Source: Paraburkholderia sp. PREW-6R
GTDB lineage: Bacteria > Pseudomonadota > Gammaproteobacteria > Burkholderiales > Burkholderiaceae
Direction: 5' to 3'
NCBI RefSeq assembly: GCF_039621805.1
Contig: NZ_CP155073.1
Coordinates: 1,178,001 to 1,242,000, forward strand
DNA length: 64,000 nucleotides
The stretch's first letter is position 1, and each line of letters starts with the position of its first letter. Positions 1-64,000 of this stretch are shown one piece after another. The translations under genes and the position numbers were made by a program. Below the pieces are notes generated by a model. That model was not told the DNA's origin. It made no database searches and worked only from the letters and a program-made list of their open reading frames with translations.

Positions 1-17
1 CACGCAGCGGCACGACG

Positions 18-1343
18 GTGGACTGGCAGCAACATTTCACGGCGCTCGCGAACGCTATCGAGCGTTTGCAACTGCCGGGCGAAATCACGCTCAGTTCGTT
101 TGCCGGCGAACAATCCGATTTCATCCGCTTCAATGCGGGAAAGGTGCGGCAGGCCGGCAGCGTGTCGCAAGGCAAGCTGACGCTGCGGCTGATTCATGGC
201 GCGCGTCAGGCGTATTCGACGTTGACCGTGTGCGGCGATCTGCAACAGGACACGGACGACCTGAGCGCCGCGCTCACCGTGCTGCGCGATGCGTTGCGCG
301 ACGGCGCCGAAGATCCGCATCTGTTGTTCGACACAACGGCATGGCAGCGCACCACGCAACGCCCGGGCCAATTGCCGGAGCCGGAGAGCCTGTTGCGCAC
401 CGTCGCGCAATGCGCACAAGGTTTCGACTTCGTGGGTTTTTACGCCGGCGGCACGATCGTGCGCGGCTTTGCATCCACGAGTGGCAGCCGTGGCTGGTAT
501 GAGGTGGACAACTTCAATTTCAGCTGGTCGCTGTATGACCCGAGCGGCCGCGCGATCAAGACGACCTATGCCGGCGATGACTGGAGCGACGCCGTGTTCG
601 TGAGCAAGATCGAGCAGGCCGCGAGCCGTCTCGCGGTGCTCGCGCTGACGCCGCGAGCGCTGTCTCCCGGCAGGTATCGCGCGTATCTCGCGCCGGCCGC
701 GCTTGCGGAGCTGCTCGCCGTAACCGCCTGGAACGGTTTTTCCGCGCGCGCTCAGGCCAGTTCGCGCAGCGAGCTGTACAAGCTGAATGTGGGAGAAATC
801 GCACTCGACCCGCGCGTGACGATGAGCGAAGATCTGTCTCTTGGCATCACGCCGGCTTTCAATGATGACGGCTATCTGCGCGAGAGCGTGGCGCTGATCG
901 AAAAGGGGCGCGGCGTGGGGCGTCTCACCAATGCCCGCACCGCGCGCGAATACGGATTGACGCCGAATGGCGCATTGCCCAACGAGTCACCGGCCGCGCT
1001 TTCCATGCACGCCGGCGATCTGCATGAGGAAGATGTCCTCGCGAAGCTTGGAACGGGTCTTTATATCGGCAATCTCTGGTACGTCAATTTTTCGGACCGG
1101 ATGAATTGCCGCCTGACAGGCATGACCCGTTTCGCCACGTTCTGGGTCGAAGACGGCAAGATCATCGCGCCACTGGAAGCCATGCGCTTCGACGACAGTC
1201 TGTACCGTCTGCTAGGAAGTGAACTCGAACAGCTCGGCTCTCAGGCCGAATTACTGCTGAGCGATTCCACCTGGGGTGAGCGCGCGACGGGCGGCATGCA
1301 ATTACCGGGCATTCTGGTGAGGTCCTTCGAATTGACGTTATGA
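18..1343 (+). CDS. TldE/PmbA-like (TldD/PmbA family) protein
   Basis: A 441-residue protein resembling the TldD/PmbA family, whose members act in pairs as proteases on small peptides (microcin B17 maturation, CcdA turnover). The C-terminal block with GLYIGNLWYVNFSD and TGMTRFATFWVEDGKI fits the family's conserved C-terminal domain. The HExxxH zinc motif of the TldD subunit is absent, so this looks like the non-catalytic TldE-type partner; a TldD partner would be expected just upstream, outside the window. A GTG at 18 is the first start visible, but the frame stays open to the window edge, so the true start may be further upstream. Four bases separate it from the next gene. Its peptide substrate cannot be told from sequence. 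Confidence 0.8.
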   Translation: MDWQQHFTALANAIERLQLPGEITLSSFAGEQSDFIRFNAGKVRQAGSVSQGKLTLRLIHGARQAYSTLTVCGDLQQDTDDLSAALTVLRDALRDGAEDPHLLFDTTAWQRTTQRPGQLPEPESLLRTVAQCAQGFDFVGFYAGGTIVRGFASTSGSRGWYEVDNFNFSWSLYDPSGRAIKTTYAGDDWSDAVFVSKIEQAASRLAVLALTPRALSPGRYRAYLAPAALAELLAVTAWNGFSARAQASSRSELYKLNVGEIALDPRVTMSEDLSLGITPAFNDDGYLRESVALIEKGRGVGRLTNARTAREYGLTPNGALPNESPAALSMHAGDLHEEDVLAKLGTGLYIGNLWYVNFSDRMNCRLTGMTRFATFWVEDGKIIAPLEAMRFDDSLYRLLGSELEQLGSQAELLLSDSTWGERATGGMQLPGILVRSFELTL

Positions 1344-1347
1344 GCCT

Positions 1348-1944
1348 ATGCAGCAGAACGAAGATACAGTAAGTACGCCTGAGCGCTCACTTGATGGCCT
1401 GACGCTGCGCGCGCTGCGCATGGCCGACGCCGATCAGTTGCATGCGCTGTTGCAATTGCCGGCGGTCGTAAATGGCAATCCGCACGTGCCATTTGAAAAA
1501 GTGGCCCGCACCCGCGAGTACATCGAAAAAGCCGATTCGCGTGAGATTTCCATTGTTGCGATGGTAGGTGAAACGCTGGTAGGCCATGCGGATCTGTCGC
1601 CATTCAAGGGCCGCCGTGCGCATGCCGGGTCGATCGGCATCTCCGTGCACGACGCGTGGCACCGGCGCGGTATCGGCACCGCGTTGATGTCCGAGCTGCT
1701 CGATCTGGCCGATAACTGGCTCGGGCTGCGTCGCGTGGAATTGCACGTATTCGCCGACAATCAGCCTGCACTCGCGCTATACCGCAAATGCGGGTTTGAG
1801 ATCGAGGCGCGTCAGCGCGGGGCGGTGCTCAGACGGGGCGTACTGATCGACTGCTACTTCATGGCCCGTCTGCGCGAACCGGCGCCTCTCGCGCCCCCGC
1901 AGTCGTCGCAGGATCATGCCGGCTTGCAACGGACGCAATCATGA
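1348..1944 (+). CDS. GNAT family N-acetyltransferase, YhhY-like (first of tandem pair)
   Basis: A 198-residue single-domain GNAT acetyltransferase. The acetyl-CoA binding loop is visible as HRRGIGTALM (Q/RxxGxG/A type), followed by LRRVELHVFADNQPALALYR, which matches the E. coli YhhY (L-amino acid N-acetyltransferase) pattern of VELTVFVDN and Y-K-YGFE. The C-terminal tail is Pro/Ala-rich and probably unstructured. It follows the TldE-like gene by 4 bp and overlaps the next acetyltransferase by ATGA, so all three are probably co-transcribed. Substrate is not predictable; a free amino acid or an amine compound is the family precedent. Confidence 0.85.
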   Translation: MQQNEDTVSTPERSLDGLTLRALRMADADQLHALLQLPAVVNGNPHVPFEKVARTREYIEKADSREISIVAMVGETLVGHADLSPFKGRRAHAGSIGISVHDAWHRRGIGTALMSELLDLADNWLGLRRVELHVFADNQPALALYRKCGFEIEARQRGAVLRRGVLIDCYFMARLREPAPLAPPQSSQDHAGLQRTQS

Positions 1945-2489
1945 GCGAAGCCACATTGAAGCCACGCCGCGAATCGGAGAGTCGAATCACGGTGCGTGCA
2001 TTCGAGCCGTCCGACGTGACGGCGCTCGCGGAAATCATGAGTTTGCCGGGCGTGCGGCGCGGTACGTTGTCCGTCGGCTATCGCAGCATCGAGCAGTTGA
2101 CCGCGTGGCACGAGAAGCGCGGCAAGAATGACGTGACGGTGTGCGCATGCGTCGACGGGAAAGTCGTCGGGCACGCAAGCCTGGAAGTCTTTCGCCCGAG
2201 CCGCGCGCATGGGGCGTGTCTGGGAATGGCGGTGCACGACGAGTATCATGGGCTCGGTGTCGGCACGGCAATGCTGCGGGCGCTGACCGACTGCGCCGAT
2301 GCGGCGCTCGGGTTGCGCCGCATCGAACTCACCGTGTTTGCCGACAATGCGCGGGCCGTTGCGTTGTATCGCCACTTCGGCTTCGTGGAAGAGGGCCGCT
2401 CACGCGGCTTCGCGATGCGCGACGGCGTGCTCGCCGACGCGTTGCATATGGCTCGCCTGCGGGAGGCGCCGCGTTTCGAGGCAAACTGA
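1941..2489 (+). CDS. GNAT family N-acetyltransferase, YhhY-like (second of tandem pair)
   Basis: A 182-residue GNAT acetyltransferase, paralogous to the gene just upstream: both share the order VGHA(D/S)L, V-H-D-(A/E)-(W/Y)-H, G-GTAM, LRRxEL-VFADN and MARLREAP. The acetyl-CoA loop is HGLGVGTAML. Its ATG overlaps the stop of the first copy (ATGA at 1941-1944), indicating translational coupling. The pair looks like an old tandem duplication, since identity outside motifs is modest. Known relatives such as YhhY acetylate amino acids; the function here is inferred only at family level. Confidence 0.85.
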   Translation: MSEATLKPRRESESRITVRAFEPSDVTALAEIMSLPGVRRGTLSVGYRSIEQLTAWHEKRGKNDVTVCACVDGKVVGHASLEVFRPSRAHGACLGMAVHDEYHGLGVGTAMLRALTDCADAALGLRRIELTVFADNARAVALYRHFGFVEEGRSRGFAMRDGVLADALHMARLREAPRFEAN

Positions 2490-2502
2490 ACGGAAAATTC
2501 GT

Positions 2503-5500
2503 GTGCCTTACTTTTTCATCGACCGCCCGGTCTTCGCCTGGATCGTCGCGCTTGCCATCGTCGTGGCGGGCGCGCTCGCCATTCCGCAACTGCCGGTCGC
2601 GCAATACCCGCGCCTTGCGCCGCCCCGCATCGTCATTTCCGCGTCGTACCCCGGCGCCTCCACCGAAGTAGTCGACGGAAATGTCGGCAGCATTATCGAG
2701 GAGAGTCTCGATGGCGCCGACAATATGCTGTACTACGAAACAACCAGCGACAATCTGGGCGAACTCGAAATCGACGCCACGTTCGCACCCGGCACCAATC
2801 CCGACCTTGCACTCGTCGACATCCAGAACCGCCTCAAGCAGGTCGAGCCGCGTCTGCCGCAGCAGGTCGTGCAGCAGGGCATCAGCGTATTCAAGGCGGC
2901 CAATACGTTTCTGATGCTGGTCGCGCTCACGTCCACGGACGGCACGCGCGATTCGGTGCAACTCAGCGACTATCTGAGCCGCTACGTGCTGCGCGAATTA
3001 AAACGCGCGCCGGGCGTCGGCGCGGCCGAACTATGGGATGCGGACGAGGCGCTGCGCATCTGGCTCGATCCGATGAAGCTGCGCGAATACGGGCTCGGTG
3101 CGGCCGAGGTGAACGCGGCCATCGCCGCGCAGAACGCCACCGTCACGGCCGGCACGCTCGGCGACGCGCCGTTCGTGCCGGGCCAGCAACTCACGGCGTC
3201 GGTGAGTGTGAAGGGCCAACTGATCTCGCCGCAGGAATTCGGTCAGATCGTGCTCAAGGCGCGGCCCGACGGGTCGGCGGTGCGTTTGCGCGATGTCGCG
3301 CGTGTCGAGATCGGGCGCGACAGCTATTCGTATTACTCGCGTCTGAACGGGAAGGCGTCGGCGACGGTCGGCATTCAGCTCGGGCCGCGCGGCAATGCGC
3401 TCGAGACGTCCAATGCGATTCGCGCCCGCCTTGCGGAACTGTCGAAGGGATTGCCGCCGGGCGTGTCGGTCGAGATTCCGTTCGATAATGCGCATTTCGT
3501 GCAGATCGCAATTCACGAAGTGCTGGTCACGCTGGCCGAGGCCGTCGTACTGGTGTTCTTCGTGATGTGGCTGTTCCTGCGCGATCTGCGCTACACGCTC
3601 GTGCCCACCGTCGTGATTCCGGTCACGTTGATGGGCGCCTTTCTCGCCATGTACGTGTGCGGCCTGTCGATCAACGTGTTCACGCTTTTCGGGCTCGTGC
3701 TCGCGATCGGCATTCTCGTCGACGATGCGATCGTGGTGGTCGAAAGCGTGCACCGTGTGATGGAAGAGGAGCGTCTGCCTCCGCGTGAGGCCACGCGCAA
3801 GGCCATGTCGCAGATCGGCGGCGCGATTGTCGGTGTGACGGCGGTCCTGACAGCGGTATTCGTGCCGATGGCGTTCTTTCCGGGCGGCGTCGGCGGCATC
3901 TACCGGCAGTTCGCGGTCGCAATGATCGCGTCGATGCTGGTGTCGTCGTTCATGGCGCTGTCGCTCACGCCCGCGCTGTGCGCGAATCTGCTGAGGGCGC
4001 ATTCGAAGTCGGTCCATCAGCGAGAGGCACGGCGTGGTTTTCCCGGCGTCGCGGCGCGCGCGGCAAGCGCCTTCACCTCCGGTTTCAATCGCGCGGCGAG
4101 CGGCTATCGTGGCATGACCGCTCGAACACTGCGGCGCGTCGGGCCGATGCTCGCGGTTTATGCCGTGCTGGTGGCCGCGTGCGGCGTGCTGTACTGGCGC
4201 ATGCCGGGCGGCTTCTTGCCGAGCGAGGACGAAGGACAGCTTCAGGTACTGGTGCAGTTGCCGGCCGGCTCCACGCAGGCGCGTACGCTTGCAGTCGTGC
4301 AGCGCATGGAAGCGATTCTGCACACGGAGCCTGCCATCTCGAACGTGACGAGCGTGATCGGCTGGAGTTTTTCGGGCAGCGGGCAGAATGTCGCGATGGG
4401 TTTTGTCGACCTGAAGGATTGGAGCAAGCGCGACACGGACGCGATGACGCTGCGCGACAGGCTCAACGAGAAGTTCAGCACGATTCTGGACGGCGACGTG
4501 CAGGCGCAGTTGCCGCCTTCGGTGCCCGGTATCGGGCATTCGGACGGATTCGTGTTCCGCCTCGAGGATCGCGGCGGCGTGGGCATCGACGCGTTGAAAG
4601 ACGCGCGCGAGCAGCTTTTCCGCGCAGCCAAAGACAGTCCGGTGCTGGCGTCGATCCACTCCGAAAATCTGCCGGACGCGCCGCGTGTCGAGCTTGTGAT
4701 CGACCGCGCAAAGGCGTACGCGCTCGGCGTGTCGTTCGACCGGATCGCCGATGTACTGGGCAGCACGTTTGGCTCGACTTATATCGACGATTTCCCGGCC
4801 GGTGGCCGGATGCGCCGCGTGATGATCGCCGCTGACGCCGCCACGCGCATGACGGAAGACGACCTGCTCGCGCTTGCCGTGCCGAATGCGACGGGCGGCA
4901 TGGTGCCGCTTTCGGCGATTGCACAACGGCATTGGACCACCGGTCCGGTGATGCTGAGCCGTTATAACGGCTACCCGTCGCTCGATCTGAGCGGTCACGC
5001 GGCCCAAGGCTATAGCTCGGGTGCGGCGATGGCTGAAATGGAGCGGCTCGCGGGCTCGCTGCCCGAGGGTATCCGCTACGACTGGGTGGATGCCGCACGC
5101 GAGGAAACCGCGGCCGCGAAGCTCACGCCGCTGCTGATTGGGCTGTCACTGCTGGCTGTGTTCATGGCGCTGGCCGCGCTTTACGAAAGTTGGACCATTC
5201 CGCTTGCGGTGCTGATGGTGGTGCCGCTCGGGCTGATCGGCGCGGTGGCCGCGGTGCTCCTGCGCGGCATGCCGAACGATGTGTACTTCAAGGTGGGCAT
5301 GATCACGGTGATCGGCCTTGCGGCCAAAAACGCGATCCTCATCGTGCAGTTCGCACGCGACCTGTACCAGCGCGGGCTGCCGTTGACACGTGCCGTCAGC
5401 GAAGCCGCCGGCGCGCGTTTCCGGCCTATCGTGATGACGTCCGCGGCGTTTCTGCTCGGCGTCGTGCCGCTCGTGATATCGAGCGGCGCGGGCGCGGAGA

Positions 5501-5712
5501 GCCGTCGTTCGATCGGTACGGGCGTATTTGGCGGCGTGCTGGCCGCGACACTGTTTGGGCTCGTGTTCTCGCCGGTCGCGTTCCATGCGGTCGCGTCGCT
5601 CACGCATGGCCGAAGGCGCCTCGCGCAGCTGCACCGCAGGCGTGACGAGCGCCGTGCGCGCCGCGCGCCTGAAGTCGAACGCCGTTCGTTCGACGAATCG
5701 CCGATGATCTGA
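2503..5712 (+). CDS. RND efflux transporter, HAE1/AcrB family inner-membrane pump
   Basis: A 1069-residue resistance-nodulation-division pump with the usual two-fold repeat: TM1 at the N terminus (FFIDRPVFAWIVALAIVVAG), a large periplasmic loop, TM2-7, a second loop and TM8-12. The proton-relay aspartates of TM4 are present as D407 and D408 in ILVDDAIVVVES, the same numbers as in E. coli AcrB, and the TM10 lysine is K942 in GLAAKNAILIVQ. The start is the GTG at 2503 because FFIDRP is the family N terminus; the frame runs open further upstream over the acetyltransferase gene but that part is a shadow. No membrane-fusion or outer-membrane factor gene is adjacent, so partners must be encoded elsewhere. 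Substrate unknown. Confidence 0.93.
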   Translation: MPYFFIDRPVFAWIVALAIVVAGALAIPQLPVAQYPRLAPPRIVISASYPGASTEVVDGNVGSIIEESLDGADNMLYYETTSDNLGELEIDATFAPGTNPDLALVDIQNRLKQVEPRLPQQVVQQGISVFKAANTFLMLVALTSTDGTRDSVQLSDYLSRYVLRELKRAPGVGAAELWDADEALRIWLDPMKLREYGLGAAEVNAAIAAQNATVTAGTLGDAPFVPGQQLTASVSVKGQLISPQEFGQIVLKARPDGSAVRLRDVARVEIGRDSYSYYSRLNGKASATVGIQLGPRGNALETSNAIRARLAELSKGLPPGVSVEIPFDNAHFVQIAIHEVLVTLAEAVVLVFFVMWLFLRDLRYTLVPTVVIPVTLMGAFLAMYVCGLSINVFTLFGLVLAIGILVDDAIVVVESVHRVMEEERLPPREATRKAMSQIGGAIVGVTAVLTAVFVPMAFFPGGVGGIYRQFAVAMIASMLVSSFMALSLTPALCANLLRAHSKSVHQREARRGFPGVAARAASAFTSGFNRAASGYRGMTARTLRRVGPMLAVYAVLVAACGVLYWRMPGGFLPSEDEGQLQVLVQLPAGSTQARTLAVVQRMEAILHTEPAISNVTSVIGWSFSGSGQNVAMGFVDLKDWSKRDTDAMTLRDRLNEKFSTILDGDVQAQLPPSVPGIGHSDGFVFRLEDRGGVGIDALKDAREQLFRAAKDSPVLASIHSENLPDAPRVELVIDRAKAYALGVSFDRIADVLGSTFGSTYIDDFPAGGRMRRVMIAADAATRMTEDDLLALAVPNATGGMVPLSAIAQRHWTTGPVMLSRYNGYPSLDLSGHAAQGYSSGAAMAEMERLAGSLPEGIRYDWVDAAREETAAAKLTPLLIGLSLLAVFMALAALYESWTIPLAVLMVVPLGLIGAVAAVLLRGMPNDVYFKVGMITVIGLAAKNAILIVQFARDLYQRGLPLTRAVSEAAGARFRPIVMTSAAFLLGVVPLVISSGAGAESRRSIGTGVFGGVLAATLFGLVFSPVAFHAVASLTHGRRRLAQLHRRRDERRARRAPEVERRSFDESPMI

Positions 5713-5764
5713 AAGCGGCCGCTCGCACAGAACACGTCCCACCGGCCGCCGGATGAGCGCGGCG

Positions 5765-6139
5765 CTAGTTGAGCATGCCGTGTACTTCCAGCGAAGCTTC
5801 GAGCTGCTTCGTGAGCGCGTGGTGCAGCCTTGCGAGACTTTCCGGCGGCAGCGCAAAACCGGCCCACCCAAGGCCGGAGTGCCGCAGGAACAGCACGGCG
5901 CCATCATGCAGCGGGTGGTGCTCGGTGTGCCAGCACGGGTCCACTTCAATGATGTACTGATGTGCGCGCAGCGGCGCCTTCGGGACTTCGGGGCGCATGG
6001 TCGCGCGCAGTGCGCTGAGATGCTCGATCACGGCGTCCAGGTCGCCAGCCTCAAGCAGCACGGCTCGACCTTCAATGCTGATGCGCACGGCGTTGCGGCC
6101 GTACTCGTTCACTTTCTCGATGCTCATGGGGCGCGACAT
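5765..6139 (-). CDS. conserved hypothetical protein
   Basis: A 124-residue protein I do not recognise. The start is placed at the ATG at 6139 (MSRPMSIEKVNEYGR); an upstream in-frame ATG at 6163 is possible. It has no signal peptide or membrane segment. The sequence alternates short beta-like stretches (NAVRISIEGRAVLLEAG, YIIEVDPCWH, DGAVLFLRHSG) with helices, suggesting a small alpha/beta cytoplasmic protein. It converges with the RND pump gene, with about 50 bp between the stops. Confidence 0.65.
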   Translation of the reverse strand: MSRPMSIEKVNEYGRNAVRISIEGRAVLLEAGDLDAVIEHLSALRATMRPEVPKAPLRAHQYIIEVDPCWHTEHHPLHDGAVLFLRHSGLGWAGFALPPESLARLHHALTKQLEASLEVHGMLN

Positions 6140-6886
6140 GGCGGGGCTCCTCGGTGCGATCACGATGCACCAATTATTGCGCCGCCTCTCTTAATCCGGT
6201 CTTAAAGCGCGTGATGAGACAGCGCGCTTCGTTCGGTAACTTATTAATTCACTGTTGCACTGCAATGCGTAACGAGCCAGTTACAAATTGCTTCTAAAGT
6301 TACAGTTTGCCGATTTGATGACTGGCGAGAATGTTTCACTTTCGAAACATTTTTGCTCACGTGCCGTCATTGAATTAGCCATTAACTGTAATGTCGTTTA
6401 TATAAGGTACCGAGCGGTGCGCGGATCAGCCTGTAAATTCCCTCTTTGCGAATAAAAGGCAAAGGTAATCGTCATTATTTGCGATGTTTAATGTTCAGAT
6501 TTGAAACACTTTCGATAACGGCACGGGAGCGCCTTAAAACACTTCCCGCTTTTGCCGCGCGTTGCCCCTGTCTGGACGCTACGCCTTGCGGCGCAAGGCG
6601 CACAGCGGTTCCTGGACACCCATTCCCTTTTCAGGCGGCCGCCTTTCACACGCGGATGGCATAGGCGCGCACAGCCGTATGAAACAGCTGGAAACGTTAT
6701 TCTTCATACAAGACAATGCAAGGCGATTTTCTTTTTTCAGTTTTACTACTGCAGAGCATTCCGCTAACATTGCGCATAATCCGTTAAACGGCGGCCGCAA
6801 TGCTGGCTGCTGCAATTCATTCCAAACATATCGTCCAGCTAATGGGCATTCGGGGTCCACAATGTACGACAGTTTGGGGATAGATC
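6140..6886. other. long AT-rich intergenic region before the AraC-type regulator
   Basis: About 750 bp without a convincing gene. From roughly 6220 to 6530 and again near 6700-6780 the base composition is clearly AT-richer than the rest of the window (ttattaattc, tttatataagg, aattgcttctaaagttac). Short open frames here lack family features and normal codon bias. It holds a perfect 8-bp inverted repeat (separate entry) and presumably the promoters of the flanking divergent genes. AT-rich tracts of this type upstream of surface-polysaccharide regulators are often bound by H-NS-like proteins; that is inference. Confidence 0.5.
6330..6351. promoter_or_regulatory. inverted repeat AATGTTTC-N6-GAAACATT, candidate operator
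   Basis: Perfect 8-bp arms at 6330-6337 and 6344-6351 with a 6-bp spacer, in the AT-rich gap between divergent genes. A related half site GAAACACTTTCGA lies near 6500. The spacing fits a dimeric DNA-binding protein; a few T residues follow, so a weak terminator is an alternative. Confidence 0.35.
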
Positions 6887-7882
6887 ATGCCGCACATGAA
6901 CCTTGATACTGCGAGGGTTACCTGGTTGCACACGCCGGCTTTGAACGTTCGTACTGCAGCGCGGCGAATTGGTGTGTTGTTATTCGACGGCTTCTGGCTG
7001 CTCGGGCCGGGCACAGTAGTCGAGATGTTCCAGACCGCGAACGAACTGTCCGGCTCGCGTGCCGGTGAGGAACCGCCTTACGAAATCCAGTTTCTGTCGC
7101 TCGACGGCGGCAGCGTCGCCAGTTCGTCGTCGGCGAGAATCTGGACCGATCGCATCGACTCGCGTTACACGAACGGCTTCGATGTGCTGTTTATCGCGGG
7201 TGGTTACGGCGCGCACGTGGCCTCACGTGACGAACGCATGCTGAACTGGCTGCGCACCGTGCAGCCACGCACACGCGCAATCGAAACGATTGGCGAGGGG
7301 CGGCTCGTACTGGACGCCGCGGCGCCCGCCGAGCAGGATGGGTTGCAGATCAACCGCCTGCTCGGAAACGCTCCGGCGGACACTTCTTTTAACGCATCGA
7401 ACGACCGGCACGACTGCGCGCGCAGTGCGCTGATGTTCATCAAACGCGATCTCGGCGCGGAACTCGCGCGCAGTGTCGCCGACCGGGTAATGCCTGGCAT
7501 GGCTGCGACGTGGGTGCCGCTGCCGGCGGAAGGCGGTACGCTGAGCGTCGCCGAAAAGATTCGTGCGGCCGCGCGCTGGATGGAAGCCAACTGTGATCGC
7601 CCGGTGTCGGTGGCGGACGCAGCGCAGGTGGCGGCCATGAGCGAGCGTAATTTCCTGCGCCGCTTCAAGCATGAGATGCACGTTACGCCGTCGGATTATC
7701 TGTTGCAGGTCCGGTTACGTATTGCGTGCAATTTCCTCACCGAGACCGAACTGCCCGTTGACAAGATCGCACGGCGCAGCGGCACCGGCAACGGCGACCG
7801 CCTTGCGAAGATCTTCCGCAAGCGCATGGCGCTTTCTCCCACCGAGTATCGCGCCCGTAGCCGGGCAGCCAGCGAGGCTTGA
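6887..7882 (+). CDS. GlxA-family transcriptional regulator (DJ-1/PfpI-like domain plus AraC HTH)
   Basis: A 331-residue regulator. Residues about 27-200 form a DJ-1/PfpI-like amidotransferase fold (RIGVLLFDGFWLLGPGTVVEMF, FDVLFIAGGYGAH), and residues about 225-325 an AraC double helix-turn-helix (PVSVADAAQVAAMSERNFLRRF, PSDYLLQVRL). At the position where DJ-1 proteins carry the nucleophile elbow cysteine this protein reads ETIGEGRLV, so no catalytic Cys is visible and the domain probably only senses a ligand or mediates dimerisation. It is followed after about 100 bp by an RmlC-like gene and lies 2.2 kb upstream of the polysaccharide locus; control of that locus is possible but unproven. The start ATG at 6887 could instead be the ATG at 6896. 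Confidence 0.85.
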   Translation: MPHMNLDTARVTWLHTPALNVRTAARRIGVLLFDGFWLLGPGTVVEMFQTANELSGSRAGEEPPYEIQFLSLDGGSVASSSSARIWTDRIDSRYTNGFDVLFIAGGYGAHVASRDERMLNWLRTVQPRTRAIETIGEGRLVLDAAAPAEQDGLQINRLLGNAPADTSFNASNDRHDCARSALMFIKRDLGAELARSVADRVMPGMAATWVPLPAEGGTLSVAEKIRAAARWMEANCDRPVSVADAAQVAAMSERNFLRRFKHEMHVTPSDYLLQVRLRIACNFLTETELPVDKIARRSGTGNGDRLAKIFRKRMALSPTEYRARSRAASEA

Positions 7883-7986
7883 TATGGGTACGGCGTGCGA
7901 CGAACGCGCGGCCGTACCGCTCCTTTCACGAGGCCGCTTCAGCGGCCGTATTTTCGTCGTGCAGACTTCTTGCGAGCGTAGTGGCA

Positions 7987-8538
7987 ATGGGCAACAAGGT
8001 AATGGAGGCGTCATTGCCGGAGGTGAAGCTCATCGAGCCAGAGGTCTTTTGCGATGAATTCGGTTTCTGCTTTGAAAGCTTTAGCGCGGACGAGTTTACC
8101 GACGAGGTATCGCTCGGTTTCAACTTCGTGCAGGACAGGCATCTGCGTGCGGTGCGCGGCGTGTTGCGCGGTCTGCACTATCAGGTTCAGCGTCCGCAGG
8201 GGCGGCTGATTCGCGTGGTGGCAGGAGAAGTATTCGACGTGGCGGTCGATGTGCGACTCAACTCGCCAACCTTCGGCAAGTGGACCGGCACCTATCTGAG
8301 TGCCACGAATTTCCGGCAGGTGTGGGTGCCGCCCGGATTCGCACATGGGTTCGTGGTGCTATCCGACGTGGCAGAGTGCCTGTGGAAAACTACCGAATAC
8401 TGGTTTCCCGAACTGGAGCGCTGCATTCTGTGGAACGATCCCGATATCGGCATTGATTGGCCGATCGAATCGCCGCCCACGCTCGGTGCGAAAGACGCCG
8501 CCGGCCGGCGTCTTTACGAGGCAGAAAATATTGCGTGA
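7987..8538 (+). CDS. RmlC-like dTDP-4-dehydrorhamnose 3,5-epimerase family protein
   Basis: A 183-residue cupin of the RmlC family, which epimerises C3 and C5 of dTDP-4-keto-6-deoxyglucose in dTDP-L-rhamnose synthesis. Recognisable blocks are RGVLRGLHYQ, GEVFDVAVDVR, PPGFAHGFVVLSD and WNDPDIGIDWP. The catalytic dyad residues are present as H64 and D170, but the conserved Tyr of the FxYK motif (Y132 in E. coli RfbC), the opposing acid, is Trp (W133 in ECLWKTTEYW). Full 3,5-epimerase activity is therefore doubtful. The rhamnose partners rmlA, rmlB and rmlD are not nearby. Starts at 7987 or 8002 fit; the longer frame to 7879 overlaps the regulator and was not used. Confidence 0.82.
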   Translation: MGNKVMEASLPEVKLIEPEVFCDEFGFCFESFSADEFTDEVSLGFNFVQDRHLRAVRGVLRGLHYQVQRPQGRLIRVVAGEVFDVAVDVRLNSPTFGKWTGTYLSATNFRQVWVPPGFAHGFVVLSDVAECLWKTTEYWFPELERCILWNDPDIGIDWPIESPPTLGAKDAAGRRLYEAENIA

Positions 8539-9121
8539 ATCGTCGCCGCGCGACGACCACCGCGAGTCCAACAACTCGCACGCTCCCTGGTCAGAATTCA
8601 TCAGGATATCGAACGATGCGGCCGACATCTGGCGCAGCGTGACCATTTCAGCGCGCACAGCACGAGCGAAACCGCACTCGCACTCGATGCGGTTACGTCG
8701 TCCCGACGGAAAAGTCGTCGACCTCGGCGCGTCGATGATGTTTCGGGGTGCGAAGCTTGTGGAAAAGATCGACCCATGAGATGGGAGAGACGTCTAACCG
8801 GAAGCCGTCAGGCGCGTACGTCGCAGCTAGTGTTTGAACCTGCTTCGGAAGGCCGTCCAAAGATCGCGGGCGAGACAACGCACTGGGTGCGGTGCTGCGA
8901 TGCAGTGCACGCGCCGGGATAGGCAAGGAAACGGGTAAGAGATATTTGAGAGCCAGCAGATGAGGACCAGCAGAAGGAGCAGCAAAAAGCCCCGATGTGG
9001 TCAGCAACTATTGCAATGACAGGCAGCAAGTATTGCAATGAGTCGCAGACATCGACATCGGGGCTGGCACTTCTTCACTGACGCGGTCGACCCAAAGCCT
9101 CTACGTCGACCGCCAGGTGCA
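8539..9121. other. intergenic region, no gene supported
   Basis: About 580 bp. Open frames on both strands have no recognisable domain and poor codon structure. Its 3' third holds the nested direct and inverted repeats described separately at 8989-9065. Confidence 0.5.
8989..9065. repeat. nested repeats: 11-bp inverted repeat enclosing two 17-bp direct repeats
   Basis: AGCCCCGATGT at 8989-8999 and its reverse complement at 9055-9065 are perfect 11-bp arms. Between them are two 17-bp direct copies with one mismatch, at 9003-9019 and 9025-9041 (core TATTGCAATGA). Read on the minus strand the distal arm is followed by TTTTT, as in a long-loop intrinsic terminator or attenuator downstream of the small membrane-protein gene. 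A remnant of a mobile element end is the alternative. Confidence 0.5.
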
Positions 9122-9283
9122 TCACCGTCGCATGACGCCCATCAGCAACGTAACGAGGAAGATCACGACGAAGATGAAGAACAGCACTTTGGCGATTTCC
9201 GTTGCGCCGGCGGCAATGCCGCCGAAGCCGAACACCGCGGCGATGATCGCGATAACGAGGAAAATTGCAGCGTATCGAAGCAT
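9122..9283 (-). CDS. small membrane protein, DUF1328/YtjA family
   Basis: A 53-residue, two-helix membrane protein ([19 protein letters not shown] and [17 protein letters not shown]) with a Gly/Ala loop [12 protein letters not shown] between the helices, the pattern of the DUF1328/YtjA family common in proteobacteria. The start is the ATG at 9283, directly preceded by a good ribosome-binding site (GGAGG, 4 bases away). The longer frame to 9385 is not supported. Function of the family is unknown, often linked to envelope or general stress. Confidence 0.85.
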
Positions 9284-10037
9284 GGGGCCTCCCACCGATG
9301 GATTGCTGGATTGATAAAAAACGGCGACTCGTTGTCCGCACAGTGTGCTTTGACGGGTTTTCTGCCGGCGAGCGGAGTAGAGCAAACGCTGTGCCCGTGC
9401 CAGGCCATCGCCGATGTCCAGATGCGGCCACAGTACTCTGGCCTAGGATCCATGCATGTTCAGGCGCCGTCAATATCAAGTCTTCTGAAACGGCGTGGGC
9501 GCAAGGTGTGACGAGTCGGCTAATACATACTTTACGTAGTCACGGTGAAACAGGCGACTTTATGTTCGGCAGTCACCTGTGAATAAGCCAGAAACCCCGA
9601 GACGTTACTTCAATGGCATCGTGGCGATTTAGCACAATCGAGATTCAACAATCAGCACTCTGCGCCGTTGCGATACTTGCGCGCGACAACGTTTGCGCCG
9701 CGCGTCTGCTGGGCACAATGACCGTTGTGAGGCCTTGTAAGGAATATGTAGTATTTGGCGCACTCCGTGAAAACCCGCGAACTTGCCGAAATATGCGGTG
9801 AATACGCTATACAAAAGGGTTAGAATGCGCGGCGATCCGCTTTTCGCTCCCTCGCGCGCGGTAACAGTTGTTCCGGAATCTCACTGTCGAGCGCCGTTCT
9901 CATTCGATGGTTTGTGGCGTAAGGGATACCAGTATCAGGCGACGAACATCGGGACCGGTTGTTTGAGGCGCGTATTTTCTGATTCGCGTCTTGCGTTGTT
10001 CGCCGCCTGTAAAACAGCCAATAAAAGACCAGTACCT
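9284..10037. other. long upstream region of the polysaccharide locus
   Basis: About 750 bp with no credible gene; it must contain the promoter of wecB and that of the small divergent membrane protein. Promoter-like elements occur near 9783-9826 (TTGCCG, TATACA, TAGAAT) but spacing is not ideal. If transcription began there the 5' leader would be about 200 nt, long enough for regulation. No known riboswitch fold could be recognised by eye. Confidence 0.4.
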
Positions 10038-11219
10038 ATGCCATCGAGGATTTTGTCGATATTCGGCACGCGGCCAGAAGCCATCAAAATGGCGCCGCTC
10101 GTCAAACAACTTGAAGCCTGCAGCGAAATCGAGTCGATTGTCTGCGTGACTGGCCAGCATCAACAGATGCTCGATCAGGTGCTCGATCTGTTCGCGATCG
10201 AGCCGCATCACAATCTCGCGCTGATGACCGGCAACCAGACGCTCAATGGTTTAGCCTCGCGCCTGATCGCCGCGCTCGAAGACGTGCTGGCCGCCGTCGC
10301 GCCGGACCGCGTGCTGGTGCATGGCGACACGACCACGGCGTCGGCAGCTGCGCTTGCCGCGTTTCACCGCCGCATTCCGGTAGGCCACGTCGAAGCGGGG
10401 CTTCGCACAGGCAATCTGATGCAGCCCTGGCCGGAGGAGATGAACCGCCGCGTGGTGGATGTGATGAGCGACCTGATGTTCGCGCCCACCGCCAGCTCGA
10501 AGGCGAATCTTGCACGCGAGGCCTTGCACGGCAAGGTGATCGTTACCGGCAACACGGTCATCGACGCACTGAATCTGACCACCGAGCGCATCGACGGCGA
10601 CGCCACCTTGCGCGCCGAACTCGACGCGCGCTTTCCGTTCCTCGACGGCGCATTGCCGGTGCTGCTCGTGACGGGCCATCGCCGCGAGAGTTTCGGCGCG
10701 GGCTTCGCAAACATCTGCGCGGCGCTCGCTGATCTCGCGAAAACCAACGCGGTGCAGATCGTCTATCCAGTCCATCTGAATCCGAACGTGCGTGGCCCCG
10801 TGCAGGAATCGCTTGGCGACGCGCGTAACGTGCACCTGATCGAGCCGCTCGATTACCTCGGTTTCGTGCGCCTGATGCAGCGCGCGTCGATCATTCTGAC
10901 CGACTCGGGTGGCGTGCAGGAAGAGGCGCCGGCGCTCGGCAAACCGGTGCTGGTCATGCGCGACGTGACCGAGCGTCCTGAAGCCGTGGAGGCCGGCACG
11001 GTGCGTTTAGTTGGCACGGAGCGCGAGTCGATCGTGCGGGCGGTAACCGCGCTACTCGACAGCGCACGCGAGCGCGAAGCCTTCGCGCGCCGCATCAACC
11101 CGTATGGCGATGGCCACGCGTCGCAACGGATCGTCGCGGCGCTGACCGGGCGTCCGTTCGACGAATTTGCGCACGGCGATGCCGACGGCACCGCGAACGG
11201 CCAGGTCGCCATTCGCTGA
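10038..11219 (+). CDS. wecB: UDP-N-acetylglucosamine 2-epimerase (non-hydrolysing)
   Basis: A 393-residue epimerase interconverting UDP-GlcNAc and UDP-ManNAc in the cytoplasm. Family signatures are intact: FGTRPEAIKMAPLVK at the N terminus, GDTTTASAAALAAF, HVEAGLRTG, PEEMNRR, TGHRRESFG and TDSGGVQEEAP. The start is the ATG at 10038, where family similarity begins; the frame is open upstream to 9783 without homology. It is the first gene of the polysaccharide locus, 262 bp before the BcsB-like gene. In E. coli the wecB gene was also found as nfrC, needed for phage N4 adsorption together with nfrA and nfrB, so its presence beside nfrB/nfrA-like genes makes functional sense: it should supply UDP-ManNAc to the NfrB-like transferase. 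Confidence 0.93.
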   Translation: MPSRILSIFGTRPEAIKMAPLVKQLEACSEIESIVCVTGQHQQMLDQVLDLFAIEPHHNLALMTGNQTLNGLASRLIAALEDVLAAVAPDRVLVHGDTTTASAAALAAFHRRIPVGHVEAGLRTGNLMQPWPEEMNRRVVDVMSDLMFAPTASSKANLAREALHGKVIVTGNTVIDALNLTTERIDGDATLRAELDARFPFLDGALPVLLVTGHRRESFGAGFANICAALADLAKTNAVQIVYPVHLNPNVRGPVQESLGDARNVHLIEPLDYLGFVRLMQRASIILTDSGGVQEEAPALGKPVLVMRDVTERPEAVEAGTVRLVGTERESIVRAVTALLDSAREREAFARRINPYGDGHASQRIVAALTGRPFDEFAHGDADGTANGQVAIR

Positions 11220-11481
11220 CGCGAGCGCCCCCACGTCGCACGGCAAGGCTTGGGCCGGCTTGCCCGTTGCGACAGGGCGGTATTTGCGTCGATTGTCTTC
11301 GCCATGTGACGCGGGCTGGATTCAGTGAATGGCCGCCCGCGCCGATAACACATTCAGGACCCCTGGAAAGACGGATCGAACCGGCCACAGCCCCCGGCAT
11401 CACGTCTGGCTTGCCGTTCCCGATTATTCCTGTGCCACGCATGCCGGGTTTTCCGCTTGCGCCTCAAACTAGAGAAAAAAC

Positions 11482-13800
11482 GTGATTTTCGAAACGTCAG
11501 CGCGCCGCCACACGCGCATCAAACTGAATCTGCTTGCCGCATCGCTGCTGCTTGCCGGAACGACCTCCGCTCAGTCCCAGAGTCAGGCGCAGACCCCACC
11601 GCAGTCTCTCGCTCGTTCCCAAGCTCAAGCTCAAGCGCAGGCTCAGTCCGGCGCTCAAGCCCAGCCACAAGCCCAGCCACAGGCTCAGCCACCCGCCGAC
11701 ATTGCCGCCAGTTTCGCGCAAGCCGGCAGCGGCCGTCTTGCGACACGCACGGTCTCGCTCGCCGAACTCGGCATGCGCGATCCGATCGTGCTGCATGCGC
11801 CAGACGGGCGTCAGGAACTCTATCTGCCGGTGCCCGCCGGCGTGGCGCTCAGTGACGCCACCCTGCAGATCGACGGCAGCTACCTGCGCGGCAACGGCGG
11901 ACGCACGACCATGCTGGTGTCGCTCGACGGCTCGCCAGTACTGTCGCGCAGTCCCACCCAGGATCAGGGCGACGGCTCGGCGAGCATCGGCGTGGATGGC
12001 GCAGCGCGCGCCAACGGTTTCGTGCGCGTGGGTCTCGACTGGTCGTCGGTCATCAGCGACAACATCTGTACCGATCAGACCGCGATCGGCAATGTCTGGC
12101 GCATCGCGCCAAGCTCGCGACTGACGTATCGCTACGATCCGGACTCGGTGGTCGATCTGCGCAGCGCGTGGAGTGCCCTGCCGCACAAGCCGGTCGTGAT
12201 GCTCGGCGCGCGCGCGCTCGCCGCGCCCGCCTTCGACGCAGGCTGGCGCGTCGAAGCGCTGCTGCAGCGCGAAGGACGCGCGCCGCTCACCCGCGCATGG
12301 CCGGTGGCAGGCGACACCGTGGACCTGACCGGTATCGACGTGCCGGCGCCGCTGCGCGCGATCCCGGCGTTTGCCGCGCTCGCCACGGGCGGCTCGCACA
12401 AGCTCGCGAATCCGGCGGAAGCGGGCGCGCTGGTCTTGCTCACGCCGCGCTCCGGCTTCGCGCCGGACGTGATTGTCGCCGACGATGCGCTGCGCGACAC
12501 ATTGAAGACGTCGCTCGACGCGTTGCGCGACCAGGTCGCGAGCGTCCAGCCGAATGCCGCCGATGCGTTCGACGCGTGGCGTGCCCGCGCGATCGCTCCG
12601 ATCGTGCAGCCGCTGGCTTCCGGCGAAGTGCGGCTCGCGCATCTCGGCGGCCAGACCGCGATCGTGGTGAGCGATGACGACGGCGTCGCGGTACTGGCGC
12701 GCACGTGGCGTCCGATCGACGTGACGAGCCGCCTCGTCGTGCATCAGCTCGACAATGCGCCGAACGCACGCGGCGATGAAATCGCGCTGTCGCTGCTCGG
12801 CGGCGAGCCGCGCACGCTCGACGTTCAGGGGCGCGCCACGTGGGACGCCAGTTTCGACCTCGGTGCGGCATCGGGCAACGGCAAACTGCCGGGCGCCGTG
12901 GTGCTGGACGTGGCCGCATCGCCCACGTCGAACAACAGCGCGCAGACGGCGTCGGTTTATTTCAACGACGTGCTGATCGGCTCGCAACTGCTCGCCGCGA
13001 ACGGCAAGCCGCAGCGGATCACCGCGCATGTGCCGCATTACGCGCTCGCGCCGAACAATCTGCTGCGCGTCGTGTTCCAGCGTCAGCCGGACGGCGGTTG
13101 CCAGCCGCGCGATCTGGGCCATCCGGTCGCCGTGTTGCCGAGCAGCCATCTGACGCTCGTCGACGCAAAGATCGACGACGACTTCACCGGCATGGTGGCG
13201 CGCTTCGCATCGGAAGCAAATGTGATCGTGCCGGCCGCCTATCTGAAGGACGCCACCGACGTGCTGCCGCGTGTCGCACGCCTCGCGAACGCAAGCGGCA
13301 TTGCGCCGACGCGCGCTAACTTCAGCGTCGCGAAAGACGGCGAGGCGGTGAGCCCCAAAGGCGCGTTCCTCGCCGCCGACGTTACGCTCGCCGACGAAAA
13401 GGCGCTCGCGCATCTGTCGAAAGACCGGCTTTCGCTGACCGACGCGTCGGGCAGGATGCTCGCGGACGTGTCGGGCCTGAACCGCGTGGGCGTGATCGAA
13501 GCGGTGAAGTCGGGCACCGTACCCGGCATCGTGTATCGCACCGTGGGCGACACCGCGGCGATCCTGCCGGCTTCGCTGCAACTGTCGCGCGGCGACGTGG
13601 CGATCGTGGACGGCAGCGGCACCTTGCGCCAGTTCGATACGCGTCATCCCGGCGAAGTGGTGCAAGCCGAAGACGCCGACAGCCCGTGGCTGATGCGTGA
13701 CTGGCTGCGTTGGGGCATCCCGGCGGCGCTCGTCGGCCTGCTGATGCTGTTGCTGCTGATCGCCAACGTGGCGCGTCGCAGGAATCGGGACAAGTCGTGA
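11482..13800 (+). CDS. BcsB-like periplasmic cellulose-synthase-type subunit
   Basis: A 772-residue exported protein related to BcsB, the periplasmic partner of bacterial cellulose synthase. It has a signal peptide (LLAASLLLAGTTSAQS), a Gln/Ala/Pro-rich repetitive linker at residues about 30-71, beta-rich carbohydrate-binding-type modules, the BcsB-like segment NICTDQTAIGNVWRI followed by PSSRL, and one C-terminal membrane anchor (GIPAALVGLLMLLLLIA) with a basic tail. Length is close to normal BcsB (about 780). Its GTG start at 11482 follows a purine-rich AGAGAAAAAA stretch. The stop overlaps the GTG of the NfrB-like gene (GTGA), so the two are translationally coupled. Here it likely forms the periplasmic tunnel for the NfrB-like synthase instead of BcsA. 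No bcsA, bcsC or bcsZ is in the window. Confidence 0.85.
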   Translation: MIFETSARRHTRIKLNLLAASLLLAGTTSAQSQSQAQTPPQSLARSQAQAQAQAQSGAQAQPQAQPQAQPPADIAASFAQAGSGRLATRTVSLAELGMRDPIVLHAPDGRQELYLPVPAGVALSDATLQIDGSYLRGNGGRTTMLVSLDGSPVLSRSPTQDQGDGSASIGVDGAARANGFVRVGLDWSSVISDNICTDQTAIGNVWRIAPSSRLTYRYDPDSVVDLRSAWSALPHKPVVMLGARALAAPAFDAGWRVEALLQREGRAPLTRAWPVAGDTVDLTGIDVPAPLRAIPAFAALATGGSHKLANPAEAGALVLLTPRSGFAPDVIVADDALRDTLKTSLDALRDQVASVQPNAADAFDAWRARAIAPIVQPLASGEVRLAHLGGQTAIVVSDDDGVAVLARTWRPIDVTSRLVVHQLDNAPNARGDEIALSLLGGEPRTLDVQGRATWDASFDLGAASGNGKLPGAVVLDVAASPTSNNSAQTASVYFNDVLIGSQLLAANGKPQRITAHVPHYALAPNNLLRVVFQRQPDGGCQPRDLGHPVAVLPSSHLTLVDAKIDDDFTGMVARFASEANVIVPAAYLKDATDVLPRVARLANASGIAPTRANFSVAKDGEAVSPKGAFLAADVTLADEKALAHLSKDRLSLTDASGRMLADVSGLNRVGVIEAVKSGTVPGIVYRTVGDTAAILPASLQLSRGDVAIVDGSGTLRQFDTRHPGEVVQAEDADSPWLMRDWLRWGIPAALVGLLMLLLLIANVARRRNRDKS

Positions 13801-15989
13801 GCATCGCGCTGATCAAATGGTATGCGGGCTACGCCGTCGCCCACTACTACGAAGGGCTCGAGTACGTCGCGGCGGCGGTGGCGGCCATCATTCTGCTGTC
13901 CAGCATCGACGATCTGTTCATCGACGCATGGTACTGGGTCCGTACGCTGTACCGCCGCCTGACGGTGCAGCGCACGTACAAGCCGCTCACCACTGCGCAG
14001 CTCTATCAGCGCGAAGAACAGCCGATCGCGATCATGGTGCCCGCGTGGCACGAGTACGACGTGGTCGCGGCGATGATCGAGGACCTAGTTCGCGTGATGG
14101 ACTACCGCAATTACGTGGTGTTCGTCGGCACGTATCAGAACGATCCGGAGACCATCGCCGAAGTGGAGCGCATGCGCCGCCGCTACAAGCAGTTGCGCCG
14201 CGTGGAAGTGCCGCACGACGGGCCGACCTGCAAGGCCGACTGCCTGAACTGGGTCATCACGGCGATCTTCAAGTACGAGCGTGAAGCCGCGATCGAATTC
14301 GCCGGGGTCGTGCTGCACGATAGCGAAGACGTGCTGCACCCGCTCGAACTGAAATTCTTCAACTATCTGCTGCCGCGCAAGGACATGATCCAGTTGCCGG
14401 TGGCGTCGCTGGAGCGCAACTGGTTCGAACTCGTGGCCGGCACCTATATGGACGAGTTCGCCGAGTGGCACGCCAAGGACCTCGTGGTGCGCGAAAGCCT
14501 GGTCGGCTCGGTGCCGTCCGCGGGTGTGGGCACCTGCTTCTCGCGGCGCGCGCTGCTCGCGCTCGTCGCGGAAACGGGCAACCAGCCGTTTAATACCGAG
14601 AGCCTCACAGAAGACTACGATGTCGGCGCGCGCCTCGGCAAGCTCGGCATGCAATCGATCTTTGCGCGCTTTCCCGTGCAGTTCGCCACGCGCCGCAAGG
14701 CGTGGTTCGGCCTCGGCAAGGAACGCGACATCACGGTGACGATGCCGCTGTGCGTGCGCGAGTTCTTCCCGGATACCTTTCGCACTGCCTACCGGCAACG
14801 CGCGCGCTGGACGCTCGGCATCGGCCTGCAAGGCTGGCAGCAGACCGGCTGGAGCGGCTCGCTCGCGAACCGTTACCTGCTGGCGCGCGACCGCAAGGGA
14901 ACCGTCACTGCGTTCGTCGGCATCATTGCGTATGTCCTGGTGATCCAGTTCCTGCTGTTCGCGCTCGCCGGTCTGCTCGGCTGGATGCCGGAGCTGATCG
15001 CGTCGCCGTTCTCCGATGCGGGCTGGCTGCAGGCGCTGCTGTACGCCAATGGCTGCGCGCTGGTGTTGCGCGTCGTGCAGCGCGTGTACTTCGTGACCCG
15101 CCTGTACGGCTGGGAGCACGGTGTGCTGAGCGTACCGCGCATGGTAGTGGCGAACTTCATCAACTTCATGGCGGTCTCGCGCGCGTGGAAGATGTTCATC
15201 ACGCACCTCGTCACGGGCAAGCGGCTGGCATGGGACAAGACCATGCACGACTTTCCGTCCGCGGACGGTTTCAACAATCGCCGTCAACGGTTGGGTGAAC
15301 TGCTGCTCTCCTGGCAGGCCATCGATCCAGACAGACTCGAGCAGGCGCTCGGTGAAAGCCACGCGCGCGAAGCGCCGCTTGGCCGCGTGCTGATGGCCAA
15401 AGGCTGGCTCGACGAGGAAACGCTCGCGGAAGCGATCGCATTTCAGGCCGATCTGCCGCGTGGGCGTTTGTACGCCGAAAAGCTTCAGGAGGACGCCGCA
15501 CGGCTGCCGCTCGAAGCCATCGTGCGCTATCGCGTGTTGCCGCAGACCGACCCGGCCAACGGCCGCACGGTTCTGCTTACCGCGAGCCCGCTCGCCGAGC
15601 CTGCTCTTGCCGAACTGAGCGCGTTGATGCCGGGAACGTTCGTGCAGGAGATCGTGCGCGAAGGCGAGATCGCAGCGGGCTTGCGGCTGCTGCGTGGTGT
15701 CGGCGTCGCGACGCCCATGGTCGACGGCGCGCAGGCGCCCGAAGCGGCCGCGCCGATGCATGACGAACACGCGCCGGCGCGCAGTGTGCCGCTGATCGGC
15801 GATCTGCTGATCGAGAACGGTCACGTCAGGCGCGGGGACTTCGAGGCAGCCATGCAGCACTACCGTCCGGACCGCCACGGTTTGATCGGGGACTACATGG
15901 TGGCGCGCGAAGTGATTTCTCGCGCCGCACTCGATAACGTAATCCAGCAACAGCGCCGCCTGCAGGGCGCTCCGACGGCATCCGAATGA
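13797..15989 (+). CDS. nfrB: NfrB-like processive glycosyltransferase with C-terminal MshEN region
   Basis: A 730-residue inner-membrane glycosyltransferase of the bacteriophage N4 adsorption protein B type. After an N-terminal membrane segment comes a GT2-type domain with HDSED (D175-D178), TEDYD (D273) and the QRARW motif (334-338) of processive synthases, then further membrane helices (residues about 375-430). From about residue 495 a RLGELLL...PLGRVLMAKGWLDEETLAEAIAFQ pattern marks an MshEN (T2SSE N-terminal) domain, and a second similar repeat occupies residues about 660-715. MshEN domains bind c-di-GMP, and E. coli NfrB is activated by c-di-GMP through such a domain. The GTG start overlaps the BcsB-like stop. 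The probable donor is UDP-ManNAc from WecB; this substrate is inferred. Confidence 0.9.
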   Translation: MSIALIKWYAGYAVAHYYEGLEYVAAAVAAIILLSSIDDLFIDAWYWVRTLYRRLTVQRTYKPLTTAQLYQREEQPIAIMVPAWHEYDVVAAMIEDLVRVMDYRNYVVFVGTYQNDPETIAEVERMRRRYKQLRRVEVPHDGPTCKADCLNWVITAIFKYEREAAIEFAGVVLHDSEDVLHPLELKFFNYLLPRKDMIQLPVASLERNWFELVAGTYMDEFAEWHAKDLVVRESLVGSVPSAGVGTCFSRRALLALVAETGNQPFNTESLTEDYDVGARLGKLGMQSIFARFPVQFATRRKAWFGLGKERDITVTMPLCVREFFPDTFRTAYRQRARWTLGIGLQGWQQTGWSGSLANRYLLARDRKGTVTAFVGIIAYVLVIQFLLFALAGLLGWMPELIASPFSDAGWLQALLYANGCALVLRVVQRVYFVTRLYGWEHGVLSVPRMVVANFINFMAVSRAWKMFITHLVTGKRLAWDKTMHDFPSADGFNNRRQRLGELLLSWQAIDPDRLEQALGESHAREAPLGRVLMAKGWLDEETLAEAIAFQADLPRGRLYAEKLQEDAARLPLEAIVRYRVLPQTDPANGRTVLLTASPLAEPALAELSALMPGTFVQEIVREGEIAAGLRLLRGVGVATPMVDGAQAPEAAAPMHDEHAPARSVPLIGDLLIENGHVRRGDFEAAMQHYRPDRHGLIGDYMVAREVISRAALDNVIQQQRRLQGAPTASE

Positions 15990-18559
15990 TCCAGACAGTT
16001 TTTGAACAGCGCGCGGCAATGGCGTGCGCTTCGCGGGCAGCTTCGGCAACCACAGCGTCATCGGCACCGGCCATCGCGCCCGCACGGGCGTTTCCGTTGC
16101 GCGCAGCGACCGCCGCGCTGATGGCCGGCGCGCTGTGCCTCGGCCGCACCGCATCTGCGCAAGCCACGGACGCGATACCGGTGCTTGCCGCATCTGTGGA
16201 GGAGCCGTTGCCGCTGAGCGGCGCGGCTTATCGCGTGGCGCAGGACGCTTACGCCGCCTACGGCCGCGGCGACTACGCCACTGCGGTCTCGCGCGCGCGC
16301 GAAGCGATTCGCCAGCGGCCCGACGTGGTGTCGTTGCGCGTGCTGCTCGCCAATTCACTGGCCGCGCAACGTCGCTATAACGAGGCGAGCCGCTCGCTCG
16401 GCGACGCCATCGCGACGATCGGCCATCACCCCGCGCTGGTGTTGCGCCGCAAGCAGATCGACGCGCTGAATGCGTCCACGCGTGCCGTGGCGCGAGGCGG
16501 CCGCCCGTTGCCGGGCGACCCGGATGCGCTGCGCGGTCCCGCGCTCGTCGCCGCGCAGCAGGCCTACAAGGCCTATGCCGCGAAAGACTTCGTGGGCACG
16601 GTGAAATACGCGAACGAGGCAATCGCGCTGCGGCCCGACCTGTTGCGCCTGCGTCTGCTGCTGATCGACGCGGCGAGCGCCGCCGGTCAGGACGCCGATG
16701 CATGGCACGCCGACCTCGAAGCCACTCGACGTTTCGGCGACAACGAAGATTTGCGCGTACGCCGCAGCTTCATCGGCAGCCGCCTCGCGCCGAAGGCGTC
16801 GGGCGACTCGTATGCGGCGCGCAAGAAGGGCGATGACGCCCGCGCGACGGCGCTCGCGCGCCAGGCAGTAGCCTATGCGCCGGATCTGGTGGGCTACCGC
16901 ATCCAGCTGATCGACACGCTGTTCGCCGCGAACGATCTGGCGGGCGTGCAGGCGGCCGCGACCGATGCAATCACCGCGGACAGCACGGAAATCATGCCCT
17001 TCGTGTTGCGCGGCTATGCACTGGCCGCGCAGGGCAAGATCGACGAAGCCGACGCGGATTTCGCACAGGCGTTGAAGTCGAAAGATGCGACCGCGCGCAA
17101 CAGGCGGGTGGCGAGCGTGGTCATCGCCGACGTATGGCTCGCCGAAGGGCGGCCGCAGCGCGTGCTCGACGTGCTCACTCCGCTAAAGACCGTCGGCGAC
17201 GACACGGACCCGCCGATCGCATTGCGCCTCGCGCAGGCGCGCAGGATGCTGGCGCGGGGGCAGGCTTCTGCGACGCCTGTCGATCCCGCACGTCGCCCCG
17301 TGATCGACTGCGTCGTCGACCAGTTCGGCGCCAGTTGCGACGTCTATGCGGCCGATCCTGGTTTCGCGGCGGCACGCGCGGCGAGTCTCGCCGCTGCCGC
17401 CAACGACAAGACCCGCGCCGTCGGCTTCGCACGCGAAGCGGTGAAGGAGGCGCCGGACGATCCGCAGCATCGCGTGGAACTGATCAACGCGCTCAGCGCG
17501 GCGGGCGACGACCGCGCCGCGGCACGCGAAGCGCACAGCATGATCGACGCCGGCATGCTCGACGCGATGCCTGACATGACGGCGGCGTACATTGCATCGC
17601 GCGCCGGCGACGAGCGCGTCGCTTACCAGCGCTTCGCGATGGCCGACAAGGCCGGCACGTTGCCCGCGAGCGCGGATGCCGACGCCGGCTATGCCGCGGT
17701 GAACGCGCATCGCAATCGAGAGGCCGCGCAGTATTTCGGGCGCGCGATCGACAACGGTGCGCAACCGACCGACGACACGCCCGCGGCCACGCCCGCGCAA
17801 CTGAACGACATCCGCAGCGCGCACGCCGAGGCCACGCGCGACTGGGGCTTCGACGCGTCGGTCAATTATCGTGGCGCGGGCATGCAGCCGGGCTTCGCGT
17901 CGTCGCCGACACCCGGCACGTCGAATAACTGGCAAAGCGGTGTGGAAGCATACTGGCGGCCGTTCGGCAGCCTCGGCGACCGGATGTTCGAACTCTACGC
18001 GCGCGGTTATGAAAGTTTCGGTGTGAAGAGCGGGCCGAGCGGCGTGTCGACGTTGCAAGGTTCGGTGGGCGCGCGCGCCAAGCCGTTTTCTCAGATCGAC
18101 GCGATTGTCGCGTTCGAGCGGATCATTCCGGTCGGCTCGGCGGTGCGTCCCGACTGGCTCGCGCGCCTCGCGTATTCGGGTGGTGTAGGTATCGAACGCC
18201 GCGTGGATGTGCCGTCATGGTGGACCGCGCAACTCTATGCGGAAACGGGCGCGTATCTGAACGCCGGTTCCGTGTACGGCACGACCAATCTCGAAGTGGG
18301 CCGCACGTTCCGCATGGACCGTTATAGCCCGAAGTGGACTGTGTTCCCGTATGCGGTGATCGGTGCGGACTATGACTCGAGCATCGATCACAGCTTCCCG
18401 GTCGGCGCCGGCGTCGGCATTTCGACGCGCTACTGGATGCGCGACGGCAAATACGATGCGCCGCGCTCTTACATCGATCTGTCGCTGCAATACCGGCTGA
18501 AAATCACCGGCGACGATCGTGCGCGCGGGGTGTTCTTCGGCCTGATCTACTCGTATTGA
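15986..18559 (+). CDS. nfrA: NfrA-like TPR and outer-membrane barrel protein
   Basis: An 857-residue exported protein. A signal peptide lies at residues about 35-60 (LRAATAALMAGALCLGRTASAQA). Residues about 75-560 contain TPR-like repeats with a recurrent pattern (YAAYGRGDYATAVSRAREAI; YKAYAAKDFVGTVKYANEAI; ARATALARQAV; KTRAVGFAREAV). Residues about 640-857 are Tyr/Gly-rich alternating beta strands ending in an aromatic residue (GLIYSY), as in outer-membrane barrels and the NfrA C-terminal domain. This is the architecture of NfrA (phage N4 receptor component), BcsC and PgaA, which export polysaccharide. It overlaps the NfrB-like stop by ATGA. It is shorter than E. coli NfrA (about 990). Expected role: periplasmic scaffold and outer-membrane exit. 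Confidence 0.85.
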   Translation: MIQTVFEQRAAMACASRAASATTASSAPAIAPARAFPLRAATAALMAGALCLGRTASAQATDAIPVLAASVEEPLPLSGAAYRVAQDAYAAYGRGDYATAVSRAREAIRQRPDVVSLRVLLANSLAAQRRYNEASRSLGDAIATIGHHPALVLRRKQIDALNASTRAVARGGRPLPGDPDALRGPALVAAQQAYKAYAAKDFVGTVKYANEAIALRPDLLRLRLLLIDAASAAGQDADAWHADLEATRRFGDNEDLRVRRSFIGSRLAPKASGDSYAARKKGDDARATALARQAVAYAPDLVGYRIQLIDTLFAANDLAGVQAAATDAITADSTEIMPFVLRGYALAAQGKIDEADADFAQALKSKDATARNRRVASVVIADVWLAEGRPQRVLDVLTPLKTVGDDTDPPIALRLAQARRMLARGQASATPVDPARRPVIDCVVDQFGASCDVYAADPGFAAARAASLAAAANDKTRAVGFAREAVKEAPDDPQHRVELINALSAAGDDRAAAREAHSMIDAGMLDAMPDMTAAYIASRAGDERVAYQRFAMADKAGTLPASADADAGYAAVNAHRNREAAQYFGRAIDNGAQPTDDTPAATPAQLNDIRSAHAEATRDWGFDASVNYRGAGMQPGFASSPTPGTSNNWQSGVEAYWRPFGSLGDRMFELYARGYESFGVKSGPSGVSTLQGSVGARAKPFSQIDAIVAFERIIPVGSAVRPDWLARLAYSGGVGIERRVDVPSWWTAQLYAETGAYLNAGSVYGTTNLEVGRTFRMDRYSPKWTVFPYAVIGADYDSSIDHSFPVGAGVGISTRYWMRDGKYDAPRSYIDLSLQYRLKITGDDRARGVFFGLIYSY

Positions 18560-18563
18560 ACGC

Positions 18564-19301
18564 ATGAAAACGAAACGCATGATGAGAACAATCAGCCTGA
18601 ACCGTTCGAAGTGGGCTGTCGCAATCGCGGCGCTCGTGCCAAGTCTCGTGTTCGTGCCTCGCGCACATGCGGCGGCCGACGACGTCGCCAGTCTGTATGG
18701 GCCGCAGCCGCCCGCCAACGCGTCGTATCTGCGCGTGCTGAACGCGTCGTCACAAGCGGCGCATGTCGCGCTTGCCGGCAGCGAAGCGCCGCAAACCGTC
18801 GCGCCGGGTGCCGTCACGCGCTTTAGCGTGTTGACGCAGGGTACGGGGGCGCGTGTTAGCGTCGACGGCAAGGTGCTCGCCGACGCAGGCGCCGCGAACC
18901 CGTCTGCCCATGCCGGCGACGCCGTGACGGTGGCGCTGAGTCACGATGCGAAAGGCTGGCACGCGACGTGGGTCGTCGGCCGTTATGAGCGTGCTGACGG
19001 TCTTAAGGCGACACTACGCGCGTTCAACTTTGCGCCGGGTTGTAGCGCGAAGATCAGCGTGGACGGCAACGGTCCGATTGTGTTCGCGCAGATAGCAACG
19101 GGCGCACAGGATGCGCGCACGATCAATCCGGTCAGCGCGAAACTGGTCGGACTGTGCGGTGCGGCTGCGGCGAGTGCGGCGCTGCCGCTGCCGACGCTTT
19201 CCGCCGGCGACAGCTACAGCGTATTCGTCACCGGCGACGCACATAGACCGGTACTGACGGGCGCGCTCGATACGCTCGCGTGGCCGCCGGCCGCGAAGTA
19301 A
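18564..19301 (+). CDS. AlgF-like periplasmic polysaccharide-acylation accessory protein
   Basis: A 245-residue exported protein. A basic N terminus and signal peptide end near residue 37 (LVFVPRAHAAA). The mature start ASLYGPQPPANASYLRVLNAS resembles the LY-P-P--SAFVRVVN opening of AlgF, the periplasmic factor required for alginate O-acetylation; two similar beta domains follow (residues about 45-130 and 140-240). It begins 5 bp after the NfrA-like stop and precedes two AlgJ-like genes, so context supports the assignment. Its biochemical role in alginate systems is to link periplasmic acetyltransferases to the acyl relay; the same is inferred here. Confidence 0.75.
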   Translation: MKTKRMMRTISLNRSKWAVAIAALVPSLVFVPRAHAAADDVASLYGPQPPANASYLRVLNASSQAAHVALAGSEAPQTVAPGAVTRFSVLTQGTGARVSVDGKVLADAGAANPSAHAGDAVTVALSHDAKGWHATWVVGRYERADGLKATLRAFNFAPGCSAKISVDGNGPIVFAQIATGAQDARTINPVSAKLVGLCGAAAASAALPLPTLSAGDSYSVFVTGDAHRPVLTGALDTLAWPPAAK

Positions 19302-19595
19302 GCGGCACGCGTTCTGCAGCGTTGTGGGCTGCAGTGCGGCAGCGTCGCGGCAGCCATCAGGCAAGACGGCGCGCAAGCCCGACACGATGCGGTGCGAACC
19401 AACGTAGTACGAATGAATCGGTACGAACGCACGTAGTACGAACAAATGCAGGTCCAAACGAATCCGTAAGAACACACGTAGCGAAAAAGCAGATGCGTCA
19501 TCTTTGCAACACGTCAGGACATCCGATCGCCGCGCGGGTCGTGCTCGCGAGGTGCGGCGCGTCGTTGCTTCACATCAGCCACGGGGTCCCAAAAA
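19302..19595. repeat. operon gap with short direct repeats (ACGTAGTACGAA)
   Basis: The only gap over 50 bp between the nfrB-like gene and the end of the locus. ACGTAGTACGAA occurs at 19402-19413 and 19431-19442, with degenerate copies (GGTACGAACG, ACACGTAGCGAA) around and after them to about 19485. The stretch is less G+C-rich than neighbouring genes. It could hold an internal promoter, an mRNA processing site or a decayed repeat; no coding sequence is supported. Confidence 0.45.
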
Positions 19596-20624
19596 ATGAC
19601 TGATTCCAGCAGTTCGTTTCAACCGCCGTCTGTTCATGCTCGAGCCGTCGACAGCGGCCGCCGCCGCCTGTTGCTCACGCTGGCCGCCGCGCCGTTCGCC
19701 GGTGCAGTCTCAATGATGCCGCGCCGCGCGCTGGCAGCGGCTTCGTCGAGCGTGATCGAGGGCCGCAATCTGTGGCTCTATCCCGGCTGGGAAAGTCTCA
19801 CCGACGACGCCACCGCCGATTGCCTGAAAGCGATCGACCTGATCCATCAAACCACGGACAAGCTCGCCGCGCGCGGCATTCGCAGCGTGATCGTGGTCGC
19901 GCCGCTAAAAGGGCGGGCGTGCGCGGAAAATCTGCCGGCCGGCGTCGCGTTGTCCGACGGCGTCACGAAGCGCTTTGCCGCCATGCGCGCGCAGGCCGCG
20001 TCGTTAAATCTGGCGCTTGTCGATTCGGTCGCGGCGATTGCCGGCGTCGACGCATCGCAGGAAAAATACATTCGCGCCGACTACCACTGGAGCGGCCATT
20101 CCGCCGAGGCGGTTGCGTCGCGCGTCGCCAAACGGCTGGCCGGCATGGGGCCGCTGAAGGGCAGTGCGGGTTCGGGCACGCGACTCGGCAAGTGGAACGA
20201 AGAAGTGCGCTATGGCGACCTCGCGGCGCTGCTGCCGCCGGATAAAAAGCAGGCGGTCGGCAAGGATCATTTCATCGTGCGCTCGGCGGGCGCGTCGCCG
20301 GGTCTCGTCGACGGCGGTGCGCCAGTCGTGCAGGTGGTCGGCAACAGCATGGTGCAGCCCTACCTCGGCTTTCCGCAGAAGCTCTCCAATGCGATCGACC
20401 GCCCGGTCGGGCTCACGTGGACGTTCGGCGACACCGGCCCGTGGAAGACGTTGCTCAACTATCTGGAGTCGCCCGCATATAAGGCCAATCCACCGCAGGC
20501 GATCGTCTGGCAGTTCAACGAAGGGCAGATGATGAACCTGCCGTCCGCGGCCGGGCAATGGGACGCCACGTCCGTGATGTCCGAGGACGCTTTCCTCGCG
20601 CGCGTGACAAAGGCGACGGCCTGA
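19596..20624 (+). CDS. AlgJ/AlgX-like SGNH-type acyltransferase (first copy)
   Basis: A 342-residue exported protein of the AlgJ/AlgX family, periplasmic SGNH-like enzymes that move acetyl groups onto polysaccharide. It has a twin-arginine-like leader (GRRRLLLTLAAAPF with ALAAA cleavage site). The catalytic Asp-His pair appears as DYHWSGHSAE (D162, H164) and the nucleophile serine as VVGNSMV (S251). The DxHW motif is the typical signature. The ATG at 19596 is preceded by GGGG and A-rich sequence. It is separated from the AlgF-like gene by a repeat-containing gap, and its stop overlaps the start of the next AlgJ-like gene (TGATG). Confidence 0.82.
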   Translation: MTDSSSSFQPPSVHARAVDSGRRRLLLTLAAAPFAGAVSMMPRRALAAASSSVIEGRNLWLYPGWESLTDDATADCLKAIDLIHQTTDKLAARGIRSVIVVAPLKGRACAENLPAGVALSDGVTKRFAAMRAQAASLNLALVDSVAAIAGVDASQEKYIRADYHWSGHSAEAVASRVAKRLAGMGPLKGSAGSGTRLGKWNEEVRYGDLAALLPPDKKQAVGKDHFIVRSAGASPGLVDGGAPVVQVVGNSMVQPYLGFPQKLSNAIDRPVGLTWTFGDTGPWKTLLNYLESPAYKANPPQAIVWQFNEGQMMNLPSAAGQWDATSVMSEDAFLARVTKATA

Positions 20625-21850
20625 TGAGCGAGTCAGTCGGACGACGCGCGGCACGCACGGAGGCCGCTGCGCAGGGCCCGACCGCGCCGACGACGCAGGC
20701 CGCCGCGCGCGCACACCGGCGCGTCGCATGGCTCGTCGCGTTGCTGCTCGGCGCGGGCTGCGTGGCCGCGCTGACGTCGCTTTTTATGCAGGCGCGCGAT
20801 GGCGTGTCGTCCGCCGCGCCTGTCGACGCGCGCGGCTGGCGCGACGGCAGTCTGGGCCGCAGCATCGACCGCGCGATCGACGTGCCGTACGCCGCCACGC
20901 TGCACCGCTGGCAGGCGGCGGCCCGCTATCGCCTGTTCGGCGACCTCGGGCGGCAGGTGCGCGAGGGCTGCCCCGGCTGGCTGTTCTACGCGGATGGTCT
21001 GAGCGCGCCGGTGCAACCGGGTCATGATCCCGTCGAACGCACGGACGGCGGCGATGGGCTGACCGACGCACGCATCGCCACGCTGCATCGCTACGCCGAC
21101 GCGTTGCGTGGCATGGGTATCCAGTTGCTGGTGGTGACGGTGCCCGACAAGGCGCGCGTGGAAAGCGAAGCGCTATGCGGGCTTCGGCAGGACGCGCGCA
21201 TGACGCAGCGTCTGACCGTCTGGAATCGCGCGCTAGATGCCAGCGGCGTTGCGCATGTGAATCTGTTGCCCGCGTTGCAGGCCGCGCGGCCCGCATACTT
21301 CCGCACGGACGTGCATTGGAACGCGCGCGGCGCGCAAGCGGCTGCGCGGGTAGTGGGCGCGGCCGCGCTGCCCATGCTGGGCAAGCGCGGCGACACGCTC
21401 TTTGCACACACGGCGACGCCGCCCGCACCGCGTGTCGGCGATCTGCTCACGCTCGCGAATCTCGACAAGGTGTCCGACGCATGGCGTCCCGCACCCGACA
21501 TGGTGGCCGTGCAGACGTTGCACGCGCAACGAAGCGGCGGCCTGCTCGACGACGCGCCTTCGGCCGACGTGTTGCTCGCGGGCAGTTCGTTCTCGCGGCG
21601 CAGTGCATTTGCCGAACGGCTCGGCGAGCAGCTCGGCCGCGAAGTGTGGAACGTGAGCGTGGACGACGGGCAGTTCGACCGTGCGCTGCAGGCCGTGTGG
21701 CGCGAGCGCGCGACATGGCCGAAAAGTGTGCGCGTGGTGATCTGGGAGATGTCGGAAGACGCGCTGTCAATGCCGGCCGATACCGCCGCTACCCATGCCG
21801 CCGCCATTGCCACGACCGCTGCTTTCGCACCCGTCGCGAGCAAGGACTGA
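20624..21850 (+). CDS. AlgJ/AlgX-like SGNH-type acyltransferase (second copy)
   Basis: A 408-residue protein anchored by one N-terminal membrane helix (residues about 34-52, VAWLVALLLGAGCVAALTSL) with the rest in the periplasm. The signatures are TDVHWNARG (D229, H231) and LLAGSSFSRRS (S321), matching the AlgJ catalytic triad. The N-terminal 30 residues are Ala/Thr-rich. It overlaps the first copy and sits 5 bp before the MBOAT gene. Two AlgJ-like proteins beside one MBOAT parallel the AlgJ plus AlgX arrangement of alginate, where one relays acetyl and the other transfers it to polymer. Similarity of role to DltD (which also has a membrane anchor and SGNH-like fold) is equally possible. Confidence 0.82.
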   Translation: MSESVGRRAARTEAAAQGPTAPTTQAAARAHRRVAWLVALLLGAGCVAALTSLFMQARDGVSSAAPVDARGWRDGSLGRSIDRAIDVPYAATLHRWQAAARYRLFGDLGRQVREGCPGWLFYADGLSAPVQPGHDPVERTDGGDGLTDARIATLHRYADALRGMGIQLLVVTVPDKARVESEALCGLRQDARMTQRLTVWNRALDASGVAHVNLLPALQAARPAYFRTDVHWNARGAQAAARVVGAAALPMLGKRGDTLFAHTATPPAPRVGDLLTLANLDKVSDAWRPAPDMVAVQTLHAQRSGGLLDDAPSADVLLAGSSFSRRSAFAERLGEQLGREVWNVSVDDGQFDRALQAVWRERATWPKSVRVVIWEMSEDALSMPADTAATHAAAIATTAAFAPVASKD

Positions 21851-21855
21851 CGCCC

Positions 21856-23514
21856 ATGCTATTCAACTCGTTCATCTTCCTCACGCTGTTCCTGCCGCTC
21901 GCGCTGGTTGGCTACTATCTGCTTGGTCAGCGCCTGCCGCGCGCGGCGGCCGCGTGGCTGTGCGGCGCGTCGATCGTGTTTTACGGTTGGTGGACGCCGG
22001 CATTCGTCGGCCTGCTGCTGGGTTCGATCGTATTCAACTACGCAATGAGTTGCGCGATCGTCGCCGCACCCGCTCAGTCCGCGCGACGTCGCAGGCTGCT
22101 TGCTTTCGCCATCACGGCCGACCTCGCGCTGCTGGTGCGCTACAAATATCTGGCAACGCTGCTCACGACGCTCGTGCACGCCAGCGGGATTGCGCCTCAT
22201 GGCTGGATCGAGCACGGAATGCACGAGGTCATTTTGCCGCTCGGCGTATCGTTCTTCACGTTCACGCAAATCGGCTATCTGCTCGATTGCAATGCAGGGA
22301 TCGTGAAGCAACGCGACCCGCTCGGGTATGTGCAATTCGTCACGTTCTTTCCACATCTGATCGCAGGGCCGATCCTGCATCACAAGGAAATGATGACGCA
22401 ATTCGCGCAGCCGTCCACGTACCGGCTGAAAGCCGAGAATCTGTCGGTTGGCGCGTTCGTCTTCACGATCGGACTCGCGAAGAAGGTGCTATTTGCCGAC
22501 ACGATCGCGCCGTTCGCCGACGCGGGGTTCGCCGCGCCGCATGAATTGCAGGGATTCGCCGCGTGGGGCACGTGCATAGCCTACGCGCTGCAGCTCTATT
22601 TCGACTTCTCCGGCTATTCGGACATGGCCGTCGGGCTCGCGAAGATGTTCGGCGTGCGCTTTCCGCTCAATTTCAATTCGCCGTTCAAGGCGGCCAGCAT
22701 CATCGATTTCTGGCAGCGCTGGCACATGACGCTTACGCGTTATCTGACCGCCTATCTGTACTACCCGATGGCGATGCGCATCAATCGCCGCCGGGCATTG
22801 CGCGGCTTGCCGATTGGCCGCCTCGCGCAACGTTCGACGAGCGGCTTTCTGTCCACCGTCGCGTTACCGACCTTCTACACGATGGCGCTCGCCGGCGTGT
22901 GGCACGGCGCGGGTCTGCAGTATCTGATCTATGGGCTGCTGCACGCTGCCTATCTGACCGTGAATCACGCGTATCGCGCGTGGCGTGCTTTTCCGCTGGC
23001 TTCTTCTCCGACAGTATCCGCGAACCCTGCCGCGACCGCTTCCGCGAAGCGTCAGCCGGCAGCAAAGGCGCTTGGCGCCCGCGTTCGCCACATGGTCAAC
23101 GTGCTACTGACCTTCGTTGCCGCACTTGTCGCGTTCGCCTTTTTCCGCGCGCACGGAGTCGGCGATGCACTTGCGCTGCTGCAAGGCATGGCAGGCTTTC
23201 ACGGCTTCGAGTCACCGGGCTGGCCGGCCTGGGACGCCGCCGGTATGGACTTCGGCGCATGGCTGCATCTGGTTGCAGGCCGTTCGACGCTCGCGCTGCT
23301 GATCGCCGGGATGTTGCTGATCGTCTGGTGCGCGCCGAACTCGCATCAGTTGATGGGACGCTTTTCGCCCGCGCTGGAGCGCGCGGCCGAAGGTGTGCCC
23401 GCCTCGCTAACGTGGCGGCCGTCGCTGCGCTGGAGCATCGCGATGGTTGGCATGCTGGTGTTCTGCGTCGCGCAGTTGCACGGCGAAGTGCGTTTCCTTT
23501 ACTTCCAGTTCTGA
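21856..23514 (+). CDS. MBOAT family O-acyltransferase (AlgI/DltB-like)
   Basis: A 552-residue multi-spanning membrane protein. The N terminus LFNSFIFLTLFLPLALVGYYLL and PLGVSFFTFTQIGYLLD are MBOAT landmarks; DFWQRWHMTLTRYLTAYLYYP and GVWHGAGLQYLIYGLLHA carry the conserved His residues (catalytic H350 equivalent). AlgI passes acetyl groups and DltB passes D-alanyl groups across the inner membrane. The start is the ATG at 21856. Because a DltC-like carrier protein and DltA-like ligase follow immediately, the donor here is more likely a carrier-bound acyl or aminoacyl group than acetyl-CoA. Confidence 0.93.
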   Translation: MLFNSFIFLTLFLPLALVGYYLLGQRLPRAAAAWLCGASIVFYGWWTPAFVGLLLGSIVFNYAMSCAIVAAPAQSARRRRLLAFAITADLALLVRYKYLATLLTTLVHASGIAPHGWIEHGMHEVILPLGVSFFTFTQIGYLLDCNAGIVKQRDPLGYVQFVTFFPHLIAGPILHHKEMMTQFAQPSTYRLKAENLSVGAFVFTIGLAKKVLFADTIAPFADAGFAAPHELQGFAAWGTCIAYALQLYFDFSGYSDMAVGLAKMFGVRFPLNFNSPFKAASIIDFWQRWHMTLTRYLTAYLYYPMAMRINRRRALRGLPIGRLAQRSTSGFLSTVALPTFYTMALAGVWHGAGLQYLIYGLLHAAYLTVNHAYRAWRAFPLASSPTVSANPAATASAKRQPAAKALGARVRHMVNVLLTFVAALVAFAFFRAHGVGDALALLQGMAGFHGFESPGWPAWDAAGMDFGAWLHLVAGRSTLALLIAGMLLIVWCAPNSHQLMGRFSPALERAAEGVPASLTWRPSLRWSIAMVGMLVFCVAQLHGEVRFLYFQF

Positions 23515-23547
23515 AGACCGGAACGACGTTTTCATCAGGATAAAAAT

Positions 23548-23784
23548 ATGACTCAAAACGATACGTTGCGCGCCGAGGTGGCCTCGCTCGTCGAATCTGT
23601 CGTGCTGCGGCCCGTGCAGGATGACGAACTGCTGCTCGAAACCGGGCTGGTCGACTCCGTGCTCGCGGTGGAGATCGTGATGGGCGTCGAGATGCAATTC
23701 GGCGTGCGCATTCCGCCGACTGAAATTGCCGAACACCTTGCTTGCGTCGATGCGCTGTGCGCGTTCATCGACGCGAATCGCTAG
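23548..23784 (+). CDS. acyl/aminoacyl carrier protein, DltC-like
   Basis: A 78-residue four-helix carrier protein. The phosphopantetheine attachment serine is S37 in GLVDSVLAVEIV, the DSx motif of carrier proteins; the flanking ETGLVDS and FGVRIPPTEIAEH resemble DltC more than fatty-acid ACP, although the modified motif is DSV rather than DSL. It lies 33 bp after the MBOAT gene and 7 bp before the adenylating ligase. A 4'-phosphopantetheinyl transferase from elsewhere is needed to activate it. Confidence 0.88.
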   Translation: MTQNDTLRAEVASLVESVVLRPVQDDELLLETGLVDSVLAVEIVMGVEMQFGVRIPPTEIAEHLACVDALCAFIDANR

Positions 23785-23791
23785 ACCCCTG

Positions 23792-25297
23792 ATGCGATTC
23801 GATCTGAGCGCAAGCCGCTTCGTTGAAACCGGCGATCGTGCCGACGGGGAAGCCGACACGCTCGCGGTGATCGGCGCCGACCGCGCATTGCACTGGCGCG
23901 AACTCGCTGCGCAGGCACATGACTGGGCCGGCCACGCACGCACGTGCGGAATCGCCGCCGATGTGCCGGTGATCGTGCGAGGTCACAAGGAGGCGGCTTT
24001 TTTTGTCGCAATGACCGGTGCGTTGCTGCTCGGCGCGCCATTCGTGCCCGTCGATACGATCTATCCGGATGAGCGGTTGCGGCGCATCGCCGCCACACTC
24101 GGCGCGCAGATCTACTACGACGCGCAGCGCGAGCGTTTTGTCGATCTCGCCGGACACGAAGTGTCCTGCGAAGCGGCGCGGGCCTGTGCGCCGCAACCGC
24201 TGCGGGAGAAAAATCTCGCTTACGTGCTGTTCACGTCGGGGACGACCGGCGAGCCGAAAGGCGTGCAGATCGGCCGCGAAAGCGTGGCTGCGCTCGCCTG
24301 CTGGATGGTGGAAGATTTCGCGCTCGGCGATTCGCCGGTGTTCCTGAATCAGGCGCCGTTCAGTTTCGATCTGTCGATGTACGAAGTATTCGGCACGCTT
24401 GCGCTCGGCGGCACGATCGTACTGGCCTCGCGTTCGCTGACCGCGCAAAGCGGCACATTTCTCGCCGCGCTCGCGCGTCACCGCGTCGACACATGGGTGT
24501 CCACGCCGTCTTTCGCGCAGCAGCAGTTGCTCAATTCGCAACTCTCCCGGGAAGGGCTGCCGTCGCTGGCGACGTTTCTGTTCTGTGGCGAAGTGCTGCC
24601 CGCCGCGCTCGTTCGGCAGTTGCGTCAGCGCTTTCCGTCGGCGCGCATCATCAATACTTACGGACCGACCGAGGCGACGGTCGCCACGACATGGATCGTC
24701 GTGGACGACAAGGTGCTCGCGGAGCACGCGCGTCTGCCCGTCGGCTACGCCAGACGCGACGCCGAAGTGTTCGTGGATGATGGCGAGTTATGTATTGCGG
24801 GTCCGCACGTGATGCGCGGCTATCTGAACCGCGACGACCTGAACGCGTCGCGCATGTTCATGCATCATGGCCAGCGCGCGTTTCGCACGGGCGACCTCGG
24901 CGCGGTGGAGGGCGACGGCCTGCTCTTTTGCAATGGCCGCATGGACGACCAGATCAAGATGGGAGGTTACCGGATCGAGCTGATGGAGATCGACGCGGCG
25001 TTGCGCGCGTTGCCGGGCGCCGCCAGCGCGGCGGTGGTGCCGCTGCGGCGACCCGACGGCTCGGTCGCGCGGATCGTTGCATTCGTCGCGACCGGCGACG
25101 ACGACGGCCGCTTGCCCGACGCGCTGCACGACTGGAAGGCCAGGCTGGCAGAGCGGCTGCCGTCGTATATGATCCCGTCAGAATTGCTTGCCTGCCGCGC
25201 GTTGCCGGTATCGGTGAACTTCAAGATCGATCGCGCGCAACTTGCCCAGGATTATCGTGACGCCCATCTCAACACACAGCGCCAACCGCGTGCATAG
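23792..25297 (+). CDS. DltA-like carrier-protein aminoacyl ligase (adenylation domain)
   Basis: A 501-residue stand-alone adenylation enzyme, length equal to DltA. Core motifs: A3 LFTSGTTGEPKGV (about 145-157), A4 FSFDLSMYEVF, A5 NTYGPTEATV, A7 RTGDLG, A8 MGGYRIELMEID and A10 VNFKIDR (Lys about 477). The DltA-type specificity segment FLFCGEVLP keeps the Cys that in Bacillus DltA contacts the D-alanine side chain, and the Asp of FSFDLS that binds the amino group is present. This favours D-alanine activation and loading onto the adjacent carrier protein; another small amino acid remains possible. Start at ATG 23792, 7 bp after the carrier-protein stop. The next gene overlaps its 3' end. Confidence 0.87.
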   Translation: MRFDLSASRFVETGDRADGEADTLAVIGADRALHWRELAAQAHDWAGHARTCGIAADVPVIVRGHKEAAFFVAMTGALLLGAPFVPVDTIYPDERLRRIAATLGAQIYYDAQRERFVDLAGHEVSCEAARACAPQPLREKNLAYVLFTSGTTGEPKGVQIGRESVAALACWMVEDFALGDSPVFLNQAPFSFDLSMYEVFGTLALGGTIVLASRSLTAQSGTFLAALARHRVDTWVSTPSFAQQQLLNSQLSREGLPSLATFLFCGEVLPAALVRQLRQRFPSARIINTYGPTEATVATTWIVVDDKVLAEHARLPVGYARRDAEVFVDDGELCIAGPHVMRGYLNRDDLNASRMFMHHGQRAFRTGDLGAVEGDGLLFCNGRMDDQIKMGGYRIELMEIDAALRALPGAASAAVVPLRRPDGSVARIVAFVATGDDDGRLPDALHDWKARLAERLPSYMIPSELLACRALPVSVNFKIDRAQLAQDYRDAHLNTQRQPRA

Positions 25298-26207
25298 TGC
25301 GCGCGGCGCTGGCCCGAACAGGCCGGAGCCCGACTCGCCGCGCCGCCGCGCCTTGCTCGCTGCGGGCATGGGCGCGGCGTTGCTGTACGGCTGCTCGGCG
25401 CCGGGCCCGGGCGATGGCGGTGCGCTCGCACAGGGCGTCGTCTGGCAACTCGACGAGGATCATGTCGACCCGCATGGCGAGTGGAACCGCCTGGGCGTGA
25501 CAGACCTGCTGATTCAGTGGACGGCCGTGGACGACACGTCGTTTCTGCCGGTCGGCGAAGCGCAGGCGGCCGCCGGTTTGCGAAGCGCCGCGCGTTCGCC
25601 GGACTGGACGCGCATTGCCGCTGAGCCGTGGGCACGTAATGTGATCGTCGGCCTCGCGGGGCGGTTCGACGAAACGTCGGCGCGTGCGCAGGCGGCGCAA
25701 CTGATCGAACAGTCGAGAAAGCTCGCGGCCGTGCGGCCCGCGTTGCATGTCGACGGATACTATTTTCCGGTGGAGATCGATCCGACCTGGCAACGCGCGG
25801 CGGCGCTCGGGCCGTTGCTCGACGCGCTGCCGCGGCCGTTATGGATCAGCGTGTACGACAACACCAACATCGGCGGCACGGCGCTCGCGGCGTGGCTCGA
25901 TGGCTGGTTGCCGCATCACGTCGGCGTCTTTCTGCAGGACGGCTGCGGAGTTTACGCGCGCGGTCCGTCGGCGGCGCGCGGCTATGCGGACGCGCTGGCA
26001 GCACGGCTTGGCAACGAGCGGGTGCGGATCATCGCCGAAGCGTTCCGCCCGGCCGAGGGCGGCGCGTTCCGGCCGGCTACCGCGGCCGAACTTGCGCCCC
26101 AGCTGTTCGCGTATCGCGGTTACCGGACCTATCTGTTCGACGGTCCGCACTATGTGTCGCCGCAACTCGTACAAGACCTGCTGGATCTGCAGGCGGCGGA
26201 GAACTAA
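25257..26207 (+). CDS. lipoprotein with possible TIM-barrel glycosidase fold (DUF4434-like)
   Basis: A protein of about 316 residues with a lipoprotein-type signal, PRRRALLAAGMGAALLYGC, where LYGC is the lipobox; the RRR also resembles a Tat leader. The mature part has repeated beta/alpha units: VVWQLDED, GVTDLLIQW, VIVGLAGRFD, LHVDGYYFPVEID, LWISVYDNTN, VGVFLQDG and VRIIAEAF, in the order expected of a TIM barrel, with an acidic residue at several strand ends. I suspect DUF4434 or a related glycoside-hydrolase clan but cannot confirm it. Starts at 25242 (TTG), 25257 (GTG) or 25290 (GTG) all overlap the ligase end. As last gene of the locus it could trim or release the polymer. Confidence 0.7.
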   Translation: MTPISTHSANRVHSARGAGPNRPEPDSPRRRALLAAGMGAALLYGCSAPGPGDGGALAQGVVWQLDEDHVDPHGEWNRLGVTDLLIQWTAVDDTSFLPVGEAQAAAGLRSAARSPDWTRIAAEPWARNVIVGLAGRFDETSARAQAAQLIEQSRKLAAVRPALHVDGYYFPVEIDPTWQRAAALGPLLDALPRPLWISVYDNTNIGGTALAAWLDGWLPHHVGVFLQDGCGVYARGPSAARGYADALAARLGNERVRIIAEAFRPAEGGAFRPATAAELAPQLFAYRGYRTYLFDGPHYVSPQLVQDLLDLQAAEN

Positions 26208-26246
26208 TACGGTTGATCGCGTGTGTGAAGGGTCTCGCCTCGGGCC

Positions 26247-26882
26247 TCAACGCAACTGCGTGACGGCCAGCAGCAGCACCATGCTGCCAATCGCGCCATC
26301 CAGCACGCGCCACGCCAGCGCCCGGCGGAAAAGCGGCGCCAAGGCGCGCGCGCCGTAACCCAGACCCACGAACCAGATGCCGCTCACCGCCATCGCGCCG
26401 AGCGCGAAGGCGACTCGCGCCCCGGCTGGTTCTCGGGCACCGGCCGTGCCGATCAGCAGAAACGTGTCGAGATAGACGTGCGGATTGAGCCATGTAAAGG
26501 CGAGTGTCATCAGCACGATCGGCACTGCGCGTTGCACCGGCGCGGCTGTTGGGCCTTGCGCGCCGTGGTCCGCGCCGGCGTCCATCACCGCATGGGTGGG
26601 CCGCACCGCACGGCGCAGCGCGCTGATGCCAAACCACGCGAGATAGGCGAGGCCGACATACAGCAGCGCGTGAACGAACGCAGGATAGCGCTCCACCAGC
26701 ACCGACGCGCCGCCAACACCCGCGCCGATCAGAATGAAGTCCGACAGCGCGCACAGCGCCACGATCTTGCCGACATGCGAGCGCATGATGCCCTGACGGA
26801 GCACGAATGCATTCTGCGCTCCAATCGTCACGATCAGCGAGGCGCACAAGGCGGCGCCGTGGGAGAAAGACAACCAGTTCAT
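26247..26882 (-). CDS. argO: LysE/ArgO family amino-acid exporter
   Basis: A 211-residue membrane protein with six predicted helices. The N-terminal block FSHGAALCASLIVTIGAQNAFVLRQGI and the central WLNPHVYLDTFLLIG are diagnostic of the LysE/ArgO family, exporters of basic amino acids (arginine, lysine). The start is placed at ATG 26882 (MNWLSF); an upstream in-frame ATG at 26909 is less likely. It is divergent from an ArgP/LysG-type regulator across about 100 bp, the usual pairing in which the regulator activates exporter expression when the amino acid is in excess. Confidence 0.9.
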   Translation of the reverse strand: MNWLSFSHGAALCASLIVTIGAQNAFVLRQGIMRSHVGKIVALCALSDFILIGAGVGGASVLVERYPAFVHALLYVGLAYLAWFGISALRRAVRPTHAVMDAGADHGAQGPTAAPVQRAVPIVLMTLAFTWLNPHVYLDTFLLIGTAGAREPAGARVAFALGAMAVSGIWFVGLGYGARALAPLFRRALAWRVLDGAIGSMVLLLAVTQLR

Positions 26883-26979
26883 AAACGGTCCACTAGACGG
26901 GGGAAGCAATTCTGGCTAGTCTGCCGTCTGGCGCCTCATAAGCAAAGCTCATTTCTCTAAAGCAGATTAAGGAACGCTA

Positions 26980-27873
26980 ATGCTCGACTATGCGTTGCTG
27001 GATGCGCTCGCCGCAGTGGTGCGTCTCGGTTCGTTCGACCGCGCGGCGAGCGAATTGAACGTGACGCCCTCCGCGGTCTCACAGCGGGTCAAGCTGCTGG
27101 AGGAGCGGGTGGGCAGCGTGCTGGTGAAACGCGGCCAGCCGTGTGTCGCCACCCCGTCCGGCGCGCTCCTGTGCCGGCACACGGAAAGGGTGCAGTTACT
27201 CGAAGCGGAACTGACCGGAAAGATGCCGGCGCTGCCGGGCGCGCTGGCGGCGGCGTGGCCGGCATTGCGCGTAGCGGTCAATGACGATAGCGTCGGCACC
27301 TGGTTCATCGACGCGGTCGCGCCATTTTGCGTCGAACGGGAAATGTTGCTCGATCTGGTGATCGACGATCAGGACCACACTGCCGAGCGCATTCGCGACG
27401 GCAGTGTGCAGGGTGCGGTCACCACGCAGGCCGAACCGGTGCAGGGCTGCCGCTCCACGCGGCTGGGCCGGATGCGTTATATGGCGGTGTGCTCGCCGGA
27501 TTTGCGCGCGCGCTATTTCGCCGATGGCGTGACGCGCGACAGTTTGCGGCGCGCGCCCTGTGTGGATTTCAATCCGAAGGACCAGTTGCAAAAGCGCTTC
27601 ATACGGCGCATCACGCGTGCGGAGGTGGAGCCGCCGCTGCACTGGATTCCGCACGTGGCCGGCTTTATCCGCGCATGCGTGACCGGTCTGGGTTGGGGCA
27701 TGTGCCCCGAGCGCATGATTGCATCGCATGTCGAGTCCGGCGAACTCGTGGAGCTGGCGCCGGGCAAGCACATCGACGTGGATCTGTACTGGCAGAGCTG
27801 GCGCTTGTCGATCGGTTGGCTCGACGAGTTCGGCGCGATGTTGCGTCAGCGCGCCGTGCAATTTCTGGATTGA
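26980..27873 (+). CDS. argP: LysR-family regulator ArgP/LysG type
   Basis: A 297-residue LysR-type regulator. The N-terminal winged HTH (ALLDALAAVVRLGSFDRAASELNVTPSAVSQRVKLLEERVG) and the effector domain features of ArgP/LysG (SVGTWFIDAV, FNPKDQLQKRF, VTGLGWGMCPE) are clear. It is divergently transcribed from the LysE/ArgO exporter gene and should activate it in response to arginine or lysine; IciA/ArgP of E. coli is the best-known relative. The ATG at 26980 is preceded by AAGGAACG. Length is normal for the family. Confidence 0.92.
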   Translation: MLDYALLDALAAVVRLGSFDRAASELNVTPSAVSQRVKLLEERVGSVLVKRGQPCVATPSGALLCRHTERVQLLEAELTGKMPALPGALAAAWPALRVAVNDDSVGTWFIDAVAPFCVEREMLLDLVIDDQDHTAERIRDGSVQGAVTTQAEPVQGCRSTRLGRMRYMAVCSPDLRARYFADGVTRDSLRRAPCVDFNPKDQLQKRFIRRITRAEVEPPLHWIPHVAGFIRACVTGLGWGMCPERMIASHVESGELVELAPGKHIDVDLYWQSWRLSIGWLDEFGAMLRQRAVQFLD

Positions 27874-27929
27874 CCCTGCGCGAGCGGCCGCACGTAAAAG
27901 CGCCGCGCGTGCACGTGTCAATGCATGGA

Positions 27930-29318
27930 TCAGTGCAGGCGAATCACCGGATGCACACGTCTGCGCAGCCAGTGGCTCGCGGTGTCGAGCGCCATGCGTG
28001 CAAAGCCGGTAAGCGTCATCACGTGCCGACGATAGACGAGCTTGTAGACCGCAGTCGCCACCCAGCCGTCGACGAACACGGGCCGCGTCAACAGGCGGCT
28101 GCCAAGGTCGCCGATCGTGCCCTCGCGGCCGAAACCGACCAGCGTGCCCGCGTCGCGATAGACGAATTCCGGCAGCGGCTGACCCGCGACCCTGCACTTC
28201 AGCGCGCGCGCCAGAAACTGCGCCTGCTGATGCGCAACCTGCGCGCGGGGCGCGAGAAACGTGCCGTTTACGCCGGCAGGGCAGGCCGCGCAGTCGCCGA
28301 GGCCGAAGATATTCGCGTCGTTCGTACATTGCAGCGTGCGAGCGACCCGCACCTGGGCGTTGCGGTTCACGGCCATGCCGTCGAGCGTGCGAAACACAGG
28401 CGGCCCCGCGATACCGGCGGTCCAGATCGTGATGTCGCAGGCGAGCGGCGCGCCCCGTTCCGTGATCACCGCGTCCGCGCGCACTTCGGTGATGCGTGTG
28501 TTGCTCAACACTTCGACACCGAGACCGGCGAGCATACGCTGCGCGCGTGCGGAGATCGTGTCCGACAGCGCGGGTAATACACGGTCGCTGCTTTCTATCA
28601 ATCGAACACGAAAGTCGCGCACTGGATCGAGCGAAAACGGGCTATAGCGGTTAAGCAGGCGCACGGTGTCGCGCAACGCCGCCGCGAGTTCGACACCGGT
28701 CGCACCGGCGCCGACGATGTTGATCGATACCGGGGTATCCGCTTGCGCGGTCTGCACACGCCGGGCGTGGCTTGCGCGCAGACACGCATCGAGCAGCTTG
28801 CGGCGGAACGCTTCTGCGTGCGCCACCGATTCGAGCGGCAGTGCATGCTCGGCCGCGCCTGGCACTCCGAAATATTGAGTGACGCTTCCCATTGCGAGCA
28901 CCAGTGTATCGAACGGAATCTGGCGGGAAGGCAGGATTTCGCGGCCGTTGGCGTCGTGAAGCGCGTCGAGCGTGATGTACCGGTTCGAGCGATCGAGCGA
29001 AGAGAGTTCGCCCTGTTCGAATTCGAAGCCATGACGCTGCGCCTGCACCGCATAGTGCAACTGATGCGTAGCGGGATCGAGGTGGCCGGACGCGGCTTCA
29101 TGCAGCAGGGGCTTCCAGAAATGGGTAGGCCAGCGATCGACCAGTACGACCTGTACAAGCCCCGATCGACCGGGCGTCCGGGAAAGACGCGTAGCGAGCC
29201 CAAGACCTCCCACGCCGCCGCCGACGATCACAATGCGATGCGGTTCAATCTGCTCGTTGCGGCGACCCGTGCGCGCATGGTGCGCGGTGGCTGTGCGCTG
29301 CTGATCGACTGCGTTCAT
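27930..29318 (-). CDS. ndh: type II NADH dehydrogenase (NDH-2)
   Basis: A 462-residue flavoprotein that oxidises NADH and reduces quinone at the inner membrane without proton pumping. The FAD site is RIVIVGGGVGGLGLATRLSR, the NAD site SINIVGAGATGVELAAALRD, and the second FAD motif ANIFGLGDCAACP; the block APRAQVAHQQAQFLA before the C-terminal membrane-binding region is typical of Ndh. The start is ATG 29318 with an excellent ribosome-binding site (AGGAGGG). It is divergent from a LysR regulator whose operator-like repeat lies between them. Confidence 0.92.
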   Translation of the reverse strand: MNAVDQQRTATAHHARTGRRNEQIEPHRIVIVGGGVGGLGLATRLSRTPGRSGLVQVVLVDRWPTHFWKPLLHEAASGHLDPATHQLHYAVQAQRHGFEFEQGELSSLDRSNRYITLDALHDANGREILPSRQIPFDTLVLAMGSVTQYFGVPGAAEHALPLESVAHAEAFRRKLLDACLRASHARRVQTAQADTPVSINIVGAGATGVELAAALRDTVRLLNRYSPFSLDPVRDFRVRLIESSDRVLPALSDTISARAQRMLAGLGVEVLSNTRITEVRADAVITERGAPLACDITIWTAGIAGPPVFRTLDGMAVNRNAQVRVARTLQCTNDANIFGLGDCAACPAGVNGTFLAPRAQVAHQQAQFLARALKCRVAGQPLPEFVYRDAGTLVGFGREGTIGDLGSRLLTRPVFVDGWVATAVYKLVYRRHVMTLTGFARMALDTASHWLRRRVHPVIRLH

Positions 29319-29432
29319 GGCGCTACCCTCCTGTGGATGTGCGACGAACCACGGAGTCGCGCTATCACCGATATTGCTGCGGCTCGTCTGGCAGGCCAGT
29401 ATAGAATCGGTGGAAACAGCAGCACAATTCAA

Positions 29433-29449
29433 TGTTTATACGAAACATA
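29433..29449. promoter_or_regulatory. inverted repeat ATGTTT-N5-AAACAT, candidate LysR operator
   Basis: Perfect 6-bp arms at 29433-29438 and 29444-29449 in the intergenic space between ndh and the divergent LysR gene. The T-N11-A geometry is that expected of LysR-type operators and its position close to the LysR start suggests autoregulation. Confidence 0.45.
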
Positions 29450-29465
29450 TAGGTTTTTACTTATT

Positions 29466-30434
29466 TTGAAAGCGGCTACATTCCGGCAACTGAAAGCGTT
29501 GCACACTATCGCGAAGCTCGGCAGCGTGTCGCGCGCAGCGGAAGAACTGAAGCTCACGCAGCCTGCCGTTTCACTGCAGATTCGGCTGCTGGAAGATGCG
29601 GCAGGTGCGCCGTTGCTCCAGCGCGTGGGCCGCGGCGTTCAGCTCACGGCGGCCGGCGAAATCCTTGCGCGTTATGCGCTCGAAATTCTCGACCTCTGGA
29701 ACGGCGCGGCGGACGACCTTGCGGCGTTGCAAGGCGAGCAGGGCGGCACGCTGCGAATCGGCGCGATTACCACCGCTGAATATCTGATTCCGCCGTTCCT
29801 CGTGCGCTTTACGGAACAGCGTCCGCAAGTGAAAGTGCAGTTCAAGGTCGGCAATCGCGCGGACATCATCCGTATGCTGGCGACGCATGAAATCGATCTC
29901 GCGATCATGGGTAGCGCGCCGCGTGAGTTGCGCACCGTGGCGACAGCCTTCGCCAGGCATCCAATGGCGTTCGTTGCGTCGCCTGCGCATCCGCTGATGA
30001 AGAAAAAGCGCCTGTCACTCGACGATCTGCAGAACGCCAATCTGTTCGTGCGCGAACGCGGTTCGGGTACACGTTCGACGGTGGAAAATCTGTTTCGCCT
30101 CGCGGGCCACAAGTTGCACATCGGCTCCGAGTTATCGAGCAACGAGGCCATCAAGCAACTGGTCGAAGCCGGGCTCGGTATCGCGTTCCTGTCGCTGCAT
30201 GCGTGCTCGCTCGAGTTTCAGGCGGGTTTGCTCGCGCTGCTGCCGTTGCCCGCGAATCCCATTGAACGTGACTGGTATGTGATGCATGTCTCCGACAAGC
30301 GCCTGCCACATGTCGCCAGTCTCTTTCGCGATTTTCTGCTCGAGCATGGAAGCTCCGGCGAAGTACCGGTGCCGCTACCAACGCTCGCGGCCGTGAAGCG
30401 TCGCCGCCAGGCGCGAGTATCGGGCGACCTGTAG
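29466..30434 (+). CDS. LysR-family transcriptional regulator (CbbR-like)
   Basis: A 322-residue LysR regulator. The HTH (FRQLKALHTIAKLGSVSRAAEELKLTQPAVSLQIRLLE) starts just after a TTG at 29466, which is taken as start; no in-frame ATG or GTG lies close enough upstream and the longer open frame reads through the ndh gene. The effector domain (LRIGAITTAEYLIPPFL, IDLAIMGSAPRE, GLGIAFLSLHA) resembles CbbR/CysB-like members. It sits between divergent ndh and the downstream NCS1 permease 293 bp away, so it may control either. The C terminus is basic. Confidence 0.87.
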   Translation: MKAATFRQLKALHTIAKLGSVSRAAEELKLTQPAVSLQIRLLEDAAGAPLLQRVGRGVQLTAAGEILARYALEILDLWNGAADDLAALQGEQGGTLRIGAITTAEYLIPPFLVRFTEQRPQVKVQFKVGNRADIIRMLATHEIDLAIMGSAPRELRTVATAFARHPMAFVASPAHPLMKKKRLSLDDLQNANLFVRERGSGTRSTVENLFRLAGHKLHIGSELSSNEAIKQLVEAGLGIAFLSLHACSLEFQAGLLALLPLPANPIERDWYVMHVSDKRLPHVASLFRDFLLEHGSSGEVPVPLPTLAAVKRRRQARVSGDL

Positions 30435-30639
30435 GGCGGGCGTAACGCGACGCGCTGAACGGCAACGTTCTCACTATTCGCTTCGACGTTTGCGCTTGCC
30501 GGCATCGGCGGGAAGTCTCCGGCGTGGCTTTCTGGTGCCCCGAGGACCCATGCTGGGCGGGCCGGGAAGGTTACATCGCCGCATATCGAAGTAAAGGTTG
30601 GGCAGCCGATATTTTTGCCCGCCGCGATTGTCTTTACAG

Positions 30640-30673
30640 TGGCGTCCAGACATCTGAGAAAGAGTGGACGCCA
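30640..30673. promoter_or_regulatory. inverted repeat TGGCGTCCA-N16-TGGACGCCA upstream of NCS1 permease
   Basis: Perfect 9-bp arms at 30640-30648 and 30665-30673, about 55 bp before the permease ATG. It could be an operator for the upstream LysR protein or an mRNA hairpin in the 5' leader. No T-run follows, so it is not an intrinsic terminator. Confidence 0.5.
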
Positions 30674-30727
30674 TATCCCCATGGCGAGCCATCGTGATTC
30701 ACCTGGCCGTTACAGGAGTCGGAGACA

Positions 30728-32311
30728 ATGAGCAGCAACAGCATCACGACAGTCGAAACCTTCGGTTTCGAACGCATTCCGGATCGCTCACGCTATGCGC
30801 GGCCGATCGACCTGTTCCGCTTGCTGTTCGGCGGCTGCAATACATTTTCGACGTCGGTGCTGGGCAGTTTTCCCGTGCTGCTCGGTTTGTCGTTCAAAGC
30901 CGGTGTGTGGTCGATCGTGCTCGGCGTGGTAATCGGTTCGTGCATTCTCGCGCCAATGAGCCTGTTCGGCCCGCGTAACGGCACGAGCGACCCCGTGTCG
31001 TCGGGCGCGCACTTCGGTATTCACGGCCGGATCGTCGGCTCGTTTCTGGCGGTGCTGACCGCAATCGCATTTTTTTCGCTCGCGGTATGGAGTTCGGGTG
31101 ACGCATTGGTGGGCGGGGCCAATCATCTGCTCGGCCTGCCGGTCAACTGGATGACACTCAGTGGCGCGTATGGTCTTTTTGCGGTGCTGGTGCTAACCGT
31201 GTGCGTGTACGGCTTTCGCTTCATGCTGTGGGTCAACAAGATCGCGGTGTGGGCGGCGAGTCTGCTGTTCGTGGTGGGTCTCTTCGCATTCACGGGTTCA
31301 TTCAATAGCGCTTATGCCGGCAAGGTGGCGCTTGGATCGGCAGGCTTCTGGCCGGCTTTCGTGGCCGCGGTGCTGGTCGCGATGAGCAACCCGGTGTCGT
31401 TCGCATGCACGCTCGGTGACTGGGCCCGCTATATCCCGGAAGATACGCCGAAGCAGCGCACCATTGTCTCGGTGATGCTTGCGCAACTGGCCACGTTCGT
31501 GCCGTTCTTCTTCGGACTCGCCACGGCGACGATCATCGCCAGCAAAGCGCCGGACTTCATCACGTCGAATAACTACGTGGGCGGCCTGCTTGCCATCTCG
31601 CCGAACTGGTTCTTCCTGCCGGTGTGCCTGATCGCAATCATTGGCGGCATGTCCACGGGTACGACCGCGCTATACGGCACGGGCCTCGACATGTCGAGCA
31701 TGTTCCCCAGGTTCCTGAACCGCGTGCGCGCCACGCTGCTGATCGGCAGCCTCGCGATCGGCTTCATCTTTCTCGGGCGCTTTGCATTCAATCTGGTCGA
31801 AAGCGTGTCCACGTTTTCGGTGCTGATCAATGTTTGCAGTTGCCCGTGGATGGTGATCATGATCATCGGCTTCGTCACGCGGCGCGGGTTTTATCTGTCC
31901 GACGATCTGCAGGTCTTCAATCGCGGCGGGCGCGGCGGTCACTACTGGTTCACACACGGCTGGAACTGGCGCGCAATGGGTGCGTGGATCCCGAGCGCGG
32001 CAATCGGCCTGGCATTCGTCAATCTCCCGGACCAGTTCGTCGGACCGCTTGGGCAATTCGCCGGTGGGCTCGACATCAGCATGCCGGTTTCGCTGGTGCT
32101 CGCTGCGGCGCTGTATATCGGTCTGCTGCAATGCTTTCCCGAGCCGGACGGCGTATATGGTCCGCTCGGCCGACGCTGGGTGCGCGGCGGCTCTCAGCAC
32201 AATGTGGTCATGCATCCGGTCGTGCCGGCCAGCCGGCAAAAAGATGTCGCGACGCAGCGTGTCGCGCGAGGTGAGCGCGAGGCGGAACTCGACACGCAGG
32301 ACGCCGGTTGA
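30728..32311 (+). CDS. NCS1-family nucleobase/cytosine-type permease
   Basis: A 527-residue membrane protein with about twelve helices. The opening (FGFERIPDRSRY...PIDLFRLLFGGCNTFSTSVLG) and the central SNPVSFACTLGDWARYIPEDTPKQRTI are typical of NCS1 symporters (CodB, PucI, Mhp1), which import cytosine, allantoin, hydantoins or related compounds with sodium or protons. Ribosome-binding site GGAGTCGGAGA precedes ATG 30728. It is the first gene of a + strand catabolic group with an FAD oxidoreductase 74 bp downstream, implying import of the oxidised substrate. The exact substrate cannot be read from sequence. Confidence 0.9.
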   Translation: MSSNSITTVETFGFERIPDRSRYARPIDLFRLLFGGCNTFSTSVLGSFPVLLGLSFKAGVWSIVLGVVIGSCILAPMSLFGPRNGTSDPVSSGAHFGIHGRIVGSFLAVLTAIAFFSLAVWSSGDALVGGANHLLGLPVNWMTLSGAYGLFAVLVLTVCVYGFRFMLWVNKIAVWAASLLFVVGLFAFTGSFNSAYAGKVALGSAGFWPAFVAAVLVAMSNPVSFACTLGDWARYIPEDTPKQRTIVSVMLAQLATFVPFFFGLATATIIASKAPDFITSNNYVGGLLAISPNWFFLPVCLIAIIGGMSTGTTALYGTGLDMSSMFPRFLNRVRATLLIGSLAIGFIFLGRFAFNLVESVSTFSVLINVCSCPWMVIMIIGFVTRRGFYLSDDLQVFNRGGRGGHYWFTHGWNWRAMGAWIPSAAIGLAFVNLPDQFVGPLGQFAGGLDISMPVSLVLAAALYIGLLQCFPEPDGVYGPLGRRWVRGGSQHNVVMHPVVPASRQKDVATQRVARGEREAELDTQDAG

Positions 32312-32385
32312 AATGCGCCGTGTCGAGCGGGAGAATCTGGAAAGTGCAGTACATGTATGGCAATCAAATCAGGTAGGCAAACAGG

Positions 32386-33777
32386 ATGAACGATTCGGTC
32401 AAGCGCGCGTTTGAAGGAGTAAAGCTGTTTCCGTTCTGGTTGGACAATCCGCGCGCGCCGGCTGTCGAACGGGAACTGATCGGGCCGACCACGGCCGGCC
32501 TGGTCGTCGTGGGCGGCGGCTTTACCGGCTTATGGGCTGCAATCCAGGCAAAAGAGGCAGACCCTTCGCTCGACGTCGTACTGGTCGAAGCGGGCAAGGT
32601 CGCGTACGGTGCGTCGGGGCGTCCTGGCGGCATCATCTCGACATCGGTGATGCACGGGCTGCCGAACGCTACGCGCGTTTTTCCGCAGGACCTGGACGTG
32701 CTGGAAAAACTCGGCCAGGAGAATCTCGACGGCTTCAAGGATTCGCTCACGCGTTACGGGATCGAAGCGGACGTCGAGTGGAACGGCGAGATGACGGTGG
32801 CGGTCGATCCGGGCCACCTCGGTCATCTGAAGGGCGACTATGAATTGCACGTGGCGCATGGGCACGACGTGGTGTTGCTGGACAGCGAGGCCGCGCGCGA
32901 ACAACTCGACTCGCCGCTATTTGCGGGAGCCATGTGGTCGCGCAATCGCAGCGGGACGATTCATCCGGCCAAACTCGCGTGGGGGCTGAAAGCCGCGGCA
33001 TTGAAGCTCGGCGTGCGTTTGCACGAGCATTCGCCGATCACGCGTCTCGAAGATCGCGGCGCAACGATGATCGTTCACACGCAGTCCGGCCGGATTGAAA
33101 CGCCGCGCGTGCTCCTTGGCACCGGTACCGCGGATGTAGGCGTGACCGACATCAAGCGGCGCGTGATGCAGGTGCGCGATCACATCATTGCCACTGCTCC
33201 GTTGAGTGACGAGCAGATGGCGCGGATCGGCTGGAAGAACCGTCAGGGCATTTACGACACGCGCACACAACTCAATTACTTCCGTCTCACGAAAGACAAC
33301 CGCATCATCTTCGGCGGCCGCGTGAGCTACCACTTCGGCGGCGATCCGGATCCGGCGGCGGATCGCGACGAAAGTACCTACTACAAGCTCGCCGAAGCGT
33401 TCTACCGCACGTTTCCGCAGCTGGACGACGTGCGCTTCACGCATGCATGGGGCGGTCCGATCGACTACTGTTCGCGCGGCGCAGTCTTCGCGCGCCGCTA
33501 TCACGGCGGCAAGAGTGTGTTCGTGGCCGGTTATACGGGTTTCGGCGTGGCGGGCAGCCGCTTTGGCGCAAAGATGGGTCTCGACATGCTGTGGAACCGC
33601 GATACGGTGATCACGTCGCTCGACATTTCGCGCAAGGGGCCGTCGTACATTCCGCCGGAGCCGCTGCGCTGGATCGCCGCAAAGATCACCTTTAATGCAT
33701 TCGACGGCGCAGACGATCGCGGCGGCTGGCGGCGTCTGTGGATCAATTCGATCAAGGCGCTGGGTTTCCCGATGTAG
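32386..33777 (+). CDS. FAD-dependent amine/amino-acid oxidoreductase (DAO family)
   Basis: A 463-residue flavoenzyme of the DAO superfamily. The FAD Rossmann site is GLVVVGGGFTGLWAAIQAKEA with the acidic strand-end VVLVEA, then GASGRPGGIIS. The substrate domain and the C-terminal GYTGFGVAGSRFGAKMGLD match gamma-glutamylputrescine oxidase (PuuB/OrdL) type enzymes that oxidise secondary or primary amines to imines/aldehydes. Neighbouring aldehyde dehydrogenase and cupin genes are consistent with a PuuB-PuuC-like step, but no gamma-glutamylputrescine synthetase is nearby. Start ATG 32386. Confidence 0.85.
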   Translation: MNDSVKRAFEGVKLFPFWLDNPRAPAVERELIGPTTAGLVVVGGGFTGLWAAIQAKEADPSLDVVLVEAGKVAYGASGRPGGIISTSVMHGLPNATRVFPQDLDVLEKLGQENLDGFKDSLTRYGIEADVEWNGEMTVAVDPGHLGHLKGDYELHVAHGHDVVLLDSEAAREQLDSPLFAGAMWSRNRSGTIHPAKLAWGLKAAALKLGVRLHEHSPITRLEDRGATMIVHTQSGRIETPRVLLGTGTADVGVTDIKRRVMQVRDHIIATAPLSDEQMARIGWKNRQGIYDTRTQLNYFRLTKDNRIIFGGRVSYHFGGDPDPAADRDESTYYKLAEAFYRTFPQLDDVRFTHAWGGPIDYCSRGAVFARRYHGGKSVFVAGYTGFGVAGSRFGAKMGLDMLWNRDTVITSLDISRKGPSYIPPEPLRWIAAKITFNAFDGADDRGGWRRLWINSIKALGFPM

Positions 33778-33891
33778 TGCGCGGGTACGAGTGCATGGCC
33801 TGTCGGGCACACGTACTCGTGTATTTGCAACGCCGGGAAAGAAACCGCACCCCGATCGGCGCGGTTCCTTGTCAAGAAGCGGCTTCGCCGG

Positions 33892-34263
33892 TTATCCGCA
33901 ATAGACGATGCTGTACTTCTTCGTGGCGACCGGCATGTGCCACGTGCCCGAGAAACCCTTGTGCAGGATAAAGGCGTCGCCGGCGGTATAGCGTTCGCTG
34001 CGGCCGTCGTCGCTCGTGATGATTACTTCGCCTTCGATCAGCACGCAGACTTCGTGGATCGGCAGGTCGGCCAGTTTCAGCGTGCCGGCGTCGCACTGCC
34101 AGACGCCCGCGGAGAGCATGTTGTCCGCGTCGGAGAAAGCATTCAACGCGTGCGGCGCCTTCGCACCGTCGAGCACGACGTCGGCGGGATCGTGCAGCGC
34201 AGGATTCAGACCGGATGCGCCGGGACCTTTGGCGTCGATGCGAGTGAAAGTGGGGGTGCTCAT
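33892..34263 (-). CDS. small cupin-domain protein
   Basis: A 123-residue single-domain cupin of the DUF861/ureidoglycine-aminohydrolase-like type (AGVWQCDAGTLKL, HEVCVLIEGEVIITSDDG, YTAGDAFILHKGFSGTWHM). The start is ATG 34263 with a GGAG site; the longer frame to 34467 overlaps the divergent aldehyde dehydrogenase gene. Oriented against its neighbours. Similar small cupins accompany FAD amine oxidases and aldehyde dehydrogenases in many proteobacteria, sometimes fused to HTH domains (PuuR); no HTH is present here. Whether it is catalytic or a sensor is unknown. Confidence 0.82.
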   Translation of the reverse strand: MSTPTFTRIDAKGPGASGLNPALHDPADVVLDGAKAPHALNAFSDADNMLSAGVWQCDAGTLKLADLPIHEVCVLIEGEVIITSDDGRSERYTAGDAFILHKGFSGTWHMPVATKKYSIVYCG

Positions 34264-34453
34264 GTGTATCTCCTGGTTGATGGGATCGAAGTCGTCACCG
34301 TGAACTGACGCGACCGTTTGATCTGAAGCGGGAGTCTGAGCCAAAGGTGCTCTGCGATGAATTTCGATTTGAAGACATTCAGATTGAGCAGCGTCGATGT
34401 AACGGTCGATCGCGCCCGAGTCTGATCTGACCATTCCTATGAGGGACAAGCTC

Positions 34454-35878
34454 ATGCAACACGCCACACAGTTTTATATCGACGGCCAATGGGTCGAGCC
34501 GCTGGAGCACGATGCCGTGACGCTCGACGTGATCGATCCGTCCACGGCCAGTGCATTCGCGCGCATTTCGCTCGGAAGCGCGGCCGACGTCGATCGTGCG
34601 GTTGCCGCCGCGAGGCGCGCATTTGATTCGTATAGCGAAACAACCGTCGCGCAGCGCATCGACCTGCTGCAATCCATTCTCGACGTGTACCGCAAGCGCT
34701 ATGACGACATGGCGCATACGATCAGCCGCGAAATGGGGGCACCGCTGCAATTTGCGAACGACGCGCAAGCCTGGACCGGCGTCGCGCATCTGGAAACGAT
34801 GATCCGCACGCTCGATACGTTCGAGTTCGAATACATGAAAAGCGGCATCCTGATCCGCAAGGAAGCGGTAGGGGTCTGCGGTCTGATCACGCCGTGGAAC
34901 TGGCCGGCGCTGCAGATCACGACGAAGGTCGCGCCGGCGCTTGCGGCGGGCTGCACGATGGTGCTCAAGCCTTCGGAGCTGGCGCCGCTCTCCGGCATCC
35001 TGTTCGCGGAAATACTCGACGAAGCGGGCGTGCCGGCAGGTGTGTTCAACCTCGTGAACGGCGACGGCCGCACCGTGGGCGAAGCGATGTCCTGTCACCC
35101 GGACATCGACATGATGTCGTTCACGGGGTCGACGCGCGCGGGGGTGCAGGTCGCGAAGGCTGCGGCGGACACGGTGAAGCGCGTGCACCAGGAGCTGGGC
35201 GGCAAGTCGGCCAACCTGATCCTCGAAGACGCCGATTTGCGGCAGGCCGTCGTGCGCGGTGCGCGAGCCTGTTTCGACAACAGCGGTCAGTCGTGCGACG
35301 CACCCACGCGCATGTTCGTGCCTCGCGCGCGAATGGGCGAAGCGCTCGGCTACGCAAAAGAAGCGGCCGATGCACTGGTGGTCGGCCCCGCGAGCGCGAA
35401 GGGCGTCGACCTCGGCCCGGTGATCAGCGAGCAGCAGTTCGACAGGATTCAGCATCTGATTGATGTGGGAATCGAAGAGGGAGCAACGCTGGTCGCGGGC
35501 GGCGCGGGGCGTCCTGAAGGTCTCGGTGCAGGCTACTTCGTGAAGCCCACTGTTTTTGGCAATGTCACGCCGGACATGACGATTGCGCGTGAGGAAATCT
35601 TCGGACCTGTGTTGTCGATCTTGCCGTACGACTCCGAAGACGAAGCCATTGCAATGGCGAACGACAGCCTTTATGGTCTGGCGGGCTATGTGCAATCAGG
35701 CTCGATCGAGCATGCACGCGCCGTTGCCAGACGTCTGCGCACCGGCACGATCTATCTGAATTACGCGGACTACAACCCGGAAGCGCCGTTCGGCGGCTTC
35801 AGGCAATCGGGCAATGGCCGAGAGTACGGCGAGTTCGGTTTGGAAGACTTTCTGGAGATCAAGGGCGTGGTGGGTTAG
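34454..35878 (+). CDS. NAD(P)-dependent aldehyde dehydrogenase
   Basis: A 474-residue aldehyde dehydrogenase. Conserved features: TPWNWPALQITTKVAPALAAG, SFTGSTRAG coenzyme loop, general base E247 in HQELGGKSANL, nucleophile C281 in NSGQSCDAPTR, and EEIFGPVLSI. Start at ATG 34454 is preferred over 34439 because GAGGGA lies 6 bases before it. It should oxidise the aldehyde generated by the FAD oxidoreductase upstream; the divergent cupin gene lies between them. Substrate unknown. Confidence 0.92.
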   Translation: MQHATQFYIDGQWVEPLEHDAVTLDVIDPSTASAFARISLGSAADVDRAVAAARRAFDSYSETTVAQRIDLLQSILDVYRKRYDDMAHTISREMGAPLQFANDAQAWTGVAHLETMIRTLDTFEFEYMKSGILIRKEAVGVCGLITPWNWPALQITTKVAPALAAGCTMVLKPSELAPLSGILFAEILDEAGVPAGVFNLVNGDGRTVGEAMSCHPDIDMMSFTGSTRAGVQVAKAAADTVKRVHQELGGKSANLILEDADLRQAVVRGARACFDNSGQSCDAPTRMFVPRARMGEALGYAKEAADALVVGPASAKGVDLGPVISEQQFDRIQHLIDVGIEEGATLVAGGAGRPEGLGAGYFVKPTVFGNVTPDMTIAREEIFGPVLSILPYDSEDEAIAMANDSLYGLAGYVQSGSIEHARAVARRLRTGTIYLNYADYNPEAPFGGFRQSGNGREYGEFGLEDFLEIKGVVG

Positions 35879-35908
35879 GTGGGCCCACTCCGCGCCCGCC
35901 GCGTCGTG

Positions 35909-36859
35909 CTAAAGCAGTAATTCGATCGAATGAAACAGGCGGCGTTGCTCCGGCTCCTGCGAGCGCGCCCCTTCGTCGATCACGTCACGCAGGCAGTCGA
36001 GAAAACACGCTGCTGCTGGGCTCGTCGGCGCGCCACGGCGTGAAGTGATGCTGACAATCGTCTCGTCCACCGTCTCGCGCAGCGGCAACGCCCACAGATT
36101 TTCTCGCGCGAGCGTCACCTCGACGAGCGGCCACGGGAAAATGCTCAGCATGTCCGTGTGTGTAATCAGGCCGAGCACGACGGCCAGCGAATGCGCAAGG
36201 TGAATCGTATGCGGCACTTTCATCCCGCGCTTGCGAAACACGTTGTCCGAAATCGACTCGCGGCTCGCTGGGTCCCAGTTCAGCACCCATTCCGCGTCTT
36301 CGAGTTCGAGCAGCGTGCGGCATCCCGCCTTCGGATGATCGCGCCGCGCGACCACGGCCGAGTGGGTGGAAAAGAGCGGTATGTTGTGAAACTCCGATTG
36401 CGGCGATGCGGGTGGCGGTCGCCCGATCGAAAAATCCAGACTGCCGTCGCGCAGGCGTGGTTGCACGACGGCCAGCAGTCCTTCGAAAAACTCCAGCTGG
36501 ACTTCCGGCATGCGCTGGCGGAAGCGCTGCACGGTGGGCGGCAGGAACGTCAACGCGACCCAGGGCGTCACGCCGATCGACAGTTTGCCGGCTGCGGCGC
36601 CACGTAACGCGTCGATCTCCGCTTCCGCACGCTGCAACTGGCCGAGTACGACGCGCGCGTGCACCACGAGCGAACGCCCGAATTCAGTGAATGCGACACC
36701 GCTCGCGCTGCGCACCACGAGCGGCGCGCGCAGGTCGGCTTCGAGCTCGCGCATCGCCTTGGTGACGGCAGCCGGCGACAACCCTAGCGAACGGGCTGCG
36801 GCCCGGATACTTCCGGTATCCGCAATGGCGGCCAAGGTACTGAGTTGATGCAGTTTCAT
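35909..36859 (-). CDS. LysR-family transcriptional regulator
   Basis: A 316-residue LysR regulator with HTH QLSTLAAIADTGSIRAAARSLGLSPAAVTKAMRELEADLRAPL and an effector-binding domain (LSIGVTPWVALTFLPPTVQRF, LDFSIGRPPPASPQSEF). It converges with the aldehyde dehydrogenase gene (30 bp apart) and is divergent from the M20 amidohydrolase gene, which with its MFS neighbour is the likely target. A normal-length member with no oddities. Confidence 0.9.
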   Translation of the reverse strand: MKLHQLSTLAAIADTGSIRAAARSLGLSPAAVTKAMRELEADLRAPLVVRSASGVAFTEFGRSLVVHARVVLGQLQRAEAEIDALRGAAAGKLSIGVTPWVALTFLPPTVQRFRQRMPEVQLEFFEGLLAVVQPRLRDGSLDFSIGRPPPASPQSEFHNIPLFSTHSAVVARRDHPKAGCRTLLELEDAEWVLNWDPASRESISDNVFRKRGMKVPHTIHLAHSLAVVLGLITHTDMLSIFPWPLVEVTLARENLWALPLRETVDETIVSITSRRGAPTSPAAACFLDCLRDVIDEGARSQEPEQRRLFHSIELLL

Positions 36860-36975
36860 AAGGGAAAGCCCGGATCAGGTGGCAACCCGTGGTTGCTGCC
36901 GCAACGATTCTACGCCTGCCCCTCGAAAATCGGCGTCGTTATGCTTGGTCCACGCTTTCATTGACGGAGACACAC

Positions 36976-38148
36976 GTGAACACCATGACCATTCCGGCGG
37001 GCATCGCCGAACTCGAAGACGAAATGATCGCGCTGCGCCACCAGATTCACGCGCAGCCCGAACTTGCCTACGAAGAGTTCGTCACGAGCGACCTCGTCGC
37101 TGAACGACTGGAGGCTTGGGGTTATACCGTGCATCGCGGACTGGGGCACACCGGCGTGGTGGGTCAAATTAAAGCAGGCAGCGGCACGCGCAAGCTGGGT
37201 CTGCGTGCCGACATGGACGCACTGCCGATTCACGAGACCACCGGGCTGCCTTATGCGAGCACGGTGCCTGGCAAGATGCACGCATGCGGTCACGACGGTC
37301 ACACGGCGATGCTGCTGGCAGCGGCCAAACATCTGGCGCAGCAGAAGTGCTTCGACGGTACGCTGAATCTGATTTTCCAGCCGGCCGAGGAGGGGCAGGC
37401 CGGCGCAAAGAAAATGCTGGAAGACGGTCTCTTCGACCGGTTCCCGTGCGACGCCGTCTTTTCCATGCACAACATGCCGGGCTTTCCTACGGGCAAACTC
37501 GGATTCCTGCCGGGTCCGTTCATGGCGTCGTCGGATACGGTCATCATCAGGGTGACCGGGCGCGGCGGTCATGGCGCGGTCCCGCATAAGGCTGTCGATC
37601 CGGTCGTGGTATGCGCGCAAATCGTCCTCGCGTTGCAAACCATCGTCTCACGCAACATTGCGCCGCTCGACATGGCAATCATCACTGTCGGCGCGATTCA
37701 CGCGGGCGAAGCACCGAACGTGATACCTGAAACGGCGGAAATGCGTCTCTCGGTACGTGCGTTGAAACCGCAGGTGCGCGACTATCTGCAGGAGCGCATC
37801 ACGGCGCTCGCGTGCGGACAGGCAGCCGTCTACGGCGCGCGGGCCGACGTGGATTACCAGCGGCGTTATCCGGTGCTCGTCAACGACGCGGAAATGACGG
37901 GCCTCGCTCGCCAGGTGGCGCTCGACTGGCTCGGTGACGACGGCCTGATTCCCGACATGCAACCGTTGACGGGCAGCGAAGACTTCGCGTTCCTGCTCGA
38001 GCGGTGTCCTGGCAGTTACCTGATTATCGGCAACGGTGACGGCGAGGGTGGCTGCATGGTGCACAACCCGGGCTATGACTTCAACGACGAATGCCTCGCT
38101 ACCGGCGCGGCTTACTGGGTTCGGCTTGCGCAGACCTTCCTGGTCTGA
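36976..38148 (+). CDS. M20-family metallopeptidase/amidohydrolase (hippurate hydrolase type)
   Basis: A 390-residue di-zinc amidohydrolase of the M20D group (hippurate, N-acetyl or indole-acetyl amino-acid hydrolases). Metal and catalytic motifs: LGLRADMDALPIHE, HACGHDGHTAMLL, FQPAEEGQAGAKKM and LTGSEDFAFLLE; the dimerisation domain starts at VIIRVTGRGGHGAVPH. The GTG at 36976 with GGAGA six bases upstream is chosen; ATG 36985 is the alternative and the frame to 36889 has no site. It is divergent from a LysR gene and followed after 107 bp by an MFS permease, together suggesting uptake and hydrolysis of an N-acylated amino acid. Confidence 0.9.
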   Translation: MNTMTIPAGIAELEDEMIALRHQIHAQPELAYEEFVTSDLVAERLEAWGYTVHRGLGHTGVVGQIKAGSGTRKLGLRADMDALPIHETTGLPYASTVPGKMHACGHDGHTAMLLAAAKHLAQQKCFDGTLNLIFQPAEEGQAGAKKMLEDGLFDRFPCDAVFSMHNMPGFPTGKLGFLPGPFMASSDTVIIRVTGRGGHGAVPHKAVDPVVVCAQIVLALQTIVSRNIAPLDMAIITVGAIHAGEAPNVIPETAEMRLSVRALKPQVRDYLQERITALACGQAAVYGARADVDYQRRYPVLVNDAEMTGLARQVALDWLGDDGLIPDMQPLTGSEDFAFLLERCPGSYLIIGNGDGEGGCMVHNPGYDFNDECLATGAAYWVRLAQTFLV

Positions 38149-38255
38149 CGTGTAGCGGCCTCGATTCAAGGCGGCGAACGGGCAGTACCGCACGTGCCGC
38201 CAGCGCAACAGCGCACGGCGCCGCGCATCGGCCGCCGCACATCCTGGAGACGCAG

Positions 38256-39662
38256 ATGGACTATCCCGCGACACCGCAACCCATTGCCACTGATGCTCTG
38301 AACGGGCAGGGCGCGTCCGCATCGCCGGCCGCATCGTGGTCCGGATCGCAGCCTCGCGAGCGCAGGCGCCACGCGAAGGCGATTGCCGCGATCACGCTGG
38401 GCAACGGGCTCGAGTTTTTCGATTTCACGATCTACAGTTTCTTCGCGACGATCATCGGCAAGCTGTATTTCCCGGTGGAGGGACAGCTCGCACAGTTGAT
38501 GCTGGCCGTCGGCACATTCGGCGTGGGCTTCATCATGCGGCCGGTGGGCGGCATCGTGCTCGGTGCATACGCGGACCGTGCGGGCCGCAAGGCCGCGATG
38601 AGCGTCACGCTGTGGCTGATGACGCTCGGCTCGGCGATGATCGCGTTTGCGCCGACGTACGCGGCGATCGGCATGGCCGCGCCGCTGCTGGTGATTCTGG
38701 CGCGGCTGATTCAGGGCTTTGCGTTAGGCGGGGAGATCGGCGCGTCGACGTCGCTGTTGCTGGAGTACGGCAGCAACAGAACGCGTGGCTTTTACGGAAG
38801 CTGGCAGTTCGTGAGTCAGGGGCTGAATACCGTGTGCGGGTCGCTGCTGGGCGTTGCACTGGCGGCGGCGCTGTCCAATTCGGCATTGGAAAGCTGGGGC
38901 TGGCGGGTGCCGTTCGTGATTGGCATGGCGATGGGGCCTATCGGGATCTATATCCGGCGTCATCTGGATGAGACTTTGCCTGGCGTCGAGGACGGACACG
39001 CGCCGCAGCCGACGGATGCCGCTGCCGGTACTGCTGTTGCCGTTGCCGTGGCGCAGCCGGTGCGCAAGTTGTTTCGTGAGCATTCTCGGGTGATTGCGAC
39101 GGGTGTGGTGACGACCATCGGCGGGACGGCCGCGAATTATATTGTGCTGTTTTACCTGTCCACCTACGCGATCCGGATTTTGCATTTGCCGATGTCGTCC
39201 GCGTTGTGGGCTGCGTGGACTGCGGCTGTGGTGACGGTGATCTGCTCGCCGTTTGCCGGCGCGTTATCGGACCGGGTGGGACGCAAGCGCGTGTTGTGGG
39301 TATCGCGCGTGTTGCTGATTGCGGCGGTGTATCCCGCGTTCAGCATCATTAATGCTGCGCCGACGGTGCCGGCTCTGTTGTCCGTCGTCGCCGGCCTGGC
39401 TGTGCTGGTTGCGTTTACTGCGGTGCCCAATATTGTGATGTTGCCGGAGTTGTTTCCTCGCGAGATTCGGGCGACCGGCATGTCGATTGTTTATTGTCTT
39501 GGCGTTTCTATTTTTGGTGGTTTTGCGCAGTTTTTTGCTACGTGGTTGATTCAGGTTTCTGGGAGTAATCTGGCTCCCGCCTGGTATCTGATTGCGTGCG
39601 GGGTGGTTTCGTTGATTCCGTTGCCGTTTATGGTGGAGACTGCTGGGCGGGATATTGGGTGA
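38256..39662 (+). CDS. MFS transporter, metabolite:H+ symporter family
   Basis: A 468-residue, twelve-helix MFS permease of the MHS subfamily (ProP/KgtP/CitA-like): AITLGNGLEFFDFTIYSFFA in TM1, the loop AYADRAGRKAAMSVTLWLM, and LIQGFALGGEIGASTSLLLE. Members import carboxylates, aromatic acids or betaines with protons. A good GGAGA site precedes ATG 38256. The gene follows the amidohydrolase and is likely its transporter. Toward the 3' end codon use becomes noticeably T-richer (for example gtgatgttgccggagttgtttcctcg), running into the repeat element just downstream. Confidence 0.88.
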   Translation: MDYPATPQPIATDALNGQGASASPAASWSGSQPRERRRHAKAIAAITLGNGLEFFDFTIYSFFATIIGKLYFPVEGQLAQLMLAVGTFGVGFIMRPVGGIVLGAYADRAGRKAAMSVTLWLMTLGSAMIAFAPTYAAIGMAAPLLVILARLIQGFALGGEIGASTSLLLEYGSNRTRGFYGSWQFVSQGLNTVCGSLLGVALAAALSNSALESWGWRVPFVIGMAMGPIGIYIRRHLDETLPGVEDGHAPQPTDAAAGTAVAVAVAQPVRKLFREHSRVIATGVVTTIGGTAANYIVLFYLSTYAIRILHLPMSSALWAAWTAAVVTVICSPFAGALSDRVGRKRVLWVSRVLLIAAVYPAFSIINAAPTVPALLSVVAGLAVLVAFTAVPNIVMLPELFPREIRATGMSIVYCLGVSIFGGFAQFFATWLIQVSGSNLAPAWYLIACGVVSLIPLPFMVETAGRDIG

Positions 39663-39699
39663 TGGTTTGGGGTTTGGTTTTTTTGTTCTGGCTGTTGGC

Positions 39700-40298
39700 C
39701 TTTTCTTGTGATGTTAGTGGTCTGTTAGCGTTGCCCCTGTGCGGGGCGGCACCTACTTCTCTTTGCCGCCGCAAAGAGAAGTAGGCAAGAGAAAGCGGCT
39801 CAAACCGCTAACTCTTAAGCGGATCCCCCGGATCGCAGAAGGCAGTGGCTCATCTGGAATCCGTGCTCCCGCACACTCCGCTCCTGTGACAAGGCAGTCA
39901 TTCTTCCGGCAGCGCTACGCGCGCCCCCGGGCATATCCCCAACCATCGGTTGTCCGCGCGCCCCGCGCAAATCTGGACAATCGGTTTTTCCGGCGCGTCG
40001 CCGAGGCGAAGCCGATGGCTCCCCCCGCCGTGTTACCGCACCCCTGGTTTCCCTGGCAGACCCGTCCGCGACGCACGAAGTGCGGAGTGGGAGCGGATGA
40101 CGGCTTTGTCACGGGCGGGGAGGGTGCGAGGAATCATTCGTAGATCGAACCAATATGCCCTCCAAGCCAGGACGCCCGCTTCGTGGCTGGCGGTGTGAGC
40201 CGCTTTCTCTTGCCTACTTCTCTTTGCGGCGGCAAAGAGAAGTAGGTGCCGCCCCGCACAGGGGCAACGCTAATAGACCACTAACATCACAAGAAAAG
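39700..40298. repeat. near-perfect 109-bp inverted repeat flanking about 380 bp
   Basis: The left arm 39700-39808 and right arm 40190-40298 are reverse complements over 109 bp with two mismatches. Each arm contains a perfect 15-bp hairpin, CCTACTTCTCTTTGC-cgcc-GCAAAGAGAAGTAGG (left copy 39752-39785; right copy near 40213-40246). The interior about 39809-40189 carries only short frames with no recognisable domain. I recall this hairpin motif as a frequent intergenic repeat in Paraburkholderia genomes; no transposase is present, so it looks like a non-autonomous element or REP-type doublet. It separates two convergent transporter genes. Confidence 0.85.
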
Positions 40299-40345
40299 CC
40301 TAAACGACAAAAAGCGCCGCAGGCAAAAAAACCCCAAAAAAACCC

Positions 40346-41602
40346 TCACCGCACAGCGGTCCCCTCCCCATCTCCAACATGAGCAGCCTCATCCTGAGCA
40401 GCCGCATCGCGCGTCTCCGGCATAGCTGCCCAAACGAGCAGAACAGCCAGCGCCCCAGCCGCAGCAAGCCCAAAAAAGCTCACTGCATTACCAAAATGAT
40501 CAGCGACGAACCCGGCAGCGGTCGTACTCAACGTCGCCCCAATCCCCGCCGCCAACCCGAACAACCCGATACAAAGGTTATAGCGCCCCTTCCCGCCAGC
40601 CACGTCGGCGGCAATCAGCGGCAGCATCACACCAAATACCGCGGCGCTCAGGCCGTCGAGCATCTGCACCGGCACGAGCAGATAAGGGCTGCTGATGCCC
40701 GCAAACAGCAACGCGCGAACCGGCAGCGCGGAAAAACCCAACAACAGGATCGGGCGACGTCCCCAGCGCTCGGCCGAGCGTCCCACCCACGGCGACATCA
40801 TCGCGACGATCGCCTGCGGCACGATGATGCACGCGGCAATCACGAGCTGCACGTTGTCGCCCATGCCGGCAGTCACTTCACCGGCCGCGAGATTCAACAT
40901 CGCTGCGTTCGACAGATGGAACAGCACGATGCACGCGGCGAACAGCAACATCCGCTTGTCACGCAACAGCTCGCGCAGGCTCTCGCGCCGCTCGACCTGC
41001 TGCGGCGTGGGCGCGGCTCTCGGCAACTCAATCGTGTCGGTGCGCTGGATCAACGTCAGCGCGAAAAGCGCGGGAACGGCCAGCGCGGCGGTCAGCCAGA
41101 ACACCGCGCGCGGCGAATAGTATTCGCCGAACACGCCCATCAGTCCCGCCGCCACCGCGCTGCCGATCGACGCCCAGCGCGCGTTGCGTCCCAACCGGTC
41201 GCCGAGATTCGCGCGTCCCACGAGTGCAAACGAAATCGCGGCGAGCGCCGGCGTCAGCATGCAGCTGGCGAACCCGTGGAATACCTCGGCGGCAATCACC
41301 GGCAGCACCGTGGGGCTGACGGCGAGCAGCACCGCGCTCAGAATGATTGCGAAAATGGCCGCCGCGGCCGCGCCTTTCTTGTTGCGCAACGCGTCGACAA
41401 CAGCGCCGCCCGGTACCTGCGAGACCATCGCGCTGATCGTGCCGACCGAGAGCGCCATCCCGATCTCGCCCTGGGTCCATTTGTGCGACGCCAGATAGGA
41501 CGCGATAAACGGTCCGAAGCCCGTCTGCACGTTAGCGACGAAAAAGTTCATCCAGTCGAGCGCGCGAAGGCTGCGCGCGGTTACCAGCGTGCGGCCTGTC
41601 AT
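40346..41602 (-). CDS. MFS transporter
   Basis: A 418-residue MFS permease with twelve predicted helices. TM1 region LRALDWMNFFVANVQTGFGPFIASYLA, loop VDALRNKKGAAAA after TM2, and the second-half signature GRSAERWGRRPILLLGF are visible. Start ATG 41602 overlaps the stop of the upstream PRC-barrel lipoprotein gene (ATGA in minus sense), so translation is coupled. The much longer frame to 42082 runs inside that upstream gene and is not used. The last 25 residues are polar. Substrate is not predictable; the family includes sugar and drug exporters. Confidence 0.87.
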   Translation of the reverse strand: MTGRTLVTARSLRALDWMNFFVANVQTGFGPFIASYLASHKWTQGEIGMALSVGTISAMVSQVPGGAVVDALRNKKGAAAAAIFAIILSAVLLAVSPTVLPVIAAEVFHGFASCMLTPALAAISFALVGRANLGDRLGRNARWASIGSAVAAGLMGVFGEYYSPRAVFWLTAALAVPALFALTLIQRTDTIELPRAAPTPQQVERRESLRELLRDKRMLLFAACIVLFHLSNAAMLNLAAGEVTAGMGDNVQLVIAACIIVPQAIVAMMSPWVGRSAERWGRRPILLLGFSALPVRALLFAGISSPYLLVPVQMLDGLSAAVFGVMLPLIAADVAGGKGRYNLCIGLFGLAAGIGATLSTTAAGFVADHFGNAVSFFGLAAAGALAVLLVWAAMPETRDAAAQDEAAHVGDGEGTAVR

Positions 41603-42588
41603 CGGACCGCCCGTGCATTGGAACCGGCGGACGTCGCGACAGCCGGCGTTGCCGCCGCAGGTGCGGCAGCCGTAGCCGGGGCCGAAGTCGCCGGCGCGGC
41701 AGGCGCCGGCGACACCGCGCGAATGGGCTTGTCGCTCGCATAGGGCGGCGTCGCGTTGATCTGCGCATCGCTCAGATCGAGCAGCGGGTGCAGCTCCTTG
41801 TCTTTGGTGACGAAACGCAGCGCCGACCAGTTCGCGGCAATCGTGCGCCGCTCGGTGCTGACCATGCCGTTCACGTCGAGCACGACGGCCTGCGGCTGCG
41901 CATTGGCGTCGATCAGCACGTCGATCACGCGGCCGACCTTGGCGCCGTTCGAGCGCTCCACGGTCGCGTCGATCAGCGGCAATTGCACCGCGGCCGACTT
42001 CGCCGCGACCGCCGGCGCGGCCGCCGCCATCAAAGTGATCGGCGCGGTTTTCGCGGTGGGCGTGAAGCGGAATGCGCCCCACGGGAAATTCACCTTGCGG
42101 TCGCCGACGCCCAGAAAGCCCTGCAGATTCACCACCATCTCGCGCGGCTTGCCGCCCGCATCCGCGATCAGGTCGACCGCCCGGCCGACTACTTTGCCAT
42201 CCGGCTTCTGCACCGGGCTGTCGAGCAGCGTGCGCGCATCGTTGCGTTCGATCGTGCGCAGCACGATCAACGGCGGCGGCGGGGGAGGCGGCGGAGGCGC
42301 AACGACGACGGGCGGCGGCGGTTCGACCTTGTGCGGCTTGACGACCGGCTTCTTCGGCTTTCTCGGCTGTCCAGGCTCCGCCGCTTCGGTTTCAACCGGC
42401 TCGGGCGCGGAGGCCACCACGGGCGCGCTGGCAGGTTCGACGGGCATGACCGTCGCGTCCACGATCGGCGCCTGCTGCGGTCCCCAGAGCAGGCTGCAGC
42501 CGGACAGCGCGAAGAGCGCGAACACAGCAAGGATCGACAGACGCCAGGCAGGGCGCGAGAAACCGCCAATCATCAGGAAGGACTCCAT
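41599..42588 (-). CDS. lipoprotein with two PRC-barrel-like domains
   Basis: A 329-residue protein starting at ATG 42588. A lipoprotein signal ends in LFALSGC. A long linker with a nine-proline run precedes two PRC-barrel-like units, each with a G-KVGR-(A/V)-D-(L/V)-I-DA core followed by a hydrophobic strand (PREMVVNLQGFLG; PQAVVLDVNGM). The C-terminal tail is Ala/Pro/Thr-rich. PRC barrels often sense or tether partners and occur in ribosome maturation and photosynthetic reaction-centre proteins; here export to the periplasm is predicted. It overlaps the downstream MFS gene by 4 bases, suggesting joint function, the nature of which is unknown. Confidence 0.8.
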   Translation of the reverse strand: MESFLMIGGFSRPAWRLSILAVFALFALSGCSLLWGPQQAPIVDATVMPVEPASAPVVASAPEPVETEAAEPGQPRKPKKPVVKPHKVEPPPPVVVAPPPPPPPPPLIVLRTIERNDARTLLDSPVQKPDGKVVGRAVDLIADAGGKPREMVVNLQGFLGVGDRKVNFPWGAFRFTPTAKTAPITLMAAAAPAVAAKSAAVQLPLIDATVERSNGAKVGRVIDVLIDANAQPQAVVLDVNGMVSTERRTIAANWSALRFVTKDKELHPLLDLSDAQINATPPYASDKPIRAVSPAPAAPATSAPATAAAPAAATPAVATSAGSNARAVR

Positions 42589-43070
42589 GGGCCGGTGCGG
42601 ACAGGCGCGAAACGCCGCCGCAGTTATCACACGCTGTTATGAGGTACGGGCCAGAGTGTAACCCGTGACACCCGCCGGCCGCGGTTTTGCAGGCTCTTTG
42701 ACAGGTCTGGGGGTTAGCACGGTTCATGCCGCGCAACGTCCCGATGTCCTGTGAGAAGCGACGAACCCTGCACCCAGCACTCGTAACTTTCAGCGAGGAA
42801 AGCCGTCGGAACCCTGCATTCCGTTTGTGACATCCGTAGGTGTTAACGCTTGCATGCTTTATCCGACATGCCGTCTGCTATGCGATATACGTGACAGGAC
42901 ATGTCCTTCATGCCAATCATGCGATGGGAGACATATTTGTGTTGGCCTACATTTCGAGACAGCAAAAAAAACCCCCCACCCACACCCATACCAAACCAAC
43001 GCAACGAGACGACCCTGATGACGACCGCGATGCCGGTTGTTTCAGTACGCTGATAAAGGAGGCACTCATC
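42589..43070. promoter_or_regulatory. upstream region of the purine permease with palindrome AGGACATGTCCT
   Basis: About 480 bp between divergent genes. A perfect 12-bp palindrome AGGACATGTCCT lies at 42896-42907. A purine/C-rich tract follows near 42960-43000, and a strong Shine-Dalgarno AAAGGAGG at about 43056-43063 decides the permease start. No known purine-riboswitch core was recognised by eye. Short open frames here lack support. Confidence 0.4.
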
Positions 43071-44453
43071 ATGATGGAACCCCACGCCCAACCGATTTCC
43101 GAAGTCGGTACCGAGTCATTCGACGGAAAGGGCTTTCTCGACCGCTACTTCGAAATCTCCTCACGCGGCAGTTCGCAGCGTCAGGAGATCGTGGCGGGCA
43201 TCACGACCTTCCTCGCGATGGTCTACTCCGTGTTCGTCGTGCCGGGTATGTTCGGCAAAGCGGGCTTCGACACCAGCGCGGTCTTTGTCGCCGTGTGCCT
43301 GACCACCGCATTCGGCTCGCTGCTGATGGGCGTGTGGGCGCGTCTGCCCATCGCCATCGGCTGCGCGATTTCGCTGACTGCGTTCACCGCGTTCGGTCTC
43401 GTGCTCGGCAAAGGGCTGCATCCGAACGTCGCGCTCGGCGCGGTGTTCCTGATGGGCATCGTGTTCACGGCGATCTCGGTGACCGGCGTGCGCTCGTGGA
43501 TTCTGCGCAATCTGCCGACCGGCATCGCGCACGGCACGGGTATCGGTATCGGGCTGTTCCTGCTGCTGATCGCCGCGAACGACGTCGGTCTGGTCGTCAA
43601 GAATCCCGGCGCGGGTCTGCCGGTCGCGCTCGGCAACATCACGGGGCTGCCCGCGCTGATGTCGGTTGCGGGTCTTGCGGCGATCTTCGGTCTCGTGCGC
43701 CGTCGCGTGCCGGGCTTGATCCTGATTGTGATCGTCGCGATTTCGGCCATTGCGCTGATCATCGATCCGGCGGTGTCGTTCCATGGCGTGTTCGCGGTGC
43801 CGTCGCTGAGCGCACCGGGTCACGCGTCGCTGATCGGCGCAATGGATATCAGGGGCGCGCTGTCGATGGCGGTGTTGCCGAGCGTGCTGGCGCTCGTCAT
43901 GACGGCCGTGTTCGACGCGACCGGCACGATTCGCGCCGTCGCCGGACAGGCCGGCCAACTCGACGAGGACGGCCGCATCATCAACGGTGGCCGTGCGTTG
44001 ACGGCGGATTCGCTGAGCTCGATCTTTTCCGGACTGCTCGGCGGCGCGCCTGCCGCGGCTTACATCGAATCGACGGTCGGCGTGGCCGCCGGCGCGAAGA
44101 CCGGCATGGCGGCGGCCGTCGTCGGTTTGCTGTTCCTCGTCGTGATGTTCTTCTCGCCGCTCGCCGGTCTCGTGCCCTCGTATGCGACGGCGCCGGCGTT
44201 GATGTATGTCGGTCTGCTGATGCTGTCGAATGTGAGCAAGCTGCATATGGACGACATGGTCGACTCCATGTCGGGTCTGATGTGCGCCGTGTTCATCGTG
44301 CTCACGGCCAATATCGTGACGGGCATCATGCTCGGTTTCGCGACCCTCGTGATCGGCCGCGTGATCAGCGGCGAATATCGCAAGCTGAACGTGGGAACGG
44401 TCGCCATCGCTATCGTGCTGGTCGGCTTCTATCTGGGCGGCTGGGCGATCTGA
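43071..44453 (+). CDS. NCS2-family adenine/guanine/hypoxanthine permease (AzgA-like)
   Basis: A 460-residue purine permease. The opening [38 protein letters not shown] and [18 protein letters not shown] are diagnostic of the AzgA/PurP branch of NCS2 transporters; [16 protein letters not shown] and [19 protein letters not shown] are the conserved half-helices. Twelve to fourteen membrane spans are expected, importing adenine, guanine or hypoxanthine by proton symport. Start ATG 43071 lies 7 bases after AAAGGAGG; the ORF upstream of it is non-coding. It is monocistronic. Confidence 0.9.
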
Positions 44454-44733
44454 ACGGCGCGAAAGCGCTGCCTCAGCAGGTCATGCAGGTTTTTTGCTGG
44501 ACGTGAAGGCAGGCTGGTGAGCGACGCTTACCACCTGACCCGAACGGGTTGTCGATTGATCTCCACCTTGACGCGGTGTGTCGCGAGCTTTCATCTGCGG
44601 CGCACCGCGTATCTTTTTTTGCGGTAATGGGTGCCGCATACGAACCCGGGCCGTACAGTGGACGCCTGCATGGGTGACACGTTGCCCGTATCGCGGGCGG
44701 ATAACGCGTCAAGCGGGAGCGGACATGGACGCT

Positions 44734-44916
44734 TCAGAGCGACATGTCGAAAGCGGGTTTGATGAACACTTCGATCGCCATCACGGTGAGGCCCATTGCT
44801 GCCGCCGACAGCGTCAGCGTGCCATATTCGTCGTAGCGCGCATCGTAAAGACACGCTACGACGAAAAGTATCGCCAGCAGATTGGTCAGCCAGTCGAAAT
44901 TCAGCGCCAAGTTCAT
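44734..44916 (-). CDS. small membrane protein, unknown function
   Basis: A 60-residue protein with two hydrophobic helices (WLTNLLAILFVVACLYDA and LSAAAMGLTVMAIEVFI) separated by a polar loop RYDEYGTL. No family recognised. The ribosome-binding site is weak, so the gene is plausible rather than certain. It sits alone between the purine permease and the epimerase gene; about 280 bp downstream of the permease holds no other gene. Confidence 0.5.
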   Translation of the reverse strand: MNLALNFDWLTNLLAILFVVACLYDARYDEYGTLTLSAAAMGLTVMAIEVFIKPAFDMSL

Positions 44917-45027
44917 CGATCAAATCCGGGCTCGCGTGCGAGTCGGAATGTCGAATCGCACCATCAGATGAGCGCGATTCTAACGAGCCGAGCTTACGGA
45001 TTCGCAACGGCCCGGCTTACACGGCTT

Positions 45028-45933
45028 TCACTTCGGGGGCAGCATGTCGTGCTCGATCCAGTCGATCACGGAGGTGCGTTTGGGCTGCCAGCCCAGCAGT
45101 GTGCGAGCGCGTTCGCCACGCACGCGGCTGTTCGAACCCAGCCCATACGAAGCCATCTCGTAGCCCCATTCTTTGACCGCTTCTTCGAGCGGCCAGTCTT
45201 GCGGCTCGCCGAGTTTCATCGCGCGGGCGATCGCGGCGCTCATGTCGCGATACGACGCTTCGCCGCTTTCGACGAAATAGAACGTGCCCGGCGGCGTCTT
45301 TTCGAGCGCGAGGCGATACAGCTCGGCGACGTCGTCGATATGCACGTTCGACCAGATGTTGCCGCCGCTGCCCACATGACGTACCACGCCGCTTTTTTGC
45401 GCCTGCCTCACGAGACGCGGCAGTTGCACGCTCGCGCTGCCGGGCACCGCGCCATTGCCGTAAATGAGCGTATTGCACAGCACGGCCGAGCGGATGTTCA
45501 GCGTCGCGGCGTCGAGCACGCGTTGATCGATGGCGACGCGCGCGGCCTTGTCGGCCGTCGGCTTGGGCAATGCGTCCTCGTGGTAGATGCGCGCTTCGCC
45601 CGCCTCGCCGCCGGACGCATCGCCGACGATGCTCGAACCGCTCGTATGCAGAAACGGCTTGCCGGAACCCGCAAGCCCTTCGATCAACGCGTTGACCGCG
45701 CCTTCGTGGTCGCTGCTCGCCGCGTTGATGACGCCGTCGGCGGCCTGCGCTTCGGCGATCAGCAGTTCGCGGTCGTCGAGCGAGCCAATGACGGGTTCGA
45801 TACCAAGACGCTCCAGTTCAGCACGCTGTTCCGGTTTGCGGATGAGCCCCCGCACCGGGTAGCCGGCGCGCGCCAGATACGCGGCGATAGAGCCGCCAAT
45901 AAAACCGCTTGCACCTGTAATGAAAATCTTCAA
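45028..45933 (-). CDS. NAD(P)-dependent epimerase/short-chain reductase family protein
   Basis: A 301-residue extended short-chain dehydrogenase of the NAD-dependent epimerase type. The Rossmann motif is FITGASGFIGGSIAAYLARAGY with LIRK at the second strand. The usual YxxxK is not obvious: the region reads IYHEDALPKPTADKAARVAI, so this is an atypical member like many NmrA/isoflavone-reductase-type proteins. A TTG at 45933 with AGGAGA six bases before it is the best start, since no ATG precedes the Rossmann strand closely. It is divergent from a LysR gene that probably regulates it. Substrate unknown. Confidence 0.83.
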   Translation of the reverse strand: MKIFITGASGFIGGSIAAYLARAGYPVRGLIRKPEQRAELERLGIEPVIGSLDDRELLIAEAQAADGVINAASSDHEGAVNALIEGLAGSGKPFLHTSGSSIVGDASGGEAGEARIYHEDALPKPTADKAARVAIDQRVLDAATLNIRSAVLCNTLIYGNGAVPGSASVQLPRLVRQAQKSGVVRHVGSGGNIWSNVHIDDVAELYRLALEKTPPGTFYFVESGEASYRDMSAAIARAMKLGEPQDWPLEEAVKEWGYEMASYGLGSNSRVRGERARTLLGWQPKRTSVIDWIEHDMLPPK

Positions 45934-46016
45934 GACGTTCTCCTGTTGGAAAGCACGATCACATGCACCCAGTATCCGCCTGGTCGATTCTCGCAAAAAG
46001 CGTGTTAGTCTCAAAT

Positions 46017-46028
46017 CAATCTTGATTG
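46017..46028. promoter_or_regulatory. CAATC-TT-GATTG inverted repeat between divergent genes
   Basis: A 12-bp inverted repeat with 5-bp arms located 11 bp before the LysR ATG and about 85 bp from the epimerase start. Position suggests a LysR operator half or a repression site over the regulator's own translation start. Confidence 0.4.
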
Positions 46029-46038
46029 GGAATCAACA

Positions 46039-46929
46039 ATGAAGACGTCTACCGACGAACTGCTCGTGTTGGTGGCTGTGATAGACAGCGGGTCGATCAC
46101 GGCTGCCGCCGAAAAGCTGGGCCAGACCGTCTCCGGCGTCAGTCGCGCGCTCACGCGCCTCGAAAAGAAACTGGACACGGCGCTCGTGCGGCGTACCACG
46201 CGCCGGTTGCAGCTCACCGACGAAGGCGAAGCCTTCCTGCAACGCGCACGCGCGATCATCGAAGCAGTGGAGGAGGCCGAGGAATCGGTCGCACGCGGTC
46301 GTCAAAGGCCGTCGGGGCGGCTGAGGGTCGACGCGGCGTCGCCGTTCATGCTCCACTGCGTCGCACCGCATATGAAGGCGTTTTCCGCTCTCTATCCGGA
46401 GATCCGGCTGGAGCTGACGAGCAACGAGCGGACGGTGGATTTACTGGAGCAGAAGGTGGATATCGCGATTCGCATCGGCACATTGCCGGATTCGACACTG
46501 CATGCGCGCGCGCTGGGCAGCAGCAAATTGAGGTTGCTCGCGAGTCCGGCGTATCTGGCGGAATATGGCGAACCCCGATCGGTCGATGCGCTGCGTGAGC
46601 ACCGGCTGATCGGTTTCACCGCGCCGGAGCATCTGAACCGCTGGCCGCTGCGCGTCGGGCGCAAAGAAGAATCCCTGAAGATCGAGCCGTCGATTACCGC
46701 GTCGAGCGGCGAAACGTTGCGACAGCTCGTGTTGTCCGGTTGGGGCATCGCGTGTCTCGCGGATTTCATGACTGTCGCGGATGTTCGCGACGGGCGCCTC
46801 GTACCGATTCTCGGCAATCTGCTGGCCGATCAGCGTCAGCCGGTCGCGGCGGTGTACTACCAGAGCGCGACACTGGCGGGGCGCGTGCAGTGCTTTCTGG
46901 ATTTCATCGCCGCGCGCGTGCGGCTCTGA
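46039..46929 (+). CDS. LysR-family transcriptional regulator
   Basis: A 296-residue LysR protein. HTH: ELLVLVAVIDSGSITAAAEKLGQTVSGVSRALTRLEKKLDTAL, effector domain GRLRVDAASPFMLHCVAPHMKAF, DIAIRIGTLPDSTLHARALG and GWGIACLADFM, typical of the large group of LysR proteins paired with a divergent SDR or oxidoreductase gene. The divergent NAD-dependent epimerase gene is its likely target. Normal length. Confidence 0.92.
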   Translation: MKTSTDELLVLVAVIDSGSITAAAEKLGQTVSGVSRALTRLEKKLDTALVRRTTRRLQLTDEGEAFLQRARAIIEAVEEAEESVARGRQRPSGRLRVDAASPFMLHCVAPHMKAFSALYPEIRLELTSNERTVDLLEQKVDIAIRIGTLPDSTLHARALGSSKLRLLASPAYLAEYGEPRSVDALREHRLIGFTAPEHLNRWPLRVGRKEESLKIEPSITASSGETLRQLVLSGWGIACLADFMTVADVRDGRLVPILGNLLADQRQPVAAVYYQSATLAGRVQCFLDFIAARVRL

Positions 46930-47092
46930 GCGCACGGACAGTCCTGTCCCACATTCGCCTGTCTTGCGGGCGCGCAACTAATTCTGCCTGCACGCCGCAT
47001 TTCCTTCAGTCCTCTCACGGCGCTCGTCCCGTGCAGGGCCTCGCCTTTGTCGAGCAATTATTTTTGGCCGCGTGACACGGTTGATTTTGAAC

Positions 47093-47104
47093 GTGTATAT
47101 ACAA
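47093..47104. promoter_or_regulatory. HutC-type operator GTGTATATACAA (distal)
   Basis: A 12-bp site with the TGTATATACA palindrome at 47094-47103, about 200 bp before hutH. It matches the TTGTATATACAA consensus known for HutC-type GntR repressors; the regulator itself is encoded within the operon. Confidence 0.7.
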
Positions 47105-47235
47105 GTCAAGGCGTCTTTCGGTTATGTTCCTACACGAGCGGCCAGCAGGTGTGGACCCCATCGTCTTTCGCCGTCGAAGCAGGCCAGCATTGGCGCTCTA
47201 ATGGAAAGCCCCAGGCACCAACAATAAAAAACGAG

Positions 47236-47247
47236 TTGTATATACAA
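47236..47247. promoter_or_regulatory. HutC-type operator TTGTATATACAA (perfect palindrome)
   Basis: A perfect 12-bp palindrome 50 bp before the hutH start, the best match to the HutC binding consensus in the window. Repression would be relieved by urocanate, as established for HutC proteins. Confidence 0.82.
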
Positions 47248-47273
47248 GCTCGCGCCGCTAGACTTCTCACGAA

Positions 47274-47285
47274 TTGTATAGACAG
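47274..47285. promoter_or_regulatory. degenerate HutC half-operator TTGTATAGACAG overlapping hutH leader
   Basis: A third, imperfect copy of the TTGTATATACAA element adjoining the hutH ribosome-binding site (AGGAAA). It could strengthen repression or be fortuitous. Confidence 0.5.
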
Positions 47286-47296
47286 GAAACACCATC

Positions 47297-48820
47297 ATGA
47301 TGACTCTGACGCCCGGCCACCTGACCCTTGCGCAACTGCGCCGGATTGCGCGCCAGCACGTCGCGCTCGAACTCGACTCCGCAAGCCATGCCGCAATCGA
47401 CGCATGCGCTCAAGCCGTCGCCGACATCGCAGCGAAGGGCGAGCCGGCCTACGGTATCAATACCGGCTTTGGCCGTCTTGCCAGCACGCATATTCCGCAT
47501 GAGCAGCTCGAGTTGCTGCAACGTAATCTGGTGTTGTCGCACGCGGTAGGCGTGGGCGAGCCGATGTCGCGTCCGGTCGTGCGTTTGCTGATCGCGCTGA
47601 AGCTGTCGAGCCTGGGTCGCGGGCACTCCGGTATCCGCCGCGAAGTGATGGACGCGCTGATCACGCTGTACAACGCGGACGTGCTGCCGGTGATTCCGGT
47701 GAAGGGCTCGGTTGGCGCGTCGGGCGACCTCGCGCCGCTCGCGCATATGTCCGCGGTTCTGCTCGGCGTCGGCGAAGTGTTCGCGAAGGGCGAGCGCATG
47801 CCGGCCACCGAAGGCCTCGCGCTCGTCGGTTTGAAGCCGCTCACGTTGCAGGCAAAGGAAGGGCTCGCGCTGCTCAACGGAACGCAGGCTTCCACGGCGC
47901 TCGCGCTGTACAACATGTTCGCCATCGAAGACCTGTACCGCACGGCGCTCGTCGCGGGTGCGCTGTCGGTGGACGCGGCGGCGGGCTCGGTCAAACCGTT
48001 CGACGCGCGCATTCACGCGCTGCGCGGACATCAAGGTCAGATCGATGCTGCCGCTTCGTACCGTTCGCTGCTGCAAGGCTCGGGCATCAACGTGTCGCAT
48101 GCGGACTGCGACAAGGTTCAGGACCCGTATAGCTTGCGTTGCCAGCCGCAGGTGATGGGCGCGTGTCTCGACCAGATGCGTCACGCTGCCGACGTACTGC
48201 TGCTCGAAGCGAACGCCGTGTCCGACAATCCGCTGATTTTTCCGGACACCGGCGAAGTGCTGTCGGGCGGCAACTTCCATGCGGAACCCGTTGCTTTTGC
48301 CGCCGACAATCTCGCGCTCGCCGCAGCCGAAATCGGCGCACTCGCGGAACGTCGGATCGCTTTGCTGATCGACGCTACGCTTTCGGGCCTGCCGCCGTTT
48401 CTCGTTCGCGACGGCGGCGTGAACTCCGGCTTCATGATCGCGCACGTCACGGCCGCCGCCCTCGCTTCGGAGAACAAGACGCTCGCGCATCCCGCTTCCG
48501 TCGACTCGCTGCCCACATCGGCGAATCAGGAAGACCACGTCTCCATGGCGACGTTTGCTGCGCGCAAGCTTGGCGATATCGCCGACAACACCGCGAACAT
48601 CCTGTCGATCGAACTGCTGGCGGCGGCGCAGGGCGTCGATCTGCGCGCACCGCACAAGACCAGTCCGAGCCTGCAGAAAGTGATGGACGTGGTCCGCGAA
48701 AACGTCGCGCACTACGAGCTGGATCACTATTTTGCGCCGGATATTGCGGCCGTTACGCGGCTCGTGCAGGACGGCACGATTGCGAAGCTGAGCCCGTTTT
48801 CCTTCGCTTCCGAACAGTAA
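47297..48820 (+). CDS. hutH: histidine ammonia-lyase
   Basis: A 507-residue enzyme catalysing L-histidine to trans-urocanate and ammonia, first step of histidine catabolism. The autocatalytic MIO prosthetic group forms from A141-S142-G143 in [15 protein letters not shown]. Other family blocks: [25 protein letters not shown] and SDNPLIF. Start ATG 47297 (a second ATG is at 47300) follows AGGAAA. It is the first gene of the hut operon and lies directly downstream of the HutC-type operators. Length is normal. Confidence 0.97.
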
Positions 48821-48842
48821 CCCTGTTCAAACCTCAGTCAGC

Positions 48843-49553
48843 ATGCACACCCGCCAGATGAACGCACCGGCTTACCAGGGCATCAAGGATTTCATCCTCG
48901 CGCGCATTCACGCGGGCGAGTGGGCCGAAGGCGACCAGGTGCCGTCGGAAAACGAGCTTGCGCGCGAATTCAACGTGGCGCGCATGACGGTTAATCGCGC
49001 GCTGCGCGAGCTGACTTCGGAGCAGGTGCTGACCCGCGTCCAGGGGTCCGGCACTTTCGTCGCGCGTCCCAAGTACGAGTCCACGCTCGTCGCGATTCGC
49101 AGCATTTCCGACGAGATCGTCGCGCGTGGTCATCGCTATCACGCAAAGGTGCTCGACATTGGCGCGACTATCGCCGACGAAGCGCTTGCCGCGGAAATGC
49201 AGGTGAGCGCGGGTAACCCGGTGTTCCATTCGCGTGTGTTGCATTTCGAAAACGACGAGCCGGTGCAGCTCGAAGAGCGCTGGGTCAACCCGGCGGTCGC
49301 GCCCGAGTACGCGTTGCAGGACTTCACGAACACCACGCCGAATCAGTACCTCGTGCGCGTGGCGCCTTTACAGCGTGTGGAATACCGCATCGAAGCACTG
49401 GCGGCCGACGCGGGCACGCGCGAGCTGCTCACCATGGACGAGCTGGAGCCGTGTCTCGTGCTGCATCGGCGCACGTGGTCGAAAAGCCAGGTGGCGTCGA
49501 TTGCCAATCTCTGGCACCCCGGCAGCCGTTACCGTTTCACCGGCCACTTCTGA
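48843..49553 (+). CDS. hutC: histidine utilisation repressor, GntR/HutC family
   Basis: A 236-residue repressor: N-terminal GntR winged HTH (AYQGIKDFILARIHAGEWAEGDQVPSENELAREF and RMTVNRALRELTSEQVLTRVQGSGTFVA) and a C-terminal UTRA effector domain ending in LWHPGSRYRFTGHF, the HutC hallmark. Urocanate is the known inducer of the family. It lies 22 bp after hutH, so it represses its own operon. Start at 48843 or ATG 48858. Confidence 0.95.
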   Translation: MHTRQMNAPAYQGIKDFILARIHAGEWAEGDQVPSENELAREFNVARMTVNRALRELTSEQVLTRVQGSGTFVARPKYESTLVAIRSISDEIVARGHRYHAKVLDIGATIADEALAAEMQVSAGNPVFHSRVLHFENDEPVQLEERWVNPAVAPEYALQDFTNTTPNQYLVRVAPLQRVEYRIEALAADAGTRELLTMDELEPCLVLHRRTWSKSQVASIANLWHPGSRYRFTGHF

Positions 49554-49628
49554 TTGCGTTATCCGTTCCGTTTTCCCGGCTATCTTCTGAATCTCCTCTG
49601 AACATCTTTACGCTTTCCGAGAGCCATC

Positions 49629-51317
49629 ATGAACAACCCGAAACACATGGACCCGCGACTGGACCCCACCCGCACGATCCGCGCACCGCGCGGCGCGGAG
49701 AAAACCTGCAAGACGTGGATCGCGGAAGCCGCTTACCGGATGATCCAGAACAATCTGGACCCCAAAGTAGCCGAGCATCCGCATGCGCTGGTCGTGTACG
49801 GCGGGATTGGCCGTGCCGCGCGCAACTGGGATTGTTTCGACCAGATTCTCGCGTCGCTGAAGGATCTCGAAGAAAACGAAACGCTGCTGATCCAGTCGGG
49901 CAAGCCGGTGGGCGTGTTCCGCACGCACGCCGATGCGCCACGCGTGCTGCTGGCCAATTCGAACCTGGTGCCGCATTGGGCGACGTGGGAGCATTTTCAC
50001 GAACTCGATCGCAAAGGGCTGATGATGTACGGCCAGATGACCGCGGGCAGCTGGATCTACATTGGCAGCCAGGGGATCGTGCAGGGTACGTACGAGACGT
50101 TTTTCTCGGTGGCGAACCAGCATTTCAACGGCGACCCGAGCGGCCGCTGGATTCTGACCGGAGGCCTCGGCGGCATGGGCGGCGCGCAGCCGCTCGCGGC
50201 CACGATGGCGGGTTTCTCGATGATCGCGGTGGAGTGTGACGAGTCGCGCATCGATTTCCGCCTGAAAACGCGCTATGTCGACAGGAAAGCGAAGACGCTC
50301 GACGAAGCGCTCGCCATGCTCGACGAAGCGAAGCAGGCGGGCAAGCCGGTGTCGATCGGTCTGCTCGGTAATGCGGCCGACGTGTTCGCGGAGTTCGTGG
50401 CGCGCGGCATCACGCCCGATTGCGTGACCGACCAGACCAGTGCGCACGATCCGATTCACGGCTATCTGCCGCAAGGCTGGACTGTCGAAGACTGGCGCGA
50501 ACGCATGAAGACCGCGCCGGATTCCATCGTCGCGCCGGCCAAACAGTCGATGGCGAAACAGGTGGAAGCGATGCTGACGTTGCAGGCGCGCGGCGCGGCC
50601 ACGCTCGACTACGGCAACAATATCCGTCAGATGGCGCTGGAAATGGGCGTGAAGAACGCGTTCGATTTCCCCGGTTTTGTCCCGGCGTATATCCGTCCGC
50701 TGTTCTGCGAGGGCAAGGGGCCATTCCGCTGGGTTGCGCTGTCGGGCGATCCGGAAGATATCTACAAGACCGACCAGAAGGTCAAGGAGCTGATTCCGGA
50801 CGATCCGCACCTGCACAACTGGCTCGACATGGCGCGCGAGCGCATCGCTTTTCAGGGACTGCCCGCGCGCATCTGCTGGGTCGGCGTGAAGGATCGGTAT
50901 CGTCTCGGTCAGGCATTCAACGAGATGGTCAAGAACGGCGAGCTGAAAGCGCCGATCGTGATCGGCCGCGATCACCTCGACACGGGCTCGGTCGCGAGCC
51001 CGAACCGCGAAACGGAATCGATGAAGGACGGCTCGGACGCCGTCAGCGACTGGCCGCTGCTCAACGCGCTCCTGAACACGGCAGGCGGCGCGTCGTGGGT
51101 GTCGCTCCACCACGGCGGCGGCGTCGGCATGGGCTTCAGCCAGCACGCGGGCGTCGTGATCGTCGCGGACGGCACGGACGAAGCGAAGGAGCGCCTTGGC
51201 CGCGTGCTCTTCAACGATCCGGCAACCGGCGTGATGCGCCATGCGGACGCGGGCTATGAACTCGCGCAGCAAACCGCACGCGAGGCGGGCCTCAAGCTGC
51301 CGATGCTGGGCCGCTGA
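49629..51317 (+). CDS. hutU: urocanate hydratase
   Basis: A 562-residue NAD-dependent urocanase converting urocanate to 4-imidazolone-5-propionate. The NAD-binding stretch [20 protein letters not shown], the loop [17 protein letters not shown] and the active-site block [20 protein letters not shown] are family markers; length is typical (about 555-560). It follows hutC after 75 bp and is directly followed by hutD. Confidence 0.97.
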
Positions 51318-51439
51318 TCGTGACGCGGGAAACGGATGCCGGCCGGAGTGCCGGCCAGCTCGGCGGCCAACTCGCTGATCGATTCGCTGGCGATATCGAC
51401 GGCGATGCTGCGGGCCACGTCGCCGGTAATGGACCGAGC

Positions 51440-52096
51440 ATGTCACTGATCCGCGGCGCCGACCTGGTGGCGACGCCTTGGAAAAATGGCGGCGGCGTGA
51501 CACGCGAGATCGCCGCGTTTCCGCAACACGCGGGGCTCGATTCCTTCGTGTGGCGCGTGAGTATCGCCGACGTTACGCAAGCGGGGCCGTTTTCGCGGTT
51601 CGCGGACGTCGAGCGGACCCTCGTGCTGCTGTCCGGCGCGGGCATGCTGCTCGATGAAACGTTAGCTTCAGCGCCAGCTTCGGCACCCACTTTGGCACCC
51701 ACGCCACCAACAGCGCATGCGCAACGCGCGCATCCTTTAAAAACGCATGCGTTAATGCAGCCGCTCGACATGGCCTGCTTCGCAGGCGAAGCGCCGATCG
51801 ACGCGCGTCTCGTGAACGGCGCCACGCGCGACTTCAATCTGATGGTGCGCCGGGGCGTGGCGACGGGTGAAGTACAGGTATGGCGCGGCATGGCGCGGCA
51901 TGCGTTGTCTGCCGATGTGGTGCTGCTGCACTGCGCGAGCGGTCCGGTGAAGCTCACGTTCGGCGAGCGCCATGCGCCAGCGCAATCGCTGCAAACCGGC
52001 GATACGCTGCGCATCAATGTTGCTAACGCGTTACCCTGCCTGATGGAAGGCGACGGCGCGCTGCTCGCGATCAGCATCCGCTATACGCCACGATGA
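51440..52096 (+). CDS. hutD: HutD family protein
   Basis: A cupin-like protein of the HutD (DUF886) family, about 218 residues from ATG 51440, where family similarity starts ([21 protein letters not shown]). A GTG start at 51320, giving 258 residues, would add a low-complexity Gly/Asp-rich leader and begins 2 bp after hutU, so it cannot be excluded. An Ala/Pro/Thr-rich insert (residues about 75-95) interrupts the usual sequence. HutD has no catalytic step in the pathway and is thought to tune operon expression or act on formyl intermediates. Confidence 0.88.
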
Positions 52097-52181
52097 CGAC
52101 GACTCGCCTGGACGCTTTTGCGCATGGCAGCGCGCACGCGCGAATCACCACGGACCCGCAACCAGCTGCAAAGAGCACGCG

Positions 52182-53405
52182 ATGAAGCAAACCGTCTGGC
52201 ATCACCTGAATCTCTGCCCGCAGGGCGACCCTCAGCACACGCTGCACGATGCCGCGATTGCCGTTGAAGACGGCAGGATCGCGTGGCTCGGCGCGGCCGC
52301 CGGATTACCCACTGCGTACGCCGGATGGCCGCGCGAAGATCTGCACGGCGCGTGGGTGAGCCCGGGTCTTGTCGATTGCCACACCCATCTGGTGTATGGC
52401 GGCCAGCGTGCGGATGAATTCGCGCAACGACTCGCCGGCGTCAGCTACGAAGAAATCGCGCGGCAGGGCGGGGGCATCGTATCGACCGTGCGCGCGACGC
52501 GTGCCGCCGACGAAGACACGCTGTTGCGCCAGTCGGCCGCGCGGCTCGAGCCTTTGCTTGCCGAGGGCGTCACGGCCGTGGAAATCAAATCGGGCTACGG
52601 TCTCGACCTCGCCAGCGAGCGCAAGATGTTGCGAGTGGCGCGCGAACTGGGCAAGCGGTATCCGGTGACCGTGTACACCACGTTTCTCGGCGCGCATGCA
52701 CTGCCGCCGGGATTCGCCGGTCGCGCCGACGCGTACATCGACGAGGTCTGCGACACGATGCTGCCCGCGCTCGCCGGTGAAGGCCTCGTGGATGCGGTGG
52801 ATGTGTTCTGCGAGCGCATCGGCTTTTCCGTGGCGCACAGCGAGCGCGTGTTCAACGCCGCAGAGCGTTACAAGCTGCCGGTAAAGATGCATGCCGAACA
52901 GTTGTCGAATGGCGGCGGTGCGGCACTTGCCGCGCGCCACCGCGCACTATCGGCTGACCACCTCGAATTTCTCGACGAAGCGGGCGTTGTCGCGATGAAA
53001 GAGGCAGGCACCGTGGCCGTGCTGCTGCCCGGTGCGTATTACTTCATTCGCGAGACGCAACTGCCGCCGCTGGATCTGCTGCGGCGCTACGAGGTGCCCA
53101 TTGCGATTTCGACCGACAGCAACCCGGGCACGTCGCCCACCACGTCGCTACTGCTGATGATGAACATGGCCACCACGCTGTTCCGCATGACGGTGCCCGA
53201 GGTGCTGCAAGGCGTCACTGCGCATGCCGCTCGCGCGCTCGGCAAGGCGGACGTGCATGGGGCGCTCGAAGCGGGACGTGCTGCGGATTTCGCGGTGTGG
53301 TCTGTCGATTCGCTGGCCGAGCTGGCTTACTGGATGGGGCGTCCGTTGTGCGCACGCGTGGTGCACGCGGGCGAGACCGTTTTTACGCGGCGCGACTTGA
53401 ATTAA
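52182..53405 (+). CDS. hutI: imidazolonepropionase
   Basis: A 407-residue metal-dependent amidohydrolase converting imidazolone-5-propionate to N-formimino-L-glutamate. Metal motif [11 protein letters not shown], the His of [11 protein letters not shown], and [19 protein letters not shown] are all present. Start ATG 52182 after an A-rich stretch. It sits 12 bp before hutF, the next pathway enzyme. Confidence 0.97.
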
Positions 53406-53417
53406 GGCCTGACGAAA

Positions 53418-54803
53418 ATGACGCAACCGAAACATTCACTATTCGCGCAACATGCGTACCTGCCTGACGGCTGGCGTCGCAACGTGCTGTTCGAGTGGGA
53501 CGCCGCCGGCATGCTGACGTCCGTTGCGCCGGATACGGCGGTCGCGCCACGCGGTGTCGAGCAGGCCGCCGGTCCGCTATTGCCTGGGATGCCGAATCTT
53601 CATTCGCACGCGTTCCAGCGCGCAATGGCGGGTCTCACCGAATATCGCGCCAATGCGACCGACAACTTCTGGAGCTGGCGCGATCTGATGTACCGCTTCG
53701 CTGCGCGTATCTCGCCCGACGTGCTTGGCGCGGTCGCGCAGTGGTTGTACATCGAAATGTTGAAAGCAGGCTATACGTCCGTGTGCGAGTTCCACTACGT
53801 GCATCACACGCCGGACGGCCACCGCTACACCAATCCGGCGGAGATGGCACAGCGCGTGGTGGAGGCGGCCTCGACGAGCGGCATCGGCATGACGATGCTG
53901 CCGGTGCTTTATCAGTACAGCGGTTTCGGCTCGCGTGCGCCGCGTGAGGATCAGCAGCGCTTCATCAATTCGCCCGACAGCCTGCTCGATCTGCTCGGCG
54001 CGCTGCGCACCGCGCGCCCTGAAAGCAACGCGATACGCTACGGCGTTGCGCCTCATTCGTTGCGCGCGGTGTCCGAGCAATCCTTGCATGCGCTGCTGGG
54101 CGGCATCCACGCGAGCGCGCCGGTCCACATTCATATCGCCGAGCAAACGGCCGAGGTGGACGCGTGCGTCGAAACAGAAGGCGCGCGTCCCGTACAGTGG
54201 CTGCTCGATCGTTTCGACGTGGATAGCCGCTGGTGTCTCGTGCATGCGACGCACGTGGACGCGAACGAGACGCTTGCGCTCGCAAGGAGTGGCGCGGTGG
54301 CCGGTCTGTGCCTCACCACCGAAGCGAATCTCGGCGACGGCATCTTTCCGGCGCAGGACTATCTGGACGCGAACGGCCGTATCGGCGTGGGCTCGGACAG
54401 CCACATCGGCGTCGACTGGCGCGCCGAATTGCGTCTGCTCGAATACGGTCAGCGTCTGACGCGCCGGCAGCGCAACGTGCTCGCGTCGGCGCGGGCCACG
54501 TATGTGGCCGACCGTCTGTTCGACGCCGCGCTCGACGGCGGTGCGCAGGCGACCGGCCGCGCAGTGGGCGCGTTGCAGGCGGGCCGTCGCGCGGACTGGC
54601 TCGTGCTCGACCCGGATCATTCGAGCATCGCCGAGCACGCGCCCAACGCGTGGCTCTCAGGCGTTGTATTCTGCGAACATGGCGAGACGCCGATTCGCGA
54701 TGTGTATGCAGGCGGCGTCAAAGTCGTCGAGAACCGCAGGCACCGCGACGAAGAAGGCGCTTATGCGCGTTATCGCGTCGCGCTGGCCGATCTGCTCAAA
54801 TGA
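53418..54803 (+). CDS. hutF: formimidoylglutamate deiminase
   Basis: A 461-residue amidohydrolase converting N-formimino-L-glutamate to N-formyl-L-glutamate and ammonia. Metal ligands in GMPNLHSHAFQRAMAGL, HIHIAEQTAEVDAC and VGSDSHIGVDW. The presence of HutF together with HutG identifies the five-step, formate-releasing version of the pathway seen in Pseudomonas and Burkholderia rather than the single-step HutG formiminoglutamase. Confidence 0.96.
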   Translation: MTQPKHSLFAQHAYLPDGWRRNVLFEWDAAGMLTSVAPDTAVAPRGVEQAAGPLLPGMPNLHSHAFQRAMAGLTEYRANATDNFWSWRDLMYRFAARISPDVLGAVAQWLYIEMLKAGYTSVCEFHYVHHTPDGHRYTNPAEMAQRVVEAASTSGIGMTMLPVLYQYSGFGSRAPREDQQRFINSPDSLLDLLGALRTARPESNAIRYGVAPHSLRAVSEQSLHALLGGIHASAPVHIHIAEQTAEVDACVETEGARPVQWLLDRFDVDSRWCLVHATHVDANETLALARSGAVAGLCLTTEANLGDGIFPAQDYLDANGRIGVGSDSHIGVDWRAELRLLEYGQRLTRRQRNVLASARATYVADRLFDAALDGGAQATGRAVGALQAGRRADWLVLDPDHSSIAEHAPNAWLSGVVFCEHGETPIRDVYAGGVKVVENRRHRDEEGAYARYRVALADLLK

Positions 54804-54873
54804 ACCAGCTCGTCTGAACGGCGCGCCGGCGCGTTACGCGCAAGGCTCCGTTTTCCCTATATTCCGGACCGAT

Positions 54874-55686
54874 ATGACTGCATCGAACACTCCGCCGGTT
54901 TTCTCGTTGCATCGGGGAAGCCTGCCGCTTCTGATCTCGATTCCGCATCTGGGCACGCAAATCCCCGCCGACATCGCCGCGACGATGACATCCGTCGCGC
55001 AACGCACCGACGATTGCGACTGGCATCTGGATCGGCTGTACGCATTTGCAAAGCGTATGGGCGCGTCGATTCTCACGCCCACCTATGCGCGCTATGTGAT
55101 CGATTTGAACCGCCCGCCAGACGGCGCGAACCTGTACCCCGGACAGGACACCACGGGTTTGCTGCCGCTCGACACGTTCGACAAGGAGCCGCTGTATCTC
55201 GACGGCCATCTGCCCACCGACGCGGAGGTCGCCCGCCGGCGCGACGCATACTGGAAGCCGTATCACGATGCACTGACAAACGAGCTTGGCGCGTTGAAAG
55301 CCGCGCACGGCAAGGTGCTGCTATGGGAAGCGCACTCGATCCGCTCACACGTGCCGCGTTTTTTCGACGGACGTCTGCCCGATTTCAATTTTGGCACGTC
55401 GAACGGCGCGAGCGCGGTGACCGGGCTGGGCGACGAACTGGCCGCCGTCGTCGAACGACATGGCGGCTATACGGCGGTGGCGAACGGCCGTTTCAAGGGC
55501 GGCTACATCACGCGGCAGTATGGGCAGCCGTCGCAAGGGGTGCATGCGGTTCAACTTGAACTCTCGCAGATCACGTACATGGAAGAGCAGATGCCCTACG
55601 CGTATGATGAAACGCTCGCGGCGAAGGTCGAGCCTTTGCTCGAAGCACTCGTCGGCACGGCAATGGAGCGTGTGAAATACGCGTAA
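54874..55686 (+). CDS. hutG: N-formylglutamate deformylase (N-formylglutamate amidohydrolase)
   Basis: A 270-residue enzyme releasing formate and L-glutamate from N-formylglutamate. Family features: LISIPHLGTQIP, VIDLNRPPDGANLYPGQDT, LLWEAHSIRSHVPRFFDGRLPDFNFG and FKGGYITRQYGQP. Start ATG 54874 is where similarity begins; the frame is open upstream within hutF. Last gene of the hut operon. Confidence 0.95.
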   Translation: MTASNTPPVFSLHRGSLPLLISIPHLGTQIPADIAATMTSVAQRTDDCDWHLDRLYAFAKRMGASILTPTYARYVIDLNRPPDGANLYPGQDTTGLLPLDTFDKEPLYLDGHLPTDAEVARRRDAYWKPYHDALTNELGALKAAHGKVLLWEAHSIRSHVPRFFDGRLPDFNFGTSNGASAVTGLGDELAAVVERHGGYTAVANGRFKGGYITRQYGQPSQGVHAVQLELSQITYMEEQMPYAYDETLAAKVEPLLEALVGTAMERVKYA

Positions 55687-55723
55687 GCGTGGTTCTTTCC
55701 ACGCGGGGTCGGCGTCCGAGGCC

Positions 55724-55750
55724 AAAAAAAGCCCCGCTCAGTGCGGGGCT
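55724..55750 (-). terminator. rho-independent terminator of the small His-rich protein gene
   Basis: An 8-bp stem AGCCCCGC/GCGGGGCT (55730-55737 and 55743-55750) with a 5-nt loop and seven A residues on the plus strand, so the T-run terminates minus-strand transcription. It lies about 40 bp downstream of the His-rich small gene. It may also help end the convergent hut transcript. Confidence 0.85.
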
Positions 55751-55790
55751 CGCTCAAGCGTTTCACGCCCATACGGGCGCGGCGCGCTCA

Positions 55791-55928
55791 TCAATGGCAG
55801 CGTTTTTCCCAATGATGATGGACGCGCACCTTGTGGCAAACGGGGTGATGATGCTCGTATGCCTGAGCCGGGGCAATTGCGCTCAGGGCAGCCACGGTTG
55901 CAGCAAGGGCGAGAATGATTTTCTTCAT
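55791..55928 (-). CDS. small secreted His-rich protein (HHHH-motif type)
   Basis: A 45-residue precursor. The signal peptide MKKIILALAATVAALSAIA is followed by an AQA cleavage site and a short mature peptide of about 20 residues with HHH clusters, two cysteines and several basic residues (EHHHPVCHKVRVHHHWEKRC). A clear AAGGATT ribosome-binding site precedes the ATG at 55928 and an intrinsic terminator follows. Such tiny periplasmic His-rich proteins are common in Burkholderiaceae, and a metal-binding role is plausible but unproven. The two Cys could form a disulphide. Confidence 0.82.
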   Translation of the reverse strand: MKKIILALAATVAALSAIAPAQAYEHHHPVCHKVRVHHHWEKRCH

Positions 55929-56235
55929 TACAGAATCCTTAAATCAGTGTTGGGTGCCAGAGCTACAGCACAAGGTGTGCCGTAGCGGATCGTAAGCATG
56001 CCACATCCCACGCGTGCGGCACAGGAACGCTCGCAGCCTGTCTGTTGTCAATTGAGAACACTGACCGTCGTAGGCCGCCTGCAGCGGACATGAGCGGGAA
56101 GCAGCCCGCTGCATGTCATTTCGACAAATGGCAGGCTCGACATGGGCACGCCCCAATTGCGCGGCCCGTGACAATACGGCTACCCTTTCAAATCGATGAC
56201 GCGCCCGAGCGCGTCGTCCATACATCGGGCAGAAG
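55929..56235. other. intergenic region between divergent genes
   Basis: About 300 bp containing the promoters of the His-rich small gene (minus) and the HTH/coiled-coil gene (plus). A Cys-rich frame on the minus strand (to 55944) has no recognisable domain and no clear start, so it is not called. Confidence 0.4.
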
Positions 56236-56928
56236 ATGGAAGACCCAGCAATGGAAGATTCCGACGAATTGATGCTCCCGGTCTGGCGCGCCAACCTCGT
56301 GCTATTGACCCGCGAAGTCGGCGCGGCCACGCGCCTCGCACGCATGATGACGTTTTCCGCGAGCTACCTGAAGTTGATGTTGTCCGGCCAGCGCGAGTTC
56401 AGCGAGGAATTCGCGCGCGGCGTCGAGGCGGTGACGGGCTTGCCGCCTGGCTGGATGAACGCTGCGCATACCGAAGCCGACATTCCCGCGAACGCACGCG
56501 AGGCCATCGACAATGAGCAACCGCTCGCACGTTTTCGCGGCACCGCCCACCCGGTCCGGAAGAAAACGGTGCTACGGCCTCCAGAACCGATTTTCGGCCA
56601 GGCCAGCCCCGCGAAACGTTTCGAAGAAGAGACCGTGGACGTGGAAACACATCGGCGGCAGGCGCACTTTCGCAAGGTCCGCGATCTCGCGGTGCAGGAC
56701 GTGCGCCGCTTCGAGCGGCATCTGAGTCACGCGCCCGTTGAGCTCGCGTCGATGCGCTCCAAAGTGGAAGACGTGATCGCCGCCGCGGAACTGGACGATC
56801 CGATCCAGGCCGATCTTGCGGGCCGGCTGGAGCAGATCGAAAAGCATCGTCATCTGTTGCTCAGGCACGTGGAACGACTGCAGACCCTACTGACGCAACT
56901 CGGCGACGGCGTTGAAACGCAGCACTAA
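56236..56928 (+). CDS. putative HTH DNA-binding protein with coiled-coil C terminus
   Basis: A 230-residue protein of unknown role. Residues about 20-75 (TREVGAATRLARMMTFSASYLKLMLSGQREFSEEFARGVEAVTGLPPGWMN) match the XRE/lambda-repressor helix-turn-helix style seen in phage and plasmid regulators. Residues about 130-228 are long charged helices likely to form a coiled coil (ETHRRQAHFRKVRDLAVQD, EQIEKHRHLLLRHVERLQ). No effector-binding domain is apparent. Its 3' end overlaps the long form of the next gene by 17 bp. ATG 56236 or the ATG at 56251 may be the start. Confidence 0.7.
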   Translation: MEDPAMEDSDELMLPVWRANLVLLTREVGAATRLARMMTFSASYLKLMLSGQREFSEEFARGVEAVTGLPPGWMNAAHTEADIPANAREAIDNEQPLARFRGTAHPVRKKTVLRPPEPIFGQASPAKRFEEETVDVETHRRQAHFRKVRDLAVQDVRRFERHLSHAPVELASMRSKVEDVIAAAELDDPIQADLAGRLEQIEKHRHLLLRHVERLQTLLTQLGDGVETQH

Positions 56929-58915
56929 GCGTCGGCGTGCGTGCATCGGGGCCGCGCGTGTTGCGTCCGCGGGACGTGGCCGGTTGAACGCGGCGGATGC
57001 GCAAGGGTTCGCGCGCCGCCGCGCCGGTCTCGTCAGAGTCGTCAGACTCATGACACTCGCGGCGTTCTTCGTGGCCGCCGGGTTCGCTCAGGCTGGCGAA
57101 AGCGCGTCCGTGACGGCGGCCGACGATCTCGCGCCGTCCACCATGCAAAGCGACGTGCACGTCTTCACGATCCAGAAAGACGGCTCGATCGAAGAGCACG
57201 ACGACACGGTGATGCGTGCGAACACGACGAGCGGCGTGGACGACATCGCGCAACGTTACGTGTGGTTCAACAAGGACATCGAGCAGGTGCAACTGCTCGC
57301 CGCGGAGACGATCGACGCGAATGGCGTCGCGCACCCCGTCGGTCCGGAGGCGATTCGCGACGTACAGGAACCGCGTTCCGCCGGGGCGCCGAGTTTTGAG
57401 GACGGCGTGCTGCGCACGGTAATTTTCCCGGGCGTCGCGCCCGGCTCGCGCGTGCACCTCGCGTTTCGCAAAACGCGAACGAAGCCGTTGCAGGCCGGCA
57501 CGTTTGGATACCTCGTGGAACCCACACGCGACCCGGTCGAATTACAGCGACTGATTTTCGACCTGCCGGCGGACGTGCCGCTTTACGCCGACGCTCGCGG
57601 CTACGTGGCGGTGCCCCCCGTCACGGCGAACGGCCGCACGCGCTACGAATTCGACTACCAGCATGGGCCCTATGCGCCGCTGGAAGCCGGCGCCGTGGGC
57701 TACGCGAACTGGGGTGACCGGCTGATGGTTTCCACCGTACCTGACTTCGCGACGTTCGCCGCGCGTTATCGCGAGCCGGCCATGGACCCGACGATGAGCG
57801 ACCCCGCCATCGTGCAGCTTGCGCAGAGCCTGACCGCGAATGCCGCCGACCCGCGTGACAAAGCCCGAATCCTGTACGACTGGATGCGCCTGAACATCCG
57901 CTACGTGGCGCTCTTTCTCGGCGAGACGGCTGCGATTCCGCACAAGGCGATCGATATCCTGCGCAATCGTTACGGCGATTGCAAAGACTATGTCGCGCTC
58001 TACAGCGCGTTGCTGGCGGCGGTCGGCATTCGCAGCGAGGCAGTGCTGCTCAATCTCGGGCCGTACTACAGTCTGCCGGACGTGCCCGGCTATGGCGTGA
58101 GTGCGATCAACCATGCGATCATCTGGATTCCTGAATTGTCGCTCTATGCGGATACGACCGCGGGCGGCATGAGTTTCGGCTATCTGCCGCCGAGCGTCAT
58201 GGACCGGCCGGTATTGCTGGTCGGCGAGGGCGTACTGTCGCGCACGCCCGCCACGCAGTTGCGCGCACGCACCGCGCGTCTGCAGATCGACGTGGACGCG
58301 AACGGCGCGGCAAGTTACGCCTACCGTGTGGAAGACGCAGGTTACACGGCGGAACTGGAACGCAATACATTTCGCCGGGCGACGCGTCAACGCGCGCAGC
58401 AGATCGCCGCAAACCGGCTGTTGCAGACCGGTTTGCACGGCACCGCGCAACTGCGCACGGGCGACGTAGACGCCACGGACGGCCCGTTCGTCACGTCGAT
58501 GCAAGGCAAGGTGGACCATTTCGTCTGGACCGACGGCACGACCGCGGTGCCCGCCCTCACGAGCCTCTCAGGAGGGATGGGTGCTCAGGTGCAGGCGTGG
58601 CTTGCGGAGCCGTCCAGAACGCAACCCTGGGCCTGCATTGGCGGCGACTTCGACGAAACGCTGGAGATAAGTTTGCCGGCATTCGTGCGTGTGACGGATT
58701 TTCCTGCCGACACCACCGTGCAGGACCGCGATCTGAATTTCTCGTCGCGCTACGTTTTCGACCCGGTGACCCGGGTCTTGCAGGTGAGGCGACACCTCAG
58801 TGCCGCCTTCGGCCATCAGATGTGCTCCGCGAGCGAGTTCGGCGAGATGAAGGACGATCTCGTGCGGATTGAACGCGACCTCGACGCCGATCTCGTGTTG
58901 CGGGCGTCGAGATAA
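56912..58915 (+). CDS. DUF3857/transglutaminase-like exported protein
   Basis: A protein of up to 667 residues with an N-terminal signal segment (RLMTLAAFFVAAGFAQAGES), a DUF3857-type beta domain (QSDVHVFTIQKDGSIEEHDD), and a transglutaminase-like core with Cys357 (RYGDCKDYVAL), His401 (INHAIIWI) and Asp414 (LYADTT), numbered from the TTG at 56912. The TTG start overlaps the upstream gene; ATG 57050 (MTLAAFF) would leave the signal without its basic region, and TTG 56984 is a third option. A DUF3858-like C-terminal region follows. These proteins are thought to process or cross-link periplasmic peptides; substrate unknown. Confidence 0.82.
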   Translation: MKRSTKRRRACIGAARVASAGRGRLNAADAQGFARRRAGLVRVVRLMTLAAFFVAAGFAQAGESASVTAADDLAPSTMQSDVHVFTIQKDGSIEEHDDTVMRANTTSGVDDIAQRYVWFNKDIEQVQLLAAETIDANGVAHPVGPEAIRDVQEPRSAGAPSFEDGVLRTVIFPGVAPGSRVHLAFRKTRTKPLQAGTFGYLVEPTRDPVELQRLIFDLPADVPLYADARGYVAVPPVTANGRTRYEFDYQHGPYAPLEAGAVGYANWGDRLMVSTVPDFATFAARYREPAMDPTMSDPAIVQLAQSLTANAADPRDKARILYDWMRLNIRYVALFLGETAAIPHKAIDILRNRYGDCKDYVALYSALLAAVGIRSEAVLLNLGPYYSLPDVPGYGVSAINHAIIWIPELSLYADTTAGGMSFGYLPPSVMDRPVLLVGEGVLSRTPATQLRARTARLQIDVDANGAASYAYRVEDAGYTAELERNTFRRATRQRAQQIAANRLLQTGLHGTAQLRTGDVDATDGPFVTSMQGKVDHFVWTDGTTAVPALTSLSGGMGAQVQAWLAEPSRTQPWACIGGDFDETLEISLPAFVRVTDFPADTTVQDRDLNFSSRYVFDPVTRVLQVRRHLSAAFGHQMCSASEFGEMKDDLVRIERDLDADLVLRASR

Positions 58916-58952
58916 CGGAGCGCGCACGCCGTTCGATCAGCGCTTCGTCGCA

Positions 58953-60104
58953 TCAGGTACCGCTCTTCGTCACGATCGGCACCCATGCGCCATTCTTGAC
59001 CTGATAGAGCGTGGAGGAGCCGCTCTTCAACGCGCCGGTGCTGTCGAACGAAATCTTGCCGGTCACGCCGTCGAAATCGATCGCCTTGAGTGCGGGCCGG
59101 TACACCGCGGGAGACGTCGATCTGGCCTGCTGCATTGCCTTGATCGCGGCCCATGCGCCGTCATAACCGAACGGTGCGTAAGAGAGGATGTCCACGCCGA
59201 AACGCTTCTTGAATTTCGCCGAGAAGGTCGCGCCGCCTGGCAGTTGCGATAGCGGACGGCCGTATTCCCAGGCCATCACGCCTTCGGCGGAATCGCCCGC
59301 AAGCTTGATGAAGTCCTCGTCCATCACACCGCCGCCGCCCACCAGTTGCGCGTTCAGTCCCAGTTGTTTCATCCGCTTCGCGAAGCCCGCGGCCTGGGTG
59401 TCCAGCCCGCCGAAGAAAACCAGATCGGCATTCGTTGACTTGATCTTGGTGATCTGCGTACTGAAGTCGACCGCTTTATTGTCCGTGTATTCGCGCGTGA
59501 TGATGCTGCCGCCGTGCGCCTTCACGGCTTTCTCGAACTCGTCGGCTTCGCCCTGGCCGAAGGCCGTGCGGTCGTCGATGATCGCGATGCGTTTGGCCTT
59601 GGTCACCTCGACGGCATAGACGCCCGCGTTGCCGGCATTTTGCGCGTCGGTGGAAATCACCATGAAGGTGTTCGCAAAGCCGCGCCCGGTGATGATGGGA
59701 TTGGTCGCGGCCGGATCGATTACCGGAATGCCGGCCTGCTCGTAGACCTGCGAGGCCGGGATCGTCGTGCCCGAGTTGAAGTGGCCCACCACCGCCGCGA
59801 CGCCCGCGTCCACCAGTTTCTGCGCAGCCTGCACGCCGACGCGCGGGTCGGCCTGGTCGTCTTCGACGACAATCTGGAACTGCGCCACCTTGTCGCCGAT
59901 CTTGATCTTCTGCGCGTTCGCTTCTTCGAGCGCAAGCTGGACGCCGTTTTGCAGATCCTTGCCGTAGCCCGCGTTCGCACCCGTCAGCGGAGCGGCAAAG
60001 CCGATCTTGACCGTCAGATCATCGGCACGACTGGCGAGCGGCGCGGCCGCGAAGACAGCGGCAATCAGCAGGCCAAGCGTTTTCAGCGTGTTGCGACGAC
60101 TCAT
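58953..60104 (-). CDS. branched-chain amino-acid ABC transporter substrate-binding protein (LivJ/LivK type)
   Basis: A 383-residue periplasmic binding protein: signal peptide (LGLLIAAVFAAAPLASRA), then KIGFAAPLTGANAGYGKDLQNGVQLALEEANA and GHFNSGTTIPASQVYEQAGI, which are Peripla_BP_6 features. A strong site AAGGAGAG lies before ATG 60104; the frame runs open upstream to 60599 without signal or homology. No permease or ATPase gene (livHMGF) is nearby, so it is an orphan binding protein in this window. Confidence 0.93.
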   Translation of the reverse strand: MSRRNTLKTLGLLIAAVFAAAPLASRADDLTVKIGFAAPLTGANAGYGKDLQNGVQLALEEANAQKIKIGDKVAQFQIVVEDDQADPRVGVQAAQKLVDAGVAAVVGHFNSGTTIPASQVYEQAGIPVIDPAATNPIITGRGFANTFMVISTDAQNAGNAGVYAVEVTKAKRIAIIDDRTAFGQGEADEFEKAVKAHGGSIITREYTDNKAVDFSTQITKIKSTNADLVFFGGLDTQAAGFAKRMKQLGLNAQLVGGGGVMDEDFIKLAGDSAEGVMAWEYGRPLSQLPGGATFSAKFKKRFGVDILSYAPFGYDGAWAAIKAMQQARSTSPAVYRPALKAIDFDGVTGKISFDSTGALKSGSSTLYQVKNGAWVPIVTKSGT

Positions 60105-60489
60105 GGTCTCTCCTTTCATCGACAGTTTCAGGGTGTTGAAAGCGTTGAAAGCGGCAAGGCGGTCGCGCGGGATCGACGCGCGGGTCAGGCCTCTCGCGAG
60201 GCGCACCGGAAGACGCAGGAATGATCGTTCGCCATAAACAAAATGGGAAGACGCGCTGCCCCTGGGCCATTCGATGCATGCGCGGCCGTCTGACACGCCA
60301 AGGAATCTGGCGCGAATATAGAAAGCCAATTTGAGTTCGTCTTGGCAGATCGCGGCGCTTCGAATGAGCATTTCGGCACAGCCGGCGCAGCGCTTTGGCG
60401 GGCGGTCACAGCGACGCGCGGCCCGGGTGAGGATCGCGGCATAGGTCGGCCCGCACGCGGGCCGCGGAAGGCAACGTTGTGAAGCGGGC
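60105..60489. other. upstream region of the binding-protein gene
   Basis: About 385 bp with no supported gene. It contains the promoter side of the LivJ-type gene (TATATT on the minus strand near 60319) and a CGGCCCGC/GCGGGCCG inverted repeat at 60447-60464 just downstream of the acidic hypothetical gene, without a T-run. Confidence 0.4.
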
Positions 60490-60951
60490 TTAACGCTCGC
60501 CCTGGAGCCGCAGCAGTTCTTCGCGAAAGCGCAGAAGCGGCTCCCTGGTTGCCTCGTCGGCCCACGTGTCGAGATCGTCGATTGCACGCTGACAGCCATC
60601 GAGCACGAGATCGAGATCCACCGGCACGCCGTTGTTCATCGCGAATTCGATGGTTTCGGCAAACTGCTGGCACTCGTCTTCGCCATACGAGATGTCGAGG
60701 TTGTCGGCGATCACTTCGGCGATGTTGCTGCGCGCCTTGTCGTCGGGCGTCACCATGTCGACGATTCCGCGCGCGACCGCGGGCGAATAGTAAAGCGCAA
60801 TGTCGAGCCACTGAGCCGGATCGAAGTCGGCCTGGTCGAACTGGTTCTCGAAGTACTCGATCGCTTCCTGTTCGTGCGTTTCGTCCGCGTCGACGCTCAT
60901 GCACAACTGCTCGAAATATTCTTCCCGCTCGCTGCGGATATAACCGTCCAT
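60490..60951 (-). CDS. acidic hypothetical protein
   Basis: A 153-residue, strongly acidic cytoplasmic protein rich in Asp and Glu (SVDADETHEQEAIEYFENQFDQ), mostly predicted helical, with no signal peptide, membrane segment or known catalytic motif. ATG 60951 is the start. Not recognised; no domain can be named. It precedes the LivJ-type gene in the same orientation with a 385-bp gap. Confidence 0.7.
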   Translation of the reverse strand: MDGYIRSEREEYFEQLCMSVDADETHEQEAIEYFENQFDQADFDPAQWLDIALYYSPAVARGIVDMVTPDDKARSNIAEVIADNLDISYGEDECQQFAETIEFAMNNGVPVDLDLVLDGCQRAIDDLDTWADEATREPLLRFREELLRLQGER

Positions 60952-61083
60952 CTGTGCCTCGTCTGCTGAATGCCGGGTGCCTGAAAAAATGCCGCGTGAG
61001 CGAAGCGCACGCCTCGCTCACGCGGCACGCATTATAGGACGCCGGCCTGACAGCGCAGATTCACGCAAAAAACGACGATGCGG

Positions 61084-61950
61084 CTACGCCGATTCGGCGA
61101 CCCACGCGTCGAACCATTCGCGCGGCTGCGCAATGTCGTTCTGCGCGGCCACGAGTTCGAGTTCGTAGCGGCCGGCTTGCCAGGTCTGCTTGACGACCGC
61201 GTTGACCGCGGCGAGCGTATGCTCGAAAGCCGCGCGAATCGAGTCGCCGAGCAGCGTGCGAGCGACGAACACCGCGCTCGTGAGATCGCCGACGCCCACC
61301 GGCTGCCGCGCGAACGGGTACAGCGGACGCTGGCCCATCCACGCTTCACGCTCGGTAACGACCAGCATGTTGAAGCGGTCCGCGGGACTGTTGCGGTCGA
61401 GCAGGTGCTTGACCAGCACGAGCTTCGGGCCGCGCGCGATCAGTTCGCGGCACGCGATCACGGCTTCCTCCAGCGTCTCGATCTCGCGGCCGGTGAGAAG
61501 CTGCAGTTCGGTATGGTTCGGCGCCATCGCGTCGGCCTTTTCCGGCATGGTGCGCACCAGAAATTCCTGAATGCCCGGCTCGACCTTGCAGCCGCTCGCC
61601 GCGCCCATGACCGGATCGCAGAAATACCACGCACGCGGATTGGCGGCCTTCACCGCTGCGACGATCTCGAGCACCGATTCCGCCTGTTCCGGCGTGCCCA
61701 GGTAGCCGGACAGCACCGCGTCGCAGCGCGGCAGCATGCCGATCGCACCGATTCCGTCGACGAGATCTCCCATCTGCGCAGCGTCGATCGCGCTGCCTGT
61801 CCAGTGGCCGTATTGCGTGTGATTCGAAAACTGCACGGTATTGAGCGGCCACACGTTCACGCCAAGACGGCGCATCGGAAAGACAGCCGCGCTGTTGCCG
61901 GCGTGCCCGAATACGACATGTGACTGGATGCTCAGGACGTTCTTCGTCAT
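61084..61950 (-). CDS. pdxY: pyridoxal kinase PdxY
   Basis: A 288-residue ribokinase-like kinase phosphorylating pyridoxal in the vitamin B6 salvage pathway. The N terminus [42 protein letters not shown] and YFCDPVMG are PdxY-type; the C-terminal [12 protein letters not shown] holds the GxGD-like catalytic Asp region. Length is typical for PdxY (about 287). Monocistronic, same strand as glgA with 220 bp between them. Confidence 0.93.
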
Positions 61951-62170
61951 GGTATGGCGCGCGCAACGCTCATGCGCGATCTGGGAAACAGGAAGGAGTG
62001 CCGCGAAGCGTGCCGGCGGCGGCCGGATGCCTCGCGCGGCAACGTGGAAGCAGGCCGGGCAGGTAAAAATGCACGGCTTGCGTGATCAGGAAACAATACA
62101 TGAGTTTGCTGTTCGCGAGTTGATCCGGCCCCGTGTTGTTGCGCCGAACCATCAAACGGCGCGGGCTTCG

Positions 62171-63631
62171 TCAGACCAGTTCGCGATACAACGCGAGATA
62201 ACGCTCGGCGGAGGCACCCCAGCCGAAGTCCTGCCGCATCGCGCGCCGCTGGGTGGCTTTCCAGTCGGTGCGGCGGCCGTAGAGGGCGAACGCGCGGCGG
62301 ATCGCGGCGGCGATGCCCTTCAGCTCGAAGCGTTCGAACACGAAGCCAGTGGCGATCTCATCGGCAAGGTTTTCGAGCGAGGCGTCGACCACGGTGTCCG
62401 CGAGACCGCCGACGCAGTGCACGAGCGGCAGCGAGCCATACGCGAGCGCGTAGAGCTGCGTGAGGCCGCACGGCTCGAAGCGCGACGGCACCGCGATCAC
62501 GTCACTGCCCGCGACGATGGTGTGGGCGAGCGTTTCGTCGAAGCCCAGTTCGACCGCGACCGAGTGTGGGTGCGTTTGCGCCGCCCGCTTCAGGCCGTTT
62601 TCAAGCGCGGGGTCGCCCGTGCCGAACACGACGAGCTGTCCGCCGCGTTTGACGATTTCGGGCACCGCTTCGAGCAGCAGATCGAGGCCTTTCTGCTCGG
62701 TCAGACGGCTCACCACGCCGAACAGCAGCGCGTCGTTTTTCTGCGTGAGGCCGAAGCGCTTTTGCAGCGCCTCCTTGCAGGCGATCTTTCCGGCGAGGCG
62801 CGTGACGCTGTAATGATTGTCGAGGAGCGCATCGCTCGTCGGATTCCAGACGGTGTAATCGACGCCGTTCAGAATGCCGCTCAGATCGTGCGAACGGTGC
62901 CGAAGCAGGCCGTCCAGGCCGCCGCCCTGTGCAAGCGTCTGAATTTCCCGCGCGTAAGCGGGGCTCACCGTGGTGATCCTGTCGCTGTAATACAGGCCTG
63001 CCTTGAGAAAGGACAACTGGCCGTAGAACTCGATGCCGTAGACGCTGAAGAAGTCGTCCGGCAGGCCGAGCTGGCCGAACTGGTGCGCGGGAAAGACGCC
63101 CTGATAGGCAAGGTTATGTACGGTGAAGATGCTGTGGGCGAGCGCGCGGCCCTGCTCGCGCTCGGCGGCTTTCAGATAGGCAGGCGCGAGGCCCGCGTGC
63201 CAGTCGTGCGCGTGAATGATCTGTGGCGACCACGCCGGGTCGAGCTGCTGCGCCATTTTTGCAGCGACCCAGCCGAGCAGCGCGAAGCGCTGCGCGTTGT
63301 CGCCGTAGGGGACGTGTTCGTCGTTCAGATACGGGTTGCCGGGCCGGTCGTAAAGCGTTTTGGCGCGGATCATGTAAACCGTCAGCCCGTTCGACGGCAG
63401 CGTGCCCTGTTCCAGCGTCACGTCCGGCGCGTCGAAATGGCGCCCGAGCTGGGCGACCGTCCGTACGTCGGTCAGCCCGGCGGCGACCGACGGAAAGCCC
63501 GGCAGCAGTACGCGCACATCGGCGCCGCGCTCGATCAGCGCGGGCGGCAATGCGCCCGCGACGTCGGCGAGACCGCCCGTTTTGAGGAGGGGATACAGCT
63601 CGCTTGCGACGTGCAGGGCGCGAATCGTCAT
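62171..63631 (-). CDS. glgA: glycogen synthase (ADP-glucose starch synthase)
   Basis: A 486-residue GT5 glycosyltransferase extending alpha-1,4-glucan from ADP-glucose. N-terminal KTGGLADVAGALP is the ADP-glucose-binding signature, ALHVASELYPLL the family opening; IHAHDWHAGLAPAYL, RLTEQKGLDLLLEAV and EPCGLTQLYALAYGSLP follow. Length is normal. It lies downstream of glgC on the minus strand with a 36-bp gap, forming a glgC-glgA unit. Confidence 0.96.
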   Translation of the reverse strand: MTIRALHVASELYPLLKTGGLADVAGALPPALIERGADVRVLLPGFPSVAAGLTDVRTVAQLGRHFDAPDVTLEQGTLPSNGLTVYMIRAKTLYDRPGNPYLNDEHVPYGDNAQRFALLGWVAAKMAQQLDPAWSPQIIHAHDWHAGLAPAYLKAAEREQGRALAHSIFTVHNLAYQGVFPAHQFGQLGLPDDFFSVYGIEFYGQLSFLKAGLYYSDRITTVSPAYAREIQTLAQGGGLDGLLRHRSHDLSGILNGVDYTVWNPTSDALLDNHYSVTRLAGKIACKEALQKRFGLTQKNDALLFGVVSRLTEQKGLDLLLEAVPEIVKRGGQLVVFGTGDPALENGLKRAAQTHPHSVAVELGFDETLAHTIVAGSDVIAVPSRFEPCGLTQLYALAYGSLPLVHCVGGLADTVVDASLENLADEIATGFVFERFELKGIAAAIRRAFALYGRRTDWKATQRRAMRQDFGWGASAERYLALYRELV

Positions 63632-63667
63632 AGGCTCCGTCTCGTTCCAGTTGATGGGATGCAGGTG

Positions 63668-64000
63668 TCAGTTCGCTTTTGCCTGTAGCGTTTCGGGCGT
63701 GACCAGCACGACGCCTGACTCGGTACGGTAGAAGCGCTCGGCGTCGGCCACCGGATCTTCGCCGATGACCGTGCCGTCGGGAATCGCACACCCGCGGTCG
63801 ATCACGACCTTCTGCAGGCGGCAACTCGCGCCGACTGTGACCTGTGGCAGCAACACTGCCTCATTGATGTTACAGAACGAACTCACTTTCACGTTCGAGG
63901 ACAACACCGAGCGCGAAATCTGTGACCCCGAGATCACACAGCCGCCGCACACGATCAGATTATTGCCCGAGCCTTGCAGGCCTTTCATGTCGCGCACGAA
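63668..64000 (-). CDS. glgC: glucose-1-phosphate adenylyltransferase, C-terminal part (partial)
   Basis: The last 110 residues of ADP-glucose pyrophosphorylase, cut by the window edge. Visible are left-handed beta-helix turns ([34 protein letters not shown]) and the conserved ending [22 protein letters not shown]. Supplies ADP-glucose to GlgA, whose gene follows 36 bp downstream. Confidence 0.93.

What the first reader, a model, noticed from the sequence alone, without database searches (positions are those of the whole stretch)
10038..26207. Hybrid polysaccharide locus joining Nfr-type synthesis, BcsB, alginate-type acylation and a Dlt module
Eleven same-strand genes, mostly overlapping or closely spaced, encode WecB, BcsB-like, NfrB-like with MshEN, NfrA-like, AlgF-like, two AlgJ-like, MBOAT, carrier protein, DltA-like ligase and a lipoprotein. 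Established: in E. coli NfrA/NfrB with WecB make the c-di-GMP-controlled ManNAc glycan used by phage N4; alginate uses AlgF/I/J/X for O-acetylation; Gram-positive Dlt uses DltA-DltC-DltB-DltD for D-alanylation. Inference: this is one pathway for a secreted ManNAc-type polymer carrying aminoacyl groups. I know of no description of this exact combination.
Basis: partly seen in the sequence, partly recalled or inferred. Interest (0 to 1): 0.93.

Follow-up and report, generated by a model that had tools for sequence, protein, structure and literature searches.

The report
Swappable acyl-decorating cassette on exopolysaccharide locus
A bacterium, probably a Paraburkholderia, has a gene block predicted to make a secreted sugar polymer, fitted with a six-gene cassette that is predicted to attach D-alanine to it; relatives have lost the cassette or carry a different one, which likely changes the coating of a surface sugar of the kind that phages use as a receptor in other bacteria.

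Summary
WecB-BcsB-NfrB-NfrA-YbcH is the core; the six genes between nfrA and ybcH are a cassette. Three relatives keep the core with only 25-47 codons of the ligase left at that place. Other relatives carry a second ligase type with a different pocket, FkbH plus carrier (predicted glyceryl donor), or an acetyl-type module without carrier. One locus joins a type I core to a type II nfrA-plus-cassette. The window's ligase matches the common DltA code at 9 of 10 pocket positions, so D-alanine is the predicted substrate. It is not a full Dlt module: no DltX or DltD was found, and the MBOAT lies outside the DltB clade and ends in FLYFQF, the acyl-shuttle hexapeptide (45 of 45 Nfr-linked MBOATs; 0 of 56 from other dlt loci). 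A carrier-fed pathway with a built-in shuttle is the new point. Nfr loci with WecB, BcsB and acetyltransferases were already published. Polymer and ester chemistry are untested.

The parts
10038..11219 (+). wecB: UDP-GlcNAc 2-epimerase, predicted UDP-ManNAc supply
   Evidence: TIGR00236 466 bits
11482..13800 (+). bcsB-like: likely periplasmic partner of the synthase, with a C-terminal hydrophobic stretch
   Evidence: PF03170 39.3 bits, cut-off 21; no PDB match by sequence
13797..15989 (+). nfrB: GT2 polysaccharide synthase with C-terminal MshEN region; start GTG at 13797 chosen by eye
   Evidence: PRK15489 1084 bits; 41% identical to E. coli NfrB; HD[AST]ED, TED and QxxRW in 89 of 89 NfrB compared
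15288..15446 (+). c-di-GMP-binding (MshEN-type) motif inside nfrB
   Evidence: NF053729 71.8 bits, cut-off 38; Pfam MshEN below its cut-off
15986..18559 (+). nfrA: likely outer-membrane export protein with TPR repeats
   Evidence: PF13283 176 bits; match to E. coli NfrA E=6e-9
18564..19301 (+). algF-like: first gene of the acylation cassette, likely adaptor
   Evidence: PF11182 40.4 bits, cut-off 34.4
19596..20624 (+). sgnh1: AlgJ/AlgX-family SGNH protein with DxH and Ser motifs
   Evidence: PF16822 162 bits; AlgJ 4o8v E=7.4e-15; motifs in 14 of 14 rows
20624..21850 (+). sgnh2: AlgJ-family SGNH protein with an N-terminal hydrophobic stretch, likely receives the group from the MBOAT
   Evidence: PF16822 207 bits; AlgJ 4o8v E=4.8e-15; motifs in 13 of 13 rows
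21856..23514 (+). MBOAT acyltransferase
   Evidence: PF03062 80 bits; WHG motif in 13 of 13 rows; carrier-linked clade 99/98
23494..23511 (+). FLYFQF: C-terminal acyl-shuttle hexapeptide (FXYXXF) of the MBOAT
   Evidence: motif defined in PMC12148441
23548..23784 (+). carrier protein with the GLVDSV phosphopantetheine site (Ser at 23656-23658)
   Evidence: PF00550 34.1 bits; best PDB match DltC 6bug E=3.4e-5
23792..25297 (+). DltA-like ligase with pocket code DLYSLCTVAK
   Evidence: best PDB matches DltA 3e7w and 3dhv, 314 bits; code
25290..26207 (+). ybcH homologue: lipoprotein-like signal and predicted TIM barrel of glycosidase type; start GTG at 25290 chosen by eye

Best explanation
This locus joins an NfrB/NfrA/WecB/BcsB/YbcH core, likely for an exopolysaccharide, to a six-gene cassette that would charge a carrier protein with D-alanine and likely pass it through an MBOAT with its own FLYFQF tail and two SGNH proteins onto the secreted polymer. 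Steps. (1) WecB would make UDP-ManNAc, NfrB with BcsB would polymerise and extrude it under c-di-GMP control, and NfrA would export it (inferred from E. coli). (2) The DltA-like ligase would adenylate D-alanine and load the carrier (pocket residues shown, activity inferred). (3) The MBOAT would move the group to the Tyr of FLYFQF (motif shown, chemistry inferred from PatA and DltX). (4) The membrane-anchored SGNH2 and then SGNH1, coordinated by AlgF, would form the ester on the polymer (inferred from alginate). (5) YbcH, with a glycosidase-like predicted fold, would trim or guide the polymer, like PgaB (inferred). The cassette is missing, reduced to a ligase remnant, or replaced by other kinds in relatives (shown).
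For: Same eleven-gene order in the window and 20 other loci. Loss: L119, L120 and L126 keep the whole core with only 25, 47 and 42 codons of the ligase's C-terminus between nfrA and ybcH; L120 and L140, which has the cassette, are sisters in the NfrB tree (SH-aLRT 89) with end branches near 0.02. Exchange: L010's wecB, bcsB and nfrB go with type I loci, its nfrA-to-algF genes with type II; one clade of all type II/III NfrB is rejected, p-AU 1.4e-5; in the four-gene cassette tree L010 with type I is rejected, p-AU 8.2e-5. Substrate: code DLYSLCTVAK differs from the commonest DltA code DLMSLCTVAK only at position 239; the Cys is in 48 of 48 ligases of the Gram-positive and other dlt set. Shuttle: FLYFQF ends 41 of 41 cassette MBOATs and 4 of 4 more in FkbH-type nfr loci, against 0 of 56 MBOATs of other dlt loci, 43 of which have another ORF ending FxYxxF. 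In a tree of 38 chosen MBOATs the 18 linked to a carrier form one clade 99/98 and the 5 of carrier-less loci another. Best PDB relative of the carrier is DltC.
Against: No chemistry or expression data. The ligase scores below both NCBI DltA cut-offs (409 against 476; 400 against 560). Position 239 is Tyr, not the usual Met. The MBOAT test of L010 with type I alone was not significant (p-AU 0.106). TIGR04091 scores cassette MBOATs (171-183), the acetyl-type one (155) and a standalone DltB (210) too alike to separate them. 29 of 32 cassette-free junctions tested hold no ligase remnant, so loss is shown for three only and the others may never have had a cassette. In G038 (draft, 70% complete) the ligase follows sgnh1 directly, without sgnh2, MBOAT or carrier between; an MBOAT of 54% identity lies on another contig. 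ManNAc is itself only proposed in E. coli. Most stretches examined have no cassette (61 of 106, with L023 and L147 moved), so decoration is not needed for the core to persist.
Confidence: 0.68

Rival explanations
1. Same machine, different group: the ligase activates another small amino acid (glycine, L-alanine, D-serine or beta-alanine) and the polymer carries that ester.
For: Tyr replaces Met at pocket position 239 in all ten distinct type I ligases coded; related type II ligases have a clearly different pocket, DFF[SC][VL]GSCSK, in 8 of 8 coded, so this ligase group does change substrate.
Against: Nine of ten pocket positions, including the Cys, equal the common DltA code; DltAs are the best solved relatives at 314 bits, against 188 for the best single-stretch chain not named as a D-alanine ligase (6p1j) and 131 for 4oxi.
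Confidence: 0.22
2. Ordinary alginate-like O-acetylation: the MBOAT uses acetyl-CoA, and ligase and carrier serve an unrelated product.
For: AlgF, two AlgJ/AlgX-type proteins and a FLYFQF MBOAT are the alginate set; published Nfr loci were read as acetylated (PMC8669469, PMC8669472). In G038 ligase and MBOAT are not neighbours.
Against: Carrier-less acetyl-type loci exist beside these, 5 of 5 with a separate MBOAT clade; in L119, L120 and L126 ligase, carrier and transfer genes are gone together, and in 20 loci and the window they stay together in order.
Confidence: 0.07
3. The group goes to another envelope acceptor (LPS, lipid or protein), as for the Bordetella dra locus, and the nfr core is a neighbour.
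For: Ligases of the same clade sit in Achromobacter loci where no nfr genes were found in the stretch (L041-L044, L070).
Against: Those loci use a different, tail-less MBOAT and another ORF ending FxYxxF; the cassette sits inside the core, between nfrA and ybcH, and nfrA changes with the cassette in type II.
Confidence: 0.06

Closest known systems
E. coli NfrBA-YbcH with WecB (NGR glycan, phage N4 receptor)
   Same: WecB, NfrB with MshEN, NfrA and YbcH homologues
   Different: E. coli K-12 has no BcsB and no acylation genes beside nfrB-nfrA-ybcH; here wecB is in the cluster
Achromobacter xylosoxidans nfr-wecB-bcsB cluster with O-acetyltransferases (Sellner 2021) and Simplicispira suum nfr cluster (Junkermeier 2021)
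   Same: Nfr core plus alginate-like transferases
   Different: The passages read mention acetyltransferases only, no carrier or ligase; Fig. S5 could not be viewed. Two other Achromobacter loci, L045 and L048, do hold carrier and type II ligase
Acinetobacter baumannii PGR locus (phage StAb3 receptor)
   Same: NfrB-, BcsB- and WecB-like proteins, PgaB-like fold protein
   Different: No acylation genes are mentioned in the section read
Gram-positive Dlt pathway and Bordetella dra
   Same: DltA-like ligase and DltC-like carrier
   Different: No DltX or DltD; MBOAT of another branch with the shuttle built in; predicted acceptor is an exopolysaccharide
Alginate acetylation AlgIJFX
   Same: AlgF, AlgJ/AlgX-type SGNH pair, MBOAT with C-terminal hexapeptide
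   Different: Predicted carrier-bound donor; PMC12148441 says such pathways lack a carrier

Membership tests
Nfr-type (NGR) exopolysaccharide system | NfrB with GT2 motifs and MshEN domain | tested here: met
   Pfam's own MshEN model is below cut-off
Nfr-type (NGR) exopolysaccharide system | NfrA outer-membrane exporter | tested here: met
   PF13283 176 bits
Nfr-type (NGR) exopolysaccharide system | WecB and YbcH homologues | tested here: met
Nfr-type (NGR) exopolysaccharide system | ManNAc polymer, c-di-GMP activation | not testable with these tools
   needs chemistry and binding assays
Dlt D-alanylation pathway | DltA ligase with D-Ala pocket | tested here: inconclusive
   9 of 10 code positions and the Cys agree, but below the NCBIfam cut-offs
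Dlt D-alanylation pathway | DltC-like carrier with phosphopantetheine Ser | tested here: met
   NCBIfam DltC models are below cut-off
Dlt D-alanylation pathway | MBOAT is DltB | tested here: not met
   TIGR04091 174 bits against cut-off 375; outside the clade of 15 dlt-locus MBOATs, 100/100
Dlt D-alanylation pathway | separate DltX microprotein | tested here: not met
   on the + strand only the MBOAT's own ORF ends in FxYxxF between 17000 and 27000 (ORFs of 25 aa or more)
Dlt D-alanylation pathway | DltD transferase | tested here: not met
   both SGNH proteins match PF16822 only in Pfam, and AlgJ/AlgX only in the PDB
Alginate-type MBOAT/SGNH acetylation | AlgF, AlgJ/AlgX-type SGNH proteins, MBOAT with FXYXXF tail | tested here: met
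Alginate-type MBOAT/SGNH acetylation | no carrier protein, acyl-CoA donor | tested here: not met
   carrier and ligase genes lie inside the cassette; donor use itself untested
Cellulose synthase BcsAB | BcsA with PilZ domain beside BcsB | tested here: not met
   BcsB-like protein is beside NfrB with an MshEN-type motif; no PilZ match to NfrB

The most novel reading that the evidence does not exclude
A family of plug-in acyl cassettes writes different chemical decorations (D-alanyl, a second aminoacyl, glyceryl, acetyl, or none) onto one c-di-GMP-controlled surface glycan. Three carrier-loading enzymes (DltA-like I, DltA-like II, FkbH) feed one lineage of MBOATs with a built-in tyrosine shuttle, and phage pressure on the glycan drives the turnover.
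Probability: 0.4. Interest if true: 0.9.

Novelty: new variant of a known kind. Interest (0 to 1): 0.79.

Why it matters
The mechanism paper consulted here (PMC12148441, abstract and passages) sets Dlt, with carrier and DltX, apart from the other MBOAT/SGNH pathways, which it says lack a carrier, use acyl-CoA and keep the shuttle on the MBOAT. This cassette has carrier and tail together, so it makes the donor question testable in an exopolysaccharide system. Close relatives with and without the cassette (L140 and L120) are natural comparison strains for asking what decoration does, including to phage adsorption. If the ester carries an amine, it would put positive charge on a biofilm polymer.

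Tried and rejected
Considered and dropped: (a) a complete Dlt module: no DltX, DltD or DltB-clade MBOAT. (b) Separate recruitment of type I and type II ligases: I plus II alone as one clade is rejected (p-AU 2.1e-6), but with type III added it is not (p-AU 0.285), so not claimed. (c) DltB against AlgI by TIGR04091 score: does not discriminate. (d) Type II substrate: pocket DFFSVGSCSK could not be assigned. (e) Promoters and terminators: 2 and 11 sites against 2.3 and 12.2 expected, uninformative. (f) FkbH as a sign of nfr: of 8 FkbH places opened out of 29 listed in 28 of 299 genomes, 4 are in nfr loci and 4 show no nfr gene in the stretch. (g) Paper searches showed no listed title or abstract start joining NfrB with DltA or FkbH; of the 16 papers none holds both NfrB and DltA. 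Subscription papers are not held. (i) Two weak sgnh1-like hits in cassette-free junctions (L159, L163; 29% over 38 aa, E 0.003 and 0.012) were not counted as remnants. (j) BcsB-like protein: no PDB relative by sequence.
Full report
What is there. The window lies in a 7.0-Mb genome of four contigs; its nearest named YbcH homologues are Paraburkholderia, so the host is probably that genus. Between 10038 and 26207, eleven + strand genes were found as described, with family or homologue support for each. Two gaps (262 nt before bcsB, 294 nt before sgnh1) leave transcription as one unit open.

The cassette. algF, sgnh1, sgnh2, mboat, acp and dltA lie between nfrA and ybcH. I mapped the genes in 106 fetched stretches with the window's proteins and added queries. 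Type I, as in the window, occurs in 24 stretches besides the window: 20 are complete and in order; L133 is complete with an interrupted nfrB; L185 is a contig piece; L132 is a decayed remnant; and L024 (G038, draft, 70% complete) has nfrA-algF-sgnh1-dltA-ybcH without sgnh2, MBOAT or carrier, with a 54%-identical MBOAT on another contig. Whether that is rearrangement or assembly is open. Type II (9 stretches) has a divergent nfrA, then sgnh1-sgnh2-mboat-acp-dltA-algF in 8 of 9 (L047 has algF first), and no ybcH was detected. In 2 Pseudacidovorax loci (type III) ligase and carrier lie on the other strand beside the cassette. Three loci (L127, L176, L177) have FkbH and a carrier in place of the ligase; NCBIfam gives L127 FkbH 316 bits against a cut-off of 147. 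Four more such nfr loci turned up in a FkbH search (L187-L190; L187 and L188 314 and 309 bits); L176, L177, L189 and L190 were judged by phmmer only. Five loci have an acetyl-type module with another MBOAT and no carrier match. The remaining 63 stretches show no cassette; two of these (L023, L147) are the other halves of loci split by contig ends, and several hold only a distant NfrB. These are not prevalences. In the genus sample NfrB was found in 59 of 144 genomes and the ligase in 17 of 144: 15 of the 17 are about 8-11 kb downstream of NfrB on the same contig and strand, one (G132) is split over contigs, and one (G174) has only remnants and no NfrB match.

Loss. In L119, L120 and L126 the core is intact, but the space between nfrA and ybcH holds only 25, 47 and 42 codons of the ligase's C-terminal end (tblastn E=5e-6, 1e-21, 4e-15). 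Different remnants suggest more than one deletion. A check of all 32 cassette-free nfrA-ybcH junctions that met the rule found a ligase remnant in these 3 and in none of the other 29. L120 and L140, which has the cassette, are neighbours in the NfrB tree with end branches of about 0.02. On that tree of 88 NfrB the cassette label needs at least 17 changes; shuffled labels need 38 on average.

Exchange. L010 is a natural hybrid: wecB, bcsB and nfrB are closest, among the 16 loci compared with it, to type I locus L014 (80, 67 and 78% identity; L012 ties for bcsB), but nfrA, algF, both SGNH proteins, MBOAT, carrier and ligase are closest to type II (best 60-73%). The NfrB tree joins L010 to six type I loci with 100/100 support; one clade of all type II and III NfrB is rejected (p-AU 1.4e-5). 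The four-gene cassette tree rejects L010 with type I (p-AU 8.2e-5) and L010 with those six loci (p-AU 3.3e-5); the MBOAT alone did not reject it with type I (p-AU 0.106). Type I NfrB are themselves not one clade (p-AU 0.001), in line with repeated gain, loss or exchange.

What is loaded. The ligase's best solved relatives are DltAs. Its ten specificity positions (positions recalled from the NRPS code, alignment) read DLYSLCTVAK in 10 of 10 distinct type I ligases coded, the same as in five Achromobacter and two Photorhabdus ligases without nfr genes in the stretch. Of 48 further ligases (L054-L069, L071-L101, L113; Gram-positive and other phyla), 48 have the Cys and 44 have Met where type I has Tyr; two enterobacterial ones (L052, L053) have Ile in place of the Cys. 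That this Cys selects D-alanine is recalled from DltA work. Type II reads DFF[SC][VL]GSCSK in 8 of 8 coded, so its substrate is likely different; type III reads DVYSVCTVAK (2 of 2). FkbH is recalled to load a glyceryl group from 1,3-bisphosphoglycerate onto a carrier; here that is a prediction.

How it would cross the membrane. PMC12148441 (abstract and passages seen) shows that PatA acylates a Tyr in its C-terminal FXYXXF hexapeptide, says that the Dlt pathway keeps this motif on the separate DltX, and says that other MBOAT/SGNH pathways lack a carrier protein. The window's MBOAT ends FLYFQF, as do 41 of 41 in the first census, window included, and the 4 in L187-L190. In 56 other dlt loci, 0 MBOATs end so and 43 have another ORF ending FxYxxF (four of the 56 ORFs look extended at the C-terminus, which blunts the test for them). 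In the window no other + strand ORF from 17000 to 27000 ends so. In a tree of 38 chosen MBOATs, the 18 linked to a carrier (17 in nfr loci and L186, FkbH-linked without nfr) form one clade (99/98) on the side of the acetyl type, apart from 15 MBOATs of other dlt loci (100/100). So a Dlt-like front end would feed an AlgI-like back end. AlgF as an interaction mediator between AlgJ and AlgX is from the abstract of PMC10641220.

What was known. Sellner 2021 (PMC8669472, passages) reported in Achromobacter xylosoxidans nfrA, nfrB and wecB clustered with a BcsB homologue and periplasmic O-acetyltransferases; Fig. S5 was not viewable. Junkermeier 2021 (PMC8669469, passages and section 11) reported an alginate-type acetyltransferase cluster within the nfr genes of Simplicispira suum. 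The PGR locus of Acinetobacter has NfrB-, BcsB- and WecB-like proteins. D-alanine addition by the Bordetella dra locus is cited in PMC4448142 (passages); that the Achromobacter standalone loci are dra is my guess. In what I read, none mentions a carrier or ligase in an nfr locus.

Verdict. A new variant of a known kind: an Nfr-type locus with a replaceable, carrier-fed acylation cassette. Gene content, order, loss, exchange and motifs are shown; sugar, acyl group, transfer steps and the effect on phages are inferred.

Noticed in passing
G000:C1:1724783-1728978 (locus L007, 4532-9000): The same genome has a second bcsB-nfrB pair (NfrB 70% identical) without nfrA or cassette in the stretch, followed by a DUF2760 gene and two Hsp70-like genes; these three were not found in the other stretches of the census.
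   Followed up: partly
G000:C2:1454975-1456813 (locus L001): A full-length BcsB (763 bits), probably of a true cellulose operon, lies elsewhere in the genome.
   Followed up: no
L127:1670-12854: This FkbH-type locus has two ybcH-like genes, one before nfrA and one after the MBOAT, perhaps a trace of cassette insertion.
   Followed up: partly
L045, L046, L048, L028, L029, L039, L040, L176: In these type II, III and FkbH loci the NfrB match ends soon after the MshEN motif (543-562 aa against about 730), so the C-terminal part is missing or diverged.
   Followed up: partly
L133:12327-14556: nfrB is interrupted by a stop while the cassette is complete; bcsB also gives only a fragment match.
   Followed up: no
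L024 (G038:C14:1-12000): A type I-like locus in which the ligase follows sgnh1 directly; sgnh2, MBOAT and carrier are absent there and an MBOAT of 54% identity lies on contig C58.
   Followed up: partly
L186:8003-11762: FkbH, carrier and a FLYFQF MBOAT occur together without nfr genes in the stretch fetched, so this donor system may serve other polymers.
   Followed up: partly
window 26980-27870: Just downstream is an ArgP/LysG-type regulator (402 bits).
   Followed up: no
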